DNA of 64,000 nucleotides, taken from Ramlibacter henchirensis (GTDB taxonomy: Bacteria; Pseudomonadota; Gammaproteobacteria; Burkholderiales; Burkholderiaceae_C). Shown here in pieces: positions 1-64,000 of this stretch. Position 1 is the first letter of the stretch. Each line of letters opens with the position of its first letter. The stretch spans positions 2,108,001-2,172,000 of the forward strand of contig NZ_SMLM01000001.1 in NCBI RefSeq assembly GCF_004682015.1, written 5' to 3'. The position numbers and the translations under genes are program-made. The notes under the pieces were generated by a model. That model saw nothing but the letters and a program-made list of their open reading frames with translations, was not told where the DNA came from and did not search any database.

Positions 1-1
1 G

Positions 2-1261
2 CCGCGCAGCATCTTCGCGCGCAAGAACTATTTCTATCCCGACCTGCCCAAGGGCTACCAGATCAGCCAGTACGAGATCCCGGTGGTGCAGGGCGGCACC
101 GTGGAGTTCTTCCTCGGGCAGGAAAAGAAGTCCGTGCGCCTGGTGCGCGCGCACCTGGAAGAAGACGCCGGCAAGTCGCTGCACGAGGACTTCGTTGGCC
201 AGTCCGGCATCGACCTCAATCGCGCCGGCACGCCGCTGCTGGAGATCGTGACCGAGCCGGACATGCGCTCCACCGAGGAAGCGGTCGCCTACGCGAAGGA
301 GTTGCACAACATCGTCACCTGGATCGGCATCTGCGACGGCAACATGCAGGAAGGCAGCTTCCGCTGCGACGCCAACGTGTCGGTGCGCCGGCCGGGCGGC
401 CCGCTGGGCACGCGGCGCGAGATCAAGAACCTGAACAGCTTCCGCTTCATGCAGCAGGCGATCGACTACGAGATCCGCTGGCAGATCGGCGAGCTGGAGG
501 ACGGCCGCGCCATCGAGCAGGCCACCGTGCTGTTCGATCCCGACAGCGGCGAGACGCGTGCGATGCGCACCAAGGAAGACGCGGCGGACTACCGCTACTT
601 TCCCGATCCGGACCTGCCGCCGCTTGTGGTGGCGCCCGCGTGGGTCGAGCAGGTGCGCCAGGGCATGCCCGAGCTGCCGCGCGCGATGGCCGCCCGGTTT
701 GTTTCTGAGTACGAGCTTTCTGAGTACGACGCAACGACGCTAACGCAATCGCCGGCGATCGCCGACTACTTCGAAAAAGTAGTCAAGGCGTGTCAGCAGG
801 CGAAGTTGGCTGCTAACTGGGTCACCAACGACGTTCGCCGCTTTATGAGCGAAGGTGCCCGTGATCAGGATGGGAACCCGGTGGCAAGCGAAGCAGTCGA
901 AGGGGACCGCGCAGCGATCCCTGTCGACGCTGCGAAGCTTGGAAAGCTAATCACCCGCATTTCGGACGGCACGATTTCCAACGCCAGCGCGAAGAAACTG
1001 TTCGGCGAGCTTTGGACTCGGCCCACGACTGAAGTGGACGAGCTGATTGAAAGCCATGGTCTGCGGCAGATGAGCGACACCGGCGAGCTCGAAAAGATCA
1101 TCGACGGGATCATTGCCGCCAATGCCGACAACGTCGCCCAGTTCAAGGCCGGCAAGGACAAGGCCTTCAACGCGCTGGTCGGCCAAGCGATGAAGGCCAC
1201 CAAGGGCAAGGCCAATCCGCAGCAGGTCAACGACCTGCTGCGCCGCAAGCTCGCCGGCTGA
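2..1261 (+). CDS. gatB: Aspartyl/glutamyl-tRNA amidotransferase subunit B (5' partial)
   Basis: Subunit B of the GatCAB complex, which amidates mischarged Glu-tRNA(Gln) and Asp-tRNA(Asn) in the cytoplasm; GatB binds the tRNA and carries the kinase step. The frame is open from base 2 and gives 419 residues, so only the N-terminal part lies outside the window. Near the start it has the [19 protein letters not shown] signature of the family, then [12 protein letters not shown] and the C-terminal tail-domain pattern ([19 protein letters not shown]). The stop lies five bases before the next ATG. Between about 690 and 1080 codon choice changes abruptly (many GCT, TTT, GTT, CTA, GTA codons) and then returns to the local GC-rich style, although the frame stays intact; see findings. 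Confidence 0.96.
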
Positions 1262-1265
1262 TCCC

Positions 1266-1865
1266 ATGGCCGTCCATCCGTTCCAGTGCCGTTGCGGCGC
1301 ACTCCGGGGCGAGGTGGACGAACCGCACCGCGCGATGCGCGCGGTCTGCTACTGCCGCGATTGCCGTACTTATGCGCACTGGGTCGGCGAGCCGCATCAG
1401 ATAGTGGACCCGCTGGGCGGCACCGACATCGTGGCCACCCATTCGCGCTACGTGCGACTGACGGCGGGCGCGCCGCAACTGGCGTGCATGTCGCTGTCGC
1501 CGAAGGGCTTGCTCCGCTGGTACGCGCGCTGCTGCAACACGCCCGTGGCCAACACGCCGCGCGACTGGAAGCTGCCGTACGTCGGGCTGGTGCACACGAG
1601 CCTCGCGCGCGTGCACCCGCTGGAGGCGTCGTTCCCGCCGGTGCAGATGGACATCAACACGAAGTCGGCGCTGGGGCCGACGCTTCGCCGCGGCGGCGCC
1701 GGGATGATGGCGCGCTTCGTCGCGATGGTGCTTCGGTTGTCGGCGGCGCGGCTGACCGGCAGCTATCGCAGCACGCCCTTCTTCGATGCGAAGGGCGCGC
1801 CGGTGGCGCCGGTGCATGTGCCACCCAAGGCCGATATCGAAGCCGCGCGCCAGGCGGCGCACTGA
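1266..1865 (+). CDS. DUF6151 family protein (GFA-like zinc-binding fold)
   Basis: A 199-residue cytoplasmic protein of unknown function. The first 35 residues hold CxCG (C8, C10) and CxCxxC (C28, C30, C33), and a further RCCNTP motif lies near residue 90. This cysteine layout resembles the zinc sites of glutathione-dependent formaldehyde-activating (GFA) proteins, and the whole length fits the DUF6151 family as I remember it. The ATG lies five bases after the gatB stop, so the two genes are probably co-transcribed, but the pairing does not reveal a function. No signal peptide or membrane segment is visible. The metal site is inferred from the cysteine pattern only. Confidence 0.8.
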   Translation: MAVHPFQCRCGALRGEVDEPHRAMRAVCYCRDCRTYAHWVGEPHQIVDPLGGTDIVATHSRYVRLTAGAPQLACMSLSPKGLLRWYARCCNTPVANTPRDWKLPYVGLVHTSLARVHPLEASFPPVQMDINTKSALGPTLRRGGAGMMARFVAMVLRLSAARLTGSYRSTPFFDAKGAPVAPVHVPPKADIEAARQAAH

Positions 1866-1979
1866 ACGGCGTTCGCAGAACGAGGCGCGTCCGCTTAGGA
1901 CCTTGGTCGTTCCAAGGGTCCTGCGAGTCCGGGAGCATGCGTGAGCACATCGGCTCAACCCTCGCTCCTGCCACTCGCC

Positions 1980-2105
1980 ATGCCCACTCGAAATTCCAGC
2001 GCGTCGCGCGCCTTCATCGCCTTCGCCTTCCCGGTGCTGCTGACGCCCGACTCGCTGTGGGTGACCGACTTCGGCCACGACCGGGTGTTGCGGTTCGCGC
2101 GGTGA
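1980..2105 (+). pseudogene. Relic of an NHL-repeat lipoprotein (C-terminal blade only)
   Basis: Reading from 1980, a 41-codon frame ends in VLLTPDSLWVTDFGHDRV then LRFAR and a TGA stop. This matches the last 25-30 residues of the intact propeller lipoproteins in this window, for example the endings VLLTPDALIVSDRDHHRV(LVFPR) and VLLMPDVLLVTDLQHHRV(LVFRR). The upstream PTRN also resembles the PTSRN/PTERN that precedes the last blade in the paralogs. The other five blades and the lipobox are absent; the bases back to the DUF6151 stop read as nothing recognisable. It lies directly upstream of, and in the same direction as, an intact copy, so it is most simply the remnant of a former tandem neighbour. 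Confidence 0.7.
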
Positions 2106-2197
2106 TGGGCTGCCCTGCAACCGACAAGCGGCTTACCCACTCCGCCAAACCTACAGGCCCGAACCCGCAACGCAACTCTCCTTATTGCAGCACCACC

Positions 2198-3535
2198 ATG
2201 CACATTCATGCACTTAAAGAATCTCTCACGCGCGCATCGTCCACACTCGTTCTACTCGTCTCACTGGCGGGATGCGGTGGTGGCGGCGGCTCGTCAGGAC
2301 CTGGCGCCCCTACGCCGCCGCCGAGCAATCCGCCCGTCGTGCGAACCTTCACCAGCTTCCAGGCCGCAAGCTTCGCTGTGGGTCAGCCGACGCTTGAGAC
2401 CGGCGATCCCAATCGCGGGATCGTCCCGACCGATCGCGGCCTGAGTTCGCCGGGTGCGCTGGCACCAACGCCAGAGGGAGGCCTGCTGGTCTCCGAGATC
2501 GGCAACAACCGTATCCTTCTCTTTGCAACATTGCCCGATGCTGCCGATCCGGTCGCGACGGCTGTCCTCGGACAGCGTGACTTCTTCGAATCCGCAGCTT
2601 CCGTGTCGCGGGAAGGCCTCAATGCGCCCTTCGGGATGGCCGTTGAGGTGGGCAAGATGGCTGTTGCCGACTCTGGCTCCGATCGCGTGCTGATCTACGA
2701 GCGCACCCCGTCACAAGGAGCAGCGGGGCCTTTGCCGGACGTTGTCATAGGACCGGCCGATTTCGACACAGTTGCGCCTGACTGCGCTCCGACGGGAATG
2801 CGTCGCCCGATGGGAGTGGCCATAACGCCCGAAGGGAAACTGATCGTCGCGGATTCGGGAAACAACCGCGTCCTGATCTGGGACGCGATCCCTGCAAAGA
2901 ACGAGCCCATTCCTTCACCGAAGCTGGTGCTTGGTCAGAAGGACCTGGTGCATTGCGCATCGAATGACAACGATGGGGACGGTTCGACGGACTTGGTGCC
3001 CGGGACCGCGATACCTCAGTCGACCGCCAGCACTCTCTCGTTTCCCCGCGACGTGTGGACTGACGGGCAGCGCCTGGTGATTGCCGACCAGGACAACCAC
3101 CGTGTGCTGATCTGGAACAGGTTCCCGACCCGTAGCTTCCAGGAGGCTGACATTGTGCTGGGCCATTCCGACTTCCTGAACACCGTAGCCAACAGCGAAC
3201 ACGATCCCACGTCGCCGTCGACGGCGCCCACTGCGCGGACGCTTTCCACTCCGACCGGCATTCACTCAGATGGCATCAGCCTGGTAGTCGCGGACGCCCG
3301 CAACAACAGGGTGCTCGTCTGGAACACTTTCCCCGATCACAGCTTCGCGCGCGCCGACGTCGTGCTCGGTCACGTTGATTTCGATCTGAGCGTCACGAAC
3401 GACCGGGACGGAGACGGTGTGACAGACGCGCCGACAGCAAACGTTTTCAGCTTCCCCCATCGAGTGCTGCTGATGCCCGATGTCCTGCTGGTGACTGACC
3501 TTCAGCATCATCGCGTGCTGGTCTTTCGCAGGTGA
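2198..3535 (+). CDS. NHL-repeat six-bladed beta-propeller lipoprotein (copy A)
   Basis: A 445-residue predicted lipoprotein. A short basic N-terminus and hydrophobic core lead to lipobox LAGC (Cys26), then a glycine-rich and proline-rich tether. Six repeats follow, each with a LxVADxxNNRV(L/I)xW-type strand (NNRILLF, DRVLIY, NNRVLIW, NHRVLIW, NNRVLVW, HHRVLVF), as in NHL propellers. Between blades sit Asp-rich loops such as NDNDGDGSTD and NDRDGDGVTD, resembling calcium-binding DxDxDG loops. ATG 2198 was chosen because it opens the signal peptide. It stands alone, convergent with pyrE 21 bases away. NHL propellers usually bind proteins, nucleic acids or small ligands; this one's ligand is unknown. 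Three intact paralogs lie elsewhere in the window. Confidence 0.85.
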   Translation: MHIHALKESLTRASSTLVLLVSLAGCGGGGGSSGPGAPTPPPSNPPVVRTFTSFQAASFAVGQPTLETGDPNRGIVPTDRGLSSPGALAPTPEGGLLVSEIGNNRILLFATLPDAADPVATAVLGQRDFFESAASVSREGLNAPFGMAVEVGKMAVADSGSDRVLIYERTPSQGAAGPLPDVVIGPADFDTVAPDCAPTGMRRPMGVAITPEGKLIVADSGNNRVLIWDAIPAKNEPIPSPKLVLGQKDLVHCASNDNDGDGSTDLVPGTAIPQSTASTLSFPRDVWTDGQRLVIADQDNHRVLIWNRFPTRSFQEADIVLGHSDFLNTVANSEHDPTSPSTAPTARTLSTPTGIHSDGISLVVADARNNRVLVWNTFPDHSFARADVVLGHVDFDLSVTNDRDGDGVTDAPTANVFSFPHRVLLMPDVLLVTDLQHHRVLVFRR

Positions 3536-3556
3536 TCGTAAGTCCAAACGGGGTGC

Positions 3557-4237
3557 TCACTCCACCCCGTACCGCTCCCGATACGCCAGCACCTTGGGGT
3601 AATGCTCCCCCAGCTCACCCTGGCCCTGCACCTGCAAGTACGCCAGCAGATCCGCCAGTTTCGCGATCGCGCACACCTGCAGCCCGAGCTGTTGTTGCAC
3701 GTACTGCACGGCGCTGTGGTCCACGTCGCGCCCGTCTTCGGTCGCCTTCTCCTGCCGATCAAGCGCAATCGCCACCGCGTGCGGCGTTGCGCCCGCTGCC
3801 TTGATCAACGCGATCGACTCGCGCGCGGCGGTGCCCGCCGACATCACGTCGTCGACGATCAACACACGCCCTTTCACCGGCGCGCCGACCAGGCTGCCGC
3901 CTTCCCCATGGTCCTTGGCTTCCTTGCGGTTGTACGCATACGGCACGTTGCGCCCGGCGCGCGCGAGTTCGATCGCGACGGCGGCGGCCAGCGGGATGCC
4001 CTTGTAGGCCGGCCCGAACAGCATGTCGAACTCGATCGCCGAGGCGAGGATGCGCCTTGCATAGAATTGCGCCAGCCGGCCGAGCTTGGCGCCGTCGTCG
4101 AACAGGCCGGCGTTGAAGAAGTAGGGCGACAGGCGTCCCGCCTTGGTCCTGAACTCGCCGAACCGCAGCACACCCGAATCCACCGAGAACTCAACGAAGT
4201 CCTGCGCCAGGGCATCCTGGCCAAGCGCTGCCGACAT
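3557..4237 (-). CDS. pyrE: Orotate phosphoribosyltransferase
   Basis: Converts orotate and PRPP to orotidine 5'-phosphate in de novo pyrimidine synthesis, in the cytoplasm. The 226-residue length fits the proteobacterial enzyme. Visible motifs are FGPAYKG (74-80), NRKEAKDHGEGG (103-114, the flexible catalytic loop with Lys) and the PRPP-binding stretch VLIVDDVMSAGTA (about 125-137). The start at 4237 follows an AAGGA ribosome-binding site about seven bases upstream; the frame remains open further upstream, but that part is antisense to the next gene. The start codon touches the divergent exodeoxyribonuclease start, leaving no intergenic space, so its promoter must lie inside that gene's 5' end. 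Confidence 0.95.
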   Translation of the reverse strand: MSAALGQDALAQDFVEFSVDSGVLRFGEFRTKAGRLSPYFFNAGLFDDGAKLGRLAQFYARRILASAIEFDMLFGPAYKGIPLAAAVAIELARAGRNVPYAYNRKEAKDHGEGGSLVGAPVKGRVLIVDDVMSAGTAARESIALIKAAGATPHAVAIALDRQEKATEDGRDVDHSAVQYVQQQLGLQVCAIAKLADLLAYLQVQGQGELGEHYPKVLAYRERYGVE

Positions 4238-5039
4238 GGGGAATTCCTTGTTCAAACTGACCAGCCTCAACCTGAACGGCATCCGATCCGCCGCCAGCAA
4301 GGGCGTGGAGGCATGGCTCGCGAAGGCGAAGCCGGATTGTATTTGCGTGCAGGAAGTCAAGGCCCAGGCCGAGGACGTGCAGGGCCGCTTCGACACCCTG
4401 GCCGGCCTCAAGGGCCACTTCCACTTCGCGCAGAAGAAGGGCTACTCGGGCGTGGCCGTCTACAGCCGCCATGAGCCCACCGACGTCGTCGCGGGCTTCG
4501 GCTCCGAGGAGTTCGACGCCGAGGGCCGCTATCTCGAGATGCGCTTCGACACGCCGTCGCGCAAGTTCTCGGTCATCAGCGCCTACTTCCCCAGCGGCTC
4601 CTCGGGCGAGGAGCGCCAGCAGGCCAAGTTCCGCTTCCTCGACGAGTTCGAGCCGCACATCACGCGCCTGAAGACGCAGCGCGAGTTCGTCATGTGCGGC
4701 GACGTCAACATCGCGCACAAGGAACAGGACCTGAAGAACTGGCGCAGCAACCGGAAGAACAGCGGCTTCCTGCCGGAGGAACGCGCGTGGATGACGCGCC
4801 TGCTTTCCGAACACCGCATCGTCGACGTGTACCGGCACCTGAAGCCCGACACCACCGGCGAGTCTTACACCTGGTGGAGCAACCGCGGCCAGGCCTACGC
4901 GAACAACGTGGGCTGGCGGCTGGACTACCACCTGGCCACGCCCGGCATCGGCCAGCAGGCGCGCACGGAGTCGATCTACCGGGCCGAGAAGTTCTCCGAC
5001 CACGCGCCGGTGACGGTGGAGTACGAGCTGCGGATGTAG
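4236..5039 (+). CDS. xth: Exodeoxyribonuclease III (AP endonuclease family)
   Basis: Mg-dependent exonuclease/AP endonuclease of the EEP fold, acting in base-excision repair. Motifs are SLNLNGIRSA at the N-terminus (metal/catalytic Asn), CVQEVKAQ (catalytic Glu), CGDVNIAHKEQDLKNW and the C-terminal SDHAPV (catalytic Asp-His). Length is about 267 residues, typical for the family. Two starts are possible: ATG 4236, which overlaps the pyrE start on the other strand, or TTG 4248, which has GGGGA five bases upstream and would put the initiator directly before FKLTSLNLNG, where homologs begin. The TTG may well be correct. The gene converges on the downstream methyltransferase with nine bases between stops. 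Confidence 0.93.
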   Translation: MGNSLFKLTSLNLNGIRSAASKGVEAWLAKAKPDCICVQEVKAQAEDVQGRFDTLAGLKGHFHFAQKKGYSGVAVYSRHEPTDVVAGFGSEEFDAEGRYLEMRFDTPSRKFSVISAYFPSGSSGEERQQAKFRFLDEFEPHITRLKTQREFVMCGDVNIAHKEQDLKNWRSNRKNSGFLPEERAWMTRLLSEHRIVDVYRHLKPDTTGESYTWWSNRGQAYANNVGWRLDYHLATPGIGQQARTESIYRAEKFSDHAPVTVEYELRM

Positions 5040-5048
5040 GCCGTTGCG

Positions 5049-5852
5049 TCAGGCCGGCAAAGCCCGCGCTTGCACCACCAGCCCCTGGCAGTAGCCGTCG
5101 TAGGGATCGCCGCCTTGGGCCGCCAGGCCCTGCGCGACGCGCGCGACCACCTCCTCGATGGCCAATCCCCTCGCCGCGATGAGCGCACCGCGCGGCGTGC
5201 CGCGGATCTGGCCCGATGCGATCCTACGCGGGTCGGCGCCCCGGATCGCGATGCGCCGGGTCTCGATGTGCCGCTCACCGAAACCCGCACCGGCCAGCAA
5301 GCCATCGAGCACGGCCGCATCGCACAGCTCGTACGGCGTGCGGAACCGCATCTCGGCGTCACCCGGGAACAGCGTTTCGATGATCTGCGCGAAGACCAGC
5401 GCGTGCGGGTTCTCCTCGATCCGATCCCACACGGTCAGCATCAACTGCCCGCCAGGACGCAGCACCCGACGCCATTCGCGCAGCGCCGCCGCGCGGTCGG
5501 GCAGGAACATGAGTCCCAGGCCGCAGGCGATGCCGTCGAAAGAAGCAGTCTCGAACGGCAGGCTCAGCGCGTTGGCCTCGTGCCATTCGATCGGCTCACC
5601 TTCCAGTCGCTCGCGCGCGAAGGCGAGCATTCCCGGGTTGAGATCGGTCGCGACCAGACGCGCCGTCGGCGCCATCCTGCGCCGCAACTCGCGCGTCACC
5701 AGGCCTGTGCCGCAGGCCAGCTCCAGCAGCTCACCATCGAAACCTTGCGGCAGGCAGCCGGCCAGCTCGCGCGCGAACGGCGCGAACGTGTACGGGCCGA
5801 TCTCCTCGTCGTAGGAGCGCGGGCCTGTGAAGCCAACGGAAGGGTCGAGCAT
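5049..5852 (-). CDS. Class I SAM-dependent methyltransferase
   Basis: A 267-residue methyltransferase of the UbiE/COQ5-like type (Methyltransf_11). The SAM-binding motif I, LELACGTG, spans 43-50; an acidic motif II is in VATDLNPGML, and RVLRPGGQLMLTVWD marks the post-motif region. The C-terminal third, with AIRGADPRRIASGQIRG, probably forms the substrate cap and resembles proteins often annotated simply as class I methyltransferases. ATG 5852 has GGAGG seven bases upstream; the frame continues upstream only as antisense of noncoding sequence. Substrate cannot be judged. It appears monocistronic. Confidence 0.85.
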   Translation of the reverse strand: MLDPSVGFTGPRSYDEEIGPYTFAPFARELAGCLPQGFDGELLELACGTGLVTRELRRRMAPTARLVATDLNPGMLAFARERLEGEPIEWHEANALSLPFETASFDGIACGLGLMFLPDRAAALREWRRVLRPGGQLMLTVWDRIEENPHALVFAQIIETLFPGDAEMRFRTPYELCDAAVLDGLLAGAGFGERHIETRRIAIRGADPRRIASGQIRGTPRGALIAARGLAIEEVVARVAQGLAAQGGDPYDGYCQGLVVQARALPA

Positions 5853-5911
5853 GGGGCCTCCATCGCGCAGCGTGCAGGCAACTATAAGTTCCGCGCGTCG
5901 GGCGCGGGCGG

Positions 5912-7063
5912 TTACCAGTCGACCAGGCTCACGCCGATGCTGAACATCACGCGGCGGCGGTTGTAGTCGAGCAGGGTGTCGCCATAGCCGGCGAACAGCT
6001 GCGTGTGCAGCTGCAGGCCGCTCGGGGTGCCGGTATCCCGGTCCGAGACGTCGCGGAACCACTCCAGGCGCACCGAACCGCGGCCGTCGCGCCGCAGCGA
6101 ATGCCGCGTGGTGAGCGCCCAGAGATTGCCACCGCCGGCCTGCCATTCGGCTCGCAGCTCGGCGCGGCCGTAGTAGTTCGTGATGCCCGGGTTGTCATCG
6201 TCCGCGGCGTCTTCGGGCAGGCGGCGCCACACGCGCGCGTGCAGCTGCAGCGGCCCGCGCTCGGCGCCGAGCATGAGAGAGGCGCGGTTCCAGCTGCGCG
6301 ACAGCGGCAGCGACTGGCCGTTGGAATGGTGCGTAACGGCGAGCCCGGCATAGCGCACGCGCCAGTCGCCCGGCACCGCGGACTGCAGCGGCGCGATGTA
6401 CACGATTTCGGGCTCGTGGTCGGTGCTGCGGAAGGGCCGTGACAGCGCGGGCGTGAACAGCTGCCAGTAGGACTGCTGCGAGTAGCCGAACCAGAGCGAA
6501 TCGCGCTTTTCCGGCGTGTCGATGAAGAGCCCCTGCGCGACCTTGGTCCGCACTGACAGCTGCAGCCGCAACTCGGTGGTGCGGTAGTCCTGCGCCGTCG
6601 CCGCGTTGTTGGCCGGATTGCCGGAGGTCGGCTGGCGGTTCACGGTGTTGCCCGTCACGAAACCCAGGCTGATCGGCCGATAACCGCGGATGCCGAAGTC
6701 GCCGCAGTCGGCGCCCGGCTCCAGCTCCCAGTAGCGCGACATCGTGGAATAGCGCGGGTCGCGGCAACCTTCGCGGCGCGTCAGGCGCAGGCCCAGGCGT
6801 GTGCCGGGCGCGGAGACTACCGGCGGGTCTGCGCTCGCGACAGGCGGCGGCGCTGCGGGTGGCGCCCCAGGCGCGGGGGACGGCGCGGGCGCTTGTTTCG
6901 CTTCTTCGGCGGCGCGCTGGCCTTCCGCCCAGCGGTCGAAGCACGCGAGTCGCTGGATGGGATCGTTGTGGAGGGTGCAGGCCTGCCAGGCTTCTTGCGC
7001 GTGCGCGCCGCCGGCGGCCATCAGGAGCCCGGCGAATGCCCGGGCGCGGAATGGAAACGGCAT
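5912..7063 (-). CDS. pldA: Outer-membrane phospholipase A1
   Basis: Calcium-dependent phospholipase of the outer membrane, which hydrolyses phospholipids that reach the outer leaflet. The 383-residue precursor has a signal peptide ending near GGAHAQ (about residue 23), a Pro/Ala-rich linker, then the 12-strand barrel. The catalytic motif THHSNG places His245 and Ser247, and SWNR puts Asn259 fourteen residues on, the same spacing as His142/Ser144/Asn156 in E. coli OMPLA. The last residue is Trp instead of the usual Phe, still a plausible barrel-insertion signal. The N-terminal insert between signal and barrel (residues 24-90) holds two Cys (29 and 41) and is longer than in E. coli. Neighbours are functionally unrelated. 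Confidence 0.9.
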   Translation of the reverse strand: MPFPFRARAFAGLLMAAGGAHAQEAWQACTLHNDPIQRLACFDRWAEGQRAAEEAKQAPAPSPAPGAPPAAPPPVASADPPVVSAPGTRLGLRLTRREGCRDPRYSTMSRYWELEPGADCGDFGIRGYRPISLGFVTGNTVNRQPTSGNPANNAATAQDYRTTELRLQLSVRTKVAQGLFIDTPEKRDSLWFGYSQQSYWQLFTPALSRPFRSTDHEPEIVYIAPLQSAVPGDWRVRYAGLAVTHHSNGQSLPLSRSWNRASLMLGAERGPLQLHARVWRRLPEDAADDDNPGITNYYGRAELRAEWQAGGGNLWALTTRHSLRRDGRGSVRLEWFRDVSDRDTGTPSGLQLHTQLFAGYGDTLLDYNRRRVMFSIGVSLVDW

Positions 7064-7114
7064 CCGCCGGATGCTACCGCGCCCGCATTGCGCGGCCGTT
7101 CGGCGGCTGCGCGA

Positions 7115-7536
7115 TCAGGGCAGCTTGCGCAGCACGAAGGGCAGCGTGCCGTCCCAGCCGCCTTCGCGGCGGCCGCGGATCTCCTGGCCGCAGGAGCCTT
7201 CGACCACGTCGCCGAGCCACGTCGCGTTGATCCGCAGGCCATCGGCGGATTCCTCGAGCGTGAATTCGCCTTCCTCCAGGTCCGCGGCCACCCTGGCGCG
7301 CGTGCCGTCGCGGTTGATCTCGCCGGAGAGGCTCTGCGCGTATTCGCGGTGCGGCTGCAGCAGCAGCGTGGCGCCCGGCGCCTGGCCGGCGAACTCGGCG
7401 CGCCAGAGGCCGACGAGTTGCTGCGGCGTGACCTCGGCGGGCTTCGGGCAGGACGCCTCCGCAGCCTGTGCCCCGGCCGCAAGCAGGAGCGAAACCAGGA
7501 GGGTCGGGGTGGACGCCCGGGACAGCGCAGGCGTCA

Positions 7537-7537
<1 letters not shown>
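7115..7537 (-). CDS. Small secreted protein of unknown function
   Basis: A 140-residue protein with an N-terminal signal peptide (TLLVSLLLAAGAQA, cleavage near residue 26) and a mature part with Cys30 and a second Cys near residue 116, which could form one disulfide. The mature sequence (VGLWRAEFAGQAPGATLLLQ, then EGGWDGTLPFVLRKL) looks like a small beta-sheet domain; I do not recognise the family. Its ATG overlaps the TGA of the upstream helicase gene in an ATGA junction, so it is probably translated by coupling behind the helicase. Nothing suggests a functional link with DNA unwinding. Confidence 0.7.
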
Positions 7538-9612
<2,075 letters not shown>

Positions 9613-9751
9613 CAAGGCGTGGGGGTCGAAGGGCGGCCGATGATACCGGCCGGTCCCGAGCCGGCCTGTGCATATTGCATGGGAGGGCGGCAAATCCGCG
9701 TCGGCACGGTTCGTGCGTCACGACGGCTCAGGTACCGCGACAATCCACGCC

Positions 9752-10717
9752 GTGCTCGAGATCCTGAAGATCACTTTCCCCTTCTTCGCGCTGGTCCTGT
9801 GCGGCTACCTGGCCGCCCGCGCGCGGCTGCTGCCGCTGGAAGCGATCGGGGGGCTCAACACCTTCGTGCTGTTCTTCGCGCTGCCGTGCATGCTGTATCG
9901 GTTCGGCGCGCAAACGCCGCTGGGGCAGTTGCTCGATCCGGCCGCCTTCGCCGTCTACGTGCCGTGCGCGCTGCTGATGGTGGGGGCCACCGTGTATTTC
10001 AGTCTCAACGAGCGCATCCGCTGGAACGACGCGGCGTTCGGCGCGCTGGTGGCGGCCTTCCCCAACACGGGATTCATGGGCGTGCCGCTGCTGGTGGCGC
10101 TGCTGGGCGCGAAGGCGGCGGGCCCGGCCATCCTCACCATCCTGATCGACCTGGTGATGACCAGTTCGCTGTGCATCGCGCTCTCGCGCCTGGACAGCGC
10201 GGACGAACATGGCGCCGCCATCGCGGCCCGCAAGGCGCTCAAAGGGGCGGCGACCAACCCGATGCCCTGGGCCATCGCGCTGGGCGCGCTGTCTTCGGGG
10301 TTCGGGCTCACGCCCATCGAGCCGGTGATGTCCACCCTCGGGCTGCTGGCCGACGCCGCGTCGCCCGTGGCGCTGTTCACGATCGGCGCCGTGATGGCGC
10401 GCTCGCAGCAGGTGGCCGCGGCCGGCGAGCACGAGCCGCTGCCCGCGCGGGATTTCGTGCCGGTCGCCGTGGCCAAGCTGCTGGTGCATCCGCTCGTGGT
10501 GCTGGCCGTCGGCAGCCTCGCCATCGCGTTCGGGCTCGACCTGGACCGCTTCGCGCTCACCGCCATGGTCCTGGTCGCGGCGTTGCCGAGCGCGAGCAAC
10601 GTCTCGCTGCTCGCCGAACGCTTCGGTGCGGACAACGGGCGCATCGCCCGCATCATCCTGTTGACCACCGCGGCCGCATTCCTGACCTTTTCAGGGGCGG
10701 TCGCCCTCCTGCGGTAA
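9752..10717 (+). CDS. AEC family transporter (auxin efflux carrier superfamily)
   Basis: A 321-residue inner-membrane permease with about ten hydrophobic segments in two halves of five, separated by a charged loop near residues 145-170. The sequence AAFPNTGFMGVPLL is the conserved crossover motif of bacterial AEC proteins (MdcF/YfdV type), and ALPSASNVSLLAERFG is the matching motif of the second half. Such carriers export or import small organic acids such as malonate; the substrate here is unknown. GTG 9752 gives LEILKITFPFF directly, the usual N-terminus; an ATG at 9668 would add 28 residues with no membrane character. It is divergent from rep. Confidence 0.85.
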   Translation: MLEILKITFPFFALVLCGYLAARARLLPLEAIGGLNTFVLFFALPCMLYRFGAQTPLGQLLDPAAFAVYVPCALLMVGATVYFSLNERIRWNDAAFGALVAAFPNTGFMGVPLLVALLGAKAAGPAILTILIDLVMTSSLCIALSRLDSADEHGAAIAARKALKGAATNPMPWAIALGALSSGFGLTPIEPVMSTLGLLADAASPVALFTIGAVMARSQQVAAAGEHEPLPARDFVPVAVAKLLVHPLVVLAVGSLAIAFGLDLDRFALTAMVLVAALPSASNVSLLAERFGADNGRIARIILLTTAAAFLTFSGAVALLR

Positions 10718-10883
10718 GCTTTCGCCTTCGACGGGCAGGCCACGGTCGAGTTCGCGACCGTAACCACGGGTTCCGTGGGAAAGGTCCTACGCGGCGGGCG
10801 GAATGCCTCTGGCATGCTCGCTGCCGCCTCGCAGCGGGGCAGCCGCTCCGAACTCATCCTCCGATCGCAAGAACACGCTCCTG

Positions 10884-11519
10884 ATGGCTGGTCCACAGCA
10901 GTACACGACACCGCTTGGCGCGCCCGTCGCGTCCATCAACGACACGCTGGCATCGCTGCGGCAGGCAACCGCGGGACAGCACGCACGCATCGAATCACTG
11001 GTCGGCCTCGGCGGCCCGTTCGGCCGCGGCCACTACGGCCGAGTGCTGCAGGGCTTCGGAGCCTTCCTGCACGGGTGGGAACCGGCCGTGGCCCGCACGC
11101 TGCCTCGGCAGCTGCTGCCCTGGTTCGCCCGCGGCCGCCGCGCTTTCCTCATCGACCGCGACCTCGCCGCGCTGGGCCTGCCGGCGCTCGGGCCGGAAGC
11201 GGCCGTCGTGCCGCACCTGGAAGACCGCGCCGACGCGCTCGGCTCCCTCTACGTGATGGAAGGCGCGGCGCTCGGCGGCCAGCTGATCGCGGCCAACCTC
11301 CGGCACCGCCTGCGCATCGACGCCGACAACGGCGGCGCCTATTTCAACGGCTGCGGCAGCGGCACCGCTGCGCGCTGGCGCGAGTACCGCTCGCTCGCCC
11401 AGTCGCAACTGGAGGACGACGCCCGCGCCCGGGCCCGTGCGGCCGACGCGGCCGTGCGGACCTTCGAAGCGCTGATCGCCACCTTCGAGACGCTGCTGGA
11501 TGAACGCGCTGCTGCCTGA
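10884..11519 (+). CDS. bphO: Biliverdin-producing heme oxygenase
   Basis: Cleaves heme to biliverdin IX-alpha, the chromophore of the phytochrome encoded next. The 211-residue all-helical protein has the expected proximal-His region (LRQATAGQHARIESL, His33) and the distal helix LGSLYVMEGAALGGQLI, whose glycines bend over the heme. It matches bacterial BphO/HemO proteins. ATG 10884 was preferred to an in-frame ATG at 10803, since the added residues look like translated upstream noncoding DNA. Its 3' end overlaps the bacteriophytochrome start by 20 bases, a classic bphO-bphP arrangement that implies coupled translation and a matched supply of chromophore. Confidence 0.9.
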   Translation: MAGPQQYTTPLGAPVASINDTLASLRQATAGQHARIESLVGLGGPFGRGHYGRVLQGFGAFLHGWEPAVARTLPRQLLPWFARGRRAFLIDRDLAALGLPALGPEAAVVPHLEDRADALGSLYVMEGAALGGQLIAANLRHRLRIDADNGGAYFNGCGSGTAARWREYRSLAQSQLEDDARARARAADAAVRTFEALIATFETLLDERAAA

Positions 11520-13704
11520 CCTGGCCGTCTGCGCTCAAGAGCCGATCCGGGTGCCCGGTGCGATCCAGCCGCACGGCTGGATGACGGTGCTGTCGGCGCA
11601 AGGCAAGCTCCTCGCCTGGAGTGCGAACTGGCGCAACGCCGACCGCGCGGGCGAGGCGGCCGCCCTGGTGCGCGACAACCTCGGGGCGCTGCAGGGCGGC
11701 GAAGGCCCGGCCGCACTGGGCCGCATCGAGCTGCATGGCACCGGGCTGGACGTCGGCGGCCACCGCAACGGCGAGCTGGTGCTGCTGGAGTTCGAACCGG
11801 CGACGCCGGACAGCGGCACCCAGGCGCCGATCTACTCGCTGGCCCGGCACTTCCTGCCGCAGCTGCAGCAGGCCCGCTCCGTCCAGGCCCTGGCCGAACT
11901 CGCGGCGGCCGAGATCAAGCGGCTGACCGGTTTCGGCCGCACCCTGGTCTACCGCTTCGACGAAGAAGGCCATGGCGAAGTGCTGGCCGAGCAGATCGAG
12001 CCCGGCTACGACTCCTATGCCGGCCATCGCTTCCCCGCGTCGGACCTGCCGGCGCAGGCGCGCGAGCTCTACCTGCTCAACCACATCCGCCTGATCCCGA
12101 ATGCCGACTACGAGCCCGTGCCGCTCGTGGGCGCCGACCCGGGATGGGATGCGCGATCGCTGGACCTGTCCTGGGCGGGCCTGCGCAGCGTGTCGCCCGT
12201 GCACCTGGAATACATGCGCAACATGGGGACGCTGGCGTCGATGTCGGTGTCCATCGTGGTCCGCGGGCGCCTGTGGGGCCTGATCTCCTGCCATGACCAT
12301 GCGCCGCGCCGTCTGCCGTTCCAGACGCGGGCTGCCTGCGAACACCTGGGCCGCCTCCTGTCGCTGCAGATCGCGTCGCGGGAGGACACCACCGAGGTCG
12401 CCGCGCGGCTGGAGCTGCGCCAGCTCACGCTGCAGATCGTCTCGCACCTCGCCGACGGCGATTCGACGTTGCAGCGCATGGTGGCCGAACCGACGCCGCT
12501 GCTGCGCCTGGCCCAGGCCAGCGGCGCGGCCGTGGTGCTGAACGAGGACTGCTGGACCACCGGCGACACGCCCGACCGCGCGCAGATCGGCGCGCTGGCC
12601 AAGTGGATCGCGGCCAAGAACCAGGAGGTGTGGAGCAGCGACCGGCTGGCCGAGGAGTACCCGCCCGGCGAGGCCTTCGGCGCGCGCGCCGCGGGCGTGC
12701 TGGCGGTGTCCATCTCGCAGGTGCACCAGCACCTCGTGCTGTGGTTCCGGCCCGAGCTGGTCACCACCATCCGCTGGGCGGGCGATCCGCGCAAGGAGCT
12801 GACCATGACGGGCGGACGGATCCACCCGCGCAAGAGCTTCTCGAGCTGGCAGCAGCAGGTGCGCGGCCGCTGCGCGCCCTGGAGCGCCACGCAGGAATCC
12901 GCCGTGACCGAACTGCGCCACGCGCTGATCGGCATCGTGCTGCGCCGCGCCGAGGAGATGGCCGAAGTCGCCTCCGAACTCGGGCGCGTCAACAAGGAGC
13001 TCGAAGCCTTCTCCTACACCGTGTCGCACGACCTGCGCGCGCCGATGCGCCACATCGCCGGCTACGTCGACCTGGTGCAGGACATGGAGGGCAAGCACCT
13101 CTCCGAGCGCTCGATGCGCTACCTGTCGCACGTGAAGGAAGCCGCGGCGTACGCGGGGCACCTGGTGGACGCGCTGCTGGATTTCTCGCGCATGGGCCGA
13201 TCGGCCATCAAGCGCGGCCGCGTCGAGACGCGCCTGCTCGTCGACGAACTGATCGCCGAGTTCAACCGGCAGGAGCAGGGCCGCCGGATCGACTGGCGCA
13301 TCGAGGACCCGCTGCCATCGCTGTGGGCCGACCCGTTCCTGTTGCAGGTGGCGCTGCGCAACCTGCTGGGCAACGCGGTCAAGTACACCCGCACGCGCGA
13401 GAAGGCGCAGGTGCGCATCGTCGGCGTGCGCGACGCCGCCGGCGAAGGCCTGGAGATCGTCGACAACGGCGTGGGCTTCCAGCAGAAATACGTGGCCAAG
13501 CTGTTCGGCGTGTTCCAGCGCCTGCACCAGGCCGAGGAATTCGAGGGCACCGGCATCGGGCTGGCCAGCGTGCGCAGGATCGTCGAGCGCCACGGCGGCA
13601 CGGTCTGGGCGCGCGGTGAGCCCGACCAGGGAGCGACCTTCGGTTTCACCCTGCCGAGAAAAGCGGACGCCAGGCCGCGCGAAGAGGGGCCGACCCGGTC
13701 GTAA
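11500..13704 (+). CDS. bphP: Bacteriophytochrome histidine kinase
   Basis: Red/far-red photoreceptor kinase of 734 residues with a PAS-GAF-PHY core and HisKA-HATPase output, cytoplasmic. Cys11, just before EPIRVPGAIQPHG, is the canonical biliverdin-attachment cysteine. The GAF domain has PASDLPAQAR (179-188, Asp182), His235 in PVHLEYMRNMG and His265 in ISCHDH, equivalent to Asp207, His260 and His290 of the Deinococcus protein. The PHY tongue contains PRKSF (443-447). The phospho-acceptor is His510 in YTVSHDLRAP, followed by LLGNAVKYT and GVGFQQKY of the ATPase domain. All key residues for a photochromic kinase are present. A response regulator follows 32 bases later and is the likely partner. 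Confidence 0.95.
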   Translation: MNALLPDLAVCAQEPIRVPGAIQPHGWMTVLSAQGKLLAWSANWRNADRAGEAAALVRDNLGALQGGEGPAALGRIELHGTGLDVGGHRNGELVLLEFEPATPDSGTQAPIYSLARHFLPQLQQARSVQALAELAAAEIKRLTGFGRTLVYRFDEEGHGEVLAEQIEPGYDSYAGHRFPASDLPAQARELYLLNHIRLIPNADYEPVPLVGADPGWDARSLDLSWAGLRSVSPVHLEYMRNMGTLASMSVSIVVRGRLWGLISCHDHAPRRLPFQTRAACEHLGRLLSLQIASREDTTEVAARLELRQLTLQIVSHLADGDSTLQRMVAEPTPLLRLAQASGAAVVLNEDCWTTGDTPDRAQIGALAKWIAAKNQEVWSSDRLAEEYPPGEAFGARAAGVLAVSISQVHQHLVLWFRPELVTTIRWAGDPRKELTMTGGRIHPRKSFSSWQQQVRGRCAPWSATQESAVTELRHALIGIVLRRAEEMAEVASELGRVNKELEAFSYTVSHDLRAPMRHIAGYVDLVQDMEGKHLSERSMRYLSHVKEAAAYAGHLVDALLDFSRMGRSAIKRGRVETRLLVDELIAEFNRQEQGRRIDWRIEDPLPSLWADPFLLQVALRNLLGNAVKYTRTREKAQVRIVGVRDAAGEGLEIVDNGVGFQQKYVAKLFGVFQRLHQAEEFEGTGIGLASVRRIVERHGGTVWARGEPDQGATFGFTLPRKADARPREEGPTRS

Positions 13705-13736
13705 AAGAGAAGAAGCAAAAAAAGAGAGGACCCGAC

Positions 13737-14195
13737 ATGCTCAAGCCGATCCTGCTGGTCGAAGACGACAAGCGCGACCTGGAGCTCACGCTGGTCGCGC
13801 TTGAACGCAGCCAGCTGGCCAATGAAGTGATCGTGGTGCGCGACGGCGCCCAGGCGCTGGACTACCTGCTGCGCGAGGGCGACTTCCGCAATCGCGAGGA
13901 GGGCAACCCCGCCGTCGTGCTGCTGGACCTGAAGCTGCCCAAGATCAACGGCCTCGAAGTGCTTCAGAAGGTGCGCGCCACGCCCGCGTTGCGCAGCATG
14001 CCGGTGGTGATGCTCACGTCCTCGCAGGAGGAATCGGACGTGCTGCGCAGCTACGAGCTGGGCGTCAACGCCTACGTCGTCAAGCCGGTCGAATTCAAGC
14101 AGTTCGTCGCGGCGATCGCGGACCTGGGGGTGTTCTGGGCCGTGCTGAACGAGCCCCCGCCGGGCTCCATGAAAGCCATCCGCCGACATGAATGA
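13737..14195 (+). CDS. Single-domain response regulator (Rcp1-like phytochrome partner)
   Basis: A 152-residue stand-alone receiver domain, probably phosphorylated by the phytochrome kinase just upstream. Acidic residues Glu9-Asp10-Asp11 start the fold, Asp64 in VVLLDLKLP is the phospho-acceptor, and MLTSSQEESDV and VKPVEFKQF carry the conserved Thr/Ser and Lys. The insert LLREGDFRNREEGN (residues 44-57) is characteristic of the Rcp1/DrRR group, which dimerises and pairs with bacterial phytochromes. AGAGGAC lies upstream of the ATG. There is no DNA-binding output, so signalling must pass by phosphotransfer or protein contact. The last eight bases overlap the next kinase gene. Confidence 0.92.
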   Translation: MLKPILLVEDDKRDLELTLVALERSQLANEVIVVRDGAQALDYLLREGDFRNREEGNPAVVLLDLKLPKINGLEVLQKVRATPALRSMPVVMLTSSQEESDVLRSYELGVNAYVVKPVEFKQFVAAIADLGVFWAVLNEPPPGSMKAIRRHE

Positions 14196-16161
14196 ACACC
14201 TGCCGGAGACAGGCAGCCCCGACAAGCCGCTGAAGGTCCTGCTGCTGGAGGATTCGCGGTTCGATGCCGAACTGCTGCGCGAGGCGCTGCTCGCGTCGTA
14301 CCCGCGGGCGGCCCTGGACATCGTGCGCGACGAGCCCGGTTTCCTCGAAGCCATCCAGGCCCGGCGCTACGACCTGATCCTGTCCGACTTCGAGCTGCCG
14401 GGATTCACCGGCGAACAGGCGCTGGCCGAGGCCCGCGCGCGCAACCCGCGCGTGCCCTTCATCTTCGTGTCCGGCGTGATCGGCGAGGACAACGCGGTGG
14501 AGATGCTCAAGCGCGGCGCCACCGACTACGTCAGCAAGAACCGGCTGGCGCGGCTGCCGCTGGTGATCGAGCGGGCCTTGCGCGAAGTCGGGCAGCGCGA
14601 GGCGCGCGAGGCCGCCCAGGTGCAGCTGCGCGAGGCCAACGCGGTGTTCGCCCGCGTGGTGGACTCGCTGCGCAACTACGCCGTGATCCTGATGGACACC
14701 CGGGGCACGATCCGCTTCTGGAACCAGGCGGCCGGCGACATCTTCGGCTGGGACGATGAGGACGCGGTGGGGCGCTCGGCCGAACTGCTGTTCACGCCGC
14801 AGGACCGCGAGTCGGGCGCGTTCGCGTGCGAAATGGCGCAGGCGCTGGCCCAGGGCAAGGCCGACGACAACCGCTGGATGCTGCGCAGCGACGGACTGCA
14901 CCTGTGGGCCGAGGGCGTGCTGATGCCGCTGTTCAACGACGCGCAGGAGCACAGCGGCTTTTGCAAGATCGTGCGCGACGCCACCGCCGACTATCGCGAC
15001 GCCGAGGCCCTGCGCGCCGCCAAGGAAGAAGCCGAGCGCGCCAACCAGGCCAAGGACCGCTTCCTGGCCGTGCTCTCGCACGAGCTGCGCACGCCGCTGT
15101 CGCCGATCGCGACGGCCGCCCACCTGCTGGAGCGCACCGCCACCGTGCCGCCCAAGTACCAGCACCTGCTGCCGATGATCCAGCGCAACGTGGCGCTGGA
15201 GGCGCGGCTGATCGAGGACCTGCTTGACGTCACGGCCATCTCGGCGGGCAAGGTGAGCCTGCGGCCCGAGCCGGTGGACATGCACAAACTGGTGCGTGTC
15301 GTCGTCGACATGCTGGAAGCCCAGGCCAGGGACAAGCACCTGGTGATCGACCTCGACCTGCGCGCCGGCTTCGCCCTGGTGACGGCCGACGAGGCGCGCA
15401 TGCAGCAGGTGCTGTGGAACCTGCTGCGCAACGCGATCAAGTTCTCGCCGGAAGGCGGCCGCGTGGAGGTGCAGACCTCGAACGACGGCGCTTGCTTCGT
15501 GCTGGAGTGCCGCGACCACGGCATCGGCATCGAGCCCGAGGCGCTGCCGCGCATCTTCAGCGCGTTCGAGCAGGCCGATCGCCAGGCGTCGCAAAGCTTC
15601 GGCGGCCTGGGTCTGGGCCTGGCCATCGCACGCGGCCTGGTGGCCGAGCACAAGGGCGAGATCACCGCGCACAGCGAAGGCCGCGGCAAGGGCGCCACCT
15701 TCCGCCTGAAGCTGCGCAGCCATGTGCCGGCCGAATCCACTTCCCATGGTGCGCCGCCGCGGCTGGAACGCGATGAGACGGGCGGCTGGCGGCTGCTGCT
15801 GGTGGAAGACAACCAGGACGCGGCCGAAACCATCGTCATGTGCCTGGAAACCTACGGCTACCGTGTGACGCACGTGGGCACCTGCGCCGAGGCCGTGCGA
15901 GCCGCGCGCCAGTCGCAGTTCGACGTCGTGCTCACCGACCTCGGCCTGCCCGATGGCAGCGGCATCGACGTCGGGCGTGCGCTGAGCAAGTCGTTGCCGG
16001 TCGTGGCGCTGTCAGGCTACGGCGCCACGCCGGACCTGCAGCGCTCGGCGATGGCGGGATTTGCCGGGCACCTGGTGAAGCCGGCGCAGCCGCAGGCGAT
16101 CCATGCGGCGCTGCAGAAGGCGCTGGGGGCGCGGGCAGTCAGCGCCGAGGGTGCGCAGTAG
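14188..16161 (+). CDS. Hybrid sensor kinase REC-PAS-HisKA-HATPase-REC
   Basis: A 657-residue cytoplasmic hybrid kinase. An N-terminal receiver domain (about 14-130, Asp67 in LILSDFELPG) leads through a coiled segment to a PAS domain (about 155-275), HisKA with His298 in VLSHELRTP, a HATPase domain (NLLRNAIKFS, then GIGIEPEAL and GGLGLGLAIA) and a C-terminal receiver (about 533-648, Asp584 in VVLTDLGLPDG). A receiver ahead of the sensor lets an upstream phosphate or partner control the kinase. The gene overlaps the response-regulator gene by eight bases, so it belongs to the phytochrome operon and could pass the light signal further. No DNA-binding domain is present. A hairpin follows the stop. 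Confidence 0.9.
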   Translation: MNEHLPETGSPDKPLKVLLLEDSRFDAELLREALLASYPRAALDIVRDEPGFLEAIQARRYDLILSDFELPGFTGEQALAEARARNPRVPFIFVSGVIGEDNAVEMLKRGATDYVSKNRLARLPLVIERALREVGQREAREAAQVQLREANAVFARVVDSLRNYAVILMDTRGTIRFWNQAAGDIFGWDDEDAVGRSAELLFTPQDRESGAFACEMAQALAQGKADDNRWMLRSDGLHLWAEGVLMPLFNDAQEHSGFCKIVRDATADYRDAEALRAAKEEAERANQAKDRFLAVLSHELRTPLSPIATAAHLLERTATVPPKYQHLLPMIQRNVALEARLIEDLLDVTAISAGKVSLRPEPVDMHKLVRVVVDMLEAQARDKHLVIDLDLRAGFALVTADEARMQQVLWNLLRNAIKFSPEGGRVEVQTSNDGACFVLECRDHGIGIEPEALPRIFSAFEQADRQASQSFGGLGLGLAIARGLVAEHKGEITAHSEGRGKGATFRLKLRSHVPAESTSHGAPPRLERDETGGWRLLLVEDNQDAAETIVMCLETYGYRVTHVGTCAEAVRAARQSQFDVVLTDLGLPDGSGIDVGRALSKSLPVVALSGYGATPDLQRSAMAGFAGHLVKPAQPQAIHAALQKALGARAVSAEGAQ

Positions 16162-16175
16162 GTCCAAAACGTTCC

Positions 16176-16198
16176 GTCATTCCCGCGAAGGCGGGAAG
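16176..16198. terminator. Hairpin between convergent genes, dispersed-repeat type
   Basis: The core TTCCCGC-gaag-GCGGGAA is a perfect 7-bp stem with a 4-base loop, preceded by GTCA. It lies in the 37 bases between the stops of two convergent genes, where a bidirectional terminator is expected. The sequence resembles a small dispersed repeat (GTCATTCCCGCGAAGGCGGG) that I recall from many proteobacterial genomes. No T-run follows on the plus strand. Confidence 0.6.
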
Positions 16199-16501
16199 TC
16201 AGAGAATCGTGTGCAGGCGCGCGGCACCGTCACCGTGCAGGGCCTTGAGCAGGTTGCGTCCTCGGCGCTCCTCTTCGGGATCGGGCAGGTCCAGCATCTC
16301 GCGCACGTCGGGCAGCGGCTCCAAGCAGGGGCCGAGAGCGGTTTCCAGGGCCGCCAGGCCGGTGGTCTCCAGTTCGGGCGAACCGGTTCGCTCCAGGTGC
16401 GCCCTCAGGTCCCGCACCATGCGATGGAGGAATAGCTTTGTCGCTTCGGGCAACAGCAGGTCGCCGTTCATCTGCTCCTGGGCGCGGGGAAGATAGGACA
16501 T
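16199..16501 (-). CDS. Hypothetical protein, 100 residues
   Basis: A small, mostly helical, soluble protein without a signal peptide. It reads MSYLPRAQEQMNGDLLLPEA at the N-terminus and is rich in Leu, Glu and Arg, with a Pro/Glu-rich turn (LPDPEEERRG) near residue 78. I do not recognise the family. It ends against the phytochrome operon hairpin and lies 93 bases downstream of the stop of an alpha/beta-hydrolase gene on the same strand, so it could have its own promoter or be the last gene of that unit. The translation looks protein-like (balanced composition, amphipathic helices), which is why it is kept. Confidence 0.6.
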   Translation of the reverse strand: MSYLPRAQEQMNGDLLLPEATKLFLHRMVRDLRAHLERTGSPELETTGLAALETALGPCLEPLPDVREMLDLPDPEEERRGRNLLKALHGDGAARLHTIL

Positions 16502-16594
16502 TGCAACGCACTCCTCAAGTTGCAGCCAGTGTCGGCCGCTCGCCCGGGGGCGCTTGTCAGTCGCGCGCGCACAGGCATGTGCGTGCGCCGCGAC

Positions 16595-17785
16595 TCACGC
16601 CGACAGCCACTGCCGCATCTTCTGGAAGACCGCTTCGCTTCGAAGCAGCCCGAGGTGGTCGACGCCCTGGATGACCCAGCGATGCTCCGTGGGCAGCAGC
16701 AGGTCGCGCACGGCCTCCGCGTGCCGGCCGAGGGCGCTGTCCACCGGCACGACCCCATCGGTGCGCCCGTCGCCGATGGAACCGGCGATCGCATGGGCGG
16801 GCACTCCGGACGGCACGCCCGCGGTCCACTGTTGCGTCGTCGGCAGGCCCACGCGCGTCTCGTCCTCCAGCACGCGCCCTTCGAGGAAGTCGCGCATCCC
16901 CGGGCTGCGCCGCCGCGCCACGCGCGCCAGCTGCGGCAGCCAGGCCACCGGCCCGAAACCGAGACGCGCGAGCAGGTCGCCCGACGCATCCGCGCCGTGG
17001 TGAGGCGTGCCGAGGAAAACCAGGTGACGCACGTGGGCCGGCCAGGCCATGCCCGCGCGCTGCGCCTGGTGCAGCGCGCTGCGCACCACCAGGCCGCCCA
17101 TGCCGTGGCCCAGCAACGCGACGCCCTGCAGCGGCACCCGCCAGTGGGCCAGCAGCACTTCCAGTTCCGCGGCGAGCTCGCGGCCGGTGGCCGGCACCGG
17201 GCGGCCCGTGTTGTACAGCGCATGAACCGGCGTGCACGCCAGCGCTTGCGCAAGGGCCTGCGCATGGTCGTGCGTTCCCTGGTCCCACTGCAGGTCGTTG
17301 CGCGCCAGGTCGTGGACCATCAGCAGGACGCGCGGCTGCGCCGCCGCGACGCTGCTGCGCAGCTCGAGGTGGATCGCCAGCGGGTTGTCGGTGCGGTGCA
17401 GGTGGTCGCCCATGATCGCGTTGAGCATCGCGATCGCGGCCTCGCGCGCGGGCACCGGCTCGTGCGGCGCGGTCTCGCGCAGCGGATCCAGCAGCCAGGC
17501 CTGCAACGAGGCAAGGGCGAGGTCCAGGGCGCCGCCGGCCAGGTCGGTCGTGCCGCGCAGCCCGCGGTAGACGATCGCGCCCACGCCGGTGTACGGCCGG
17601 CCGATGCGCGCGCCGCGCACGGGAGGCTCGACGTTGGCGACGCGCTCGTGCGCGGCTTCGACGCGGTCCAGGCCCGAGCGCACCGCATCGACCAGCAGGC
17701 GCATGCCGCCGCGCAGGTCGCGGACGGCTCCGGCCGCGTGGCTGGGCCAGGGTTCGCGGCGCGCTGAAGTCGTCGGTTCTGTCAT
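16595..17785 (-). CDS. Alpha/beta-hydrolase fold protein with Gly at the nucleophile position
   Basis: A 396-residue lipase-like protein. Residues 150-390 form an alpha/beta-hydrolase core: VLLMVHDLARND at the oxyanion-hole strand, LLGHGMGGLVVR at the nucleophile elbow, LVFLGTPHHGA, an acidic DGVVPVDSA and a late GVDHLGLL with the candidate catalytic Asp and His. The elbow should read GHSMGG, but codon 228 (bases 17102-17104) is GGC, Gly, not Ser. The N-terminal 110 residues are helical and not recognised. The start at 17785 is the second in-frame ATG, just after the last upstream noncoding bases. Either a non-catalytic binding protein or a recently inactivated esterase; the rest of the frame is intact. 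Confidence 0.8.
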   Translation of the reverse strand: MTEPTTSARREPWPSHAAGAVRDLRGGMRLLVDAVRSGLDRVEAAHERVANVEPPVRGARIGRPYTGVGAIVYRGLRGTTDLAGGALDLALASLQAWLLDPLRETAPHEPVPAREAAIAMLNAIMGDHLHRTDNPLAIHLELRSSVAAAQPRVLLMVHDLARNDLQWDQGTHDHAQALAQALACTPVHALYNTGRPVPATGRELAAELEVLLAHWRVPLQGVALLGHGMGGLVVRSALHQAQRAGMAWPAHVRHLVFLGTPHHGADASGDLLARLGFGPVAWLPQLARVARRRSPGMRDFLEGRVLEDETRVGLPTTQQWTAGVPSGVPAHAIAGSIGDGRTDGVVPVDSALGRHAEAVRDLLLPTEHRWVIQGVDHLGLLRSEAVFQKMRQWLSA

Positions 17786-18012
17786 GTCATGAGGCGGGCT
17801 GTGCAGTGATGCTAGGCAGCCGTGCGAGCGCTCTTCGTAGGAGGAAGGTGACAACTGGCCGGGCTACACCGCCCTCGAAAGGCCGAGTCACGTCCCCACA
17901 GGACGCGCCGTCGCGTTCCTACAGTTGCGCAAAGGGCCCGCAACCAGAATTCCAGTCAGGGAACGCGGGCGACCGCTTCTCCATGACTCATCAATTTTCT
18001 GGAGTATTCGCC

Positions 18013-18327
18013 ATGTTCAAGACCACCCTCACCGCCGCCTTCGTCTCGGCCGCCGCGCTGGGCCTGACCGCCTGCGACGTGCAGAAGACCCAGGAGGGCA
18101 ATGTCCAGGTGCCCAAATACGAAGTCTCCAAGACCCAGGAAGGCAGCGCCCAGCTGCCGAAGTACGACGTCAAGGGTCCCGACGTGAACGTTTCCAAGAC
18201 CGAGAAGCAGGTCTCCGTGCCGAACGTGGACGTGAAGACCGAGAAGAAGACGATCGAGGTTCCGAAGGTCTCCGTGACGACCCCGCAGGAGAAGGAAAAG
18301 CAGGCGAACGCGGGCGAGAAGAAGTAA
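18013..18327 (+). CDS. Small Lys/Val-rich lipoprotein
   Basis: A 104-residue predicted lipoprotein: signal MFKTTLTAAFVSAAALGLTAC with the lipobox LTAC (Cys21). The mature part is low-complexity and repetitive, alternating VPKYEVSKTQEG-like and VPNVDVKTEKK-like units with a period of about 10-13 residues, highly charged and with no aromatic core. It may be an extended or amphipathic periplasmic tether, but no known family is recognised. ATG 18013 is preceded by GGAG nine bases upstream. The 227 bases between it and the hydrolase start hold only its promoter region. A strong hairpin follows the stop, so it is monocistronic. Confidence 0.75.
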   Translation: MFKTTLTAAFVSAAALGLTACDVQKTQEGNVQVPKYEVSKTQEGSAQLPKYDVKGPDVNVSKTEKQVSVPNVDVKTEKKTIEVPKVSVTTPQEKEKQANAGEKK

Positions 18328-18333
18328 GGCCTT

Positions 18334-18365
18334 CACAAAGAAAACGCTACGCGTTTTTCTTTGTG
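18334..18365. terminator. Rho-independent terminator
   Basis: CACAAAGAAAACGC and GCGTTTTTCTTTGTG form a stem of about 14 bp with a three-base loop and one bulged T, starting seven bases after the lipoprotein stop. The A-rich and T-rich arms make it work in both directions, although the stem itself supplies the T-run. Confidence 0.8.
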
Positions 18366-18375
18366 CCCTGAACAG

Positions 18376-18411
18376 TTGAGCGAGGACCGGCAAAGCCGGA
18401 TCCTCGCTCAA
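18376..18411. repeat. Near-perfect 36-base inverted repeat
   Basis: TTGAGCGAGGACCGGC pairs with GCCGG-A-TCCTCGCTCAA around an AAA loop: sixteen base pairs with a single bulged A. It lies between the first terminator and the 3' end of the carboxyltransferase gene. It lacks a T-run, so it may be the terminator of the minus-strand gene, an RNA-stabilising hairpin or a protein site. Confidence 0.7.
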
Positions 18412-18462
18412 GTGTGAGTCCGCGCTGCATGCTATTCCGCGCGGACGGTGCCCCTGCGGGGA

Positions 18463-20286
18463 TTACCACGAATCCACCATCCGGCCATCCCGCGGCAGCA
18501 GCGGGGCTGCGGCAAGTGCCCGCGCCAGCCAGCCGCGCGTCTCGGCCGGATCGATCACGGCATCGATCTCGAGCGTCTGCGCCATGCGCAGCGCCTGTCC
18601 CGATTCGTAGTGCTTGGCCAGCAACTGCTCGTAGAGCGTCTCCCGCGCGGGACCTTCGGGCTGCGCTTCGAGTTCCTTGCGGTAGCCGAGCTTCACCGCG
18701 CCTTCCAGGCCCATGCCGCCGAACTCGCCGGTGGGCCAGGCGATCATGAAGTCGGGGCTGTGGAAGCCGCCGGCCGCCATGGCCATCGCGCCCAGGCCGT
18801 AGCCCTTGCGCAGCACCACGCTGAAGAACGGCACCCGCAGGTGCGCGGCCGCGATGAACATGCGGCTGACGTGCCTCACCTGCGCGCGCCGCTCGATGTC
18901 GGGCCCGACCATGAAGCCCGGCGTGTCGACCAGGCTCAGCATCGGCAGGCCGTGCGCGTTGCACAGCTGCATGAAGCGCGCCGCCTTGTCGGCCGCGTCT
19001 GCGTCGATCGCGCCGCCGAGGTGCGAAGGGTTGTTGGCCATCCAGCCGAACGGTCGGCCTTCGATGCGCGCCAGGCCCGTGTGGATCCCGATGCCGAAGC
19101 CCGTGCGCAGCTCCATCACCGAACCCAGGTCGGCGATGCCGTGCAGCGCCGCGCGCGTGTCGTAGGCGCGCAGCCGGTTCTCCGGCACGACCTGGCGCAG
19201 CGCCTGTGCCTCGGGCGCATCCCACTGCGACAGCGGTCCCTGGAAATACGAGAGGTACTGCCGCGCCTGCGCCACGGCTTGTGCTTCGTCATCCACCAGC
19301 AGGTCGACGACGCCATTGCGATGCAGGTCGGCCGCCGGCCCGATCTCTTCGGGCGCGAAGCGTCCCATTCCGCCGCCTTCGACCATCGCGGGGCCGCCCA
19401 TCCCGATATTGGCGTCGCGCGTCGCGATGATGAGGTCGCAGCAACCGAGCAGGGCCGCATTGCCCGCGAAGCAGCGGCCCGCCGCGATGCCGACGGTGGG
19501 CACGTGGCCGTTGAGGCGAGCGAAAGATGCGAACGTCGGCACGTGCAGTCCCGCGACGATGGGCATGTCGACGTCGCCGGGGCGCCCGCCGCCACCTTCC
19601 GCGAACAGCACGACGGGCCAGCGATTGCGCAGCGCCAGCCCGAGCATGCGATCCGTCTTCTGGTGGTTGCGCCAGCCTTGCGTGCCGGCGAGCACGGTGG
19701 CGTCGTAGGCCATGACCGCGGCGCGTGAACGCTCGGGGCCGAAGACCGCACCGTTGATCGATGCGATGCCGGTCACCATGCCGTCGGCCGGCGTGTTGCG
19801 CAGCAGGTCGTCCTCGCTGCGCCGCGTGCTCTGCGCCGCGACGGCGAGCGCGCCGTACTCGTCGAAGCTGCCGGGATCGCACAGGTCCGCGATGTTCTCG
19901 CGGGCGGTGCGCAAGCCAAGCGCATGGCGCCTGGCCACCGCTTCGGGCCGCTGTTCGTCGCGGGTGAGCGCGTGGCGATCCAGCACCCGCTGCAGGTCGG
20001 CGCGCACGGTGCCGGGCGCCGCCGCCTCATCGTCCTGTCCTGTTTGCAGGCGGGCCGGCGGTTGCGCGGTCTCCGGCTCCGCGGTCCAGAGGATCTGGCC
20101 TTCGTCGACCGTCTCGCCGGGTGTGTAGAGGAGCTCGCGCACGCGCAGCGTGGCCGGCGCGCGCACCTCGTGCTCCATCTTCATCGCCTCGAGGATCAGC
20201 ACGACCTCGCCTTCGTGCACCACGCTGCCGGGCTGCACCAGCCATTGCACGACCTGGGCCTGGAGGGGAGCGCGAAGGACGGTCAT
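18463..20286 (-). CDS. Biotin-dependent carboxyltransferase with N-terminal biotinyl domain
   Basis: A 607-residue fusion. Residues 1-70 form a biotinyl carrier domain with the biotinylation motif AMKMEH (Lys36), and residues 100-605 are a complete acyl-CoA carboxyltransferase (PccB/AccDA-like) with both halves: GGGRPGDVDMP and AGRCFAGNAALLG in the N-half, LVDTPGFMVGPDIERR and KGYGLGAMAMAAGGFHSPDF in the C-half. The enzyme would carry carboxybiotin to an acyl-CoA. The biotin carrier is more usually joined to the biotin carboxylase; here it is joined to the transferase and no biotin carboxylase gene is nearby. The start at 20286 gives TVLRAPLQAQV, the usual start of a biotinyl domain. It is divergent from the asparaginase gene, 57 bases away. 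The acyl-CoA substrate is unknown. Confidence 0.85.
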   Translation of the reverse strand: MTVLRAPLQAQVVQWLVQPGSVVHEGEVVLILEAMKMEHEVRAPATLRVRELLYTPGETVDEGQILWTAEPETAQPPARLQTGQDDEAAAPGTVRADLQRVLDRHALTRDEQRPEAVARRHALGLRTARENIADLCDPGSFDEYGALAVAAQSTRRSEDDLLRNTPADGMVTGIASINGAVFGPERSRAAVMAYDATVLAGTQGWRNHQKTDRMLGLALRNRWPVVLFAEGGGGRPGDVDMPIVAGLHVPTFASFARLNGHVPTVGIAAGRCFAGNAALLGCCDLIIATRDANIGMGGPAMVEGGGMGRFAPEEIGPAADLHRNGVVDLLVDDEAQAVAQARQYLSYFQGPLSQWDAPEAQALRQVVPENRLRAYDTRAALHGIADLGSVMELRTGFGIGIHTGLARIEGRPFGWMANNPSHLGGAIDADAADKAARFMQLCNAHGLPMLSLVDTPGFMVGPDIERRAQVRHVSRMFIAAAHLRVPFFSVVLRKGYGLGAMAMAAGGFHSPDFMIAWPTGEFGGMGLEGAVKLGYRKELEAQPEGPARETLYEQLLAKHYESGQALRMAQTLEIDAVIDPAETRGWLARALAAAPLLPRDGRMVDSW

Positions 20287-20343
20287 CGCGGCATTGTCTT
20301 GGATGAGGCGCGAGCGTGGGGTCGGGGCCGCGACAATGAATCC

Positions 20344-21357
20344 ATGTCCTCGCTCGTTCCCCTGATCGACACTTTCCGCGGCGGCACGCTGGAGTGCCGG
20401 CACTTCGGCGTGGTCGCGGTGGCCGACACCACCGGCCGCGTGCTGGCCCACGCCGGCGATCCGCACTGGCTCACCTTCACCCGGTCGACGCTCAAGGCCT
20501 TGCAGGCGCTGCCGTTCGTCGAGGGCGGCGGCCCGGCGCACTTCGGCTTCAGCGACCGGCAGCTGGCGATGCTGTGCGCCAGCCACAACGGCGAGCCCAA
20601 GCATGTCGAGGAGGTGCAGGACATGCTGCAGCGCGCCGGCCTCACGCATCGCGTGCTGCAGTGCGGCTGCCATGTGCCGATGTACGCCGAGGCCGGCGTC
20701 GCGCCCGCGCCGCCGCACGGCAGCTGGGACGAGCGGCACCACAACTGCAGCGGCAAGCACGCCGGCTTCGTCGCGTGGTGCGTGCAGCACGGGCAACCGG
20801 TGGAGACCTACCTGGAGGCGGGGCATCCGCTGCAGCAGGCGATTCGCCGCGACGTTGCGCGCGCAGCCGGCCTGGAGCCGGACCGGATGAAGTCCGGCAC
20901 CGACGGCTGTTCGGCGCCGAACTATGCGATGCCGCTGGCGCATCTGGCTCGCGCTTATGCGCGGCTGGCCAGCGGTTCGCGCGATCCTGAATTCGGTGCG
21001 AGCTTCGATGCGCTGTCGCGCGCGATGACCGCGTATCCGGACCTGGTGTCGGGGACCGGCCGCAATGACCTCGCGTTCATGCAAGTCGGGCGCGGGGACT
21101 GGGTGACGAAGGTGGGCGCCGAAGGCGTGCAGGCGGTCGGCAGCGTCAGCCGCGGGCAGGCGTTCGCGATCAAGGTGATCGACGGGAACAAGACGGCGCT
21201 GTACGCGGCCACCGTGGAGGTGCTCGATCAGCTCGGGTGGCTGGATGAGCGGCAGCGGGAGGAGCTGCGGCCCTGGCGTTCGTCCGAGATTGCGAGCGTC
21301 AAAGGCGCTGTGGTTGGGGAGCGGCGGGCTGCTTTCCGGTTGGAGGGTGCGGCTTGA
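20344..21357 (+). CDS. Asparaginase, Rhizobium etli AII type (class 3)
   Basis: Hydrolyses L-asparagine to aspartate and ammonia; 337 residues, no signal peptide, so cytoplasmic. Ser48 and Lys51 (RSTLK), Ser80 (CASHNGEPKH), Cys135 and Lys138 (CSGKHAGF) and Cys189 (TDGCSAPNY) coincide, even in numbering, with the active-site and zinc-site residues described for R. etli ReAII, a family unrelated to E. coli asparaginases. ATG 20344 follows the intergenic gap directly; the frame is open upstream only as antisense of the carboxyltransferase gene. It appears monocistronic. The match of all six key residues makes the assignment firm, though substrate specificity is inferred. Confidence 0.9.
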   Translation: MSSLVPLIDTFRGGTLECRHFGVVAVADTTGRVLAHAGDPHWLTFTRSTLKALQALPFVEGGGPAHFGFSDRQLAMLCASHNGEPKHVEEVQDMLQRAGLTHRVLQCGCHVPMYAEAGVAPAPPHGSWDERHHNCSGKHAGFVAWCVQHGQPVETYLEAGHPLQQAIRRDVARAAGLEPDRMKSGTDGCSAPNYAMPLAHLARAYARLASGSRDPEFGASFDALSRAMTAYPDLVSGTGRNDLAFMQVGRGDWVTKVGAEGVQAVGSVSRGQAFAIKVIDGNKTALYAATVEVLDQLGWLDERQREELRPWRSSEIASVKGAVVGERRAAFRLEGAA

Positions 21358-21408
21358 GACAGCGAATTCGCGCCGATCCCCGTCATTCCAGCGAGGGACG
21401 GTGTGGCG

Positions 21409-22554
21409 TCAGGCCACCCGCGCAGCAGGCGCACCCTGCGCCCGCTCGTCAACCCGGGCCTGCCAGCGCAACACCAGCACCGTGCCCGCCACCATCCCAA
21501 CAACCGCCAGCAGCGATCCGGTGGACAAGAGCGCAGCGCCAGTGACGCCGTTCCCCACCGAGCATCCCAGCGCAGTCACGCCGCCGAACCCCATCAGCGC
21601 GCCGCCCACGACGCTGTGCCGCAGCTCCCGCGCCGTCGCGAACGACTCGACGCGGTACTCGCCGCGCCAGCGCGCGCTGAAGTGGCTGCCCAGCACGATG
21701 CCCAGCGAGAGCATCACGCCGAACGTGGCGACCGTGTTCTTGTCCGTCCACAGCGTCAGCAGGTCCATCGCATTGGCCAGCGGCGCGACGAACGACAGGC
21801 CTTCGGGCCGCTTGCCCTGCGTGCCCAGCCAGGCCGCGTCCAGCGTCTCCGGATGCTCGGCGATGAAGCCGATGCGGCCGGTGAGATAGAAGGCCAGCGC
21901 GAGCACCAGGCCCACGCCGAGCCCGCCGATCCACGCGGCGGCGTCGAGCTGGCGGCGCACGCGCCAGGCGAACAGCGCGGTCATCGCCACGATCAGCAGC
22001 GTGACCACCGCTCGCACGGCGCCGGCCGGCGTGCCGAGCGCGCCGCCAAGCAGCGAGCCCAGGTCCTGCGGCCGCGACAGCGTGACCGACACGCTGTCGA
22101 AGAGGCCGACGCGGGGAACCGCGAGGATTCCGCGCAGCGTCATGATGGCCACCACGGCGATCACGACCAGCGTGGCCCACGCCGTCAGATCGCCCGAGCC
22201 GGCCTTGACCAGGCAGCGCTGCGGGCAACCCGGCGCGAGCATCATCCCGATGCCGAACAACAGCCCGCCGCCGAGGGCCGAGAACCACAGCAGGCGCTCG
22301 TTCCAGGCCAGCGTGCGCGTGGCGTCGAAGACGCCGAGGCCGATCATCGACTGCAGCAGCAGCGCGCCGACGGCGATCGAGAGCACCCAGGAAAACAGCC
22401 GCGCCGGGCCCTGGAAACTGACCCAGTCGGCGATCCCGCCGCGCACGCAGAAGCGCGTCGCCTGCGCCACCGCACCCAGCAGTAAGCCCAGCGGCAAGGC
22501 GCCCCAGACCACCACACGGGTCAGGAGGGCGAGGGTCTCGGGCGTGGCATTCAT
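21409..22554 (-). CDS. YeeE/YedE family sulfur-compound transporter
   Basis: A 381-residue inner-membrane protein with about nine to ten hydrophobic segments and two Sulf_transp repeats. The first repeat holds FGIGMMLAPGCPQRCLVKAG, the second GFGGVTALGCSVGNGVTG; the paired cysteines in these motifs relay thiosulfate or related sulfur groups through the pore in the structurally known YeeE protein. The ATG at 22554 starts the first membrane helix region; an extension to 22680 would add 42 Arg/Pro-rich residues that look noncoding. No TsuB/TusA-like sulfur acceptor gene is adjacent. Exact substrate (thiosulfate or other) is inferred from the family. Confidence 0.85.
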   Translation of the reverse strand: MNATPETLALLTRVVVWGALPLGLLLGAVAQATRFCVRGGIADWVSFQGPARLFSWVLSIAVGALLLQSMIGLGVFDATRTLAWNERLLWFSALGGGLLFGIGMMLAPGCPQRCLVKAGSGDLTAWATLVVIAVVAIMTLRGILAVPRVGLFDSVSVTLSRPQDLGSLLGGALGTPAGAVRAVVTLLIVAMTALFAWRVRRQLDAAAWIGGLGVGLVLALAFYLTGRIGFIAEHPETLDAAWLGTQGKRPEGLSFVAPLANAMDLLTLWTDKNTVATFGVMLSLGIVLGSHFSARWRGEYRVESFATARELRHSVVGGALMGFGGVTALGCSVGNGVTGAALLSTGSLLAVVGMVAGTVLVLRWQARVDERAQGAPAARVA

Positions 22555-22727
22555 CTCGGGGCGGCTTGGCGTAGGGGTGGGCGGGGATGATAAACGCGGC
22601 CTTGCGCGCGTGCAGGTCGCGCAGTGAACCGAGGGCCGAGGGCGTTCGATACGTCGTCTTGCCGACCGCGAGCCGGGCACATGGACGACAATCCGGCGTT
22701 TCCGAACCCGAAAAACACCACGGACCC

Positions 22728-23435
22728 ATGCTCGAGTTCCTGACCCCCGCCTTCTGGATCGCCGTCGGCCAGATCATCCTCATCGACATCCTGCTGGGCG
22801 GGGACAACGCGGTCGTGATCGCGCTGGCCTGCCGCGGCCTGCCGCAGAAGCAGCGCAAGCTCGGGATCATCTACGGCACGGCGGGCGCGATCGTCCTTCG
22901 CGTCATCCTGATTGCCTTCGCGCTGGCGCTACTCGCCATCCCCTACCTCAAGCTGGTGGGCGGCCTGCTGCTGGTGTGGATCGGCGTGAAGCTGATGCTG
23001 CCGCAGGACGAGGGCGACGACCACGCCAACATCGCGTCCAGCGACAAGCTCTGGGGTGCGGTGAAGACCGTCATCGTGGCCGACCTGGTGATGAGCGTGG
23101 ACAACGTGCTGGCCATTGCCGGGGCCGCCGAGAGCGCGGGCCAGCACCAGCTGTTCCTGGTCATCTTCGGCCTGATCGTCAGCATCCCGATCATCGTGGC
23201 GGGCAGCCAGCTGGTGCTCAAGCTGATGGACCGCTTCCCGATCATCATCACGCTGGGGGCCATGCTGCTGGGCTGGATCGCCGGGCAGATGATCTTCACC
23301 GACCCGGGCGTCAAGGCCTACCTGCCCGAGTCCAAGGTCTGGGAGTACGGCGCGGCGGTGATCGGCGCGCTGATCGTGCTGGCTCTGGGCAAGGGGCTCG
23401 CGGCCCGGCGGCCGGCCAGTTCCGAGCCCGCCTGA
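22728..23435 (+). CDS. TerC family integral membrane protein
   Basis: A 235-residue inner-membrane protein of the TerC/YjbE family with about seven hydrophobic segments. The two family motifs are present: DILLGGDNAVVIAL near residue 16 and VADLVMSVDNVLAIAG near 119, each with an acidic-Asn pair placed inside a helix and thought to bind a metal ion. Members are linked to manganese export or tellurium resistance. ATG 22728 begins LEFLTPAFW, the usual start; upstream in-frame codons look noncoding. The 173-base gap to the divergent YeeE gene was checked for a manganese-sensing yybP-ykoY leader and none was convincing. It converges on a small hypothetical gene. Confidence 0.88.
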   Translation: MLEFLTPAFWIAVGQIILIDILLGGDNAVVIALACRGLPQKQRKLGIIYGTAGAIVLRVILIAFALALLAIPYLKLVGGLLLVWIGVKLMLPQDEGDDHANIASSDKLWGAVKTVIVADLVMSVDNVLAIAGAAESAGQHQLFLVIFGLIVSIPIIVAGSQLVLKLMDRFPIIITLGAMLLGWIAGQMIFTDPGVKAYLPESKVWEYGAAVIGALIVLALGKGLAARRPASSEPA

Positions 23436-23473
23436 GATCGCTTCCCTCCCCGAGAAGGGGGAAGTCTCGGCCT

Positions 23474-24022
23474 TCAGCGCCTGCGTCGCAGCAGGTACCA
23501 GGCCGCGCCAACGACCGCCGACGCCACGACCGCCTTCGTCACGAAGCCCTTGCGGTTGTGGCGCCACTCGGCCGGCCCGCCCATCTCGCGGTAGATGTTC
23601 GGGATGTGGCCGTGCGCCAGATCCTGGAGCAGGCCTTCGCCCACGTTCACGCGGTCGGCCAGCAGCAGGATCATCCAGTGCCGCATGTCGTTCTCGCTGT
23701 ACCGGAAGGCCAAGTCGCGCAGCTTGCCGGACAGGCCGGTCGGCGGTGTGCTGGTGCCGAACACCGGCGTGATCCCGGGCCGCTCCACCGAGTGGTAGAC
23801 CTTCACGCGGGCCTTCTGCTGTTCGGGCGCGTCCCAATGCACGTTGTCCAGCCGCGGGGGCGTGCGCTCGCGCGGCACGGCCGGGCGGTTGGCCGGGTCG
23901 AGGTCGGCGCCCCAGCCCTGGATGTGCGAGCGGTCGCCGTGCTGGCGGCGCGTGTTCGGGTCGGTGCGCTCGGCGTACGGCGCCGCGTTGCTTTCGGTGC
24001 TGGGGGTGACGACGGTATCCAT
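23474..24022 (-). CDS. Hypothetical protein with C-terminal membrane anchor
   Basis: A 182-residue protein. The first 70 residues are polar and Pro/Arg-rich with HIQGWGADLD and VPRERTPPRLDNVHW; a folded middle region contains YSENDMRHWMILLLADRVNV; the last 20 residues form a single membrane segment (VVASAVVGAAWYLL) ending in four Arg, so the bulk probably faces the cytoplasm. I do not recognise a named family. It lies 19 bases downstream of the zinc alcohol dehydrogenase on the same strand with an AGGAGG-like site before the ATG, so the two form an operon; a supporting role to that enzyme is possible but unproven. Confidence 0.75.
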   Translation of the reverse strand: MDTVVTPSTESNAAPYAERTDPNTRRQHGDRSHIQGWGADLDPANRPAVPRERTPPRLDNVHWDAPEQQKARVKVYHSVERPGITPVFGTSTPPTGLSGKLRDLAFRYSENDMRHWMILLLADRVNVGEGLLQDLAHGHIPNIYREMGGPAEWRHNRKGFVTKAVVASAVVGAAWYLLRRRR

Positions 24023-24041
24023 GCTCGGTCCTCCTGGGTTC

Positions 24042-25196
24042 TCAATGGCGCATCGACGGCGGGATCAGCACCGGCTTGATGCAGTTGTCCAGCTTGCTGG
24101 AGAACAGGTGGTAAGCATCGGCCACGTCCTCCAGCGGGATGCGGTGGGTGATGATCTCGCTGGGCTTCAGGCGGCCGGCCCGCACGTGCTCGATCAGGCG
24201 CGGCAGGTGGCGCTTGACGCTGGCCTGGTTCATGCGCAGCGTCAGGCCCTTGTTGATCGCATTGCCGATCGGCACCGCGTTGAAGGTCGGCCCGTACACG
24301 CCCACGATGGACACCGTTCCGCCCTTGCGGACCGAGTTGATGCACCAGTGCAGCGCCGTGGCCGCGCCCGCCTGCAGCGGCAGGGTCACGCCCGTGAAGC
24401 GCTGCACCATGCTGCCGTCCGCTTCCGCGCCCACGGCGTCGATGCACACGTCCGGCCCGAGCCAGTCGGTCATCTTCTTCAGGTGCACGGCCATGTCCGC
24501 GACTTCGCGGAAGTTGACCGTCTCGCACTGCGCGTAGCGACGCACGAACTCCAGCCGGTAGTCGAGGTGGTCGACGACGATCACGCGGCCCGCGCCCATG
24601 AGCCAGGCCGACTTTGCGGCAAAGATGCCCACCGGTCCCGCGCCGAACACCACCACGGTGTCGCCTTCCTGGATGTCGCCCATCTCCGCGGCCTGGTAGC
24701 CGGTCGGCACCACGTCGGTCAGCAGCACCGCGTCGTCGACGTCGAGGTCCTCGGGGATCACGGTCGGTCCGACGTCCGCCATCGGCACCCGCACGTATTC
24801 GGCCTGGCCGCCGTCGTAGCCACCGGTCGTGTGCGAGTAACCGTAGATGCCGCCCACCGCCGTCGCATGCGGGTTCGTGTTGTGGCAATTGCTGTACAGC
24901 TCCTTCTGGCAGAAGAAGCAGCTGCCGCAAAAGATGTTGAAGGGCACCAGCACGTGGTCGCCTTTCTTCAGGTTCTGCACCGAGGAGCCGACCTCCTCGA
25001 CGATGCCGGTGAACTCGTGCCCGAACGTCATGCCCACGCGCGTGTCCGGCACGAGGCCGTGGTACAGGTGCAGGTCGGAGCCGCAGATGCAGGAACGCGT
25101 CACGCGCACGATGGCGTCGTTGGGGTGCTCGATCTCGGGTTCCGCCTTGTGCACCGCGCGGATGCGGTAGGGACCTCGGTAGTTCATCGCCAGCAT
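24042..25196 (-). CDS. Zinc-dependent alcohol dehydrogenase family protein
   Basis: A 384-residue medium-chain dehydrogenase/reductase. Catalytic-zinc ligands are in CICGSDLHLYHG and FGHEF, the structural zinc in CGSCFFCQKELYSNC, and the Rossmann motif is VFGAGPVGIFAA. The extended middle region with GGIYGYSHTTGGYDGGQAEYV resembles the glutathione-independent formaldehyde-dehydrogenase-like branch rather than classical ADH. The start at 25196 follows AGGAG about nine bases upstream; ATG 25187 is an alternative. The frame is open much further upstream, but only as antisense of arginase. It is divergent from arginase with 93 bases between starts and is followed by the membrane-anchored hypothetical protein. 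The substrate is not defined. Confidence 0.88.
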   Translation of the reverse strand: MLAMNYRGPYRIRAVHKAEPEIEHPNDAIVRVTRSCICGSDLHLYHGLVPDTRVGMTFGHEFTGIVEEVGSSVQNLKKGDHVLVPFNIFCGSCFFCQKELYSNCHNTNPHATAVGGIYGYSHTTGGYDGGQAEYVRVPMADVGPTVIPEDLDVDDAVLLTDVVPTGYQAAEMGDIQEGDTVVVFGAGPVGIFAAKSAWLMGAGRVIVVDHLDYRLEFVRRYAQCETVNFREVADMAVHLKKMTDWLGPDVCIDAVGAEADGSMVQRFTGVTLPLQAGAATALHWCINSVRKGGTVSIVGVYGPTFNAVPIGNAINKGLTLRMNQASVKRHLPRLIEHVRAGRLKPSEIITHRIPLEDVADAYHLFSSKLDNCIKPVLIPPSMRH

Positions 25197-25289
25197 GGAA
25201 GGGTTCTCCTGTTTTTCAGTGTTGCCGAACCCGAACAGTGGCAAGCCGCGTGCCTTCGTCCGGCGCGGATCGCCCGCACAATGGCGGCG

Positions 25290-26201
25290 ATGAGCAAGAC
25301 CATCAGCCTGATCGGCGCGCCCACCGACGTCGGCGCGAGCGTCCGCGGCGCGGGCATGGGACCGGATGCCCTGCGCGTGGCGGGGCTGATGGACGCACTG
25401 CGTGCGCACCGCCTCGAAGTCGTGGACCGCGGCAACCTCTCCGGCCCGCCCAATCCCTGGCTGCCGCCGCATGGCGGATTGCGGCACCTGGAGGAAGTCG
25501 TGGCCTGGAACTGGGCCGTGTACACCGCCGTCGATCTGGCGTTGAGCGAAGGGCAGGTGCCGCTGCTCATGGGAGGCGACCACTGCCTCGCGATCGGCTC
25601 CATCAGCGCGGTGGCGCGCCACTGCCGTGCCACCGGCAAGCAGCTGCGCGTCGTGTGGCTCGACGCGCACACCGACGTCAACACCGAAACGATCAGCCCC
25701 AGCGGCAACCTGCACGGCATGCCCGTGTCCTGCCTGCTGGGCCACGGCCCGAAGAAATTGGTCGGCTGGAGCGGCGAGCCGGCCGCGATCACGCCGGAGC
25801 AGATCGACTTCATCGGCATCCGCAGCGTCGATGCCGACGAGAAGCAGGCGATCCGCCAGCTCGGGCTGCAGGTGTTCGACATGCGGCACATCGACGAGCA
25901 CGGCATGCGCACCACCATGTCGGAGGTGCTGCAGGACGTGCACGAGGACACCCACCTGCACGTGAGCTTCGACCTCGATTGCCTCGACCCGGCCGATGCG
26001 CCCGGCGTGGGGACCGGCGTGCGCGGTGGCCCGACCTACCGCGAGATGCAGCTGTGCATGGAGATGATCGCGGACACGGGCCGGATGGCGTCGCTCGACG
26101 TCGTGGAGATCAATCCGGCGCTGGATGTGCGCAACCGCACGGCTGAACTGGCCGTGGAATTCATACAGAGCCTGTTCGGCGCTTCCACGCTGGCCCGCTG
26201 A
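25290..26201 (+). CDS. rocF: Arginase
   Basis: Hydrolyses arginine to ornithine and urea in the cytoplasm with a binuclear manganese centre. All ligand motifs are visible in 303 residues: GGDHCLAIG (His98), DAHTDVNT (Asp125, His127, Asp129) and SFDLDCLDP (Asp228, Asp230). The substrate loop SPSGNLHGMP (136-145) is typical of true arginases as opposed to agmatinases. ATG 25290 was chosen; an in-frame ATG nine bases upstream (25281) would add three residues. No ornithine-catabolic gene is adjacent. The gene is divergent from the alcohol dehydrogenase. Confidence 0.93.
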   Translation: MSKTISLIGAPTDVGASVRGAGMGPDALRVAGLMDALRAHRLEVVDRGNLSGPPNPWLPPHGGLRHLEEVVAWNWAVYTAVDLALSEGQVPLLMGGDHCLAIGSISAVARHCRATGKQLRVVWLDAHTDVNTETISPSGNLHGMPVSCLLGHGPKKLVGWSGEPAAITPEQIDFIGIRSVDADEKQAIRQLGLQVFDMRHIDEHGMRTTMSEVLQDVHEDTHLHVSFDLDCLDPADAPGVGTGVRGGPTYREMQLCMEMIADTGRMASLDVVEINPALDVRNRTAELAVEFIQSLFGASTLAR

Positions 26202-26300
26202 GCCTGGCGTTTCCGGTTCGTCACCTTTGCGCCGAAGTGTGAGCGCGCACGGCCGCGCGCCGGGCCCGGCGTTATCGTCGCGTTCGAAGGAAGCACGACG

Positions 26301-26993
26301 ATGGACCCGGCCATCGAGAACACGGACCTGGGACCGCCGCCGGCGCCTCCCATCCTCAGGCGCGGGCTGCCCGTGGCCATCGTGGCGCACGTGCTGCTCG
26401 GGGTCGCGCTCGCCTTCGGCTTGCAATGGAAGCGGCAGCCCGATCCGGCGGCCGCCGCGGTTCCACTGCCTCCCGTGACGGCCGCTGCGCCTTCGACGGC
26501 CACCATGGGGGCGGGGCCCGCGCCATCGCAGCCGCCTGCGGCCGTGCAACAGCAACCGCTGCAGCAGCAGCCGCCGCCATCGCGCGTCGCAGCGCCCGTC
26601 TCGCAGGCGCCCGCGCCGGCTCCGGCTGCACGCGCACCCGCGCCGGCTTCGCCGCCGACGCAGGTCGTCGCGCGCAATACCGCGCGGCCCGCGCCCCCGC
26701 CGGCCGCGGGCGAACGCGTGTCGCCCAGCTTCGATTGCGACAAGGCGCGCTCCGTGCCCGAGCGCATCATCTGCGCCGATCCCGACCTCTCGCGCCAGGA
26801 CCGCGAACTCGGACGCCTCTACGCCCGCGCGCGGGAAGCGTCGCCCAATCCCGGCGCTTTCCGGCGCCATAGCGATGCCCGCTGGGCCGATCGCGAGCGG
26901 CAATGCCGCGACCGCGAGTGCCTGCAGCGCTGGTACGCGCAGCGGCGCGAGGAGCTGTCGGCCGCCCTCGGCGAGGCGCCGCCCAACCGTTGA
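26301..26993 (+). CDS. Proline-rich membrane-anchored protein with LprI-like C-terminal domain
   Basis: A 230-residue protein with three parts. Residues 22-41 are one membrane segment (VAIVAHVLLGVALAFGLQW) after a short acidic cytoplasmic tail. Residues 45-140 are a Pro/Ala/Gln-rich spacer, which could cross the periplasm. Residues 142-228 hold SFDCDKARSVPERIICADPD and ELGRLYARA, followed by two more Cys in CRDRECLQRWY; this four-Cys pattern matches the lysozyme-inhibitor LprI/DUF1311 type. It may therefore present a periplasmic inhibitor-like or sensor domain at the membrane. The gene stands alone between arginase and convergent recQ, 10 bases from the latter's stop. Confidence 0.75.
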   Translation: MDPAIENTDLGPPPAPPILRRGLPVAIVAHVLLGVALAFGLQWKRQPDPAAAAVPLPPVTAAAPSTATMGAGPAPSQPPAAVQQQPLQQQPPPSRVAAPVSQAPAPAPAARAPAPASPPTQVVARNTARPAPPPAAGERVSPSFDCDKARSVPERIICADPDLSRQDRELGRLYARAREASPNPGAFRRHSDARWADRERQCRDRECLQRWYAQRREELSAALGEAPPNR

Positions 26994-27003
26994 AGTTGCG
27001 GCG

Positions 27004-28713
<1,710 letters not shown>

Positions 28714-28716
28714 GGG

Positions 28717-29103
28717 TCAGCGGTCGGCCTCGCCGTCCTCGGATTCCGCGTCGCGGTCCGAATCCAGGTCGGTGAACTCCTGGCCGTCGGGGTCGGCTTC
28801 GGGGAAGCCGCTGCCGGAACCGGGCCCGTCTTCGATCGCCTCGCCGAGGTCCTCGCCGCTGTCGCCGGCGGCGTTCATGCGAACGATGCGGTCGGGCGCG
28901 ATGTCGGCGCCTTCCACAGCATCGGGGCCGAACACCGAGCCGCGCTCGCCGGTGCCGGCGCCGTCGGAATCGGCATGGTCCTCGAGCGTGCCGACCGCGT
29001 CGCTGCCGGTGTCTGAACTGTCGCTCGGACCCAGCAGGTCGGTGCTGCGGCCGCTGGGCTGGGCAGGCGCCGGATCGGCGCCCAGGATGCTGCTGTAGGC
29101 CAT
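28717..29103 (-). CDS. Acidic low-complexity protein, 128 residues
   Basis: A very acidic soluble protein (Asp, Glu, Gly and Ser dominate) that starts MAYSSILGADPAPAQPSGR and continues with LLGPSDSSDTGSDAVGT; the C-terminal half is a run of DSD/EDGE-like units. It looks intrinsically disordered and might act as a DNA mimic or a charge-based binding partner, but this is speculation. GGAAGGAG lies upstream of the ATG at 29103, and the stop is three bases before recQ, so translation is probably coupled. Similar short acidic proteins with the GPSDSSDSGSD motif occur in other Burkholderiales in my recollection, without a firm function. Confidence 0.7.
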   Translation of the reverse strand: MAYSSILGADPAPAQPSGRSTDLLGPSDSSDTGSDAVGTLEDHADSDGAGTGERGSVFGPDAVEGADIAPDRIVRMNAAGDSGEDLGEAIEDGPGSGSGFPEADPDGQEFTDLDSDRDAESEDGEADR

Positions 29104-29220
29104 GGGGACTCCTTCCTGTTTCCGAGCCCAGTGTGCGGCCCGGGTCCGCCGTTTGCCGTCGGAACCTGAGCGCGTTCGCTGTGGGACTACGGCTACGGCG
29201 GCCGCGCAACCGGAACACCC

Positions 29221-30228
29221 ATGGAACCGAACTCGCGGGACGGGCCGCCCCATCCCCTCGTCGTGATCGGCGCGTCGTTCGGCGGCGTCGAAGCGCTCAT
29301 GACCCTGGTCGCGGGCCTGCCGAAGGACCTGCAAGCCTTCGTGGCCCTGGTCCTGCATGTCGGGCACCACCCGAGCATCCTGCCGGAGCTGCTTTCGCGA
29401 GCAGGGCCGCTGCGGGCGGTGCATCCGCGCGAGGGCGAGCCGATGCAACTGGGCAGGATCTACGTGGCGCCGCCCGACCATCACCTGCTGGTGGGCGCCG
29501 GCGCGCTGCACCTGAGCCGCGGCCCGCGCGAGAACCACACCCGCCCGGCGATCGACCCGCTGTTCCGGTCGGCGGCCCTGCACTGGGGATCCGCGGCGAT
29601 CGGCGTGGTGCTGACCGGCGAGCTCGACGACGGCACGGCGGGGCTGGCGGCCATCAAGTCCTGCGGCGGCATCGCCGTGGTGCAGGACCCGCAGGAGGCC
29701 GCGGCGCCCAGCATGCCCGCGAGCGCACTGGGCAACGTGCAGGTCGACCACTGCGTGCTGCTGCCCGCGATCCCGCCGTTGCTGGTACGGCTGGTCGGGA
29801 CGGCCCCGCCCCGCGCGCCGCAGACGGCCCCGGAGGCGCTGGTGCGCGAGCAATCAATCTTCGAAGGAATCGATCCGATGGAAAACCTGAAGGCGATCGC
29901 GACTCCCAGCCAGCTGACCTGTCCTGAGTGCGGAGGCACGCTCTCCGAGATCCACGCGGGGCCGCCGCTGCGTTTCCGTTGCCACACCGGCCACGCCTAC
30001 AGCGCGAAGAGCCTGAACAGCGCGCAGGCCGAGAAGACCGACCACACCCTGCAGAGCAGCGTGCGCGCGCTCCAGGAACGCGAGCAGTTGCTGCTGCGCA
30101 TGGCCGCGGTCGCGCGGGCCCTGGACGATGAGCCGCAGGCCCACGCCGGGCTCCAGGAAGCCGCGCGCGTGCGGGAGCGCTTCCGGCGGCTGGCCGAGCT
30201 GCTGACGGCGGAGGCAGGCGGCGCATAA
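29221..30228 (+). CDS. Stand-alone CheB-type methylesterase with C-terminal zinc-ribbon-like domain
   Basis: A 335-residue protein. Residues 12-190 form a CheB methylesterase: Ser19 (GASFGG), His46 (LHVGHH) and Asp137 (LTGELDDG) supply the triad that removes methyl groups from receptor glutamates. There is no N-terminal receiver domain, so phosphorylation does not gate it directly. After a linker, residues 235-260 hold CPECGG and FRCHTGHAYS, a probable zinc ribbon, then a helical tail. Such proteins accompany CheB-CheR fusions. The gene precedes the 1532-residue CheB-CheR kinase by 22 bases on the same strand, so they form one unit. Confidence 0.88.
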   Translation: MEPNSRDGPPHPLVVIGASFGGVEALMTLVAGLPKDLQAFVALVLHVGHHPSILPELLSRAGPLRAVHPREGEPMQLGRIYVAPPDHHLLVGAGALHLSRGPRENHTRPAIDPLFRSAALHWGSAAIGVVLTGELDDGTAGLAAIKSCGGIAVVQDPQEAAAPSMPASALGNVQVDHCVLLPAIPPLLVRLVGTAPPRAPQTAPEALVREQSIFEGIDPMENLKAIATPSQLTCPECGGTLSEIHAGPPLRFRCHTGHAYSAKSLNSAQAEKTDHTLQSSVRALQEREQLLLRMAAVARALDDEPQAHAGLQEAARVRERFRRLAELLTAEAGGA

Positions 30229-30250
30229 TCGTCGGCCTCCCGCCGACCCC

Positions 30251-33200
30251 ATGTCTGAAGCCCCCGTTCCCGATCGCACCGAACAGGACGCCGGCACTGC
30301 CCTCGACGACACCATACCCGGCACAAGCTACGGCATGGTGCGGCTGGTCGCGCTGGGCGGCTCGGCCGGGGCGATCGAGGCGCTGCAGGAGTTCTTCAGC
30401 GGCATCCCGTCCGACTGCCCGCTGGCCTTCGTGGTGGCCATCCACCTTGGCACCGAACACGACTCCCAGCTCGCGGAGCTGATCCAGCCGAGGACGTCCC
30501 TTCGCGTGATGCGACTCACGCAGCGCGAACCGCTGCGGCCGGGCACGGTGTATGTGATCCCGCCGCGCAAGCTGATCCGGGTCGAGGGTGACTGTCTGGT
30601 GGTGGAGGACCGCCTGCCGGAGCAGAAGCGCCTCGTGGCCGTCGACCTGCTGTTCCGCACGCTGGCGGATTCGCATGGGGCCCACAGTGCGGCGGTCGTG
30701 CTGTCCGGCGCGGACGGCGACGGCGCCATCGGCATCAAGCGGGTCAAGGAGCGCGGGGGCCTTACCGTCGCCCAGGACCCCGAGGAGTGCAGGCATCCGG
30801 GCATGCCCCGCACGGCCATCGCCACGGGAATGGTGGACTGGACCCTCCCCGTGGCCGAGATGCCCAGCCGGCTCATGGCGTACTTCCGCCTCGAGGAGCA
30901 CCTGCGGCTGCCTGCCGAGGAAGCGCCGGAGGCGCCGCCGTCCGCCAGCCGCGACGCCGAGAACGAAGCGGCGCTGCGGGAAATCCTGGCCTTCCTGCGC
31001 ACGCGCACCGGGCGCGACTTCAACGGCTACAAGCGGGCCACGGTCGTGCGGCGCATCGCGCGCCGCATGCAGATCAACGGCACCGACCACATGGCCGGCT
31101 ACCTGAAGTTCCTGCGCACCCGGCCCGGCGAAGCGCCGGCGCTGCTGCAGGACCTGCTGATCAGCGTCACCAACTTCTTCCGCGACGCCGATTGCTTCGA
31201 GGCGCTCGAGCCGCACCTGGCCGAGATGCTGCGCGGCAGGCCGGCGAACGAGGCGGTGCGCATCTGGGTGCCGGGCTGCGCCACGGGCGAGGAGGCCTAC
31301 TCCCTGGCGATCCTCCTGTGCGACAAGAGCCGCGAGATGGACGCTCCGCCGCAGATCCAGGTGTTCGCGAGCGACCTGGACGAGGACGCCATCCGCACCG
31401 CGCGGGAAGGCCTCTATCCCGCCGCCATCGAGGCAGACGTCTCGCCGGAACGGCTGCGCCGCTACTTCAGCAAGGAGCACCGGGGCTACCGCGTTCGCCG
31501 CGAAGTGCGCGAGATGGTGCTGTTCGCGCCGCACGACGTGCTGAAGGATTCGCCGTTCTCGAGGCTGGACCTGGTGTCCTGCCGCAACCTGCTGATCTAC
31601 CTGGGCCGCCCCGCCCAGCAGCGGTTGTTCCAGACGTTCCACTTCGCGCTGCGGCCGCAGGGCCTGCTGTTCCTCGGCGCCTCGGAGAACTGCGAGGACG
31701 GGGGCAATTTGTTCACGGTGGTGGACAAGGGGAACCGCATCTTCATGCAGCGGCCGCTGCCGCGTCCGGCGCTGCTGCCGGTACCCACCGGGCCGAGCAC
31801 GCTGGTGCAGGCGCTCCATGGCGGCATGGCGCAGCCCACCATCGGCGGGCGGGCCTTCGAGCCGCCGCCGGTCGGCGGCCGGCTCCCGAAGGCGGGCGAG
31901 GAGCGCGGGGCGTCGTGGGGCGCGCTGCACCTGCGCCTGCTGGAGACGCTGGCGCCGCCGTCCATCCTGGTGGACCGCGACCACGAGATCGTGCACCTGT
32001 CCGCCAATGCGGGCCGCTTCCTGCAATTCTCGGGCGGCGAGCCCAGCCGCAACCTCCTGCGCGCGATCCACCCCGCGCTGCGGATCGAATTGAGGGCGGC
32101 GCTGTACCAGGCCTCGCAGTCGCGGGAGGCGACCGAGGTGGTCGTGGACCGCGTGCCGCTGCCCGAAGGGGAATCGACCGTCACGGTACGCGTGTGGGCG
32201 GTGCAGGACATGGGCGCCGACCTGTTCCTCGTGCTGCTCGACCCGCGGGCCGGCGAAGCACCCGAGGCGCGCGCCGTGCAGCTGCAGCAGAAGGACCCGG
32301 TGGCGACCCACCTGGACCGGGAGCTGGAGCGGCTCAAGACGCAGTTGCGCGAGACGGTGGAGCAGTACGAGGCGTCGACGGAGGAACTCAAGGCCGGCAA
32401 CGAGGAGCTGCAGGCCATGAACGAGGAACTGCGCTCGGCCACCGAGGAGCTGGAGACCAGCCGCGAGGAACTGCAGTCGCTCAACGAGGAGCTGACGACC
32501 GTCAACAACGAGCTCAAGGGCAAGGTCGACGAGCTGGCGGACGCCAACAGCGACCTGCACAACCTGATGGACGCCACGGACATCGCCACGGTGTTCCTCG
32601 ACCGCGGGCTGTCCGTCATGCGCTACACGCCGGCGGCGGTGCACCTGTTCAACCTGATCCCGTCCGACCTGGGGCGGCCGCTGTCGGACCTCGCGACGCG
32701 CCTGGACTACCCGGAACTCGCGGACGATGCACAGCGCGTGCTGGACAGGCTGGTGCCGATCGAGCGCGAGGTGGCCTTGCCCGACGGCACCTGGTTCCTC
32801 GTCCGCATGGTGCCCTACCGCACGGTGGACGACCGCATCTCGGGGGTCGTGCTCTCCTTCATCGACATCACGCGCCGCCGGCAGGCCGAGGAGGTCCGCA
32901 CCTGGTTGTCGGCCGTGGTCCACGCCTCCACCGACGGCATCGTCAGCTTCGCGCTGGACGGCACCATCCTGAGCTGGAACGCGGCGTGCGAGCGCATCTT
33001 CGGGTACACCGCGGCGGAGATGATCGGGCAGCCCCTGGACCTGCTCGCCCCGGGCCACGAGCAGTCGCAGCTGGACCAGATCAGCAAGCTGCGCGAAGGG
33101 GCGTCGGTCGAATACGAGACCGTGCGCCGGCGCAAGGACGGCCGCGAGATCCAGGTCTCGCTGTCGGTGTCGCCGATCCGCGATCCCGGCGGCTCGGTGA

Positions 33201-34849
33201 TGGGCGGCACCAGCGTCGTGCGCGACATCACGGATGCGCGCCGCGCGCAGCAGGCGCTGCGCGAAAGCGAGGAGCAGCTGCGCCTGGTGGTCGAGAACGT
33301 CCGTGAGTACGCCATCTTCTCGCTCGACCTGGAGCGGCGCGTCGTCAGCTGGAACCGGGGCGCCGAAAGGCTGCTCGGGTACAGCGAGAAGGAGGTGGTC
33401 GGGCAGATCGGCGACATCATCTTCACCGAGGAAGACCGGCGCGCGCGCGCACCGGAAGCGGAAGCACGAACGGCCCTCGAGCACGGTCGCGCGTCCGACG
33501 ACCGGGTCCACGTGCGCAAGGACGGCACGCCGTTCTGGGCCGAAGGCGTGGCGATGCTCATGCGCGACGAAAAAGGCCGCGCGATGGGATTCGTCAAGGT
33601 GCTGCGCGACCAGACCCAGGCGCGCGAGGCCAAGCAGGCCCTCGAGCGCAGCCAGGCCGAACTGCGGCAGTCGCTGGAGGAAACGCAGCTGGCGCGGCGC
33701 GCACTGGAAGCCGCCGACGCCGCCAAGGACCGCTTCCTGGCCGTGCTCTCGCACGAGCTGCGCAACCCGCTCGCCTCGATCGCCAGCGCGTCCGAGCTGC
33801 TGCTGATGCCCAAGCTGCCGGAGTCCGCCCGCGAGAAGGCGGCCGAGGTGGTGCAGCGCCAGGGCAAGGCGATGAAGGTGCTGCTGGACGAGCTGCTGGA
33901 CGTCTCGCGGCTCACGCTTGGGCGGCTGAACCTTTCCAAGCGGCCGGTGTCGGTGGCGCTGGTCGTCCACCAGGCGCTCGAGGCGACGCGTCCCCTGGTT
34001 CAGGCTGCGGCGCACGAACTGGTGGTGAGCCTGCCTGCGCATTCGGTGGAGGTGGAAGGCGACCCGCTGCGGCTGTCGCAGGTCGTGTCCAACCTGGTCA
34101 GCAACGCGGCCAAGTACACGCCCGAAGGCGGCCGCATCGAGGTCTCGGCCGAAGTCTTCAGCGACGAAGTGGTGATCCAGGTCAGCGACAACGGCATCGG
34201 CATGGAGCCCTCGCAGATCGACCGCATGTTCGACCTGTTCTCGCAGGGCGAGAGCGTCACGGGCCACTCCAACAGCGGCCTGGGCATCGGCCTCGCGCTG
34301 GCCCGCAACATCGTCGAGATGCACGGCGGCTGGATCATGGCCAGTTCGGCGGGCCCGGGGCAGGGCAGCCAGCTGAGGGTGGGCCTGCCGCTGCTGCACG
34401 TCGGCGATGCGGAGGCTGCCGTGCAGGCCGAAGAGCCGCGCATGCAGCCGCCTTCGCCCGCTCCCGCCGCCGAAGGCGAGCTGATCCTGGTCGCCGACGA
34501 CAACGGCGACGCGGCCTGGGGCCTGGCCAAGCTGCTGGAGCTGTCGGGCTTTCGCGCGGTGCTGGCGCGTTCCGGGGAAGAAGCGCTGCAGGTGGCCGAC
34601 GAGCACCGCCCCGCCATCGCGCTGCTGGACATCGGCATGCCCGACATCAGCGGCCACGAGGTCGCGCGGCGGTTGCGCAAGCAGGACTGGGGCCGCGAGA
34701 TGATCCTGATCGCGGCCACCGGCTGGGGCCAGGAAGCCGACATCCGCCACTCCATGGAAGCCGGCTTCGACGCCCACCTCACCAAGCCGCTGAACGTCGG
34801 GCGCATCCGCGGGCTGATCGAAGAGCTCAAGAGCAAGCGCAAGCCCTGA
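30251..34849 (+). CDS. CheB-CheR-PAS-histidine kinase-REC fusion protein
   Basis: A 1532-residue soluble signalling protein. Order: CheB methylesterase (about 28-215; Ser38, His65, Asp157), CheR methyltransferase (about 235-500; SAM motif VPGCATGEEAYS near 340), PAS-like region, a long Glu-rich coiled coil (about 685-770, repeated EELxAxNEEL units), three PAS domains (about 773-880, 885-1000 and 1010-1130), HisKA with His1168 in VLSHELRNP, HATPase (1265-1385; NLVSNAAKYT) and a C-terminal receiver (about 1410-1527; Asp1460 in LLDIGMPD). All catalytic residues checked are present, so opposing methylation activities and a kinase lie in one chain. No transmembrane segment is seen. It follows the separate CheB gene. 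No chemoreceptor gene is in the window. Confidence 0.93.
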   Translation: MSEAPVPDRTEQDAGTALDDTIPGTSYGMVRLVALGGSAGAIEALQEFFSGIPSDCPLAFVVAIHLGTEHDSQLAELIQPRTSLRVMRLTQREPLRPGTVYVIPPRKLIRVEGDCLVVEDRLPEQKRLVAVDLLFRTLADSHGAHSAAVVLSGADGDGAIGIKRVKERGGLTVAQDPEECRHPGMPRTAIATGMVDWTLPVAEMPSRLMAYFRLEEHLRLPAEEAPEAPPSASRDAENEAALREILAFLRTRTGRDFNGYKRATVVRRIARRMQINGTDHMAGYLKFLRTRPGEAPALLQDLLISVTNFFRDADCFEALEPHLAEMLRGRPANEAVRIWVPGCATGEEAYSLAILLCDKSREMDAPPQIQVFASDLDEDAIRTAREGLYPAAIEADVSPERLRRYFSKEHRGYRVRREVREMVLFAPHDVLKDSPFSRLDLVSCRNLLIYLGRPAQQRLFQTFHFALRPQGLLFLGASENCEDGGNLFTVVDKGNRIFMQRPLPRPALLPVPTGPSTLVQALHGGMAQPTIGGRAFEPPPVGGRLPKAGEERGASWGALHLRLLETLAPPSILVDRDHEIVHLSANAGRFLQFSGGEPSRNLLRAIHPALRIELRAALYQASQSREATEVVVDRVPLPEGESTVTVRVWAVQDMGADLFLVLLDPRAGEAPEARAVQLQQKDPVATHLDRELERLKTQLRETVEQYEASTEELKAGNEELQAMNEELRSATEELETSREELQSLNEELTTVNNELKGKVDELADANSDLHNLMDATDIATVFLDRGLSVMRYTPAAVHLFNLIPSDLGRPLSDLATRLDYPELADDAQRVLDRLVPIEREVALPDGTWFLVRMVPYRTVDDRISGVVLSFIDITRRRQAEEVRTWLSAVVHASTDGIVSFALDGTILSWNAACERIFGYTAAEMIGQPLDLLAPGHEQSQLDQISKLREGASVEYETVRRRKDGREIQVSLSVSPIRDPGGSVMGGTSVVRDITDARRAQQALRESEEQLRLVVENVREYAIFSLDLERRVVSWNRGAERLLGYSEKEVVGQIGDIIFTEEDRRARAPEAEARTALEHGRASDDRVHVRKDGTPFWAEGVAMLMRDEKGRAMGFVKVLRDQTQAREAKQALERSQAELRQSLEETQLARRALEAADAAKDRFLAVLSHELRNPLASIASASELLLMPKLPESAREKAAEVVQRQGKAMKVLLDELLDVSRLTLGRLNLSKRPVSVALVVHQALEATRPLVQAAAHELVVSLPAHSVEVEGDPLRLSQVVSNLVSNAAKYTPEGGRIEVSAEVFSDEVVIQVSDNGIGMEPSQIDRMFDLFSQGESVTGHSNSGLGIGLALARNIVEMHGGWIMASSAGPGQGSQLRVGLPLLHVGDAEAAVQAEEPRMQPPSPAPAAEGELILVADDNGDAAWGLAKLLELSGFRAVLARSGEEALQVADEHRPAIALLDIGMPDISGHEVARRLRKQDWGREMILIAATGWGQEADIRHSMEAGFDAHLTKPLNVGRIRGLIEELKSKRKP

Positions 34850-34899
34850 CCGGGCAGGACCCGATGATGCAGGCCGGGCGTGGCGGCTAGCATGCGCGC

Positions 34900-36393
34900 A
34901 TGACCTACCTGCTCGCGCTCGACCAGGGCACCTCCAGCTCCCGCAGCATCGTCTTCGACCGCCAGGGCGCCATCGTCTCGCTGGCGCAGCGCGAGCTGCC
35001 GCAGATCTACCCGCAGCCCGGCTGGGTGGAGCACGACCCGATGGAGATCTGGCGCGGCCAGCTGGCCACGGCGCAGGAGGCCCTGGCGAAGGCCGGCATC
35101 GGCGCGAAGGACGTGGCCGCGCTGGGCATCACCAACCAGCGCGAGACCGCCGTGGTCTGGCACCGCAAGACCGGCCAGCCGATCCACCACGCCATCGTCT
35201 GGCAGGACCGCCGCGGCGAGCCGTTGTGCGCGCAGCTGCGCGAGCAGGGCCATGCGCCGCTGATCCAGTCGCGCACGGGGCTGCTGATCGACTCCTATTT
35301 TTCGGGCACCAAGATCCGCTGGCTGCTGGACAACGTGCCGGGCGCGCGACAGCAGGCCGAGCGCGGCGAACTGGCCTTCGGCACCATCGACAGCTGGCTG
35401 CTGTGGCAGCTGACCGGCGGCGCGCTGCACGCCACCGACGTCAGCAACGCTTCGCGCACGATGCTGTTCGACGTGCACGGCAACGAATGGGACCAGGAAC
35501 TGCTGCAACTCCTGCAGGTGCCCGCGTCGATGATGCCGAAGGTGCTGCCTTCGAGCGCCGGGTACGGCCGAACGGTTGAAACGCTGCTGGGCGCCCCGGT
35601 GCGCATCGGCGGCGTCGCCGGCGACCAGCAGAGCGCGCTGTTCGGGCAGGCGTGCTTCCGCGAGGGCATGGCCAAGAACACCTACGGCACCGGCTGCTTC
35701 CTGCTGATGCACACCGGCGGGCGTTTCCAGCAATCGGCCAACGGCCTGCTCACCACCAGCGCGGCGCAGACATCCCAGCAGCCGCAGTACGCGATGGAGG
35801 GCAGCGTCTTCGTCGGCGGCGCGGTCGTTCAGTGGCTGCGCGATGGCCTCAAGGCCATCGAGAGCAGCGCGCAGGTGCAGGCGCTGGCCGAGAGCGTGCC
35901 CGACGCGGGCGGCGTGATGCTGGTGCCGGCCTTCACCGGCCTGGGCGCGCCCTACTGGAAACCCGATGCGCGCGGCACGATCACGGGACTGACGCGCGGG
36001 TCGACCGTCGCCCACATCGCGCGCGCCGCGCTGGAGAGCATCGCGTACCAGAGCGCCGCGCTGCTGCAGGCCATGAGCCGCGATGCGACCGCGGCGGGAT
36101 CGGCGCCCGTCGCCGAATTGCGCGTGGACGGCGGCGCCTGCGTCAACAACCTGCTGATGCAGTTCCAGGCCGACCTGCTGGGCATTCCCGTCGTGCGGCC
36201 GGCCATCACCGAGACCACCGCGCTGGGGGCGGCTTACCTGGCGGGGCTCTCCGGCGGCGTGTTCGCCGGGCCGCAGGAGCTGGAGAAGCTGTGGAAGGCC
36301 GAGCGCCGCTTCACGCCGACGCTGTCGCGCGACCGTGCCGGCGAACTGATGCAGCGCTGGGAGCACGCGGTGCGGCAGGCCACGCTGGCCTGA
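34900..36393 (+). CDS. glpK: Glycerol kinase
   Basis: Phosphorylates glycerol to sn-glycerol 3-phosphate in the cytoplasm; 497 residues, the normal length for this FGGY-family kinase. Visible signatures are [11 protein letters not shown] (phosphate 1 loop, residues 5-15), [41 protein letters not shown] and the FGGY signature region [17 protein letters not shown]. It lies 50 bases after the large signalling gene without an obvious terminator, but has no functional relation to it. No glpF or glpD is adjacent. Confidence 0.95.
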
Positions 36394-36437
36394 GCCTGCC
36401 CGCCAGAGATCGATCACTTCGCGCGAAAGGAGTCCCC

Positions 36438-36986
36438 ATGAAGCTCGTCCCACTTGCCTTCACGATCATCGCCGCGGCCTTCGCCTGCGGCGCGTCCGCG
36501 CAGAACCTCAAGCCCGGCCTGTGGCAGGTGCAGCAGAAGGTCTCGGGCAATCCCGAGATGCAGCGCGAGGTGGAGGAGATGCGCAAGAAGATGGCGACGC
36601 TGCCGCCCGAGCAGCGCAAGCAGATGGAGGACATCATGGCGCGCCGCGGCGTCCAGATGGGGCCGTCGGGCCACAGCGTGCGGATGTGCCTGACGAAGGA
36701 AATGGTCGAACGCAACGAGATCCCGGCCACCCAGGGCGACTGCAAGATCACGCAGCAGCAGCGCACCGGGAACACGCTGAAGGCGGCGTTCACCTGCAGC
36801 AACCCGCCCTCCAGCGGCCAGACGGTCGTCACCTTCACCAGCCCCGAGGCCTACACCATGAAGACGACGGCCACCGGCGCGGTGGGCGGCAAGACGGAAA
36901 GCATGACGGTGGAGGGCACCGGCAAGTGGCTGGGCGCCGATTGCGGCGAGGTGCGGCCCGTTACGCCGCACGGCGCCGCGAAGTAG
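36438..36986 (+). CDS. DUF3617 family periplasmic protein
   Basis: A 182-residue exported protein with signal peptide MKLVPLAFTIIAAAFACGASA, cleaved near residue 22. The mature start NLKPGLWQVQQKV is the hallmark of DUF3617 (PGLWE-type opening), followed by a Met/Glu/Lys-rich helix (EEMRKKMATLPPEQRKQMED) and a beta-rich part with Cys in RMCLTKEM, GDCKI, FTCSNP and DCGEV, enough for two disulfides. AAAGGAG lies about six bases before the ATG. Function is unknown; proteins of this type are widespread in Burkholderiales. A 10-bp palindrome, TTCGCGCGAA, lies just before the ribosome-binding site. Confidence 0.85.
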   Translation: MKLVPLAFTIIAAAFACGASAQNLKPGLWQVQQKVSGNPEMQREVEEMRKKMATLPPEQRKQMEDIMARRGVQMGPSGHSVRMCLTKEMVERNEIPATQGDCKITQQQRTGNTLKAAFTCSNPPSSGQTVVTFTSPEAYTMKTTATGAVGGKTESMTVEGTGKWLGADCGEVRPVTPHGAAK

Positions 36987-37075
36987 CCGGCGAGCTCTAC
37001 CGCGCCGCGCTGTTTTTGCATTTCGGAACAGCGGCGTGTGGCCCGCGGGCTGCGCGGCTGTGGTGCACTGGCCGG

Positions 37076-38326
37076 ATGAACGCGCGGCACCCTGGGATCT
37101 TCCCCACCTTCTTCCTCTCGGGCTTCGAATGCTCGACCTTCCGCTGGAAGGACGGGCGGCGCCGCGACCTGGTCGCGGAGACGCACCACCGCGAGAACGC
37201 GCTGCGCGACTACGAAGTGTTGCGGGACCTGGGCATCGCCGTGTCCCGCGAGGGCATCCCCTGGCCGATGGCGGACCAGGGCGGCGGCCGCTACGACTTC
37301 AGTTGCATCAAGCCGATGGTCGAAGCGATGCGGCAGACGCGAATCACGCCGGTCTGGGACCTGTGCCACTACGGCTACCCGGACGATGCGGATCCTTTCG
37401 CCGATGCGTTCAGCGATCGCTTTGCCGAGTACTGCCGCGCCGCCGCGCGGCACGTGCAAGGCGAACTGCCCGGCCCGTACTTCTTCACGCCGATCAACGA
37501 GATCACCTTCTTCGCCTTCTGCGGCGGCGAGTGGGGTTGGGTCGCGCCGTACGGAAAGGACCGTGCCACGCGCGAGCGGCTGAGGGTGGCCTTGTGCCGC
37601 GCGGCGATCGCAGGCGTCAAGGCGATCCGCGAGGTGATTCCGGACGCCCGCATGATCCACGTCGATCCGCTGGTCCAGGTGGTCGCGCCGGCCGACCGGC
37701 CCGACCAGAAGGAAGCGGCCGAACACGAAACCTTTGTCGACACCTACCTGGCCTGGGACATGCTGTGCGGCAAGGCGCATCCGGAGCTGGGCGGCACGCC
37801 GGAGATCCTGGACATCGTGGGTGCGAACAACTACTCGTTCGGGCAGATGGAGTACCGCGAGCAGGGGCCGCACCAGGCCTTGCCGCCGGACCATCCCGGC
37901 ATCGTGCCCCTGTGCGAGTTGCTGCGCCGCGTGTGGGAGCGCTACCGCCGGCCGATGCTGATCGGCGAGACCAGCGGCATGGGCAAGGGCCGGCCCGACT
38001 GGTTGCGCGACGTGATGGAAGAGTCGATGGCCGCCGTCAACCAGGGCATGGACCTGCACGGCGTGTGCCTCTTCCCCGGCGTGGACATGCCCGACTGGCA
38101 CACCGGCGAGTGGCTGCACAACGGCATCTGCGACCTGGTCGAGTGCGAGGACGGCCTGCGCCGCGTGCCGCATGGCCCTTACGTCGACGAACTGCGGCGC
38201 TGGCAGAAGGAATTGAACCGGGTGACCCGGCTGGACGAGGACCCTTTCAGCGACCCGGTGGACCTGCAGGACGTGATCGACGCGGCGCGGCGGCTCGCGC
38301 CGAAGCCGGACGCCAACTGGCACTGA
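37076..38326 (+). CDS. Divergent family-1-like glycoside hydrolase
   Basis: A 416-residue TIM-barrel protein resembling beta-glucosidases (COG2723). It has NE at 141-142 in FFTPINEITFF, the expected acid/base Glu142, and Glu298 in LIGETSG as the likely nucleophile; spacing and order fit clan GH-A. The N-terminal FLSGFECST and FRWKDGRRRD replace the usual GH1 opening, and the C-terminal region HTGEWLHNGICDLVECEDG differs from classical enzymes, so substrate cannot be inferred. No signal peptide. It stands alone, convergent with the PAS kinase gene two bases away. Confidence 0.78.
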   Translation: MNARHPGIFPTFFLSGFECSTFRWKDGRRRDLVAETHHRENALRDYEVLRDLGIAVSREGIPWPMADQGGGRYDFSCIKPMVEAMRQTRITPVWDLCHYGYPDDADPFADAFSDRFAEYCRAAARHVQGELPGPYFFTPINEITFFAFCGGEWGWVAPYGKDRATRERLRVALCRAAIAGVKAIREVIPDARMIHVDPLVQVVAPADRPDQKEAAEHETFVDTYLAWDMLCGKAHPELGGTPEILDIVGANNYSFGQMEYREQGPHQALPPDHPGIVPLCELLRRVWERYRRPMLIGETSGMGKGRPDWLRDVMEESMAAVNQGMDLHGVCLFPGVDMPDWHTGEWLHNGICDLVECEDGLRRVPHGPYVDELRRWQKELNRVTRLDEDPFSDPVDLQDVIDAARRLAPKPDANWH

Positions 38327-38328
38327 GG

Positions 38329-39459
38329 TCAGCTGCCGCGCGGAAAGCTGGCGGTGAAGGTGGTGCCCTGTTCCTCGCTGGAGGTGACGGCCACGCGGCC
38401 GCCATGCGCCTTGGCGATCTCGCCCACGATGAAGAGGCCGAGTCCGACGCTTCGGGTCGCGCCGCTCGCCGCCGTTCCGCGCACCAGCGGCTCGAACAGG
38501 TGGGCCTGCAGCGAGGGCGGGATGGGCGCTCCGCGGTTGTGCACCGACAACTCGAAGGCCCGCGGCCCGATCACCGAACGCACGCGCACCGGCGCGTCCG
38601 CCTGGCCGTACGCCATGGCGTTGCCGACCAGGTTGCCCAGCAGCTGCGCGATGCGGTCGGGATCTGCCGCGCATTCGCCTTCGCCCTCGGCCTCATGGAC
38701 CAGCTCGCGCCCGGGGAACGCCTGTCCCAGCTCGTCGAGGGCGTCGGCGATCGCCTGGTGCAGCGCGATCGGCGCGGGATGCACCGCGATGCCGCGGCCC
38801 AGGCGCGCCTGGGTGAAATCCAGCAGGTCCGCGATCAGCCGGTGCGAGCGCTCGGCGGCGCGGCTCACTCGGCCCAGCACGTTCAATTGGTGCGGCGACA
38901 CGCCGCCCCTGGTGAGCAGCAGCACGCCCATCTGGATCGTCTGCAGCGGGTTGCGCAGGTCGTGGCTGACGATGCCGACCATCTGCTCGGCGATCTGGGC
39001 CCGCTCGCGGTCTTCGTCCTGGCGCTTCCGGCCCTCGGCCAGCAGCTGCTCCAGCCGGGAGCGCGCGGCCAGCAGCTCGCGTTCGTACTTGTCGCGGTCG
39101 CGGGCGACGAACAGCGCCAGCTCCGAATAGGCGCCCTGGGGCGTCTCGTGCCGCTGCGCGTTGAGCACCATCGGAATGGCGCTCCCGCTGCGCGGCACGA
39201 TCTCCAGCTTGACCTCGGAGACCGAGCCTTGCATCTGCATCAGCGGCGCCAGGTGCGTCAGGTGGAAGATGCGCGCGCCGACGGTCAGCAGGTCCTGCAG
39301 CTTGCGGCCCAGGAGCTCCTCGCGCTCGTACCCGACCCAGCGGCAGAACGTGAGGTTCACGCGCAGGATGGTCCCCTGCGCGTCGGTGCGCAGCAGCCCG
39401 CAGGGCGCCTCGTCCAGCGCCCGCTGGAGTTCCGCCGGCAGCGCCGCCCCGCCAGGCAC
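38329..39459 (-). CDS. PAS-domain histidine kinase paired with RsbQ-like hydrolase
   Basis: A 376-residue soluble kinase. Residues 12-120 form a PAS domain (DEAPCGLLRTDAQGTI to GYEREELLGR), then a coiled segment, HisKA with His166 in GIVSHDLRNPLQ, and a HATPase domain (LLGNLVGNAMAYG, RSVGLGLFIVGE). No receiver is attached. GTG 39459 is preferred: it starts two bases after the stop of the RsbQ-like gene and has GAAGG upstream; an ATG at 39510 would overlap that gene by 50 bases. In Bacillus subtilis, RsbQ acts with the PAS-containing RsbP; here the PAS partner drives a histidine kinase instead of a phosphatase. A small ligand released or bound by the hydrolase is the likely input. Confidence 0.85.
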   Translation of the reverse strand: MPGGAALPAELQRALDEAPCGLLRTDAQGTILRVNLTFCRWVGYEREELLGRKLQDLLTVGARIFHLTHLAPLMQMQGSVSEVKLEIVPRSGSAIPMVLNAQRHETPQGAYSELALFVARDRDKYERELLAARSRLEQLLAEGRKRQDEDRERAQIAEQMVGIVSHDLRNPLQTIQMGVLLLTRGGVSPHQLNVLGRVSRAAERSHRLIADLLDFTQARLGRGIAVHPAPIALHQAIADALDELGQAFPGRELVHEAEGEGECAADPDRIAQLLGNLVGNAMAYGQADAPVRVRSVIGPRAFELSVHNRGAPIPPSLQAHLFEPLVRGTAASGATRSVGLGLFIVGEIAKAHGGRVAVTSSEEQGTTFTASFPRGS

Positions 39460-39460
39460 G

Positions 39461-40264
39461 TCAGAGGCCTTCGGCTGCCAGGAAGGCGTCGATGGCAGCC
39501 GTGCTCGCACCGGGCGCGCTCAGGTGCGGGCAGTGGCCGAAGTTGTCGATCAGCACCAGCCGGCTGTTGGGCAGCATGCGGTGCATGTAGTCGCCCACCG
39601 CGCGCGGCGCGATGATGTCCTCGCTGCACTGCATGATGAGGGTGGGGGACTTCAGCTTCGGCAGGTCGGCCCGGTTGTCCGACAGGAAGGTGACGCGGGC
39701 GAAGTGCTTGGCGATGTCGGGGTCGGTGCGGCAGAAGCTGTTGACCAGCTCCTCGCTCAGTTCGGGCTGCTCGGGGGCGCCCATGATGGCCGGCGCCATG
39801 TTGCTGGACCAGCCCAGGTAATTGCTCTCCAGCGTCTCGAGCAGACCCTCGATGTCCTGGCGCTCGAAGCCGCCGTGGTAGTCGCCGTCGTTGATGTAGC
39901 AGGGCGAAGGCCCCACCATCACCTGGGCGGCGAAGCGCTCCGGCGCCTTGAGGTTGGCCAGCAGGCCGATCATCGCGCTGACCGAGTGGCCGACGAAGAT
40001 GACCGGGCCCTGCGCGAACTCCTCGACGATCTCGACCACGTCGTCGGCGTATCCGTGCAGGCTGTCGTACTTGGCGCGGTCGTAGGCGGAGAGCTGGGAG
40101 CCGCCGCTGCCGACCAGGTCGAACATCACCGTACGGTAGCGAGAGGCGTAGGCCGGCGCGATCCTGCGCCACATGTTCTGGTCACAGCCGAAGCCGTGGG
40201 CGAAGACCATCGTGAGCGGACCGGAGCCGGCCACGTGGACGTTGTTGCGCTTCTGTGTGCTCAT
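39461..40264 (-). CDS. rsbQ: RsbQ-like alpha/beta hydrolase
   Basis: A 267-residue cytoplasmic hydrolase close to B. subtilis RsbQ over its full length: FAHGFGCDQNMWR, Ser94 in VGHSVSAMIG, VMVGPSPCYIND, GGFERQDIEGLLE, Asp216 in MQCSEDIIAP and His244 in FGHCPHLS. The triad lies within three residues of the RsbQ numbering (Ser96, Asp219, His247). RsbQ is needed for energy-stress signalling through a PAS protein and is the bacterial relative of the plant karrikin/strigolactone receptors KAI2 and D14. The PAS kinase follows at once on the same strand, so the pair forms one sensor module. No sigma-B-type partner-switching genes are present in the window. Confidence 0.9.
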   Translation of the reverse strand: MSTQKRNNVHVAGSGPLTMVFAHGFGCDQNMWRRIAPAYASRYRTVMFDLVGSGGSQLSAYDRAKYDSLHGYADDVVEIVEEFAQGPVIFVGHSVSAMIGLLANLKAPERFAAQVMVGPSPCYINDGDYHGGFERQDIEGLLETLESNYLGWSSNMAPAIMGAPEQPELSEELVNSFCRTDPDIAKHFARVTFLSDNRADLPKLKSPTLIMQCSEDIIAPRAVGDYMHRMLPNSRLVLIDNFGHCPHLSAPGASTAAIDAFLAAEGL

Positions 40265-40320
40265 CAGGCCCTGACGCGTGAGTGGAGATCGATTCTTCCA
40301 CAGGGCGCCACAGGCGGCTC

Positions 40321-41010
40321 TCAGGGGCGCGGTCGTGCGCCGAAGATGGCGGTGCCCACCCGCACCATCGTGCTGCCGGCGGCGATGGCCGCTTCCAGGT
40401 CCGCGCTCATCCCCATCGACAGCGTGTCCAGCTCGAGGCCCGCTTCGCGCAGCCGCCGGAACAGGTCGGCGGCCTGGTCGTGCACTGCCTTCTGCGCTTC
40501 GTAGTCCGGCGCGGGTTCGGGGATCGTCATCAGGCCGCGCAGCCGCAGGCCGGGCAGCCGTGCCACTTCGCGGGCCAGGTCCGCGGCTTCGTCCGGGAGG
40601 ACGCCGGACTTGCTTGTGCCGCCGTCGATATTGACCTGGATGCACACCTGCAGCGGTGGCTTCCCCTGCGGCCGCTGCTCGGAGAGCCGTTGCGCGATCT
40701 TGAGCCGGTCGACCGTGTGCGCCCAGTCGAAGTGCTGCGCGACCAGCCGCGTCTTGTTGCTCTGGATCGGGCCGATGCAGTGCCACTCCAGCGGCAGGTC
40801 TGACAGCAGCGCCATCTTCTCCACCGCCTCCTGGATGTAGTTCTCGCCGAAGGCGCGCTGGCCCGCTTCGTGCGCCTGGCGGACCGCCTCGGGACCGAAG
40901 GTTTTCGAGACGGCCATCAGCGTGACTTCTTCCGCCGGGCGTTGCGCGCGGGCACAGGCGGTCGCGATCCGCTCACGGACGGTATGGAGGTTGTGACCGA
41001 TGCTGGTCAT
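40321..41010 (-). CDS. yggS: PLP-binding homeostasis protein YggS
   Basis: A 229-residue alanine-racemase-fold protein that binds pyridoxal phosphate and keeps free PLP and amino-acid pools balanced. Lys36 in LMAVSKTFGP is the PLP-binding lysine, at the same number as in E. coli YggS. FGENYIQEAVEKM, WHCIGPIQSNK, VNIDGGTSKSG and LSMGMSADLEAAI are all family signatures. It is divergent from pilT with 43 bases between starts, the same yggS/pilT/pilU neighbourhood seen in pseudomonads and other betaproteobacteria. Confidence 0.95.
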   Translation of the reverse strand: MTSIGHNLHTVRERIATACARAQRPAEEVTLMAVSKTFGPEAVRQAHEAGQRAFGENYIQEAVEKMALLSDLPLEWHCIGPIQSNKTRLVAQHFDWAHTVDRLKIAQRLSEQRPQGKPPLQVCIQVNIDGGTSKSGVLPDEAADLAREVARLPGLRLRGLMTIPEPAPDYEAQKAVHDQAADLFRRLREAGLELDTLSMGMSADLEAAIAAGSTMVRVGTAIFGARPRP

Positions 41011-41053
41011 AATCGGCCGGCGAGGATTCGTATCAAAACGTCAAGAGGGGCTC

Positions 41054-42097
41054 GTGGATATTACCCAGCTGCTGGCTTTCAGCGTGAAGAACAAGGCGTC
41101 GGACCTGCACCTGTCGGCCGGGCTGCCGCCGATGATCCGCGTGCACGGCGACGTGCGGCGCATCAACGTGGAGCCGATGGACCACAAGCAGGTCCACGCC
41201 ATGGTGTACGACATCATGAACGACACGCAGCGCAAGCAGTACGAGGAGTTCCTGGAGTGCGACTTCTCGTTCGAGATCGAAGGGCTCGCGCGGTTCCGCG
41301 TCAACGCGTTCAACCAGAACCGCGGCGCGGCGGCCGTGTTCCGGACGATTCCCTCCAAGATCCTCAGCCTCGAGCAGCTCAACGCGCCCAAGATCTTCCA
41401 GGACCTGGCGCTCAAGCCGCGCGGCATGGTGCTGGTGACCGGCCCGACCGGCTCGGGCAAGTCCACCACGCTGGCGGCCATGATCAACCACCTCAATGAG
41501 ACCGAGTACGGCCACATCCTGACGGTGGAAGACCCGATCGAATTCGTGCACGAGTCCAAGAAGTGCCTGGTCAACCAGCGCGAGGTGGGGCCGATGACGC
41601 TGTCTTTCGCGGCCGCGCTGAAGTCCGCGCTGCGCGAGGACCCGGACTGCATCCTGGTGGGCGAAATGCGTGACCTGGAAACCATCCGCCTGGCCATGAC
41701 GGCGGCGGAAACGGGCCACCTGGTGTTCGGCACGCTGCACACCTCCAGCGCCGCCAAGACCATCGACCGGATCATCGACGTGTTCCCGGCCGAGGAGAAG
41801 GAGATGGTCCGCGCGATGCTGTCCGAATCGCTGCAGGCGGTGATCTCGCAAACGCTTTGCAAGACCAAGGACGGCGGCGGCCGCGTGGCGGCGCACGAGA
41901 TCATGATCGGCACCTCGGCCATCCGGAACCTGATCCGCGAAGCCAAGGTGGCGCAGATGTATTCCGCCATCCAGACCGGCAACAACTTCGGCATGCAGAC
42001 GCTGGACCAGAACCTCATCGATCTGGTCAAGCGCAACGTGATCAGCCCGGCCGAGGCGCGATCCAAAGCGAAGATCCCCGAGAACTTCCCCGGGTAA
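41054..42097 (+). CDS. pilT: Type IV pilus retraction ATPase PilT
   Basis: Hexameric cytoplasmic ATPase that depolymerises type IV pili and powers twitching motility. The 347 residues contain the N-terminal SDLHLSAGLPP domain, Walker A GPTGSGKST (130-138), the Asp box EDPIEFVH, Walker B ILVGEMRDLETI and the His box TAAETGHLVFGTLHT. The C-terminal AIRNLIREAKVAQ is the conserved AIRNLIRE motif of PilT, required for retraction. GTG 41054 has AGAGGGG three to ten bases upstream and matches the family start (VDITQLL); upstream ATGs would extend into the promoter. pilU follows after 28 bases. Confidence 0.95.
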   Translation: MDITQLLAFSVKNKASDLHLSAGLPPMIRVHGDVRRINVEPMDHKQVHAMVYDIMNDTQRKQYEEFLECDFSFEIEGLARFRVNAFNQNRGAAAVFRTIPSKILSLEQLNAPKIFQDLALKPRGMVLVTGPTGSGKSTTLAAMINHLNETEYGHILTVEDPIEFVHESKKCLVNQREVGPMTLSFAAALKSALREDPDCILVGEMRDLETIRLAMTAAETGHLVFGTLHTSSAAKTIDRIIDVFPAEEKEMVRAMLSESLQAVISQTLCKTKDGGGRVAAHEIMIGTSAIRNLIREAKVAQMYSAIQTGNNFGMQTLDQNLIDLVKRNVISPAEARSKAKIPENFPG

Positions 42098-42125
42098 GGG
42101 GCGAGCGACAAAGGAGCGAGCACAC

Positions 42126-43262
42126 ATGGAACGCGACCAGGCCAGCAAATTCATCAACGACCTGCTCAAGCTGATGGTCAGCCGCAATGGCAGCGACTTG
42201 TTCATCACCGGCGACTTCCCGCCCGCGATCAAGGTCGACGGCAAGGTCACCAAGGTGTCGCCGCAGCCCCTGACCGGCCAGCACACGCTGGCGCTGGCGC
42301 GCTCGATCATGAACGACAAGCAGGCGTCGGAGTTCGAGCGCACCAAGGAGTGCAACTTCGCGATCTCGCCGCCGGGCATCGGCCGCTTCCGCGTCAACGC
42401 CTTCGTGCAGCAGGGCAAGGTGGGGATGGTGCTGCGGGTGATCCCGCAGATCCTGCCGACCATCGACAAGCTGGGCGTGCCGCAGGTGCTCAAGGAAGTG
42501 GTGATGGCCAAGCGCGGCCTGGTGATCCTGGTGGGCGCCACCGGCTCGGGCAAGTCGACCACGCTGGCCGCGATGATCGACTGGCGCAACGAGAACAGCT
42601 ACGGGCACATCATCACCATCGAAGACCCGGTGGAATTCGTGCATCCGCACAAGAACTGCGTGATCACGCAGCGCGAGGTGGGGCTGGACACCGACAACTG
42701 GGAAGCGGCGCTGAAGAACACGCTGCGCCAGGCGCCCGACGTGATCCTGATGGGCGAGATCCGCGACCGCGAGACGATGGAGCACGCCATCGCCTTCGCC
42801 GAAACCGGCCACCTGTGCATGGCCACGCTGCACGCCAACAGCGCCAACCAGGCGCTGGACCGCGTGATCAACTTCTTCCCCGAGGAGCGCCGCGCCCAGC
42901 TGCTGATGGACCTGTCGCTCAACCTCAAGGGCATGATCTCGCAGCGGCTGATTCCCAAGCAGGACGGCAAGGGCCGTTCCGCGGCGGTGGAGATCATGCT
43001 CAACACCCCGCTGATCAGCGACCTGATCTTCAAGGGCGAGGTGACCGAGATCAAGGAGATCATGAAGAAGAGCCGCAACCTGGGCATGCAGACGTTCGAC
43101 CAGGCGCTGTACGACCTGTACGAGAACAACGTCATCACCTACGAAGACGCGCTGCGCAACGCCGACTCGGTGAACGACCTGCGCCTGCAGATCAAGCTCA
43201 ATTCGCAGCGGGCGAAATCGCAGGACCTGTCGTCGGGCACGGAGCACCTGGCGATCGTCTGA
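42126..43262 (+). CDS. pilU: PilT-dependent retraction ATPase PilU
   Basis: Paralog of PilT that increases retraction force and depends on PilT. The 378 residues include SDLFITGDFPP, Walker A GATGSGKST near 138, the Asp box EDPVEFVHPHK, Walker B ILMGEIRDRETM and the His box FAETGHLCMATLHA. The longer C-terminal tail without an AIRNLIRE motif (residues 300-378) distinguishes it from PilT. AAAGGAGCGAGC precedes the ATG. It closes the pilT-pilU operon, followed by a strong terminator. Confidence 0.95.
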   Translation: MERDQASKFINDLLKLMVSRNGSDLFITGDFPPAIKVDGKVTKVSPQPLTGQHTLALARSIMNDKQASEFERTKECNFAISPPGIGRFRVNAFVQQGKVGMVLRVIPQILPTIDKLGVPQVLKEVVMAKRGLVILVGATGSGKSTTLAAMIDWRNENSYGHIITIEDPVEFVHPHKNCVITQREVGLDTDNWEAALKNTLRQAPDVILMGEIRDRETMEHAIAFAETGHLCMATLHANSANQALDRVINFFPEERRAQLLMDLSLNLKGMISQRLIPKQDGKGRSAAVEIMLNTPLISDLIFKGEVTEIKEIMKKSRNLGMQTFDQALYDLYENNVITYEDALRNADSVNDLRLQIKLNSQRAKSQDLSSGTEHLAIV

Positions 43263-43283
43263 AGCGACGGCCCGGACTGCCGC

Positions 43284-43310
43284 AAAGCCGGGCTCGCCCG
43301 GCTTTTTCTT
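43284..43310 (+). terminator. Rho-independent terminator of pilTU
   Basis: AAGCCGGG-ctcg-CCCGGCTT forms a perfect 8-bp GC-rich stem with a four-base loop followed by TTTCTTTT. It begins 22 bases after the pilU stop. Confidence 0.92.
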
Positions 43311-43412
43311 TTCCGGCCCCCGCTTTTGCCAGAAACGCAGCCGCTGTGCCGGCGGACGGGTTTCTCCGATCGCGGCACAGTGGACGGCCCACGAACCTGC
43401 CAGGAGAAAGCC

Positions 43413-43832
43413 ATGCCCCTCGTCCGCATCGACCTTCCCGCTTCCGCCTCCGCCACCGAAGCCGCCGCCGCATCGCGCGCCGTGCACCAGGCGCTCGTCG
43501 AGGTGTTCAGCGTGCCGCAGGACGACATGTTCCAGGTGGTCGCGCGCCGCCCGCCTGGCGAGATCGTGTGCACGCCGACATTCCTCGGCGTCGACCATTC
43601 CGACAAGGTCGCCTTCGTCCAGATCGTCTGCTCGCCGGGCCGCACGGTCGGGCTGAAGGAGGCGCTTTACGCCCGGATCGCGGAGGACGTCGCCGCCGGC
43701 GCCGGCCTGCGGCGCGAGGACGTGATCATCAACCTGCTCGAGACGGCGCGCGAGAACTGGTCGTTCGGCAACGGGCTGGCGCAGTACGCGCTGATCGACC
43801 GGCAGCCGCCCACCACGCGGGGCGGCTCCTAG
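43413..43832 (+). CDS. Tautomerase family protein
   Basis: A 139-residue member of the 4-oxalocrotonate tautomerase superfamily, long-subunit type. The mature N-terminus is Pro (MPLVRIDLP), which acts as the catalytic base after Met removal; AVHQALVEVFSVPQDDMFQVV and VIINLLETARENWSFGNGLAQY follow the pattern of malonate-semialdehyde-decarboxylase-like and related tautomerases. AGGAG lies seven bases before the ATG. The substrate is unknown. It precedes a hydroxyacid dehydrogenase gene by 32 bases, so the two may act in one small catabolic step. Confidence 0.85.
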   Translation: MPLVRIDLPASASATEAAAASRAVHQALVEVFSVPQDDMFQVVARRPPGEIVCTPTFLGVDHSDKVAFVQIVCSPGRTVGLKEALYARIAEDVAAGAGLRREDVIINLLETARENWSFGNGLAQYALIDRQPPTTRGGS

Positions 43833-43864
43833 AATCCGACGTTCCATTCCTTCGAGGACGACGA

Positions 43865-44767
43865 ATGCCGAGCACCAATCCGAAGACGTACGAACCCACC
43901 GCGCCGCGCAAGGTGGCCTTCCTGGGCCTGGGCGTGATGGGCTTCCCGATGGCGGGCCACCTCGCGCTGGCGGGGCACGACGTGACGGTCTACAACCGCA
44001 GCGCCGCCAAGGCGCAGGCCTGGACCGGCGAGTTCAAGGGGCGTTCGGCGCCGACACCGCGCGAAGCCGCGTCGGGTTGCGACATCGTGTTCTGCTGCGT
44101 GGGCAATGACGACGACCTGCGCACCGTGGTGCTGGGCGAGCAGGGCGCTTTCGCGGGCATGAAGCCCGGCACCATCTTCGTCGACCACACCACGGCCTCG
44201 GCCAACGTCGCGCGAGAGCTGTCGGAGGTGGCCAAGGGCAAGGGGCTGCAGTTCGTCGACGCGCCGGTGTCCGGCGGCCAGGCGGGCGCGCAGAACGGGA
44301 TGCTGACCGTGATGTGCGGCGGCGACGCGAAGGCGTTCGAGACCGCGCGGCCCGTCGCGATGGCCTTCTCTCGCGCCTTCACGCTGCTGGGCCCGAGCGG
44401 CGCCGGCCAGCTGGCCAAGATGGTCAACCAGATCTGCATCGCGGGCCTGGTGCAGGGCCTGTCCGAAGGCATCGCTTTCGGCATGCGCGCCGGCCTGGAC
44501 ATGGAGCAGGTGCTCGAGGTGATCGGCAAGGGCGCCGCCCAGAGCTGGCAGATGGACAACCGCGGCAAGACCATGATCGCCGGCAAGTTCGACTTCGGCT
44601 TCGCGGTGGACTGGATGCGCAAGGACCTGGGCCTGGTGCTCGACGAGGCCAAGCGCAACGGCGCGCGCCTGCCGGTGACGGCGCTGGTGGACCAGTTCTA
44701 TGCGGACGTGCAGGAGATGGGCGGGAAGCGGTGGGATACGTCGTCGCTGATCAAACGGATCAGGTGA
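43865..44767 (+). CDS. NAD(P)-dependent beta-hydroxyacid dehydrogenase (3-hydroxyisobutyrate dehydrogenase-like)
   Basis: A 300-residue enzyme of the 6-phosphogluconate/3-hydroxyisobutyrate dehydrogenase superfamily. The dinucleotide-binding motif FLGLGVMGFPMAGHL spans 19-33, the substrate loop DAPVSGGQAGAQNG lies at 132-145 and the catalytic Lys185 is in GQLAKMVNQ. The N-terminal 14 residues are a short extra tail. Related proteins reduce tartronate semialdehyde, succinic semialdehyde or 3-hydroxyisobutyrate; which applies here cannot be told. It follows the tautomerase gene and ends at a hairpin. Confidence 0.88.
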   Translation: MPSTNPKTYEPTAPRKVAFLGLGVMGFPMAGHLALAGHDVTVYNRSAAKAQAWTGEFKGRSAPTPREAASGCDIVFCCVGNDDDLRTVVLGEQGAFAGMKPGTIFVDHTTASANVARELSEVAKGKGLQFVDAPVSGGQAGAQNGMLTVMCGGDAKAFETARPVAMAFSRAFTLLGPSGAGQLAKMVNQICIAGLVQGLSEGIAFGMRAGLDMEQVLEVIGKGAAQSWQMDNRGKTMIAGKFDFGFAVDWMRKDLGLVLDEAKRNGARLPVTALVDQFYADVQEMGGKRWDTSSLIKRIR

Positions 44768-44779
44768 ACGGATGAAAGA

Positions 44780-44803
44780 CAAGGGGCCGCTAAGCGGCCC
44801 CTT
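44780..44803. terminator. Bidirectional hairpin between convergent genes
   Basis: AAGGGGCCGC-taa-GCGGCCCCTT forms a perfect 10-bp stem with a three-base loop. It lies between the stops of the hydroxyacid dehydrogenase (plus) and an NHL lipoprotein (minus), so it can serve both. Confidence 0.88.
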
Positions 44804-44837
44804 CTCCGTTGTGGCGTGCTCGCTTACGGGCTCTCGC

Positions 44838-46091
44838 TCATCGATCCAGCCGAATGATCAGCACGCGATGGTTCATCGTGTCGCTGACGAACAGCCGTTG
44901 TCCATCGAGATACACGCCACGCGGCGCCTTGAATACTGCTTCGGTAGGGGTCGGGTCCTCCGCCCCGTCTCGATTCCCGTCGTTCGGTGCACCATGTCCG
45001 GAATCGGCCTGCCCGATCACGCGATCGGGCGGGGTGCCTGAGGACGTGGGGATCGTGTTCCAGATCAGCACTCGATGGTTTCCCGTATCACCGACGGCGA
45101 GTCGTACGCCGTCCGAATGAACGGCCCTGGGAGTGTTGAAGGTGGACGCGCCAGGGGCTGCATCCTTGATTCCGTCGCCTCCCGCATCGTTCGGCGCGCT
45201 GCCTGAGAAGCTGATCTGTCCCAGTACGACGTCGGCAGGCTTGAAGCGTTCGGCGCTATCGGCCGGCATCCGATTCCAGATGAGGACACGGTGATTGAGG
45301 CTATCGGCCACGATCAGTTTCTCGCCGTCGCTCCAGAGCGCGTCCGGCTCGTTGAGGGTTTCCGCGCCGGGTCCGGCAGCGCCCGCGTTCGCGGCACAGC
45401 TGGTGAAATCGGGTTGACCCACGACCGCGTCGGCGGGCTGCAGGTCCGCTTGCGGCACATTGTTCCAAATCAGGACGCGGTGATGTTCCAGGTCGGCGAG
45501 CACCAGTTTCCCGTTGGGTGTCAGGACGGCAGACCGAGGCGCACTGAGCCCAACGCGGCTGCATCCCAAGCTGTCTTGGGCAGTTGGACTGGACTGCCCA
45601 ACGACGAACGTTGCGGGCTGTGCGTTCGACGAGGGCACTTCCGAGTAGATCAAGACGCGGTTCGCAAAGCGATCAGCGACAGCCATCTTGCCCTTGGCGA
45701 TCGAGACGGAGTAGGGTGAGTTGAAATCAGTCTTGGAGACGGTCCCGCTTGTCGGGGCAAACAGATTCAATTTGCCGATCACGAAGTCCGCGGGCGCATT
45801 GTTCTGTTCAGGCACTTTGCGGTAGCCGAGGACGCGACCATTCAACGTATCCGGAACAAACAATGTCCCGCTTTCCGAAAGCGTGACGTTCCCAATCGGG
45901 TTGTCCAGCGTGTTGTCCGCAACGGCGCCTCCCTGGTTGCTCTGATTGGCCTGGAATGAAGCTTGGCCTAGGACGGTGACGGCCGGGATGGTGGGCGCTT
46001 CCCCACCTCCACCACCACCGCAGGCTGCAATACCCGCCAACGTGCAAGAGATCGTGATGGCTCGCAGTTGCAAGTGTCTGGTCATGAACAT
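44838..46091 (-). CDS. NHL-repeat six-bladed beta-propeller lipoprotein (copy B)
   Basis: A 417-residue predicted lipoprotein, the most divergent of the four. Signal peptide with lipobox IAAC (Cys24) and a run of Gly follow. Six blades end in GRVLGY, NRVLIY, HHRVLIW, NHRVLIW, NHRVLIW and NHRVLII. Asp-rich loops NDAGGDGIKD and NDGNRDGAED occupy the same inter-blade sites as in copies A, C and D. Unlike the others, it lacks the FQAAS-type opening segment and starts its first blade directly after the Gly tether with TVLGQASFQ. It is monocistronic between two hairpins, flanked by unrelated enzyme genes and the dolP operon. Confidence 0.83.
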   Translation of the reverse strand: MFMTRHLQLRAITISCTLAGIAACGGGGGGEAPTIPAVTVLGQASFQANQSNQGGAVADNTLDNPIGNVTLSESGTLFVPDTLNGRVLGYRKVPEQNNAPADFVIGKLNLFAPTSGTVSKTDFNSPYSVSIAKGKMAVADRFANRVLIYSEVPSSNAQPATFVVGQSSPTAQDSLGCSRVGLSAPRSAVLTPNGKLVLADLEHHRVLIWNNVPQADLQPADAVVGQPDFTSCAANAGAAGPGAETLNEPDALWSDGEKLIVADSLNHRVLIWNRMPADSAERFKPADVVLGQISFSGSAPNDAGGDGIKDAAPGASTFNTPRAVHSDGVRLAVGDTGNHRVLIWNTIPTSSGTPPDRVIGQADSGHGAPNDGNRDGAEDPTPTEAVFKAPRGVYLDGQRLFVSDTMNHRVLIIRLDR

Positions 46092-46202
46092 GTGCTCCTC
46101 GGTTCCATGAAGGCGTCGAGGTTTTCACATGCTTCTCCTCTGGTCGAGCCACTTAGGTCATTGGTTCCGTCCGTGCACGTCGTGCTGGAACTGAAACGAT
46201 GA

Positions 46203-46220
46203 GGGCCGCGAAAGCGGCCC
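46203..46220. terminator. Hairpin downstream of dolP
   Basis: GGGCCGC-gaaa-GCGGCCC is a perfect 7-bp stem with a tetraloop, 28 bases beyond the dolP stop on the minus strand. There is no T-run, so termination is probable but not certain. The rest of the 156-base gap before copy B holds no other feature I can support. Confidence 0.65.
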
Positions 46221-46247
46221 CTTGTCCTTGGCGTGGCGCGCTGACGC

Positions 46248-47902
<1,655 letters not shown>

Positions 47903-47915
<13 letters not shown>

Positions 47916-48835
47916 TGCCTGCCAGCGCCTCCTCATTCGCCGCCGCGCTGAACGCCGCCCGCGACGCCGCCGGTGCGCAGGATTATCCGAAGGGTGCGCT
48001 GTATGTCGTTGCCACGCCCATCGGCAACCTGGCGGATATCAGCCTGCGCGCCCTGCATGTGCTGGAGCTGGCGGACCGCATCGCGTGCGAGGACACGCGT
48101 CACACGCAGGCGCTGCTACGCGCGTACTGCATCGATCGCGCGGGCGACCGGCTGCTGGCGCTGCACCAGCACAACGAGTCCGAAGCCGCCGCGCGGGTGA
48201 TCGGCTGGCTGGGCGCGGGTGAGCGTGTTGCTTATGCGAGCGATGCGGGCACGCCGGCCGTCAGCGACCCCGGTGCGCGGCTTGTCGCTGCGGTCCGCGA
48301 AGCGGGGCATCGGGTCGTGCCGTTGCCGGGCGCGAGCAGCATCACCACGCTTCTGAGCGCCGCGGGCAGCACGCGCGAGGGCGGGTTCGTCTTTGCCGGG
48401 TTCCTTCCGGTGAAGGCGGGCGAGCGCGAGGCCGCCGTCGCGCAGCTCGCGGCCGAGCCTCGCGCGGTGGTCCTGCTCGAAGCGCCGCATCGCATCGAGG
48501 CCCTGGCTCGATCGCTCGCTGCGTTGGGCGATCGGGTGATGACGGTGGGCCGCGAGCTCACCAAGCAGTTCGAGGAGATCGCCACCCTGCCTTGTTCGGC
48601 GCTGGGCGGCTGGCTGGCGGCGGACGCGCAGCGCTCGCGCGGCGAGTTCGCCCTGGTCCTGCACGGGGTTGCCGAAGCTGCGCACCAGGACGATGGCGAG
48701 CGCGTATTGCGCCTGCTGCTGCCGGAGCTGCCGGTGAAGACCGCGGTGAAGCTGGCCGCGGAGATCACCGGCGCGCCGCGCAACGCACTGTATGAAGCTG
48801 CGCTCCGGCTGAAAAACGAGAGCGCCGGCGATTAG
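47903..48835 (+). CDS. rsmI: 16S rRNA (cytidine(1402)-2'-O)-methyltransferase
   Basis: Methylates the ribose of C1402 in 16S rRNA at the decoding centre. The 310-residue tetrapyrrole-methylase-fold protein has [62 protein letters not shown] and [12 protein letters not shown], all RsmI signatures. It starts with GTG 47903, overlapping the divergent yraN start by 13 bases. In E. coli rsmI also faces the lpoA-yraN-diaA-dolP group; lpoA is missing here. The stop is followed by the convergent lipoprotein gene 21 bases on. Confidence 0.95.
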
Positions 48836-48856
48836 GTTAAGTCGCCGCTGCTCCGC

Positions 48857-50152
48857 TCATTGCTTGCGGAATACCATGACCCGGTTGAAGGCACCGTCGG
48901 AGACGAGCAGCGAATCGGCGGTCATCAGCACGCGGTTCGGAGCGCCGAAGTTGCGTTCCGTCGGCATATCGGCGATGCCGTCGAGGTTGGTGTCGGTGAT
49001 GACGACCTGGTCGAAACCGGGCTGCCCCAGCACCACGTCTGCCGAAGCGGAATTCGCGCTCGGGAAGGTGTTCCAGATCAAAGCGCGATGGTTGCCCACG
49101 TCGGCCACGGCCAGGCTGGTGCCATCGGAGTGGACGCCTGACGGGTGGTGCAAGGTCCGGGCCGTCGGAGTGGCCCCGCCGGCGCGGTCCCCATCGTTCT
49201 GTCGCGTGTTCGAGAAGTCGGAATGCCCGAGGACGATGTTTGCCGGCTGGAAGCTGTCGCTGGGGAACGAGGTCCAGATCAGCACACGGTTGTTCAGCGC
49301 GTCGGACACGACGAGCCGGCGGCCATCGCTCCACACATCTCTCGGTGACATCAGGGTCCTGGCCGTCGCGATGGGCATCCCGAGGGAAGTGTCCGGCGTT
49401 CCGTCCTGCAGGTCGTCGTTGGGGACGCAGTGGGCCTTGGTGGCCTGGCCCAGCACCAGGTCCGGGTCGGGCGCCGGCATGGTCTCGGGGACTTGCTTCC
49501 AGACCAGGACCCGATGGTTGTTGGTATCCACGACGATCAACTGTCCGAGCGGCGTGATGATCACGCCGTTGGGCCCGTCCATGCCGTTGGCTGCACAGGC
49601 CGGCGCGGAATCATCGAAACCGGTCTGGCCCAGCACGACCTTGGCGGCCGGCATGGTGCCCTCGAGTGGCATCTGGTCGAAGATCAGCACGCGGTTCGAA
49701 CCCCAGTCCGCGACAGCGATCTTTCCGTGGCCGACGGCAACGCCGGCGGGCCTGTCCAGGCGCTTGTCGGAAACGAATGGCAGCCCGGCCTGCAGGCTCG
49801 ACTGGCCCAGGGCGGCCTTCGCACTTGCACCGGAGACTTCGGGCAGCGCATCGAAGAGCAGCACGCGGTGGTTGCCGGAATCGGATACGAGCAGCTGGCC
49901 CTGCGGCGCCAGGATCATCGCCCCGGGCGTGGACAGGCCGTGAGGGCTCGTGGATCCGCCCTGGTTCGGCTCACCGCTCGTGGCATCGGGCTGTCCGATC
50001 ACCACGCTGGCGGCCTGGAAGTTGGTGAAGTGGCGCGCGACGGGCGGGGGCGAGCTGCTCCCGCCGCCACAAGCGAGCAGGAGCAGAGCAGACGCGAGTG
50101 CAACGCAGGCGCGAATCGCGGGAAAAGTCATGGCTGAAGCTGCGAAGGCCAT
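48857..50152 (-). CDS. NHL-repeat six-bladed beta-propeller lipoprotein (copy C)
   Basis: A 431-residue predicted lipoprotein; lipobox LLAC (Cys28) and a short GGGSSSPPP tether. Six blades end in NHRVLLF, NRVLIF, NHRVLVW, NNRVLIW, NHRALIW and NRVMVF. Asp-rich loops NDDLQDGTPD and TDTNLDGIAD lie between blades. The opening segment FTNFQAASVVIGQP is almost the same as FTSFQAASFAVGQP of copy A, so these two are probably closest. ATG 50152 has GAGG eight bases upstream; ATG or GTG codons 6-9 bases earlier overlap the stop of copy D and would also work. It is the second gene of a tandem pair and probably translated by coupling. Confidence 0.84.
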   Translation of the reverse strand: MAFAASAMTFPAIRACVALASALLLLACGGGSSSPPPVARHFTNFQAASVVIGQPDATSGEPNQGGSTSPHGLSTPGAMILAPQGQLLVSDSGNHRVLLFDALPEVSGASAKAALGQSSLQAGLPFVSDKRLDRPAGVAVGHGKIAVADWGSNRVLIFDQMPLEGTMPAAKVVLGQTGFDDSAPACAANGMDGPNGVIITPLGQLIVVDTNNHRVLVWKQVPETMPAPDPDLVLGQATKAHCVPNDDLQDGTPDTSLGMPIATARTLMSPRDVWSDGRRLVVSDALNNRVLIWTSFPSDSFQPANIVLGHSDFSNTRQNDGDRAGGATPTARTLHHPSGVHSDGTSLAVADVGNHRALIWNTFPSANSASADVVLGQPGFDQVVITDTNLDGIADMPTERNFGAPNRVLMTADSLLVSDGAFNRVMVFRKQ

Positions 50153-50157
50153 CGTCA

Positions 50158-51450
50158 TCACCTCGGAAACACCAGCACCCGGTGGTGGTCCCGGTCGGAC
50201 ACGATCAGCGCGTCGGGCGTGAGCAGGACGCCGGCAGGCGCGAACAGATTGCGGGAGGTCGGAGCATCGGGATCGCCGTCTCCGTCTTCGTCGACCGTGA
50301 CCCTCCGGTCGAACGTTTCATGACCGATCACCACGTCGGCGGCCTGGAAGCTGGCCGGAGGGAAGGTGTTCCAGATCAGGACACGGTTGTTGCTGACATC
50401 GCCGACCGCAAGGCTGTTTCCGTCCGAGTGGAGGCCCGTAGGACCCCACAGCGTGCGGGCGGTCGGTTTCTCAAGTTGTCCCTGACCGTCGTGTTCGCTG
50501 TTGGGCGTCGTGTTCGTGAAGGTGGAGTGGCCCAGCACCACTTCAGCCGCCTGGAAGTTGTCTCTCGGGAACGTGCGCCAGATCAGCACCCGCGAGTTGA
50601 GGGTGTCCGACACCGCGAGTTGCTGTCCATTGCTCCAGACGCCAAGAGGGAAAAAGAGTGTCCTCTCGTTGGGGCTGCTTCTCCCTGCGTTCGGTTCGCA
50701 GCTGCGGTCGTTCTCCTGGCCCAGCACCAAGCTCGGGGCCGGAGCAGTCCCCGGCTCCGGAATGGAGTCCCAGATCAACACTCGGCTGTTGAACGTGTCG
50801 GCGATGATCAATTTGCCATCCGGCGTGATCACGACGGATTCGGGTTGGTTCAACCCGAACGGTGCGCAGTCCGGTGTCGACGAAGTGAAACCCTGCTGGC
50901 CGATGACGACGTTCGGGATGGGTGCGAAGCCTTCCTCGGGAATTTGGGGGTAGATGAGGACGCGATTGGATTTCCTGTCGGCGACGGCCAGCTTCCCGTC
51001 TCCGACCGACAGCCCCCGCGGGTTGTTCAAACGCGTCTGGGTCACGGCGAAGCCGTCACTTTCCATGTTGGGCTGGCCGAGAACCAGCTTCGCGTCTGAT
51101 CCGGAGATGTGGGGCGGGGTGAAGAGAAGGACACGGTTGTTGCCGTTGTCGGCGATGAGCAGATCGCCGCTTGGAGTGAGAGCGAGGGCTCTTGGATTGG
51201 CCAGCCCGCCCGCACTCACGCGCAGTCCTCGGTTGCGCTCCGCGCTTTCGAAATTCGGCTGTCCGAGCACCACGGCCGCGGTCGCGAAAGTCTCTGGCCC
51301 GCGAACGACGGGGGGCAGCGGTGGCGGCTGCGGCGGATCGATGGGCGTTCCGCCACCGCCTCCCCCGCCGCCGCAGGCGGTGATGAGAAACGACAACGCA
51401 AGCGCGCTGCAGGCAGGCGTGGCAAGAGGGTTGGGCTTTCGCAGGTTCAT
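50158..51450 (-). CDS. NHL-repeat six-bladed beta-propeller lipoprotein (copy D)
   Basis: A 430-residue predicted lipoprotein; lipobox ITAC (Cys26), then eight Gly and a Pro-rich tether. Blades end in NNRVLLF, NRVLIY, SRVLIW, SRVLIW, NNRVLIW and HHRVLVF. It carries the clearest calcium-like loop of the family, DEDGDGDPDAPT, plus NSEHDGQG. Its last 30 residues are the nearest match to the relic at 1980-2105. ATG 51450 gives the signal peptide directly; a GTG 30 bases upstream is less likely. It heads a two-gene unit with copy C. The 130 bases between it and the priA stop show no clear terminator. Confidence 0.84.
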   Translation of the reverse strand: MNLRKPNPLATPACSALALSFLITACGGGGGGGGTPIDPPQPPPLPPVVRGPETFATAAVVLGQPNFESAERNRGLRVSAGGLANPRALALTPSGDLLIADNGNNRVLLFTPPHISGSDAKLVLGQPNMESDGFAVTQTRLNNPRGLSVGDGKLAVADRKSNRVLIYPQIPEEGFAPIPNVVIGQQGFTSSTPDCAPFGLNQPESVVITPDGKLIIADTFNSRVLIWDSIPEPGTAPAPSLVLGQENDRSCEPNAGRSSPNERTLFFPLGVWSNGQQLAVSDTLNSRVLIWRTFPRDNFQAAEVVLGHSTFTNTTPNSEHDGQGQLEKPTARTLWGPTGLHSDGNSLAVGDVSNNRVLIWNTFPPASFQAADVVIGHETFDRRVTVDEDGDGDPDAPTSRNLFAPAGVLLTPDALIVSDRDHHRVLVFPR

Positions 51451-51580
51451 GGCGCGGGTGTGATGGGATGAAGCCGACACTGGCGCGCCGATACTTCCCG
51501 CCCCCTTCGAGCCCGCGAAGGACCTACGTCATCGCGGAATCCGTGTCACGCACTCCCCGTGCGCGAGCCAGCGCCACGGC

Positions 51581-53629
51581 CTAGATCGCCAACGGATCCA
51601 CATCCACCGCCCAGCGGATCAGCCCCTTCACCCGCTGCGCCTGCAGCACCGGCTGCCATCCGGCCAGGAACCGCTGCAGCGCCGGGCGCGACATGCTCTC
51701 CACCACCATCTGCGCGCGCTCCACGTTCGCCACGCGCTGGACCGCCATCGGCACCGGCGGAAAGACCGTCACCTGCGGAGCCTCGGGTAAGTCCTGCGCT
51801 GCGTCACCTGCGGTACGCAGGAAACCTTGGGCGACCTCCTGCGTCCGCGCCTCCGCCCGCACCAGCGCCTGATACGAGAACGGCGGCATGGCCGCGGCTT
51901 CGCGCTCTTCGAGCTGCTGCCGGGCGAACGCGGGGTAGTCGTGCTTGCGCAGGGCGCCGAAGAGCGGGTGGTCCGGCGCCCAGGTCTGCACCCACATCTG
52001 GCTGTGCCCGGCCCGGCTTGCATCACGGCCCGCGCGGCCGGCCGCCTGCATCAGCAGCGAGAACAAACGTTCGGGCGCGCGGAAGTCGCTGGAGAACAGC
52101 GCCGAATCGGCATTGAGCGCGGCCACCAGCGTGATGCGGCGGAAGTCGTGGCCCTTGGTGACCATTTGCGTGCCCACCAGCACGTCGACCGCGCCCGAGT
52201 GCACCTCGGTCAGCTGCGCCTCGAGCGAACCCTTGGCCCGGGTCGTGTCGGCGTCCATGCGCGCGACGCGCGCCGCCTGGCCATCAGGACGCATGGTGCC
52301 CGCGAACAGCTCGGCCAGGTGTTCTTCCAGCCGCTCCGTGCCGCGGCCGAGCGGCGCGATGTCCAGGTTGCCGCACTGCGGGCAGGCGCGCGGCACGCGT
52401 TCGGTGAAGCCGCAGTGGTGGCAGCGCAGCGTGCGGTCGATCTTGTGGAACACGCGGAAGGCGCTGCAGTGCGGGCACTCGCTCTTCCAGTCGCACGCGT
52501 TGCAGGCGAGCACCGGCGCGTAGCCGCGACGGTTCAGGAACAGCAGCGACTGTTCGCCGCGCGCGATGCGCTCCTGGATGGCGGCCAGCAGCTGCGGCGA
52601 CACCACCGTGCCCTTGGGCTGCTGGTTCATGTCGACCAGCCGCACCTCCGGCAGGCGGCCCTGGCCGACGCGCGAAGGCATGGCGAGCCGCTGATATCGC
52701 CCCTTCTCGCTGGCCTGCCAGCTTTCCAGCGACGGCGTGGCCGATCCCAGCACCACCTTGGCACCTTCGAGCTTGCCGCGGTACAGCGCCAGGTCGCGCG
52801 CCGAATAGCGGGCGCCTTCCTGCTGCTTGTAGCTGGGGTCGTGTTCCTCGTCGACGATCACCAGCGCCAGCCCGGGCAAGGAGGCGAACACCGCCATGCG
52901 CGTGCCCAGCACGATCCGCGCGGCCCCCGTGTGGGCGGCGAGCCAGGCCTTCAGCCGCTGCGGGTTCGTCATCCCGCTGTGCAGCGACACGACCGCGCCC
53001 TCGCCGAACCGCTCCACGAAACGGGCCTGGAGCTGCGGCGTGAGGTTGATCTCCGGAACCATCACCAGCGCCTGCGCCGCCGGGTCGGCCGCCAGAACGT
53101 CGGCCACCGCGCGCAGGTAGACCTCGGTCTTGCCGCTGCCCGTCGCGCCGAACAGCAGGAAAGGCCCTGGCTGGGTGCGCACTTGCGACAAGGCCGCCGA
53201 CTGTTCCTCGGTCAACATCGGCGGATCGTCCACGCTGCCGGTCGCAGCCGTGGCCGAAGTGCGTCGCAGCCGCCGCTGCCACTGCTCGGGGCTGAGCTCA
53301 CGCAATTGTGGCGGAACCGCCGCCAGCGCCACCTCGCCGACGCTGCGCTGGTAGTAAGCGGCCGCGAAAGCGACCAGCCGTCGCCAGCCCTCTGCGAGCG
53401 GCGGCAGGCCATCCAGCGGCCCGCCGATCGCTTTCTCGCCCGCAACCGGTGCGCCGTCGCCGAAAGCTTCGCCCCAGACGATGCCCAGCACGTCGCGCTT
53501 CCCGAGCGGTACGCGAACCAAGGTTCCCGGCGGAAGCGCGAGCTCACTTCCGTAGGTCAGCGGACCCGCGATCGAGCTGTGGGCGGGCGTCGGCACCACC
53601 ACCGCCACGCGATGCGGCCACGCGCTCAT
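51581..53629 (-). CDS. priA: Primosomal replication protein N' (PriA helicase)
   Basis: 3'-5' helicase that reloads the replisome at stalled forks; 682 residues. The N-terminal 3'-DNA-binding domain opens MSAWPHRVAVVVPTPAHS. Walker A GATGSGKTEV is at 161-170, the DEEH box is in IVDEEHDPSYKQQEG, and eight Cys in CNACDWKSECPHC and CHHCGFTERVPRACPQC build the two zinc sites that insert in the helicase core. Motifs V and VI are in DVLVGTQMVTKGHDF and QAAGRAGRD. The length is slightly under E. coli PriA. Upstream lies a 341-base noncoding region that must hold its promoter. Confidence 0.95.
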   Translation of the reverse strand: MSAWPHRVAVVVPTPAHSSIAGPLTYGSELALPPGTLVRVPLGKRDVLGIVWGEAFGDGAPVAGEKAIGGPLDGLPPLAEGWRRLVAFAAAYYQRSVGEVALAAVPPQLRELSPEQWQRRLRRTSATAATGSVDDPPMLTEEQSAALSQVRTQPGPFLLFGATGSGKTEVYLRAVADVLAADPAAQALVMVPEINLTPQLQARFVERFGEGAVVSLHSGMTNPQRLKAWLAAHTGAARIVLGTRMAVFASLPGLALVIVDEEHDPSYKQQEGARYSARDLALYRGKLEGAKVVLGSATPSLESWQASEKGRYQRLAMPSRVGQGRLPEVRLVDMNQQPKGTVVSPQLLAAIQERIARGEQSLLFLNRRGYAPVLACNACDWKSECPHCSAFRVFHKIDRTLRCHHCGFTERVPRACPQCGNLDIAPLGRGTERLEEHLAELFAGTMRPDGQAARVARMDADTTRAKGSLEAQLTEVHSGAVDVLVGTQMVTKGHDFRRITLVAALNADSALFSSDFRAPERLFSLLMQAAGRAGRDASRAGHSQMWVQTWAPDHPLFGALRKHDYPAFARQQLEEREAAAMPPFSYQALVRAEARTQEVAQGFLRTAGDAAQDLPEAPQVTVFPPVPMAVQRVANVERAQMVVESMSRPALQRFLAGWQPVLQAQRVKGLIRWAVDVDPLAI

Positions 53630-53970
53630 CGTTGCGTCCGACTCCTCAGCCCAGCTTGCGAAAAGTTACCCAAGTGACTGATTTCCCAGCGTTTTGACAC
53701 TGTCCAGAGCTTTTGTGGATAACTTTGTTGATAGACCGCCCCCGGCGAGCGCCGAGCCCCGAAAAATCAAGCGATTGGCTGGGCTGCCTCGAAAACAAGC
53801 ATTCGCGCAATGCAAGGAAAATCAAGCACTTAGCGTCGCTATCGGTTTCGTAGCAAAGTAGGCGTGCTAACACCCGATCCGTTGCCCCGCCACACAGTTT
53901 TTGTGCATAAGTCAAGCCGCGGGGCCGTTCCAGCGCGGCCGTCCACTAGGGTATCTCCCGATGCTTACGC
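53630..53970. other. 341-base noncoding region between hemE and priA with DnaA-box-like sites
   Basis: This is the longest gene-free stretch in the window and is visibly richer in A and T than its surroundings. It holds TGTGGATAA at 53714-53722, a perfect DnaA box (TTATCCACA) on the minus strand, and TGTGCATAA at 53902-53910, a one-mismatch box in the same orientation. TTGACA lies at 53694-53699 with GATAAC 18 bases on, a possible plus-strand sigma-70-type promoter overlapping the first box. A minus-strand open frame of 89 codons (53646-53915) is present but looks noncoding. The priA promoter should be here. Confidence 0.6.
53714..53722 (-). promoter_or_regulatory. Perfect DnaA box (TTATCCACA)
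   Basis: The minus strand reads TTATCCACA, the exact consensus bound by the replication initiator DnaA. It lies 85 bases upstream of priA, where bound DnaA could affect priA transcription, or it may be part of a titration or origin-like site together with the variant box at 53902-53910. The match is seen in sequence; the role is inferred. Confidence 0.5.
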
Positions 53971-55062
53971 TCACGCCACAACCGGCCGGCGCGAGAGCCG
54001 GTGGACCGAGTCGACCAGCGCGTGGACGTGCTCGGGCGGGGTGTGCTGGCTGATGCCGTGGCCCAGGTTGAAGACGTGGGTGGGGCCGGCGCCCGGCCCG
54101 GTGTGCGGCGCGCCGAAGCTTTCCAGCGTCGCCCGCACCTGCTCCTCGATGCGCTGCGGCGGCGCGAACAGCACGTTGGGGTCGAGGTTGCCCTGCAACG
54201 CCTTGCGGTCGCCGACCAGCGCCCGGGCGCGCCCCAGGTTCACCGTCCAGTCCACCCCCAGCACTTCGCAATCCAGTGCGGCCATCTCCTCCAGCCACAG
54301 GCCGCCGCCTTTCGTGAAGACGATGCGCGGCACCGGTTGCCCGTCGAACTCGCGGTGCAGTTGTGACAGGACCCGGGCCGTGTAGGCCAGGCTGAATGCC
54401 TGGAAGGCCCCGTCGGCCAGCACGCCGCCCCAGCTGTCGAACACCATGACCGCCTGCGCGCCGGCCTCGATCTGCGCATTCAGGTACGCGGCCACCGCAT
54501 CGGCGTTGACCTGCAGCATCCGGTGCATCAGGTCCGGCCGCGCGTAGAGCATGGACTTCACCAGCCGGTAGTCGTCCGAGCCCTGTCCCTCGACCATGTA
54601 GCAGGCCAGCGTCCACGGGCTGCCGGAAAAGCCGATCAGCGGCACGCGGCCGTCGAGCGCGCGGCGGATCGATGTGACCGCGTCGAAGACGTACCGCAGG
54701 CGCTGCATGTCCGGCACCGCGAGCCGGCGCACGGCGTCCTCGTCGCGCACCGGCGACGCGAACCGCGGGCCCTCGCCGGTCGCGAACGACAGGCCCAGGC
54801 CCATCGCGTCCGGCACGGTCAGGATGTCCGAGAACAGGATGGCCGCGTCGAGCGCATACCGGTCCAGCGGCTGCAGCGTGACCTCGGTGGCGAACTGCGG
54901 GTTGGTGGCCAGCCCCATGAAGCTGCCGGCGCGCTCCCGGCTGGCGCGGTATTCCGGAAGGTAGCGGCCGGCCTGCCGCATCAACCACACCGGCGTGTAC
55001 GGCGTGGCCAGGCGGCGGCAGGCGCGCAGGAAGACGTCGTTCTTCAGGAGGGGGAAGGCCAT
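53971..55062 (-). CDS. hemE: Uroporphyrinogen decarboxylase
   Basis: Decarboxylates uroporphyrinogen III to coproporphyrinogen III in heme synthesis, cytoplasmic dimer. The 363 residues begin [15 protein letters not shown] and have the family signature [16 protein letters not shown] (25-40), [14 protein letters not shown] with catalytic Asp, [16 protein letters not shown] and the C-terminal [19 protein letters not shown] 55062 is the family start. It is divergent from the TPR-methyltransferase, 38 bases apart, and lies upstream of priA on the same strand but separated by the long noncoding region. Confidence 0.95.
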
Positions 55063-55100
55063 CGGGCGATTGTCGCAGGGCGGCTCCTATCATCCCGCCC

Positions 55101-56201
55101 ATGGACGCGCGCTTCGAACAGGCCAAGGCCTTCTTCCTCCACGGCCTGGACCACTACCGCGCGGGCCGCTTCGAAGCCGCCGACCGCGAGTTCAGCGCCG
55201 CGCTGTCGCTGGTGCCCGGACGTCCTTCCACGCTCACCAACCTCGGGGCCACACGACTGAAACTCGGGAAGGTGGAGGAAGCCGCGGCGCTGCTGCAGGA
55301 GGCCTTGAAGCAGGAGCCCGACAACGCCGAAGCCCTGGGCCACCTGGCCGCAGCGCTCGCGGAGATGGGCCGTCGCGACGAGGCGCTGGCCGCCGTCACG
55401 CGTGCCGTTGCGCTGTCGCCCGACAACGCCGCGGCCTGGGGCTTGCGCGGCACGCTGGCCCGCGAGCTCGGTCGGCGCGAGGAGGCGGCCGAAGCGTTCC
55501 GCGAAGCGATGGCGCACGGCGCCGACCGGCAGCTGATGTCCTACTACCTCGCCGGCGTGGCGCAGGAAAGCGCGCCGCCGGCGCCGCCGCGGCAGTACGT
55601 CGAGCAGCTGTTCGACTCGTACGCCCAGGATTTCGAGCAGCACCTGGCCGGCACCCTGCAGTACCGCGGGCCCGAGATCCTGGTGGAGGGGCTTGCGCAG
55701 CCGCGCTTCCGGGCCGCGCTCGACCTCGGTTGCGGCACCGGCCTCGTCGCGCCCTTGCTGCGGCCGCGCTGCGAGCGGCTCGACGGCATCGACTTGTCGG
55801 CCGCCATGGTCGAGCGGGCGCGCGCGAGCGGCCTTTACGACAACGTCGTGCAGGGCGACATCGCGGAGTTCCTCGCGGCCACTGGCAAGCGCTACGACTT
55901 GCTCATCGCGGGCGATGTGTTCGTTTATGTGGGCGCCCTCGAAAGCGTGTTCGACGGCGCGGCGCGCGTGCTCGATGCGGGCGGGGCTTTCTGTTTCTCG
56001 CTGGAGGCAGCCGATGAGCAGGAGACGTTCGCGCTGCGCATGAGCCTGCGCTATGCGCACTCGGAGCGTTACATACGGATGCTCGCGGCCCAACGCGGTT
56101 TCGACCTCGAATCCACGGTTCGGCATCCTCTGAGGATCGACCAGGGAAGGCCCGTGGCGGGCCTGTTCGCCTGGCTTCGCAAGCCCGGCGCCCCGTCCTG
56201 A
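55101..56201 (+). CDS. TPR-repeat class I methyltransferase
   Basis: A 366-residue protein with three to four tetratricopeptide repeats (residues 8-140; units such as AGRFEAADREFSAALSLVPG and GRRDEALAAVTRAVALSPDN) followed by a SAM-dependent methyltransferase domain. VEQLFDSYAQDFEQHL at 167-182 is the typical linker, and motif I is LDLGCGTG (207-214), then GIDLSAAMVERA and YDLLIAGDVFVYVG. TPRs probably dock a protein partner, perhaps the substrate. Proteins with this layout are common in beta- and alphaproteobacteria; substrates are not known to me. The gene lies alone ahead of the galactose operon. Confidence 0.85.
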   Translation: MDARFEQAKAFFLHGLDHYRAGRFEAADREFSAALSLVPGRPSTLTNLGATRLKLGKVEEAAALLQEALKQEPDNAEALGHLAAALAEMGRRDEALAAVTRAVALSPDNAAAWGLRGTLARELGRREEAAEAFREAMAHGADRQLMSYYLAGVAQESAPPAPPRQYVEQLFDSYAQDFEQHLAGTLQYRGPEILVEGLAQPRFRAALDLGCGTGLVAPLLRPRCERLDGIDLSAAMVERARASGLYDNVVQGDIAEFLAATGKRYDLLIAGDVFVYVGALESVFDGAARVLDAGGAFCFSLEAADEQETFALRMSLRYAHSERYIRMLAAQRGFDLESTVRHPLRIDQGRPVAGLFAWLRKPGAPS

Positions 56202-56283
56202 CGCCTTTCGGCCACGGCCGGGCAAGGGCGTTGCCCCCAGCGGGGTCCCCTGGGCATGAACACCCGCACAAGGAGAACACGCT

Positions 56284-58065
56284 TTGGATTTCGCCTACCC
56301 GCGCCCGCAGCTGCAGCGCGCCAACTGGACGTCCCTGAACGGGCCGTGGCGCTTCCGCTACGACGACGAGCTGGCATTCACCCGTCCGCAGGACATCGAC
56401 CGCTGGCCGCAGCAGATCATCGTTCCGTTCCCGCCCGAGTCGCAGGCCAGCGGCATCGCCGACCGCGGCTTCCACACGGCCTGCTGGTACCAGCGCGACT
56501 TCGACATGAAGCCCGGCCGCGACCGCGTGATCCTGCGCTTCGGCGCGGTGGACTACTCGGCCAAGGTCTGGGTCAACGGCCACCTGGTGGCCACGCACGA
56601 GGGCGGCCATACGCCCTTCAGCGCCGACATCACGCAGTTCCTCGAGCCTTCCGGCCGCCAGGTGGTCACCGTGCGCGCCGAGGACGATCCGCATGAGCTG
56701 ACCAAGCCGCGCGGCAAGCAGGACTGGCAGCTCGAGCCTCACTCGATCTGGTACCCGCGCACCACCGGCATCTGGCAGACGGTGTGGCTGGAGCGCGTGC
56801 CCCGCACCTACGTCGACAAGATCCGCTGGACGCCGCGCGTGGACGGTTTCCAGATCGGTTTCGAAGTCCGCGTCCGCGGAGAGCAGGTGGACGACCTGTC
56901 GGTGGAGATCAGCCTTTCGCACGGCGAGCGGCTGCTGGCGCGCGACCGCTACCAGGTGATCGAGGGCGAGGTCGACCGCTTCATCGTGCTGTCCGACCCC
57001 GGCATCGACGACTTCCGCAACGAGCTGCTGTGGAGCCCCGAGCGGCCGACGCTGCTGGATGCGCGCGTGCGGCTGATGCGCGGCAACGAGGTCATCGACG
57101 AGTTCATCTCGTACACCGCGCTGCGCTCCGTGCACATCCTGCGCGACCGCTTCATGCTCAACGGCCGGCCGTACATCCTGCGCATGGTGCTCGACCAGGG
57201 CTACTGGCCCGAGACGCTGCTCGCCCCGCCGGGCGACGAGGCGCTGCGGCGGGACGTCGAGCTGGCCAAGGCCATGGGCTTCAACGGCGTGCGCAAGCAC
57301 CAGAAGATCGAGGACCCGCGCTACCTGTACTGGGCCGACAAGCTCGGCCTGCTCGTCTGGGAGGAGATGCCCTCGGCCTATCGCTTCACCCGCACCGCCA
57401 TCAAGCGCATCGTGCGCGAGTGGACCGAGGCGATCGACCGCGACTACAGCCACCCCTGCATCATCACGTGGGTGCCGTTCAACGAGTCGTGGGGCGTGCC
57501 GGAACTGACCGCCGTGCGTGAGCAGCGGCACGCCGTGGAGGCGCTGTACCACCTGACCAAGACGCTGGACGCGACCCGGCCGGTGATCGGCAACGACGGA
57601 TGGGAATCCAGCGCCACCGACATCATCGGCATCCACGACTACGACGCCAACACCGAGCACATCCGGCAGCGTTACGGCAGCGAGATCCCGCCCGAGCAGC
57701 TGTTCGACCGCCGCCGTCCCGGCGGGCGCGTGCTCACGCTCGACGGCTACCCGCACCGCGGACAGCCGATCATGCTCACCGAGTTCGGCGGCATCGCCTT
57801 CCAGGGCAAGCCGGAGCCGGGCGTGAAGAAGATCTGGGGCTACACCAAGGCCGAGACCGCCGAGGAGTTCGCGGGCCTCTACGAAGACCTGCTGCACACG
57901 ATCATCCACACGGCCCTGTTCAGCGGCTTCTGCTACACGCAGTTCGCCGACACCTACCAGGAGGCCAACGGGCTGCTCAACGCCGACCGCTCGCCCAAGA
58001 TCCCGCTCGAGCGCATCCGCGCGGCCACGATCAAGTCGCGCACCTGGATCCCGGGAGCGATGTGA
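56284..58065 (+). CDS. Glycoside hydrolase family 2 protein (beta-galactosidase-like)
   Basis: A 593-residue intracellular GH2 enzyme with sugar-binding jelly-roll (1-165; SLNGPWRFRYDDE, VWVNGHLVATHEGGHTPF), immunoglobulin-like middle (170-290) and TIM barrel (290-593). The acid/base is Glu401 in VPFNESWGVPE and the nucleophile Glu500 in MLTEFGGIAF. It lacks the C-terminal domains of LacZ, like short beta-galactosidases and glucuronidases. The start is TTG 56284 with AAGGAG eight bases upstream; no ATG fits. Its stop overlaps galT (TGATG), so it feeds galactose to the enzymes encoded next; the galactose specificity is inferred from this context. Confidence 0.87.
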   Translation: MDFAYPRPQLQRANWTSLNGPWRFRYDDELAFTRPQDIDRWPQQIIVPFPPESQASGIADRGFHTACWYQRDFDMKPGRDRVILRFGAVDYSAKVWVNGHLVATHEGGHTPFSADITQFLEPSGRQVVTVRAEDDPHELTKPRGKQDWQLEPHSIWYPRTTGIWQTVWLERVPRTYVDKIRWTPRVDGFQIGFEVRVRGEQVDDLSVEISLSHGERLLARDRYQVIEGEVDRFIVLSDPGIDDFRNELLWSPERPTLLDARVRLMRGNEVIDEFISYTALRSVHILRDRFMLNGRPYILRMVLDQGYWPETLLAPPGDEALRRDVELAKAMGFNGVRKHQKIEDPRYLYWADKLGLLVWEEMPSAYRFTRTAIKRIVREWTEAIDRDYSHPCIITWVPFNESWGVPELTAVREQRHAVEALYHLTKTLDATRPVIGNDGWESSATDIIGIHDYDANTEHIRQRYGSEIPPEQLFDRRRPGGRVLTLDGYPHRGQPIMLTEFGGIAFQGKPEPGVKKIWGYTKAETAEEFAGLYEDLLHTIIHTALFSGFCYTQFADTYQEANGLLNADRSPKIPLERIRAATIKSRTWIPGAM

Positions 58066-59159
58066 TGCACCGGCAGGAGCTGACCAAGCCGGACGGGCGG
58101 CGCCTGACGCTCTACGCGCGCCGGCCGATCGAGCCGGGCCTGCAGGCGCCCAGCCCGTTCCCGGAACCGCTGAACGCGTCGCCGCACCTGCGCTGGCATC
58201 CGCTGCGCGGCGAATGGGTGACGTACGCGGCGTATCGCCAGGGCCGCACGTTCCTGCCGCCGCCCGAGTACAACCCGCTCGCGGCCACGGTGCGCGACGA
58301 CAACCCGACCGAGGTGCCGGCGGGCAACTGGGACATCGCCGTGTTCGACAACCGCTTCCCGTCGCTCGGCGAGGCGGCGCAGGGCGACCCGGCGCCGCCC
58401 GAGCTGTACGTGCCCACGGAACCGGCGCGCGGCGCGTGCGAGGTGGTGGTGTTCACGCAGGACCCGAAGGGCGCGCTCGGCCGGCTGCCGCTGGACCACA
58501 TCGAGCTGCTGCTGCAGGTCTGGGGCCATCGCACCGAGCAGCTCGGGGCGCGCGAGAGCATCCAGTACGTGCTGCCGTTCGAGAACCGCGGCGCCGAAGT
58601 GGGCGTGACGCTGCACCATCCGCACGGCCAGATCTACGCCTACCCGGTGGTGCCGCCGGTGCCGGCGCGGATGCAGCAAGTGGCGGCCGAGTACCACGCG
58701 CGGCACGGCCGCGGGCCGCTCCAAGCCATGATCGAAGCCGAGCGCCGCGAGCGGGTTCGCCTCATCTACGAAGGCCCGCATGCGGTGGCGTTCGTGCCGG
58801 TGTGCGCCCGTTACCCGTACGAAGTCTGGATCGCGCCGATCCGCCGCATCGGGGGCTTCGCGCAACTGGAAGCGGCCGAACGCGCCGACCTGGCGCGCGC
58901 GCTCAAGACGGTGCTGCTCAAGTTCGACGGGATGTGGGAGCGGCCGCTGCCGTACCTGATGGCGTGGTACCAGGCGCCCACCGACGGCCAGCCTCATCCG
59001 GAGATGCACCTGCACGCCGAGATCTGGCCGCCGTACCGCACGCGCGACCGGCTCAAGTACCTGGCCGGCACCGAGATCGCCGCCGGCCTGTACGCGATGG
59101 ACGCGCTGCCCGAGGACAAGGCCAAGGATCTGCAACAGGTGGAGGTATCCCTCACATGA
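58065..59159 (+). CDS. galT: Galactose-1-phosphate uridylyltransferase
   Basis: Transfers UMP between UDP-glucose and galactose 1-phosphate in the Leloir pathway. The 364 residues contain FENRGAEVGVTLHHPHGQIYAYP, in which His187 of the HPHGQ motif (185-189) is the uridylylated nucleophile, and RYPYEVWIAP plus PHPEMHLHAEIWPP in the second half (iron/zinc-site region). ATG 58065 overlaps the GH2 stop; a GTG three bases earlier is also in frame. The stop overlaps the galK ATG (ATGA). No galE lies in the window. Confidence 0.94.
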   Translation: MHRQELTKPDGRRLTLYARRPIEPGLQAPSPFPEPLNASPHLRWHPLRGEWVTYAAYRQGRTFLPPPEYNPLAATVRDDNPTEVPAGNWDIAVFDNRFPSLGEAAQGDPAPPELYVPTEPARGACEVVVFTQDPKGALGRLPLDHIELLLQVWGHRTEQLGARESIQYVLPFENRGAEVGVTLHHPHGQIYAYPVVPPVPARMQQVAAEYHARHGRGPLQAMIEAERRERVRLIYEGPHAVAFVPVCARYPYEVWIAPIRRIGGFAQLEAAERADLARALKTVLLKFDGMWERPLPYLMAWYQAPTDGQPHPEMHLHAEIWPPYRTRDRLKYLAGTEIAAGLYAMDALPEDKAKDLQQVEVSLT

Positions 59160-60289
59160 GCCACGTGGCATTGGAAGCCGAGCTGCAGGCCCGCGCGGAG
59201 CAGCCGCGCACGCCGTGCTCGCGCGAGTTCGAAGTGGTGTTCCACGGCTGGCCGCAGGCCGAGGCGCAGGCGCCCGGCCGCGTCAACCTGCTGGGCGAGC
59301 ACACCGACTACAACGACGGCTTCGTGCTGCCGGTGGCCATCCCGCAGCAGACGCGCGTGGCGATGCGGCGCAGCGGCCGGTCGCACTTCCGGCTGCATGC
59401 GGCCGAGCTGGGCAGCACCGTGGAGTTCACGCTCGAGGAGCGGCCCAGCGAACACTTCGCGAGCTACGTCTACGGGTGCCTGCGCCTCGCGCGGGAGGAG
59501 GGCGCGGAGGTGCCGCCGCTCGATATCCACGTGGCCTCCGAAGTGCCGATGGGCGTGGGCCTGTCCTCCAGCGCCGCGCTGGAAGTGGCCACGCTGCGCT
59601 GCCTGCGCGAGCTGCTCGGCATGAAGATCGACGACGTGCGCATCGCGCAGCTCGGGCAGCAGGCCGAGATCCAGTACGCGGGCGTGCGCTGCGGCATCCT
59701 GGACCAGATGGCTTCGAGCCTCGCCGCGACGGATCGCGCGCTGCTGCTGGACACGCGCTCGCTCGAGCGCCGCACCGTGCCGCTGCCGCAGGGCAGCTCG
59801 GTGCTGGTGCTCGATTCCGGTGTGGCGCGCACGCTGGCCACCAGCGGCTACAACCAGCGGCGCGCAGAGTGCGAGGAAGCGGCTCGGCTGCTCGGCGTGC
59901 GGTCGCTGCGCGAGGTCGAGCACCTCGAGCCGATCGAGGCGCTGCCCGACGTTCCCCGGCGGCGCGCGCGCCACGTCTTCACCGAGAACGCGCGCGTGCT
60001 GCGCGCCGTGGCCTGCAAGGACGCACGCGACTTCGGCGAGCTGATGAACGCCTCTCATGCCAGCCTGCGCGACGACTACGAGGTGTCCACGCCGGAGCTG
60101 GACCTGCTGGTGGACCTGCTGCAGAAACAGGCCGGCGTGTACGGCGCGCGCCTGACCGGCGCCGGCTTCGGTGGCGCCTGCGTCGCGCTATGCGACGAGC
60201 AGGCCGTGCCCCAGGTCGCGCAGGAGGTGCTGGCGCAGTACCGCCACAAGGGGCACAGTGGACGGCTGCTGGTGCCCGCCGCACCCTGA
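59156..60289 (+). CDS. galK: Galactokinase
   Basis: Phosphorylates galactose at C1; GHMP-family kinase of 377 residues. The substrate signature GRVNLLGEHTDYNDG is at 41-55, the ATP loop is VPMGVGLSSSAALEV (about 130-144), the catalytic Asp is in CGILDQMASS and the third motif is RLTGAGFGGACVAL near the C-terminus. The start overlaps galT in an ATGA junction. Together with GH2 and galT it makes a compact hydrolase-transferase-kinase operon for intracellular galactosides. Confidence 0.95.
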   Translation: MSHVALEAELQARAEQPRTPCSREFEVVFHGWPQAEAQAPGRVNLLGEHTDYNDGFVLPVAIPQQTRVAMRRSGRSHFRLHAAELGSTVEFTLEERPSEHFASYVYGCLRLAREEGAEVPPLDIHVASEVPMGVGLSSSAALEVATLRCLRELLGMKIDDVRIAQLGQQAEIQYAGVRCGILDQMASSLAATDRALLLDTRSLERRTVPLPQGSSVLVLDSGVARTLATSGYNQRRAECEEAARLLGVRSLREVEHLEPIEALPDVPRRRARHVFTENARVLRAVACKDARDFGELMNASHASLRDDYEVSTPELDLLVDLLQKQAGVYGARLTGAGFGGACVALCDEQAVPQVAQEVLAQYRHKGHSGRLLVPAAP

Positions 60290-60301
60290 AAGGAGAGCAG
60301 G

Positions 60302-61099
60302 ATGGACCGCGATGGATTCCAGGCCGCACGGCTGGGGCTCGTGCGGTTCGCCTTCGGCCTTGCCGCGTTCGCGGCCGGCCATGCGACGTCCCAGGTGACA
60401 CCCGCCGAGCCCTTCGGCGGCCGGCCGTTCGGTGCTTCGGGTGCGAGCGGCGCTTTGGCGACGCCGTCGCCCGCGCCGCCGCAGGGCACGCAGCCCATGG
60501 TGGTCCCGCCCGGCTCCGCGCCGGTGCTCGTCCAGCCGGGCGCGGGCCCGGTGGTGGTCCAGCCGCAGCCGCAAGCCCAGGTGCCGCCGCAGCCGCAGCC
60601 GCAGCCGCAGCAGCCGGCACCGCAGGCGCAGACGCCGCCGAACACGGCAGGGCCGACCGGGCGGCCGACCTCCTCCGTGAATCCGCAGCCGCAGACTCCG
60701 CCTCCCGGCGCGCCGCAGGGAATGGTGTCGCCTTCCCAGAGCGCGAACAACGCGCCCCGGCCGGCGAACAGCGACGACTCCGCCGCCCCGCCGATCACCA
60801 ACGTCTCACCGCCCGCGCAGGTCACGCCGCCGTTCGCCGCGAACCGTCAACCTGCCGCGGTGTCCGGTGCGTCGGCCGCGCCACAGGGCCAGCCCGTCCG
60901 CGGCCTGCCGGCGGACGCGCCGAAGCTCGTGATCAGCGGGTCGGTCTACTCGCCCGATCCCGCGCGCCGCATGCTGATCGTCAACGGCCAGGTGTTCCGC
61001 GAAGGCGCGGACCTCGGCTCGGGCGTCGTGCTGCAGGAGGTGCGGCCGGAAAGCGCCGTCCTCGGCTTCCGCGGCGCGCGCTACAACGTCTTCTTCTGA
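60302..61099 (+). CDS. Proline-rich protein with GspB-like C-terminal domain
   Basis: A 265-residue protein. The N-terminal 30 residues contain one hydrophobic stretch (GLVRFAFGLAAFAAGHATSQ), a signal peptide or anchor. Residues 35-200 are Pro/Gln/Ala-rich low complexity with (PQ)n tracts, suited to cross the periplasm. Residues 205-265 (VISGSVYSPDPARRMLIVNG, then FREGADLG and VVLQEVRPESAVLGFRG) resemble the C-terminal domain of type II secretion protein GspB/PulB, which helps assemble the secretin. No other gsp gene is present here. AAGGAG precedes the ATG, 12 bases after galK, so it is the last gene of the gal operon. It overlaps the convergent DedA gene by 19 bases. Confidence 0.78.
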   Translation: MDRDGFQAARLGLVRFAFGLAAFAAGHATSQVTPAEPFGGRPFGASGASGALATPSPAPPQGTQPMVVPPGSAPVLVQPGAGPVVVQPQPQAQVPPQPQPQPQQPAPQAQTPPNTAGPTGRPTSSVNPQPQTPPPGAPQGMVSPSQSANNAPRPANSDDSAAPPITNVSPPAQVTPPFAANRQPAAVSGASAAPQGQPVRGLPADAPKLVISGSVYSPDPARRMLIVNGQVFREGADLGSGVVLQEVRPESAVLGFRGARYNVFF

Positions 61100-61707
61100 C
61101 CCGAAGGCGCGCGCTCCCTGCCGAAGCGCCACACGCGCCACAGGTAGGCGGCGATCATGAAGGCCACGACGCCCCGCGTGACCCACTCGACCAGGTCCTT
61201 CACCTCTTCGTAGCGCGACTGCAAGACGAAGCCGACGCCCAGCAGCAGCGTGCTCCAGCCCAGGGTGCCGACCAGCGACCAGAGCAGGAAGCTCACCACC
61301 GGCATGCGCCCCACGCCCGCCGGCATCGAGATGACGCTGCGCACCGCCGGCACGAGCCGGCCGAACGCCACCGACGCCGGCCCATGGCGCTTGAACCAGT
61401 GCTGCGCGCGATCGATGTCCTCGGGCGCCAGCGTCAGCAGCCGGCCGTGCTTGCGCGCAAAGCGCTGCAGCCCGCCGTGCCCGAGCTTGCGGCCCGCCCA
61501 GTACCAGGGCACGGCGCCCAGCAGTGAACCGCCCACCGCCGCGAGCAGCACGCCGACGGGGTCGAGCCCCCCGCTGGCGGCCACGTAGCCGGCGAAGGGC
61601 AGCACCAGCTCGGAGGGGATCGGCGGGAACACGTTCTCCAGCATCATCAGCAGCGCGACGCCAAGGTAGCCCGTGCGCTCGATCACGCCGATGATCCACT
61701 CCGACAC
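61081..61707 (-). CDS. DedA family membrane protein
   Basis: A 208-residue inner-membrane protein of the DedA/SNARE-associated family, implicated in lipid-carrier recycling and envelope homeostasis. LENVFPPIPSELVLPFAGY is the conserved acidic membrane-entrant loop and FGRLVPAVRSVISMPAG the arginine-containing motif required in E. coli YqjA/YghB. Three to four hydrophobic segments flank these. Its 3' end overlaps that of the GspB-like gene on the other strand. It lies nine bases after the stop of the GH1/RmlD fusion on the same strand, so they may be co-transcribed. Confidence 0.9.
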   Translation of the reverse strand: MSEWIIGVIERTGYLGVALLMMLENVFPPIPSELVLPFAGYVAASGGLDPVGVLLAAVGGSLLGAVPWYWAGRKLGHGGLQRFARKHGRLLTLAPEDIDRAQHWFKRHGPASVAFGRLVPAVRSVISMPAGVGRMPVVSFLLWSLVGTLGWSTLLLGVGFVLQSRYEEVKDLVEWVTRGVVAFMIAAYLWRVWRFGRERAPSGQKKTL

Positions 61708-61716
61708 GCGCCGCCC

Positions 61717-63918
61717 CTAGCTGCCGGCCATCGGGACCGGCGGTTCGTCTTCTTCCACTTCGTCCAGGTAGCGCACGAGGCCTTCTTCCAGCGTCGGCAT
61801 CACGGCGCCGCGTTCGCTGTCCAGCGCGGAGTAGCGCGGGCGGCACGCCACCCAGCCCAGCTCGGCGCCGGGGCGGTGCTGCACCAGGTTGCGGTCCAGC
61901 CCCGCCGCTTCGGCCGCCATCTCCGCCAGCTGCGCCCAGCTCACCGCGCCGCGATTGGCCAGGTGCACCAGGCCGTGCTCGCCGTCGACCAGCATGTCCA
62001 GCGAGGTCTTCACCAGGTCGGGCACGTAGGTGGGCGACACCCACTGGTCGTGCGCCGCATGCCAAGGTTCGCCGCGCCGCATGGCGGCCAATGCCTGGGT
62101 GACGAAGTTGTACCGGTCCCACGGGCCGAAGAACGCGGCGGTGCGCACCACCAGCGTATCCGGCGCCGCCGCCAGCATGCGCTGCTCGGCCTCGTGCTTG
62201 CTGCGGCCGTAGGCGCACAGGGGACGGGGTTCGTCGGTCTCGACGTAGGGACGGTCCTTGCCGCCGTCGAACACCAGGTCCGAGGAGAAGCTCATGAGGC
62301 GGATGCCGCGCGCGGCGCACGCCGTGGCCAGCACCTCAGGCCCATACACGTTCTCGCGCCAGTTGCGCGGATCGTTCTCGGCATCGTCCACGCGCACGTA
62401 GCCTGCCGTGTTGATCACGGCCCAGGGCTGCCAGCGCTCGAGCGCGGCTTCGACCGAAGCGCGGTCGGCGATGTCCAGCTCGCGGCGCGTGAGCAGCTTG
62501 TACGGCAGGCCGCGCACGTCGCACAGCCGCGCGTACGCACGGCCCAGCGTGCCGGTCGCGCCGGTGATCAGCAGCGGGCGACCGATCACCGCCAGCGATT
62601 CGAGCTCGCCGTGCCGCGGGTAGAGCAGCCGCAGCTCGCGCTGCCACCAGCCCGGGCCTTCCAGCACCGGGTGGTCCGGCATCTGGCCGTGGCCGAGCGA
62701 GCGAGCCACGTGATAGAGCGCGGTGCGCCGCGGCTCGCCGCTGCGCACGTCCCACAGTCCCGGCTCGTAGTGGCCCTGCTCGCGCGTGACCAGGCTGTCC
62801 CAGTCGAAGGTGCCGAACGCCGCCCAGATCGTCACCGCGCGGACGTCGAGCCCCTGGTCGCGCAATGCAGCGGCCGAGTTCCAGGCCTGGTGCAGCCAGC
62901 GCATCTGCTCCTCGCGGCTGCAGCCCAGGTGCACCTCGGTGATCGCCACCGGCAGCTCATAGCGCTCGCAGGCCTCGCGCAGCCGTGCCGAAAAGCCGCC
63001 GATATGGGCGCCCAGCACGCGCGCGGTCTCCACGTCGACGTACCGATGCCGCCCGTTGCCGCCGCGCAGATGGTCGGGGTAGAGATCGAGCCGGTCGTCC
63101 AGGAAGCGCTCGCTCGTGATGTACGAGTTGATGCCGAGGATGTCCGGCGGGCAGGGCTCGTCCGCCAGGGCCAGCAGTTCGGCCTCGGTGGCGCCGTGGT
63201 GCACCAGCCAATCCCACAGCGGGTGCTGTCGGGTGACGCGACCGCACAGCAGGTCGTACGTGAGCCAGCGCCGCTGGTTCTCGAAGTCGGCCTGGTACTG
63301 CAGCCGCGGCGTGGCCACCGTGGTGTAGCCCAGGTCGTCGGTCTGCACCAGCTGCGCATCCGGGTTCACCTTGCGGATCGCGCGCATCGCGAGCACCGTG
63401 CCCTGGATCTCTCCGAGCAGGCAGCGCACGAAGGCGCGGTCGTCACGGCCGTGCGGATACCACACGCCGTAGAGCCCCGAGAAGCGCGCGGTGGTCAGCG
63501 GCTCGTTGACGGGGGTGTAGGCGTCGATCTGCGGAAAGCGCTGTGCCACCGCGCCCGCGTACTCGGCCAGCAGCTCAGGAAAGCGCGGATCGGCCAGGTT
63601 CGTGTGCACCGGACCGCTGCCGTGGTGCAGCAGCCCGGCGATCGGCCGCACGCCCAGTTCGCGCAGCCGCGCCAGGCGCTCGTCGGCCCATGACCAGTCC
63701 GCGCTCGCGGGTCCATCGGGCGCGGTGCGCTCCCACAGGATCGGGAACCGCATTCGCGTGATGCCCAGTTCGGCCAGGCGATCCAGGTCCTCGAGCCTGC
63801 GCTCGAAGCCGCTGTAGCGCATCTGGTCCAGGTACTGGTCGCCGACGCGATTGACGGTGCATTCCGGGCCGGCCCACAGCTCCAGCCGGCCCTCGCGCTC
63901 TCGCGCGGACTCAGGCAC
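61717..63918 (-). CDS. GH1-like glycosidase fused to RmlD-type sugar-nucleotide reductase
   Basis: A 733-residue fusion. The N-terminal ~430 residues are a family-1-like TIM barrel with YTPVNEPLTTARF (acid/base Glu near 138) and VAITEVHLG (nucleophile Glu). From about residue 445 a dTDP-4-dehydrorhamnose-reductase-like short-chain dehydrogenase begins: LLITGATGTLGRAYARL (NAD(P)-binding), INTAGYVRVDDAENDP, SSDLVFDGG and YGRSKHEAE (catalytic Tyr/Lys). No signal peptide, so cytoplasmic. GTG 63918 was chosen because it overlaps the stop of an upstream frame by eight bases and starts just before ELWAGPECTVNRVGD; the ATG at 63981 would add an Arg-rich, out-of-frame-looking segment. It may act on a sugar conjugate in exopolysaccharide or glycan synthesis. 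Confidence 0.85.
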   Translation of the reverse strand: MPESAREREGRLELWAGPECTVNRVGDQYLDQMRYSGFERRLEDLDRLAELGITRMRFPILWERTAPDGPASADWSWADERLARLRELGVRPIAGLLHHGSGPVHTNLADPRFPELLAEYAGAVAQRFPQIDAYTPVNEPLTTARFSGLYGVWYPHGRDDRAFVRCLLGEIQGTVLAMRAIRKVNPDAQLVQTDDLGYTTVATPRLQYQADFENQRRWLTYDLLCGRVTRQHPLWDWLVHHGATEAELLALADEPCPPDILGINSYITSERFLDDRLDLYPDHLRGGNGRHRYVDVETARVLGAHIGGFSARLREACERYELPVAITEVHLGCSREEQMRWLHQAWNSAAALRDQGLDVRAVTIWAAFGTFDWDSLVTREQGHYEPGLWDVRSGEPRRTALYHVARSLGHGQMPDHPVLEGPGWWQRELRLLYPRHGELESLAVIGRPLLITGATGTLGRAYARLCDVRGLPYKLLTRRELDIADRASVEAALERWQPWAVINTAGYVRVDDAENDPRNWRENVYGPEVLATACAARGIRLMSFSSDLVFDGGKDRPYVETDEPRPLCAYGRSKHEAEQRMLAAAPDTLVVRTAAFFGPWDRYNFVTQALAAMRRGEPWHAAHDQWVSPTYVPDLVKTSLDMLVDGEHGLVHLANRGAVSWAQLAEMAAEAAGLDRNLVQHRPGAELGWVACRPRYSALDSERGAVMPTLEEGLVRYLDEVEEDEPPVPMAGS

Positions 63919-64000
63919 TGCCACTGCCGGCCGTCGTGTGTTGGACGGATGCCAGCGCCGCCTCCGCTTCCGCCGCCGCATGCTTTTCCTGCAGCCGCCG
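63911..64000 (-). CDS. C-terminal end of an upstream gene (partial, unidentified)
   Basis: A minus-strand frame open from the window edge ends with TGA at 63911-63913 after 29 codons. It is Ala/Glu-rich and helical (RRLQEKHAAAEAEAALASVQ) with a small polar tail. It overlaps the GTG start of the GH1/RmlD fusion by eight bases, in the manner of coupled genes. Too little is visible to name the product. Confidence 0.45.
   Translation of the reverse strand, partial: RRLQEKHAAAEAEAALASVQHTTAGSGSA

Follow-up and report, generated by a model that had tools for sequence, protein, structure and literature searches.

Many bacterial NHL repeat proteins bear no functional name. A target of a diversity-generating retroelement has a single short variable repeat, together with a template and a reverse transcriptase. 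For the NHL domain of the animal protein LIN-41, the accessible text of a structure paper names 14 residues that touch RNA or stack at the site (PMC5908797). According to the accessible part of the report on the fungal het-d and het-e genes, the selected residues come in pairs around a conserved position, and these pairs occupy the propeller's top face, within its d-a loop and b-c turn (PMC1805685). As far as the available text of PMC3482391 goes, no immunity protein of a polymorphic toxin was yet known to have a propeller domain.

Here we describe a family of NHL-propeller lipoproteins encoded at several places in the genome of Ramlibacter henchirensis. What is new is where these proteins vary: a ring of propeller positions is hypervariable, and on the sequence comparisons reported below this makes a recognition function our best bet.

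Genes and protein architecture

The window, that is, the whole stretch of 64,000 nucleotides that was analysed (contig NZ_SMLM01000001.1, positions 2,108,001 to 2,172,000), contains the four intact genes and the one relic that a first-pass annotation had described, and each intact gene has the architecture given there, a lipobox, a tether and six NHL-type units. W1 (2198..3535, plus strand; 445 aa, lipobox LAGC, six blades) was identified by Pfam and protein comparison. The other three genes are on the minus strand and were identified by their Pfam NHL matches: W2 (44838..46091; 417 aa), W3 (48857..50152, or to an ATG at 50158) and W4 (50158..51450). The frame of W3 is open up to a GTG at 50161, and the ATG at 50158 overlaps the W4 stop codon. 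The frame of W4 is open to 51480, and the product read from there has 440 residues. The W2, W3 and W4 proteins are 39-51% identical to the W1 protein, and the GC content of the four genes is 62-67% vs 69% for the window.

Pfam NHL (PF01436) matches all four window proteins at 59-95 bits (cut-off 20), and in Pfam scans of five members it is the only family above its cut-off, with no NACHT, HET or WD40 domain. NCBIfam gave no match above cut-off for the window proteins, and no defence or phage family was found for the four. Each protein has six Pro/Asp anchor pairs in sequence, and in the predicted six-bladed propeller the initial VLGQ strand would complete the final blade. For wider comparison we used an alignment (A4) of 67 of 124 relatives, picked by length, several of them from the same genome. 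A lipobox pattern is found in 51 of these 67 proteins, followed by Gly in 39 and by Asp in none; in the window proteins the lipobox ends in GC or AC and poly-Gly follows. A lipobox with a residue other than Asp after the Cys is the pattern of outer-membrane lipoproteins, and together with the signal peptide it should send the proteins to the outer membrane. The tether is 18-55 residues long. A conserved Cys pair, residues 205 and 261 in P0005, sits in the loops ahead of blades 3 and 4; both residues are kept in 61 of the 67 A4 proteins, exactly two Cys past residue 45 are found in 61 of 67, and the pair is a probable disulfide. Calcium-type DxDxDG motifs, called with a loose pattern, occur in some inter-blade loops of 53 of the 67 proteins (82 motifs; shuffled mean 5). 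All four window proteins have them, and none of the six other paralogues tested from this genome does.

The relic (1980..2105, plus strand), recognized by similarity, appears to derive from a tandem paralogue and joins a short initial segment directly to the final strands of blade 6. Its C-terminal 27 residues match the C-termini of W1 and of one copy in Ramlibacter sp. Leaf400 at 62%. Its BLOSUM score is 79, whereas 500 shuffles reached at most 46 and 2000 pieces drawn at random from the window at most 51, which bears out that this ORF is a genuine remnant. The DNA that precedes the C-terminal match has a weak similarity (E 2.6e-4) to the beginning of the L055 copy and the sequence upstream of it, so the relic may have arisen by internal deletion rather than being a mere tail.

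Copy number and distribution

Eleven members, spread over nine places, were counted in this genome of 4.79 Mb and 6 contigs. They are W1, W2, the W3-W4 pair, L055, L056, L057, L058, a tandem pair in L059, and L060. The L058 protein carries extra N-terminal domains and the L060 copy is frame-broken. L017/L061 was considered as a member and rejected, being a different, lactonase-like lipoprotein. At E 1e-20, members were found in five of 60 genomes of the genus. R. henchirensis and Leaf400 have 11 genes each, one broken in each (by an internal stop in Leaf400), and three further genomes have one match each at E 1e-20. In the wider family, 299 genomes were searched with 5 candidates scored in each, and three match, namely this one and two others with weak hits; in the class nine of 369 match, again including this one (4 candidates scored per genome). 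Alcanivorax nanhaiticus has one match; Hyalangium versicolor has three near one another and three more within one long frame. NHL relatives of this type are common (2914 of 8000 scored candidates), and 37 named loci of relatives span several phyla. Among the titles and abstract beginnings listed in searches of the open-licence PMC library, a coverage outside which most subscription papers fall, none describes the family.

To the first-pass annotation the family looked lineage-specific, and it held that many paralogues restricted to one clade would support an expanding family. Many paralogues do share one genome, and the multi-copy state was seen in only two of the 60 genus genomes, but NHL relatives are widespread across phyla rather than restricted to one clade. 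Because relatives occur in several phyla, the comparison indicates that the NHL fold of the family is old and its dispersal local. The idea of a dispersing lipid-anchored family with gene birth and loss is supported: the 11 genes are scattered over nine places, Leaf400 has no gene at two of these sites, and there are a relic and two broken copies.

Five places (W1, L056, L057, L059 and L060) are syntenic with Leaf400. As these are common to both genomes, the sequences indicate that much of the spread of copies predates the split from Leaf400. The syntenic propellers are 47-60% identical to their Leaf400 counterparts, and a codon-level comparison of nine flanking genes gave 80-94% identity. A quick tree of 54 chosen rows, with 17 of 51 branches starred, pairs L056 with L106, L057 with L104, L058 with L107, L059b with L108 and L060 with L110, and groups W1, W3, W4 and L055 with three Leaf400 gatB-pyrE copies and unnamed database proteins. 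Exchange of blades between genes was not found, only one of 1134 blade comparisons lying above z 3.

The hypervariable ring

In A4 the Pro, Asp, Arg, Trp and Gly-Gln anchors are kept in each blade. We defined a ring of 30 positions, five per blade: P-2, P-1 and P+1 in the D-A loop and D+1 and D+2 in the B-C loop. The reference is the 440-residue W4 product, with Pro at 96, 154, 213, 278, 347 and 415 and Asp at 111, 168, 228, 292, 361 and 429. Entropy in A4 is 3.38 bits in the 18 D-A columns and 3.15 bits in the 12 B-C columns vs 1.61 bits in the other propeller columns (p 1e-16). When the 366 A4 columns are ranked by variability, the top 30 include 17 ring columns; the other 13 fall in other loops, and no blade is without variable positions. 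With automatic motif calling the ring accounts for 14 of the 30 most variable A4 columns, with ring columns at 8.9% of all.

The same holds when proteins are compared directly. Among the 55 A4 members with a lipobox-like start, identity is 0.12 in the ring vs 0.51 in the rest, and in five relatives lacking the A4 lipobox it is lower in the ring too (0.48 vs 0.64). Paralogues within this genome and within Leaf400 have an identity of 0.10-0.18 in the ring vs 0.50-0.55 in the rest. The five gene pairs between the two genomes give 0.34 in the ring and 0.61 in the rest, the lowest of 2000 random 30-position sets being 0.41. Close pairs mostly follow suit: P0031 and P0034 are identical at 19 of 30 ring positions and 312 of 339 others, P0084 and P0112 at 16 of 30 and 277 of 335, and P0106 and P0109 at 8 of 30 and 232 of 338. 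In two close pairs, however, the ring changes little or no faster than the rest: W1 and P0044 (0.73 ring vs 0.69 rest), and 103a and P0021 (0.65 vs 0.70). In clade B, a set of 46 other proteins taken from P0127-P0199 by length and lipobox, the ring has 2.80 vs 1.55 bits (p 8e-8) and supplies seven of the 30 most variable columns; anchors were found there only in the last four blades, and the automatic motif calling used for this set, for the A4 count of 14 above and for the Nitrospinota set below includes a few false motifs, e.g. column 286 in clade B.

We could place 12 of the 14 named LIN-41 contacts by mapping the zebrafish numbering onto a TRIM71 chain through one chosen offset, after which all 12 letters matched. 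All 12 fall on P-2, P-1, P+1, D+1 or D+2. By this homology to RNA-contact positions, the ring residues would line the upper mouth of the propeller, on one face, where a ligand would bind. The first-pass annotation had suggested ligand sensors or contact proteins, and that suggestion gains support from the hypervariable ring, which it had not described.

Neighbours and insertion sites

The neighbours given previously, gatB and pyrE, a dehydrogenase and dolP, and rsmI and priA, are correct. The gene orders are gatB-DUF6151-[W1]-pyrE, hydroxyisobutyrate-type dehydrogenase-[W2]-BON protein and rsmI-[two genes]-priA, the last for W3 and W4. Around W2, the ORFs with family matches are 43868-44767 (plus) and 46248-46859 (minus); ORFs 43829-44782 (minus) and 46153-46893 (minus) have no family match and were rejected as neighbours. 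Once family genes are set aside, no common neighbour family was found across eight stretches of this genome (W2, W3 and W4 share one). The sole matches join an L055 ORF with a single ORF in L056 and another in L058, at 31-32%, and with that exception the copies have no shared neighbour, as had been noted. No partner or effector gene adjoins the copies in these stretches, no tRNA gene was found beside six of them, and an Rfam search of the window gave no match and so no known RNA leader.

W2, W3 and W4 occupy two sites, both empty in Leaf400. The W2 site is also without the gene in G034, and in Leaf400 it measures less than 140 bp, an upper bound only. The rsmI-priA spacing, taken from alignment ends, is about 44 bp in Leaf400, 141 in G057, 61 in G009 and 31 in G034. 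Since counterparts of W2, W3 and W4 are missing from the corresponding sites, the simplest reading of the sequences is that they were inserted in the R. henchirensis lineage. No target-site duplication was seen in the stretches inspected at these sites. Terminator-like hairpin sequences lie on the two sides of W2 (44775..44807 and 46195..46227), the second 73% like the first, and the empty site of Leaf400 shows one such hairpin vs the two around W2. The pair may represent only W2's own terminator.

Upstream sequences

Blocks starting 74-99 nt upstream of the start codon are alike within subfamilies. A model built from 11 of them (nine of clade B, L057 and L104) recovers its training blocks in the two genomes. 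Apart from these blocks, seven genomes gave nothing better than E 0.095, where 150 out of 2292-2773 initial candidates were scored in each, and no clade-A, W2, 105, L058 or 107 block was found with it. Leave-out matrices support the blocks of L058 and 107 (p 0.005) and that of W4 (51475..51536, minus strand; p 0.025 against the clade-B matrix), and give no support for the relic, L055, W2, 103a, 103b, 103c and 105 blocks (p 0.09-0.41). The block upstream of the relic (1893..1954, plus strand) is alike in clade-A copies, with a leave-clade-out p of 0.23, which is not significant; it may still serve W1. A motif sampler run on 21 upstream regions, with W1, W3, G27 and G48 omitted, gave 17.2 bits vs 12.1-12.4 in four mononucleotide-shuffled controls, its rows being dependent through orthologous pairs and the overlapping 103a/103b region. 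No common RNA fold was found among the blocks. Because of the model and leave-out results and the dependence of the sampler rows, we hold the claim to the subfamily level: the sequences indicate a conserved upstream block within subfamilies, and not one proven element for all copies.

Interpretation

Taken together, the comparisons incline us, on balance, to the reading that these genes encode a repertoire of lipid-anchored outer-membrane recognition proteins, built on a fixed NHL scaffold and carrying a copy-specific ring. The signal peptide and lipobox would route each protein to the outer membrane on its tether. The six-bladed body would keep the frame while about five positions per blade change freely. 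The structure of another NHL protein places ligand contacts at the ring positions, so each copy probably has its own partner, either extracellular or periplasmic. The set would be renewed as genes arise, disperse and are lost. Several observations weigh against this reading: pN in the ring does not exceed pS (below), 13 of the 30 most variable A4 columns fall outside the ring, the ring changes little or no faster in two close pairs, five relatives lacking the lipobox have a more variable ring too, the Tyr/Trp excess is missing from clade B, and no partner or effector gene adjoins the copies.

The strongest rival is relaxed constraint, with dispensable lipoproteins in decay and a ring that is simply their most tolerant exposed sites. 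For the five Leaf400 pairs, pN in the ring is 0.46 and pS 0.57 (0.58 in the rest), which is near saturation; pN does not exceed pS, so omega above 1 in the ring was not seen in these pairs, as decay would have it. The relic, the frame-broken copy, the Leaf400 copy with its internal stop, the 55 of 60 genus genomes that have no member at E 1e-20 and the several other loop columns that are equally variable fit decay as well. However, the scaffold keeps its anchors, with the G-Q, Arg, Asp and Trp columns conserved and both Cys present in 61 of 67 proteins, and the ring holds large residues of binding type, being richer than other variable A4 columns in Trp (10-fold), Tyr (9-fold), Phe, Asn and Arg, although the Tyr/Trp excess is absent from the 46 clade-B proteins. 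In 23 Nitrospinota/Nitrospirae relatives, moreover, variability is lower in the ring than elsewhere (ratio 0.56), and none of the 30 most variable columns belongs to it; this set is closer-knit (69% identity) and hence serves as a control of direction, not of size. We consider decay unlikely, though a serious contender. The flanking genes have a pS of 0.22-0.39, below that of the copies; the copies may predate the species split, or the neighbours may be under stronger codon constraint.

We think it improbable that the proteins are instead periplasmic scaffolds or folding aids with copy-specific partners inside the cell and no surface receptor set. The lipobox speaks for sorting to the outer membrane only, and a gene family lies near 26 of 28 Nitrospinota/Nitrospirae loci, one tested member of which combines cytochrome c and ethylbenzene-dehydrogenase domains (neighbour ORFs being selected by length); both points suit a scaffold. 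Yet the stretches from R. henchirensis have no conserved neighbour, and housekeeping partners should need no hypervariable face. That the proteins are enzymes, propellers akin to lactonases or lyases whose substrates change, is very improbable, for although some public names read 'sugar lactone lactonase YvrE', Pfam Lactonase matches one of the four window proteins at 12.8 bits, under its cut-off of 21.7, and the A4 ring has no conserved column, unlike an active site.

Comparison with known systems

The NCBIfam models of the ScyD/ScyE and ScyF NHL proteins match only weakly: two of the four window proteins score 25-33 bits against ScyE and three score 11-19 bits against ScyF, far under the cut-offs of 80 and 350. 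In the Pizza6-SH chain Ser and His alternate at P+1 and His stands at D+1; going by the name, these would be designed sites. The Nitrospinota NHL protein encoded near a cytochrome c gene resembles the family in having a long VLGQ-type NHL unit (32% identity, one example). It differs in that its consensus is without a lipobox, its ring is conserved and its neighbours are conserved. A link to cytochrome nanowires was considered and was supported by none of our searches.

TRIM-NHL proteins (LIN-41/TRIM71) share the six-bladed NHL propeller and have ligand contacts at P-2, P-1, P+1, D+1 and D+2. In contrast with the present proteins, they are animal proteins with an RNA ligand and an adjoining filamin domain, are without a lipobox and are not diversified within one bacterial genome. 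The ligand-contact positions of an animal NHL domain would thus be the hypervariable ones in bacterial multi-copy lipoproteins, which names the residues to test and gives the question of function a concrete form.

The fungal HNWD proteins (het-d and het-e of Podospora) are propellers in which residue pairs in the d-a loop and b-c turn diversify. They are, however, WD40 proteins with NACHT and HET domains, and the accessible text describes exchange of repeats between HNWD genes (PMC1805685), whereas no blade exchange was seen here. On sequence comparison, the ring would be arranged as in the HNWD propellers, in proteins unrelated to HNWD. We put forward tentatively, as possible rather than probable, that the family is a germ-line-encoded system for the bacterial recognition of non-self, kin or phage-like ligands, in which a one-face ring of about 30 residues, on a fixed outer-membrane scaffold, is diversified gene by gene, and so a counterpart of HNWD in a different propeller family. 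If the ring is under diversifying selection, bacteria own a propeller-based recognition repertoire that resembles the fungal one.

The clade-B copies, a second branch of the family, share a 62-nt upstream block with the pattern GTGACYT-N4-CCTTGG ... GTGAC ... AGCAT. In R. henchirensis this block is found at L056:7425-7486, L059:5165-5226 and 6596-6657, and L060:5449-5510, and in the sister genome Leaf400 it is present in L106 and L108-L111; the likeness is weaker in L057 (6885-6946) and its Leaf400 counterpart L104. Searches of both genomes gave no further match better than E 0.17.

The paired family copies L058:5180-7207 (R. henchirensis) and L107:6537-8225 (Leaf400) carry additional N-terminal domains. 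No neighbour ORF is common to the two compared stretches at ≥45% identity, as though the copies had been relocated.

W2 (window 44838-46091, minus strand) has a terminator-like hairpin on each side (44775-44807 and 46195-46227), the two being similar, and one such hairpin is seen at the Leaf400 site, which is empty of W2. Between gatB and pyrE, Leaf400 has three family copies, one of which lies on the opposite strand and is split by an in-frame stop (L103:6007-7500).

In the Nitrospinota/Nitrospirae relatives (L022-L054), a particular gene family is located near the VLGQ-type NHL protein at 26 of 28 loci (for example, L051:3524-7383). In the one member of this family that was tested, an ethylbenzene-dehydrogenase domain accompanies two cytochrome c domains. 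A conserved 179-residue protein is also encoded near the NHL gene at 22 loci.
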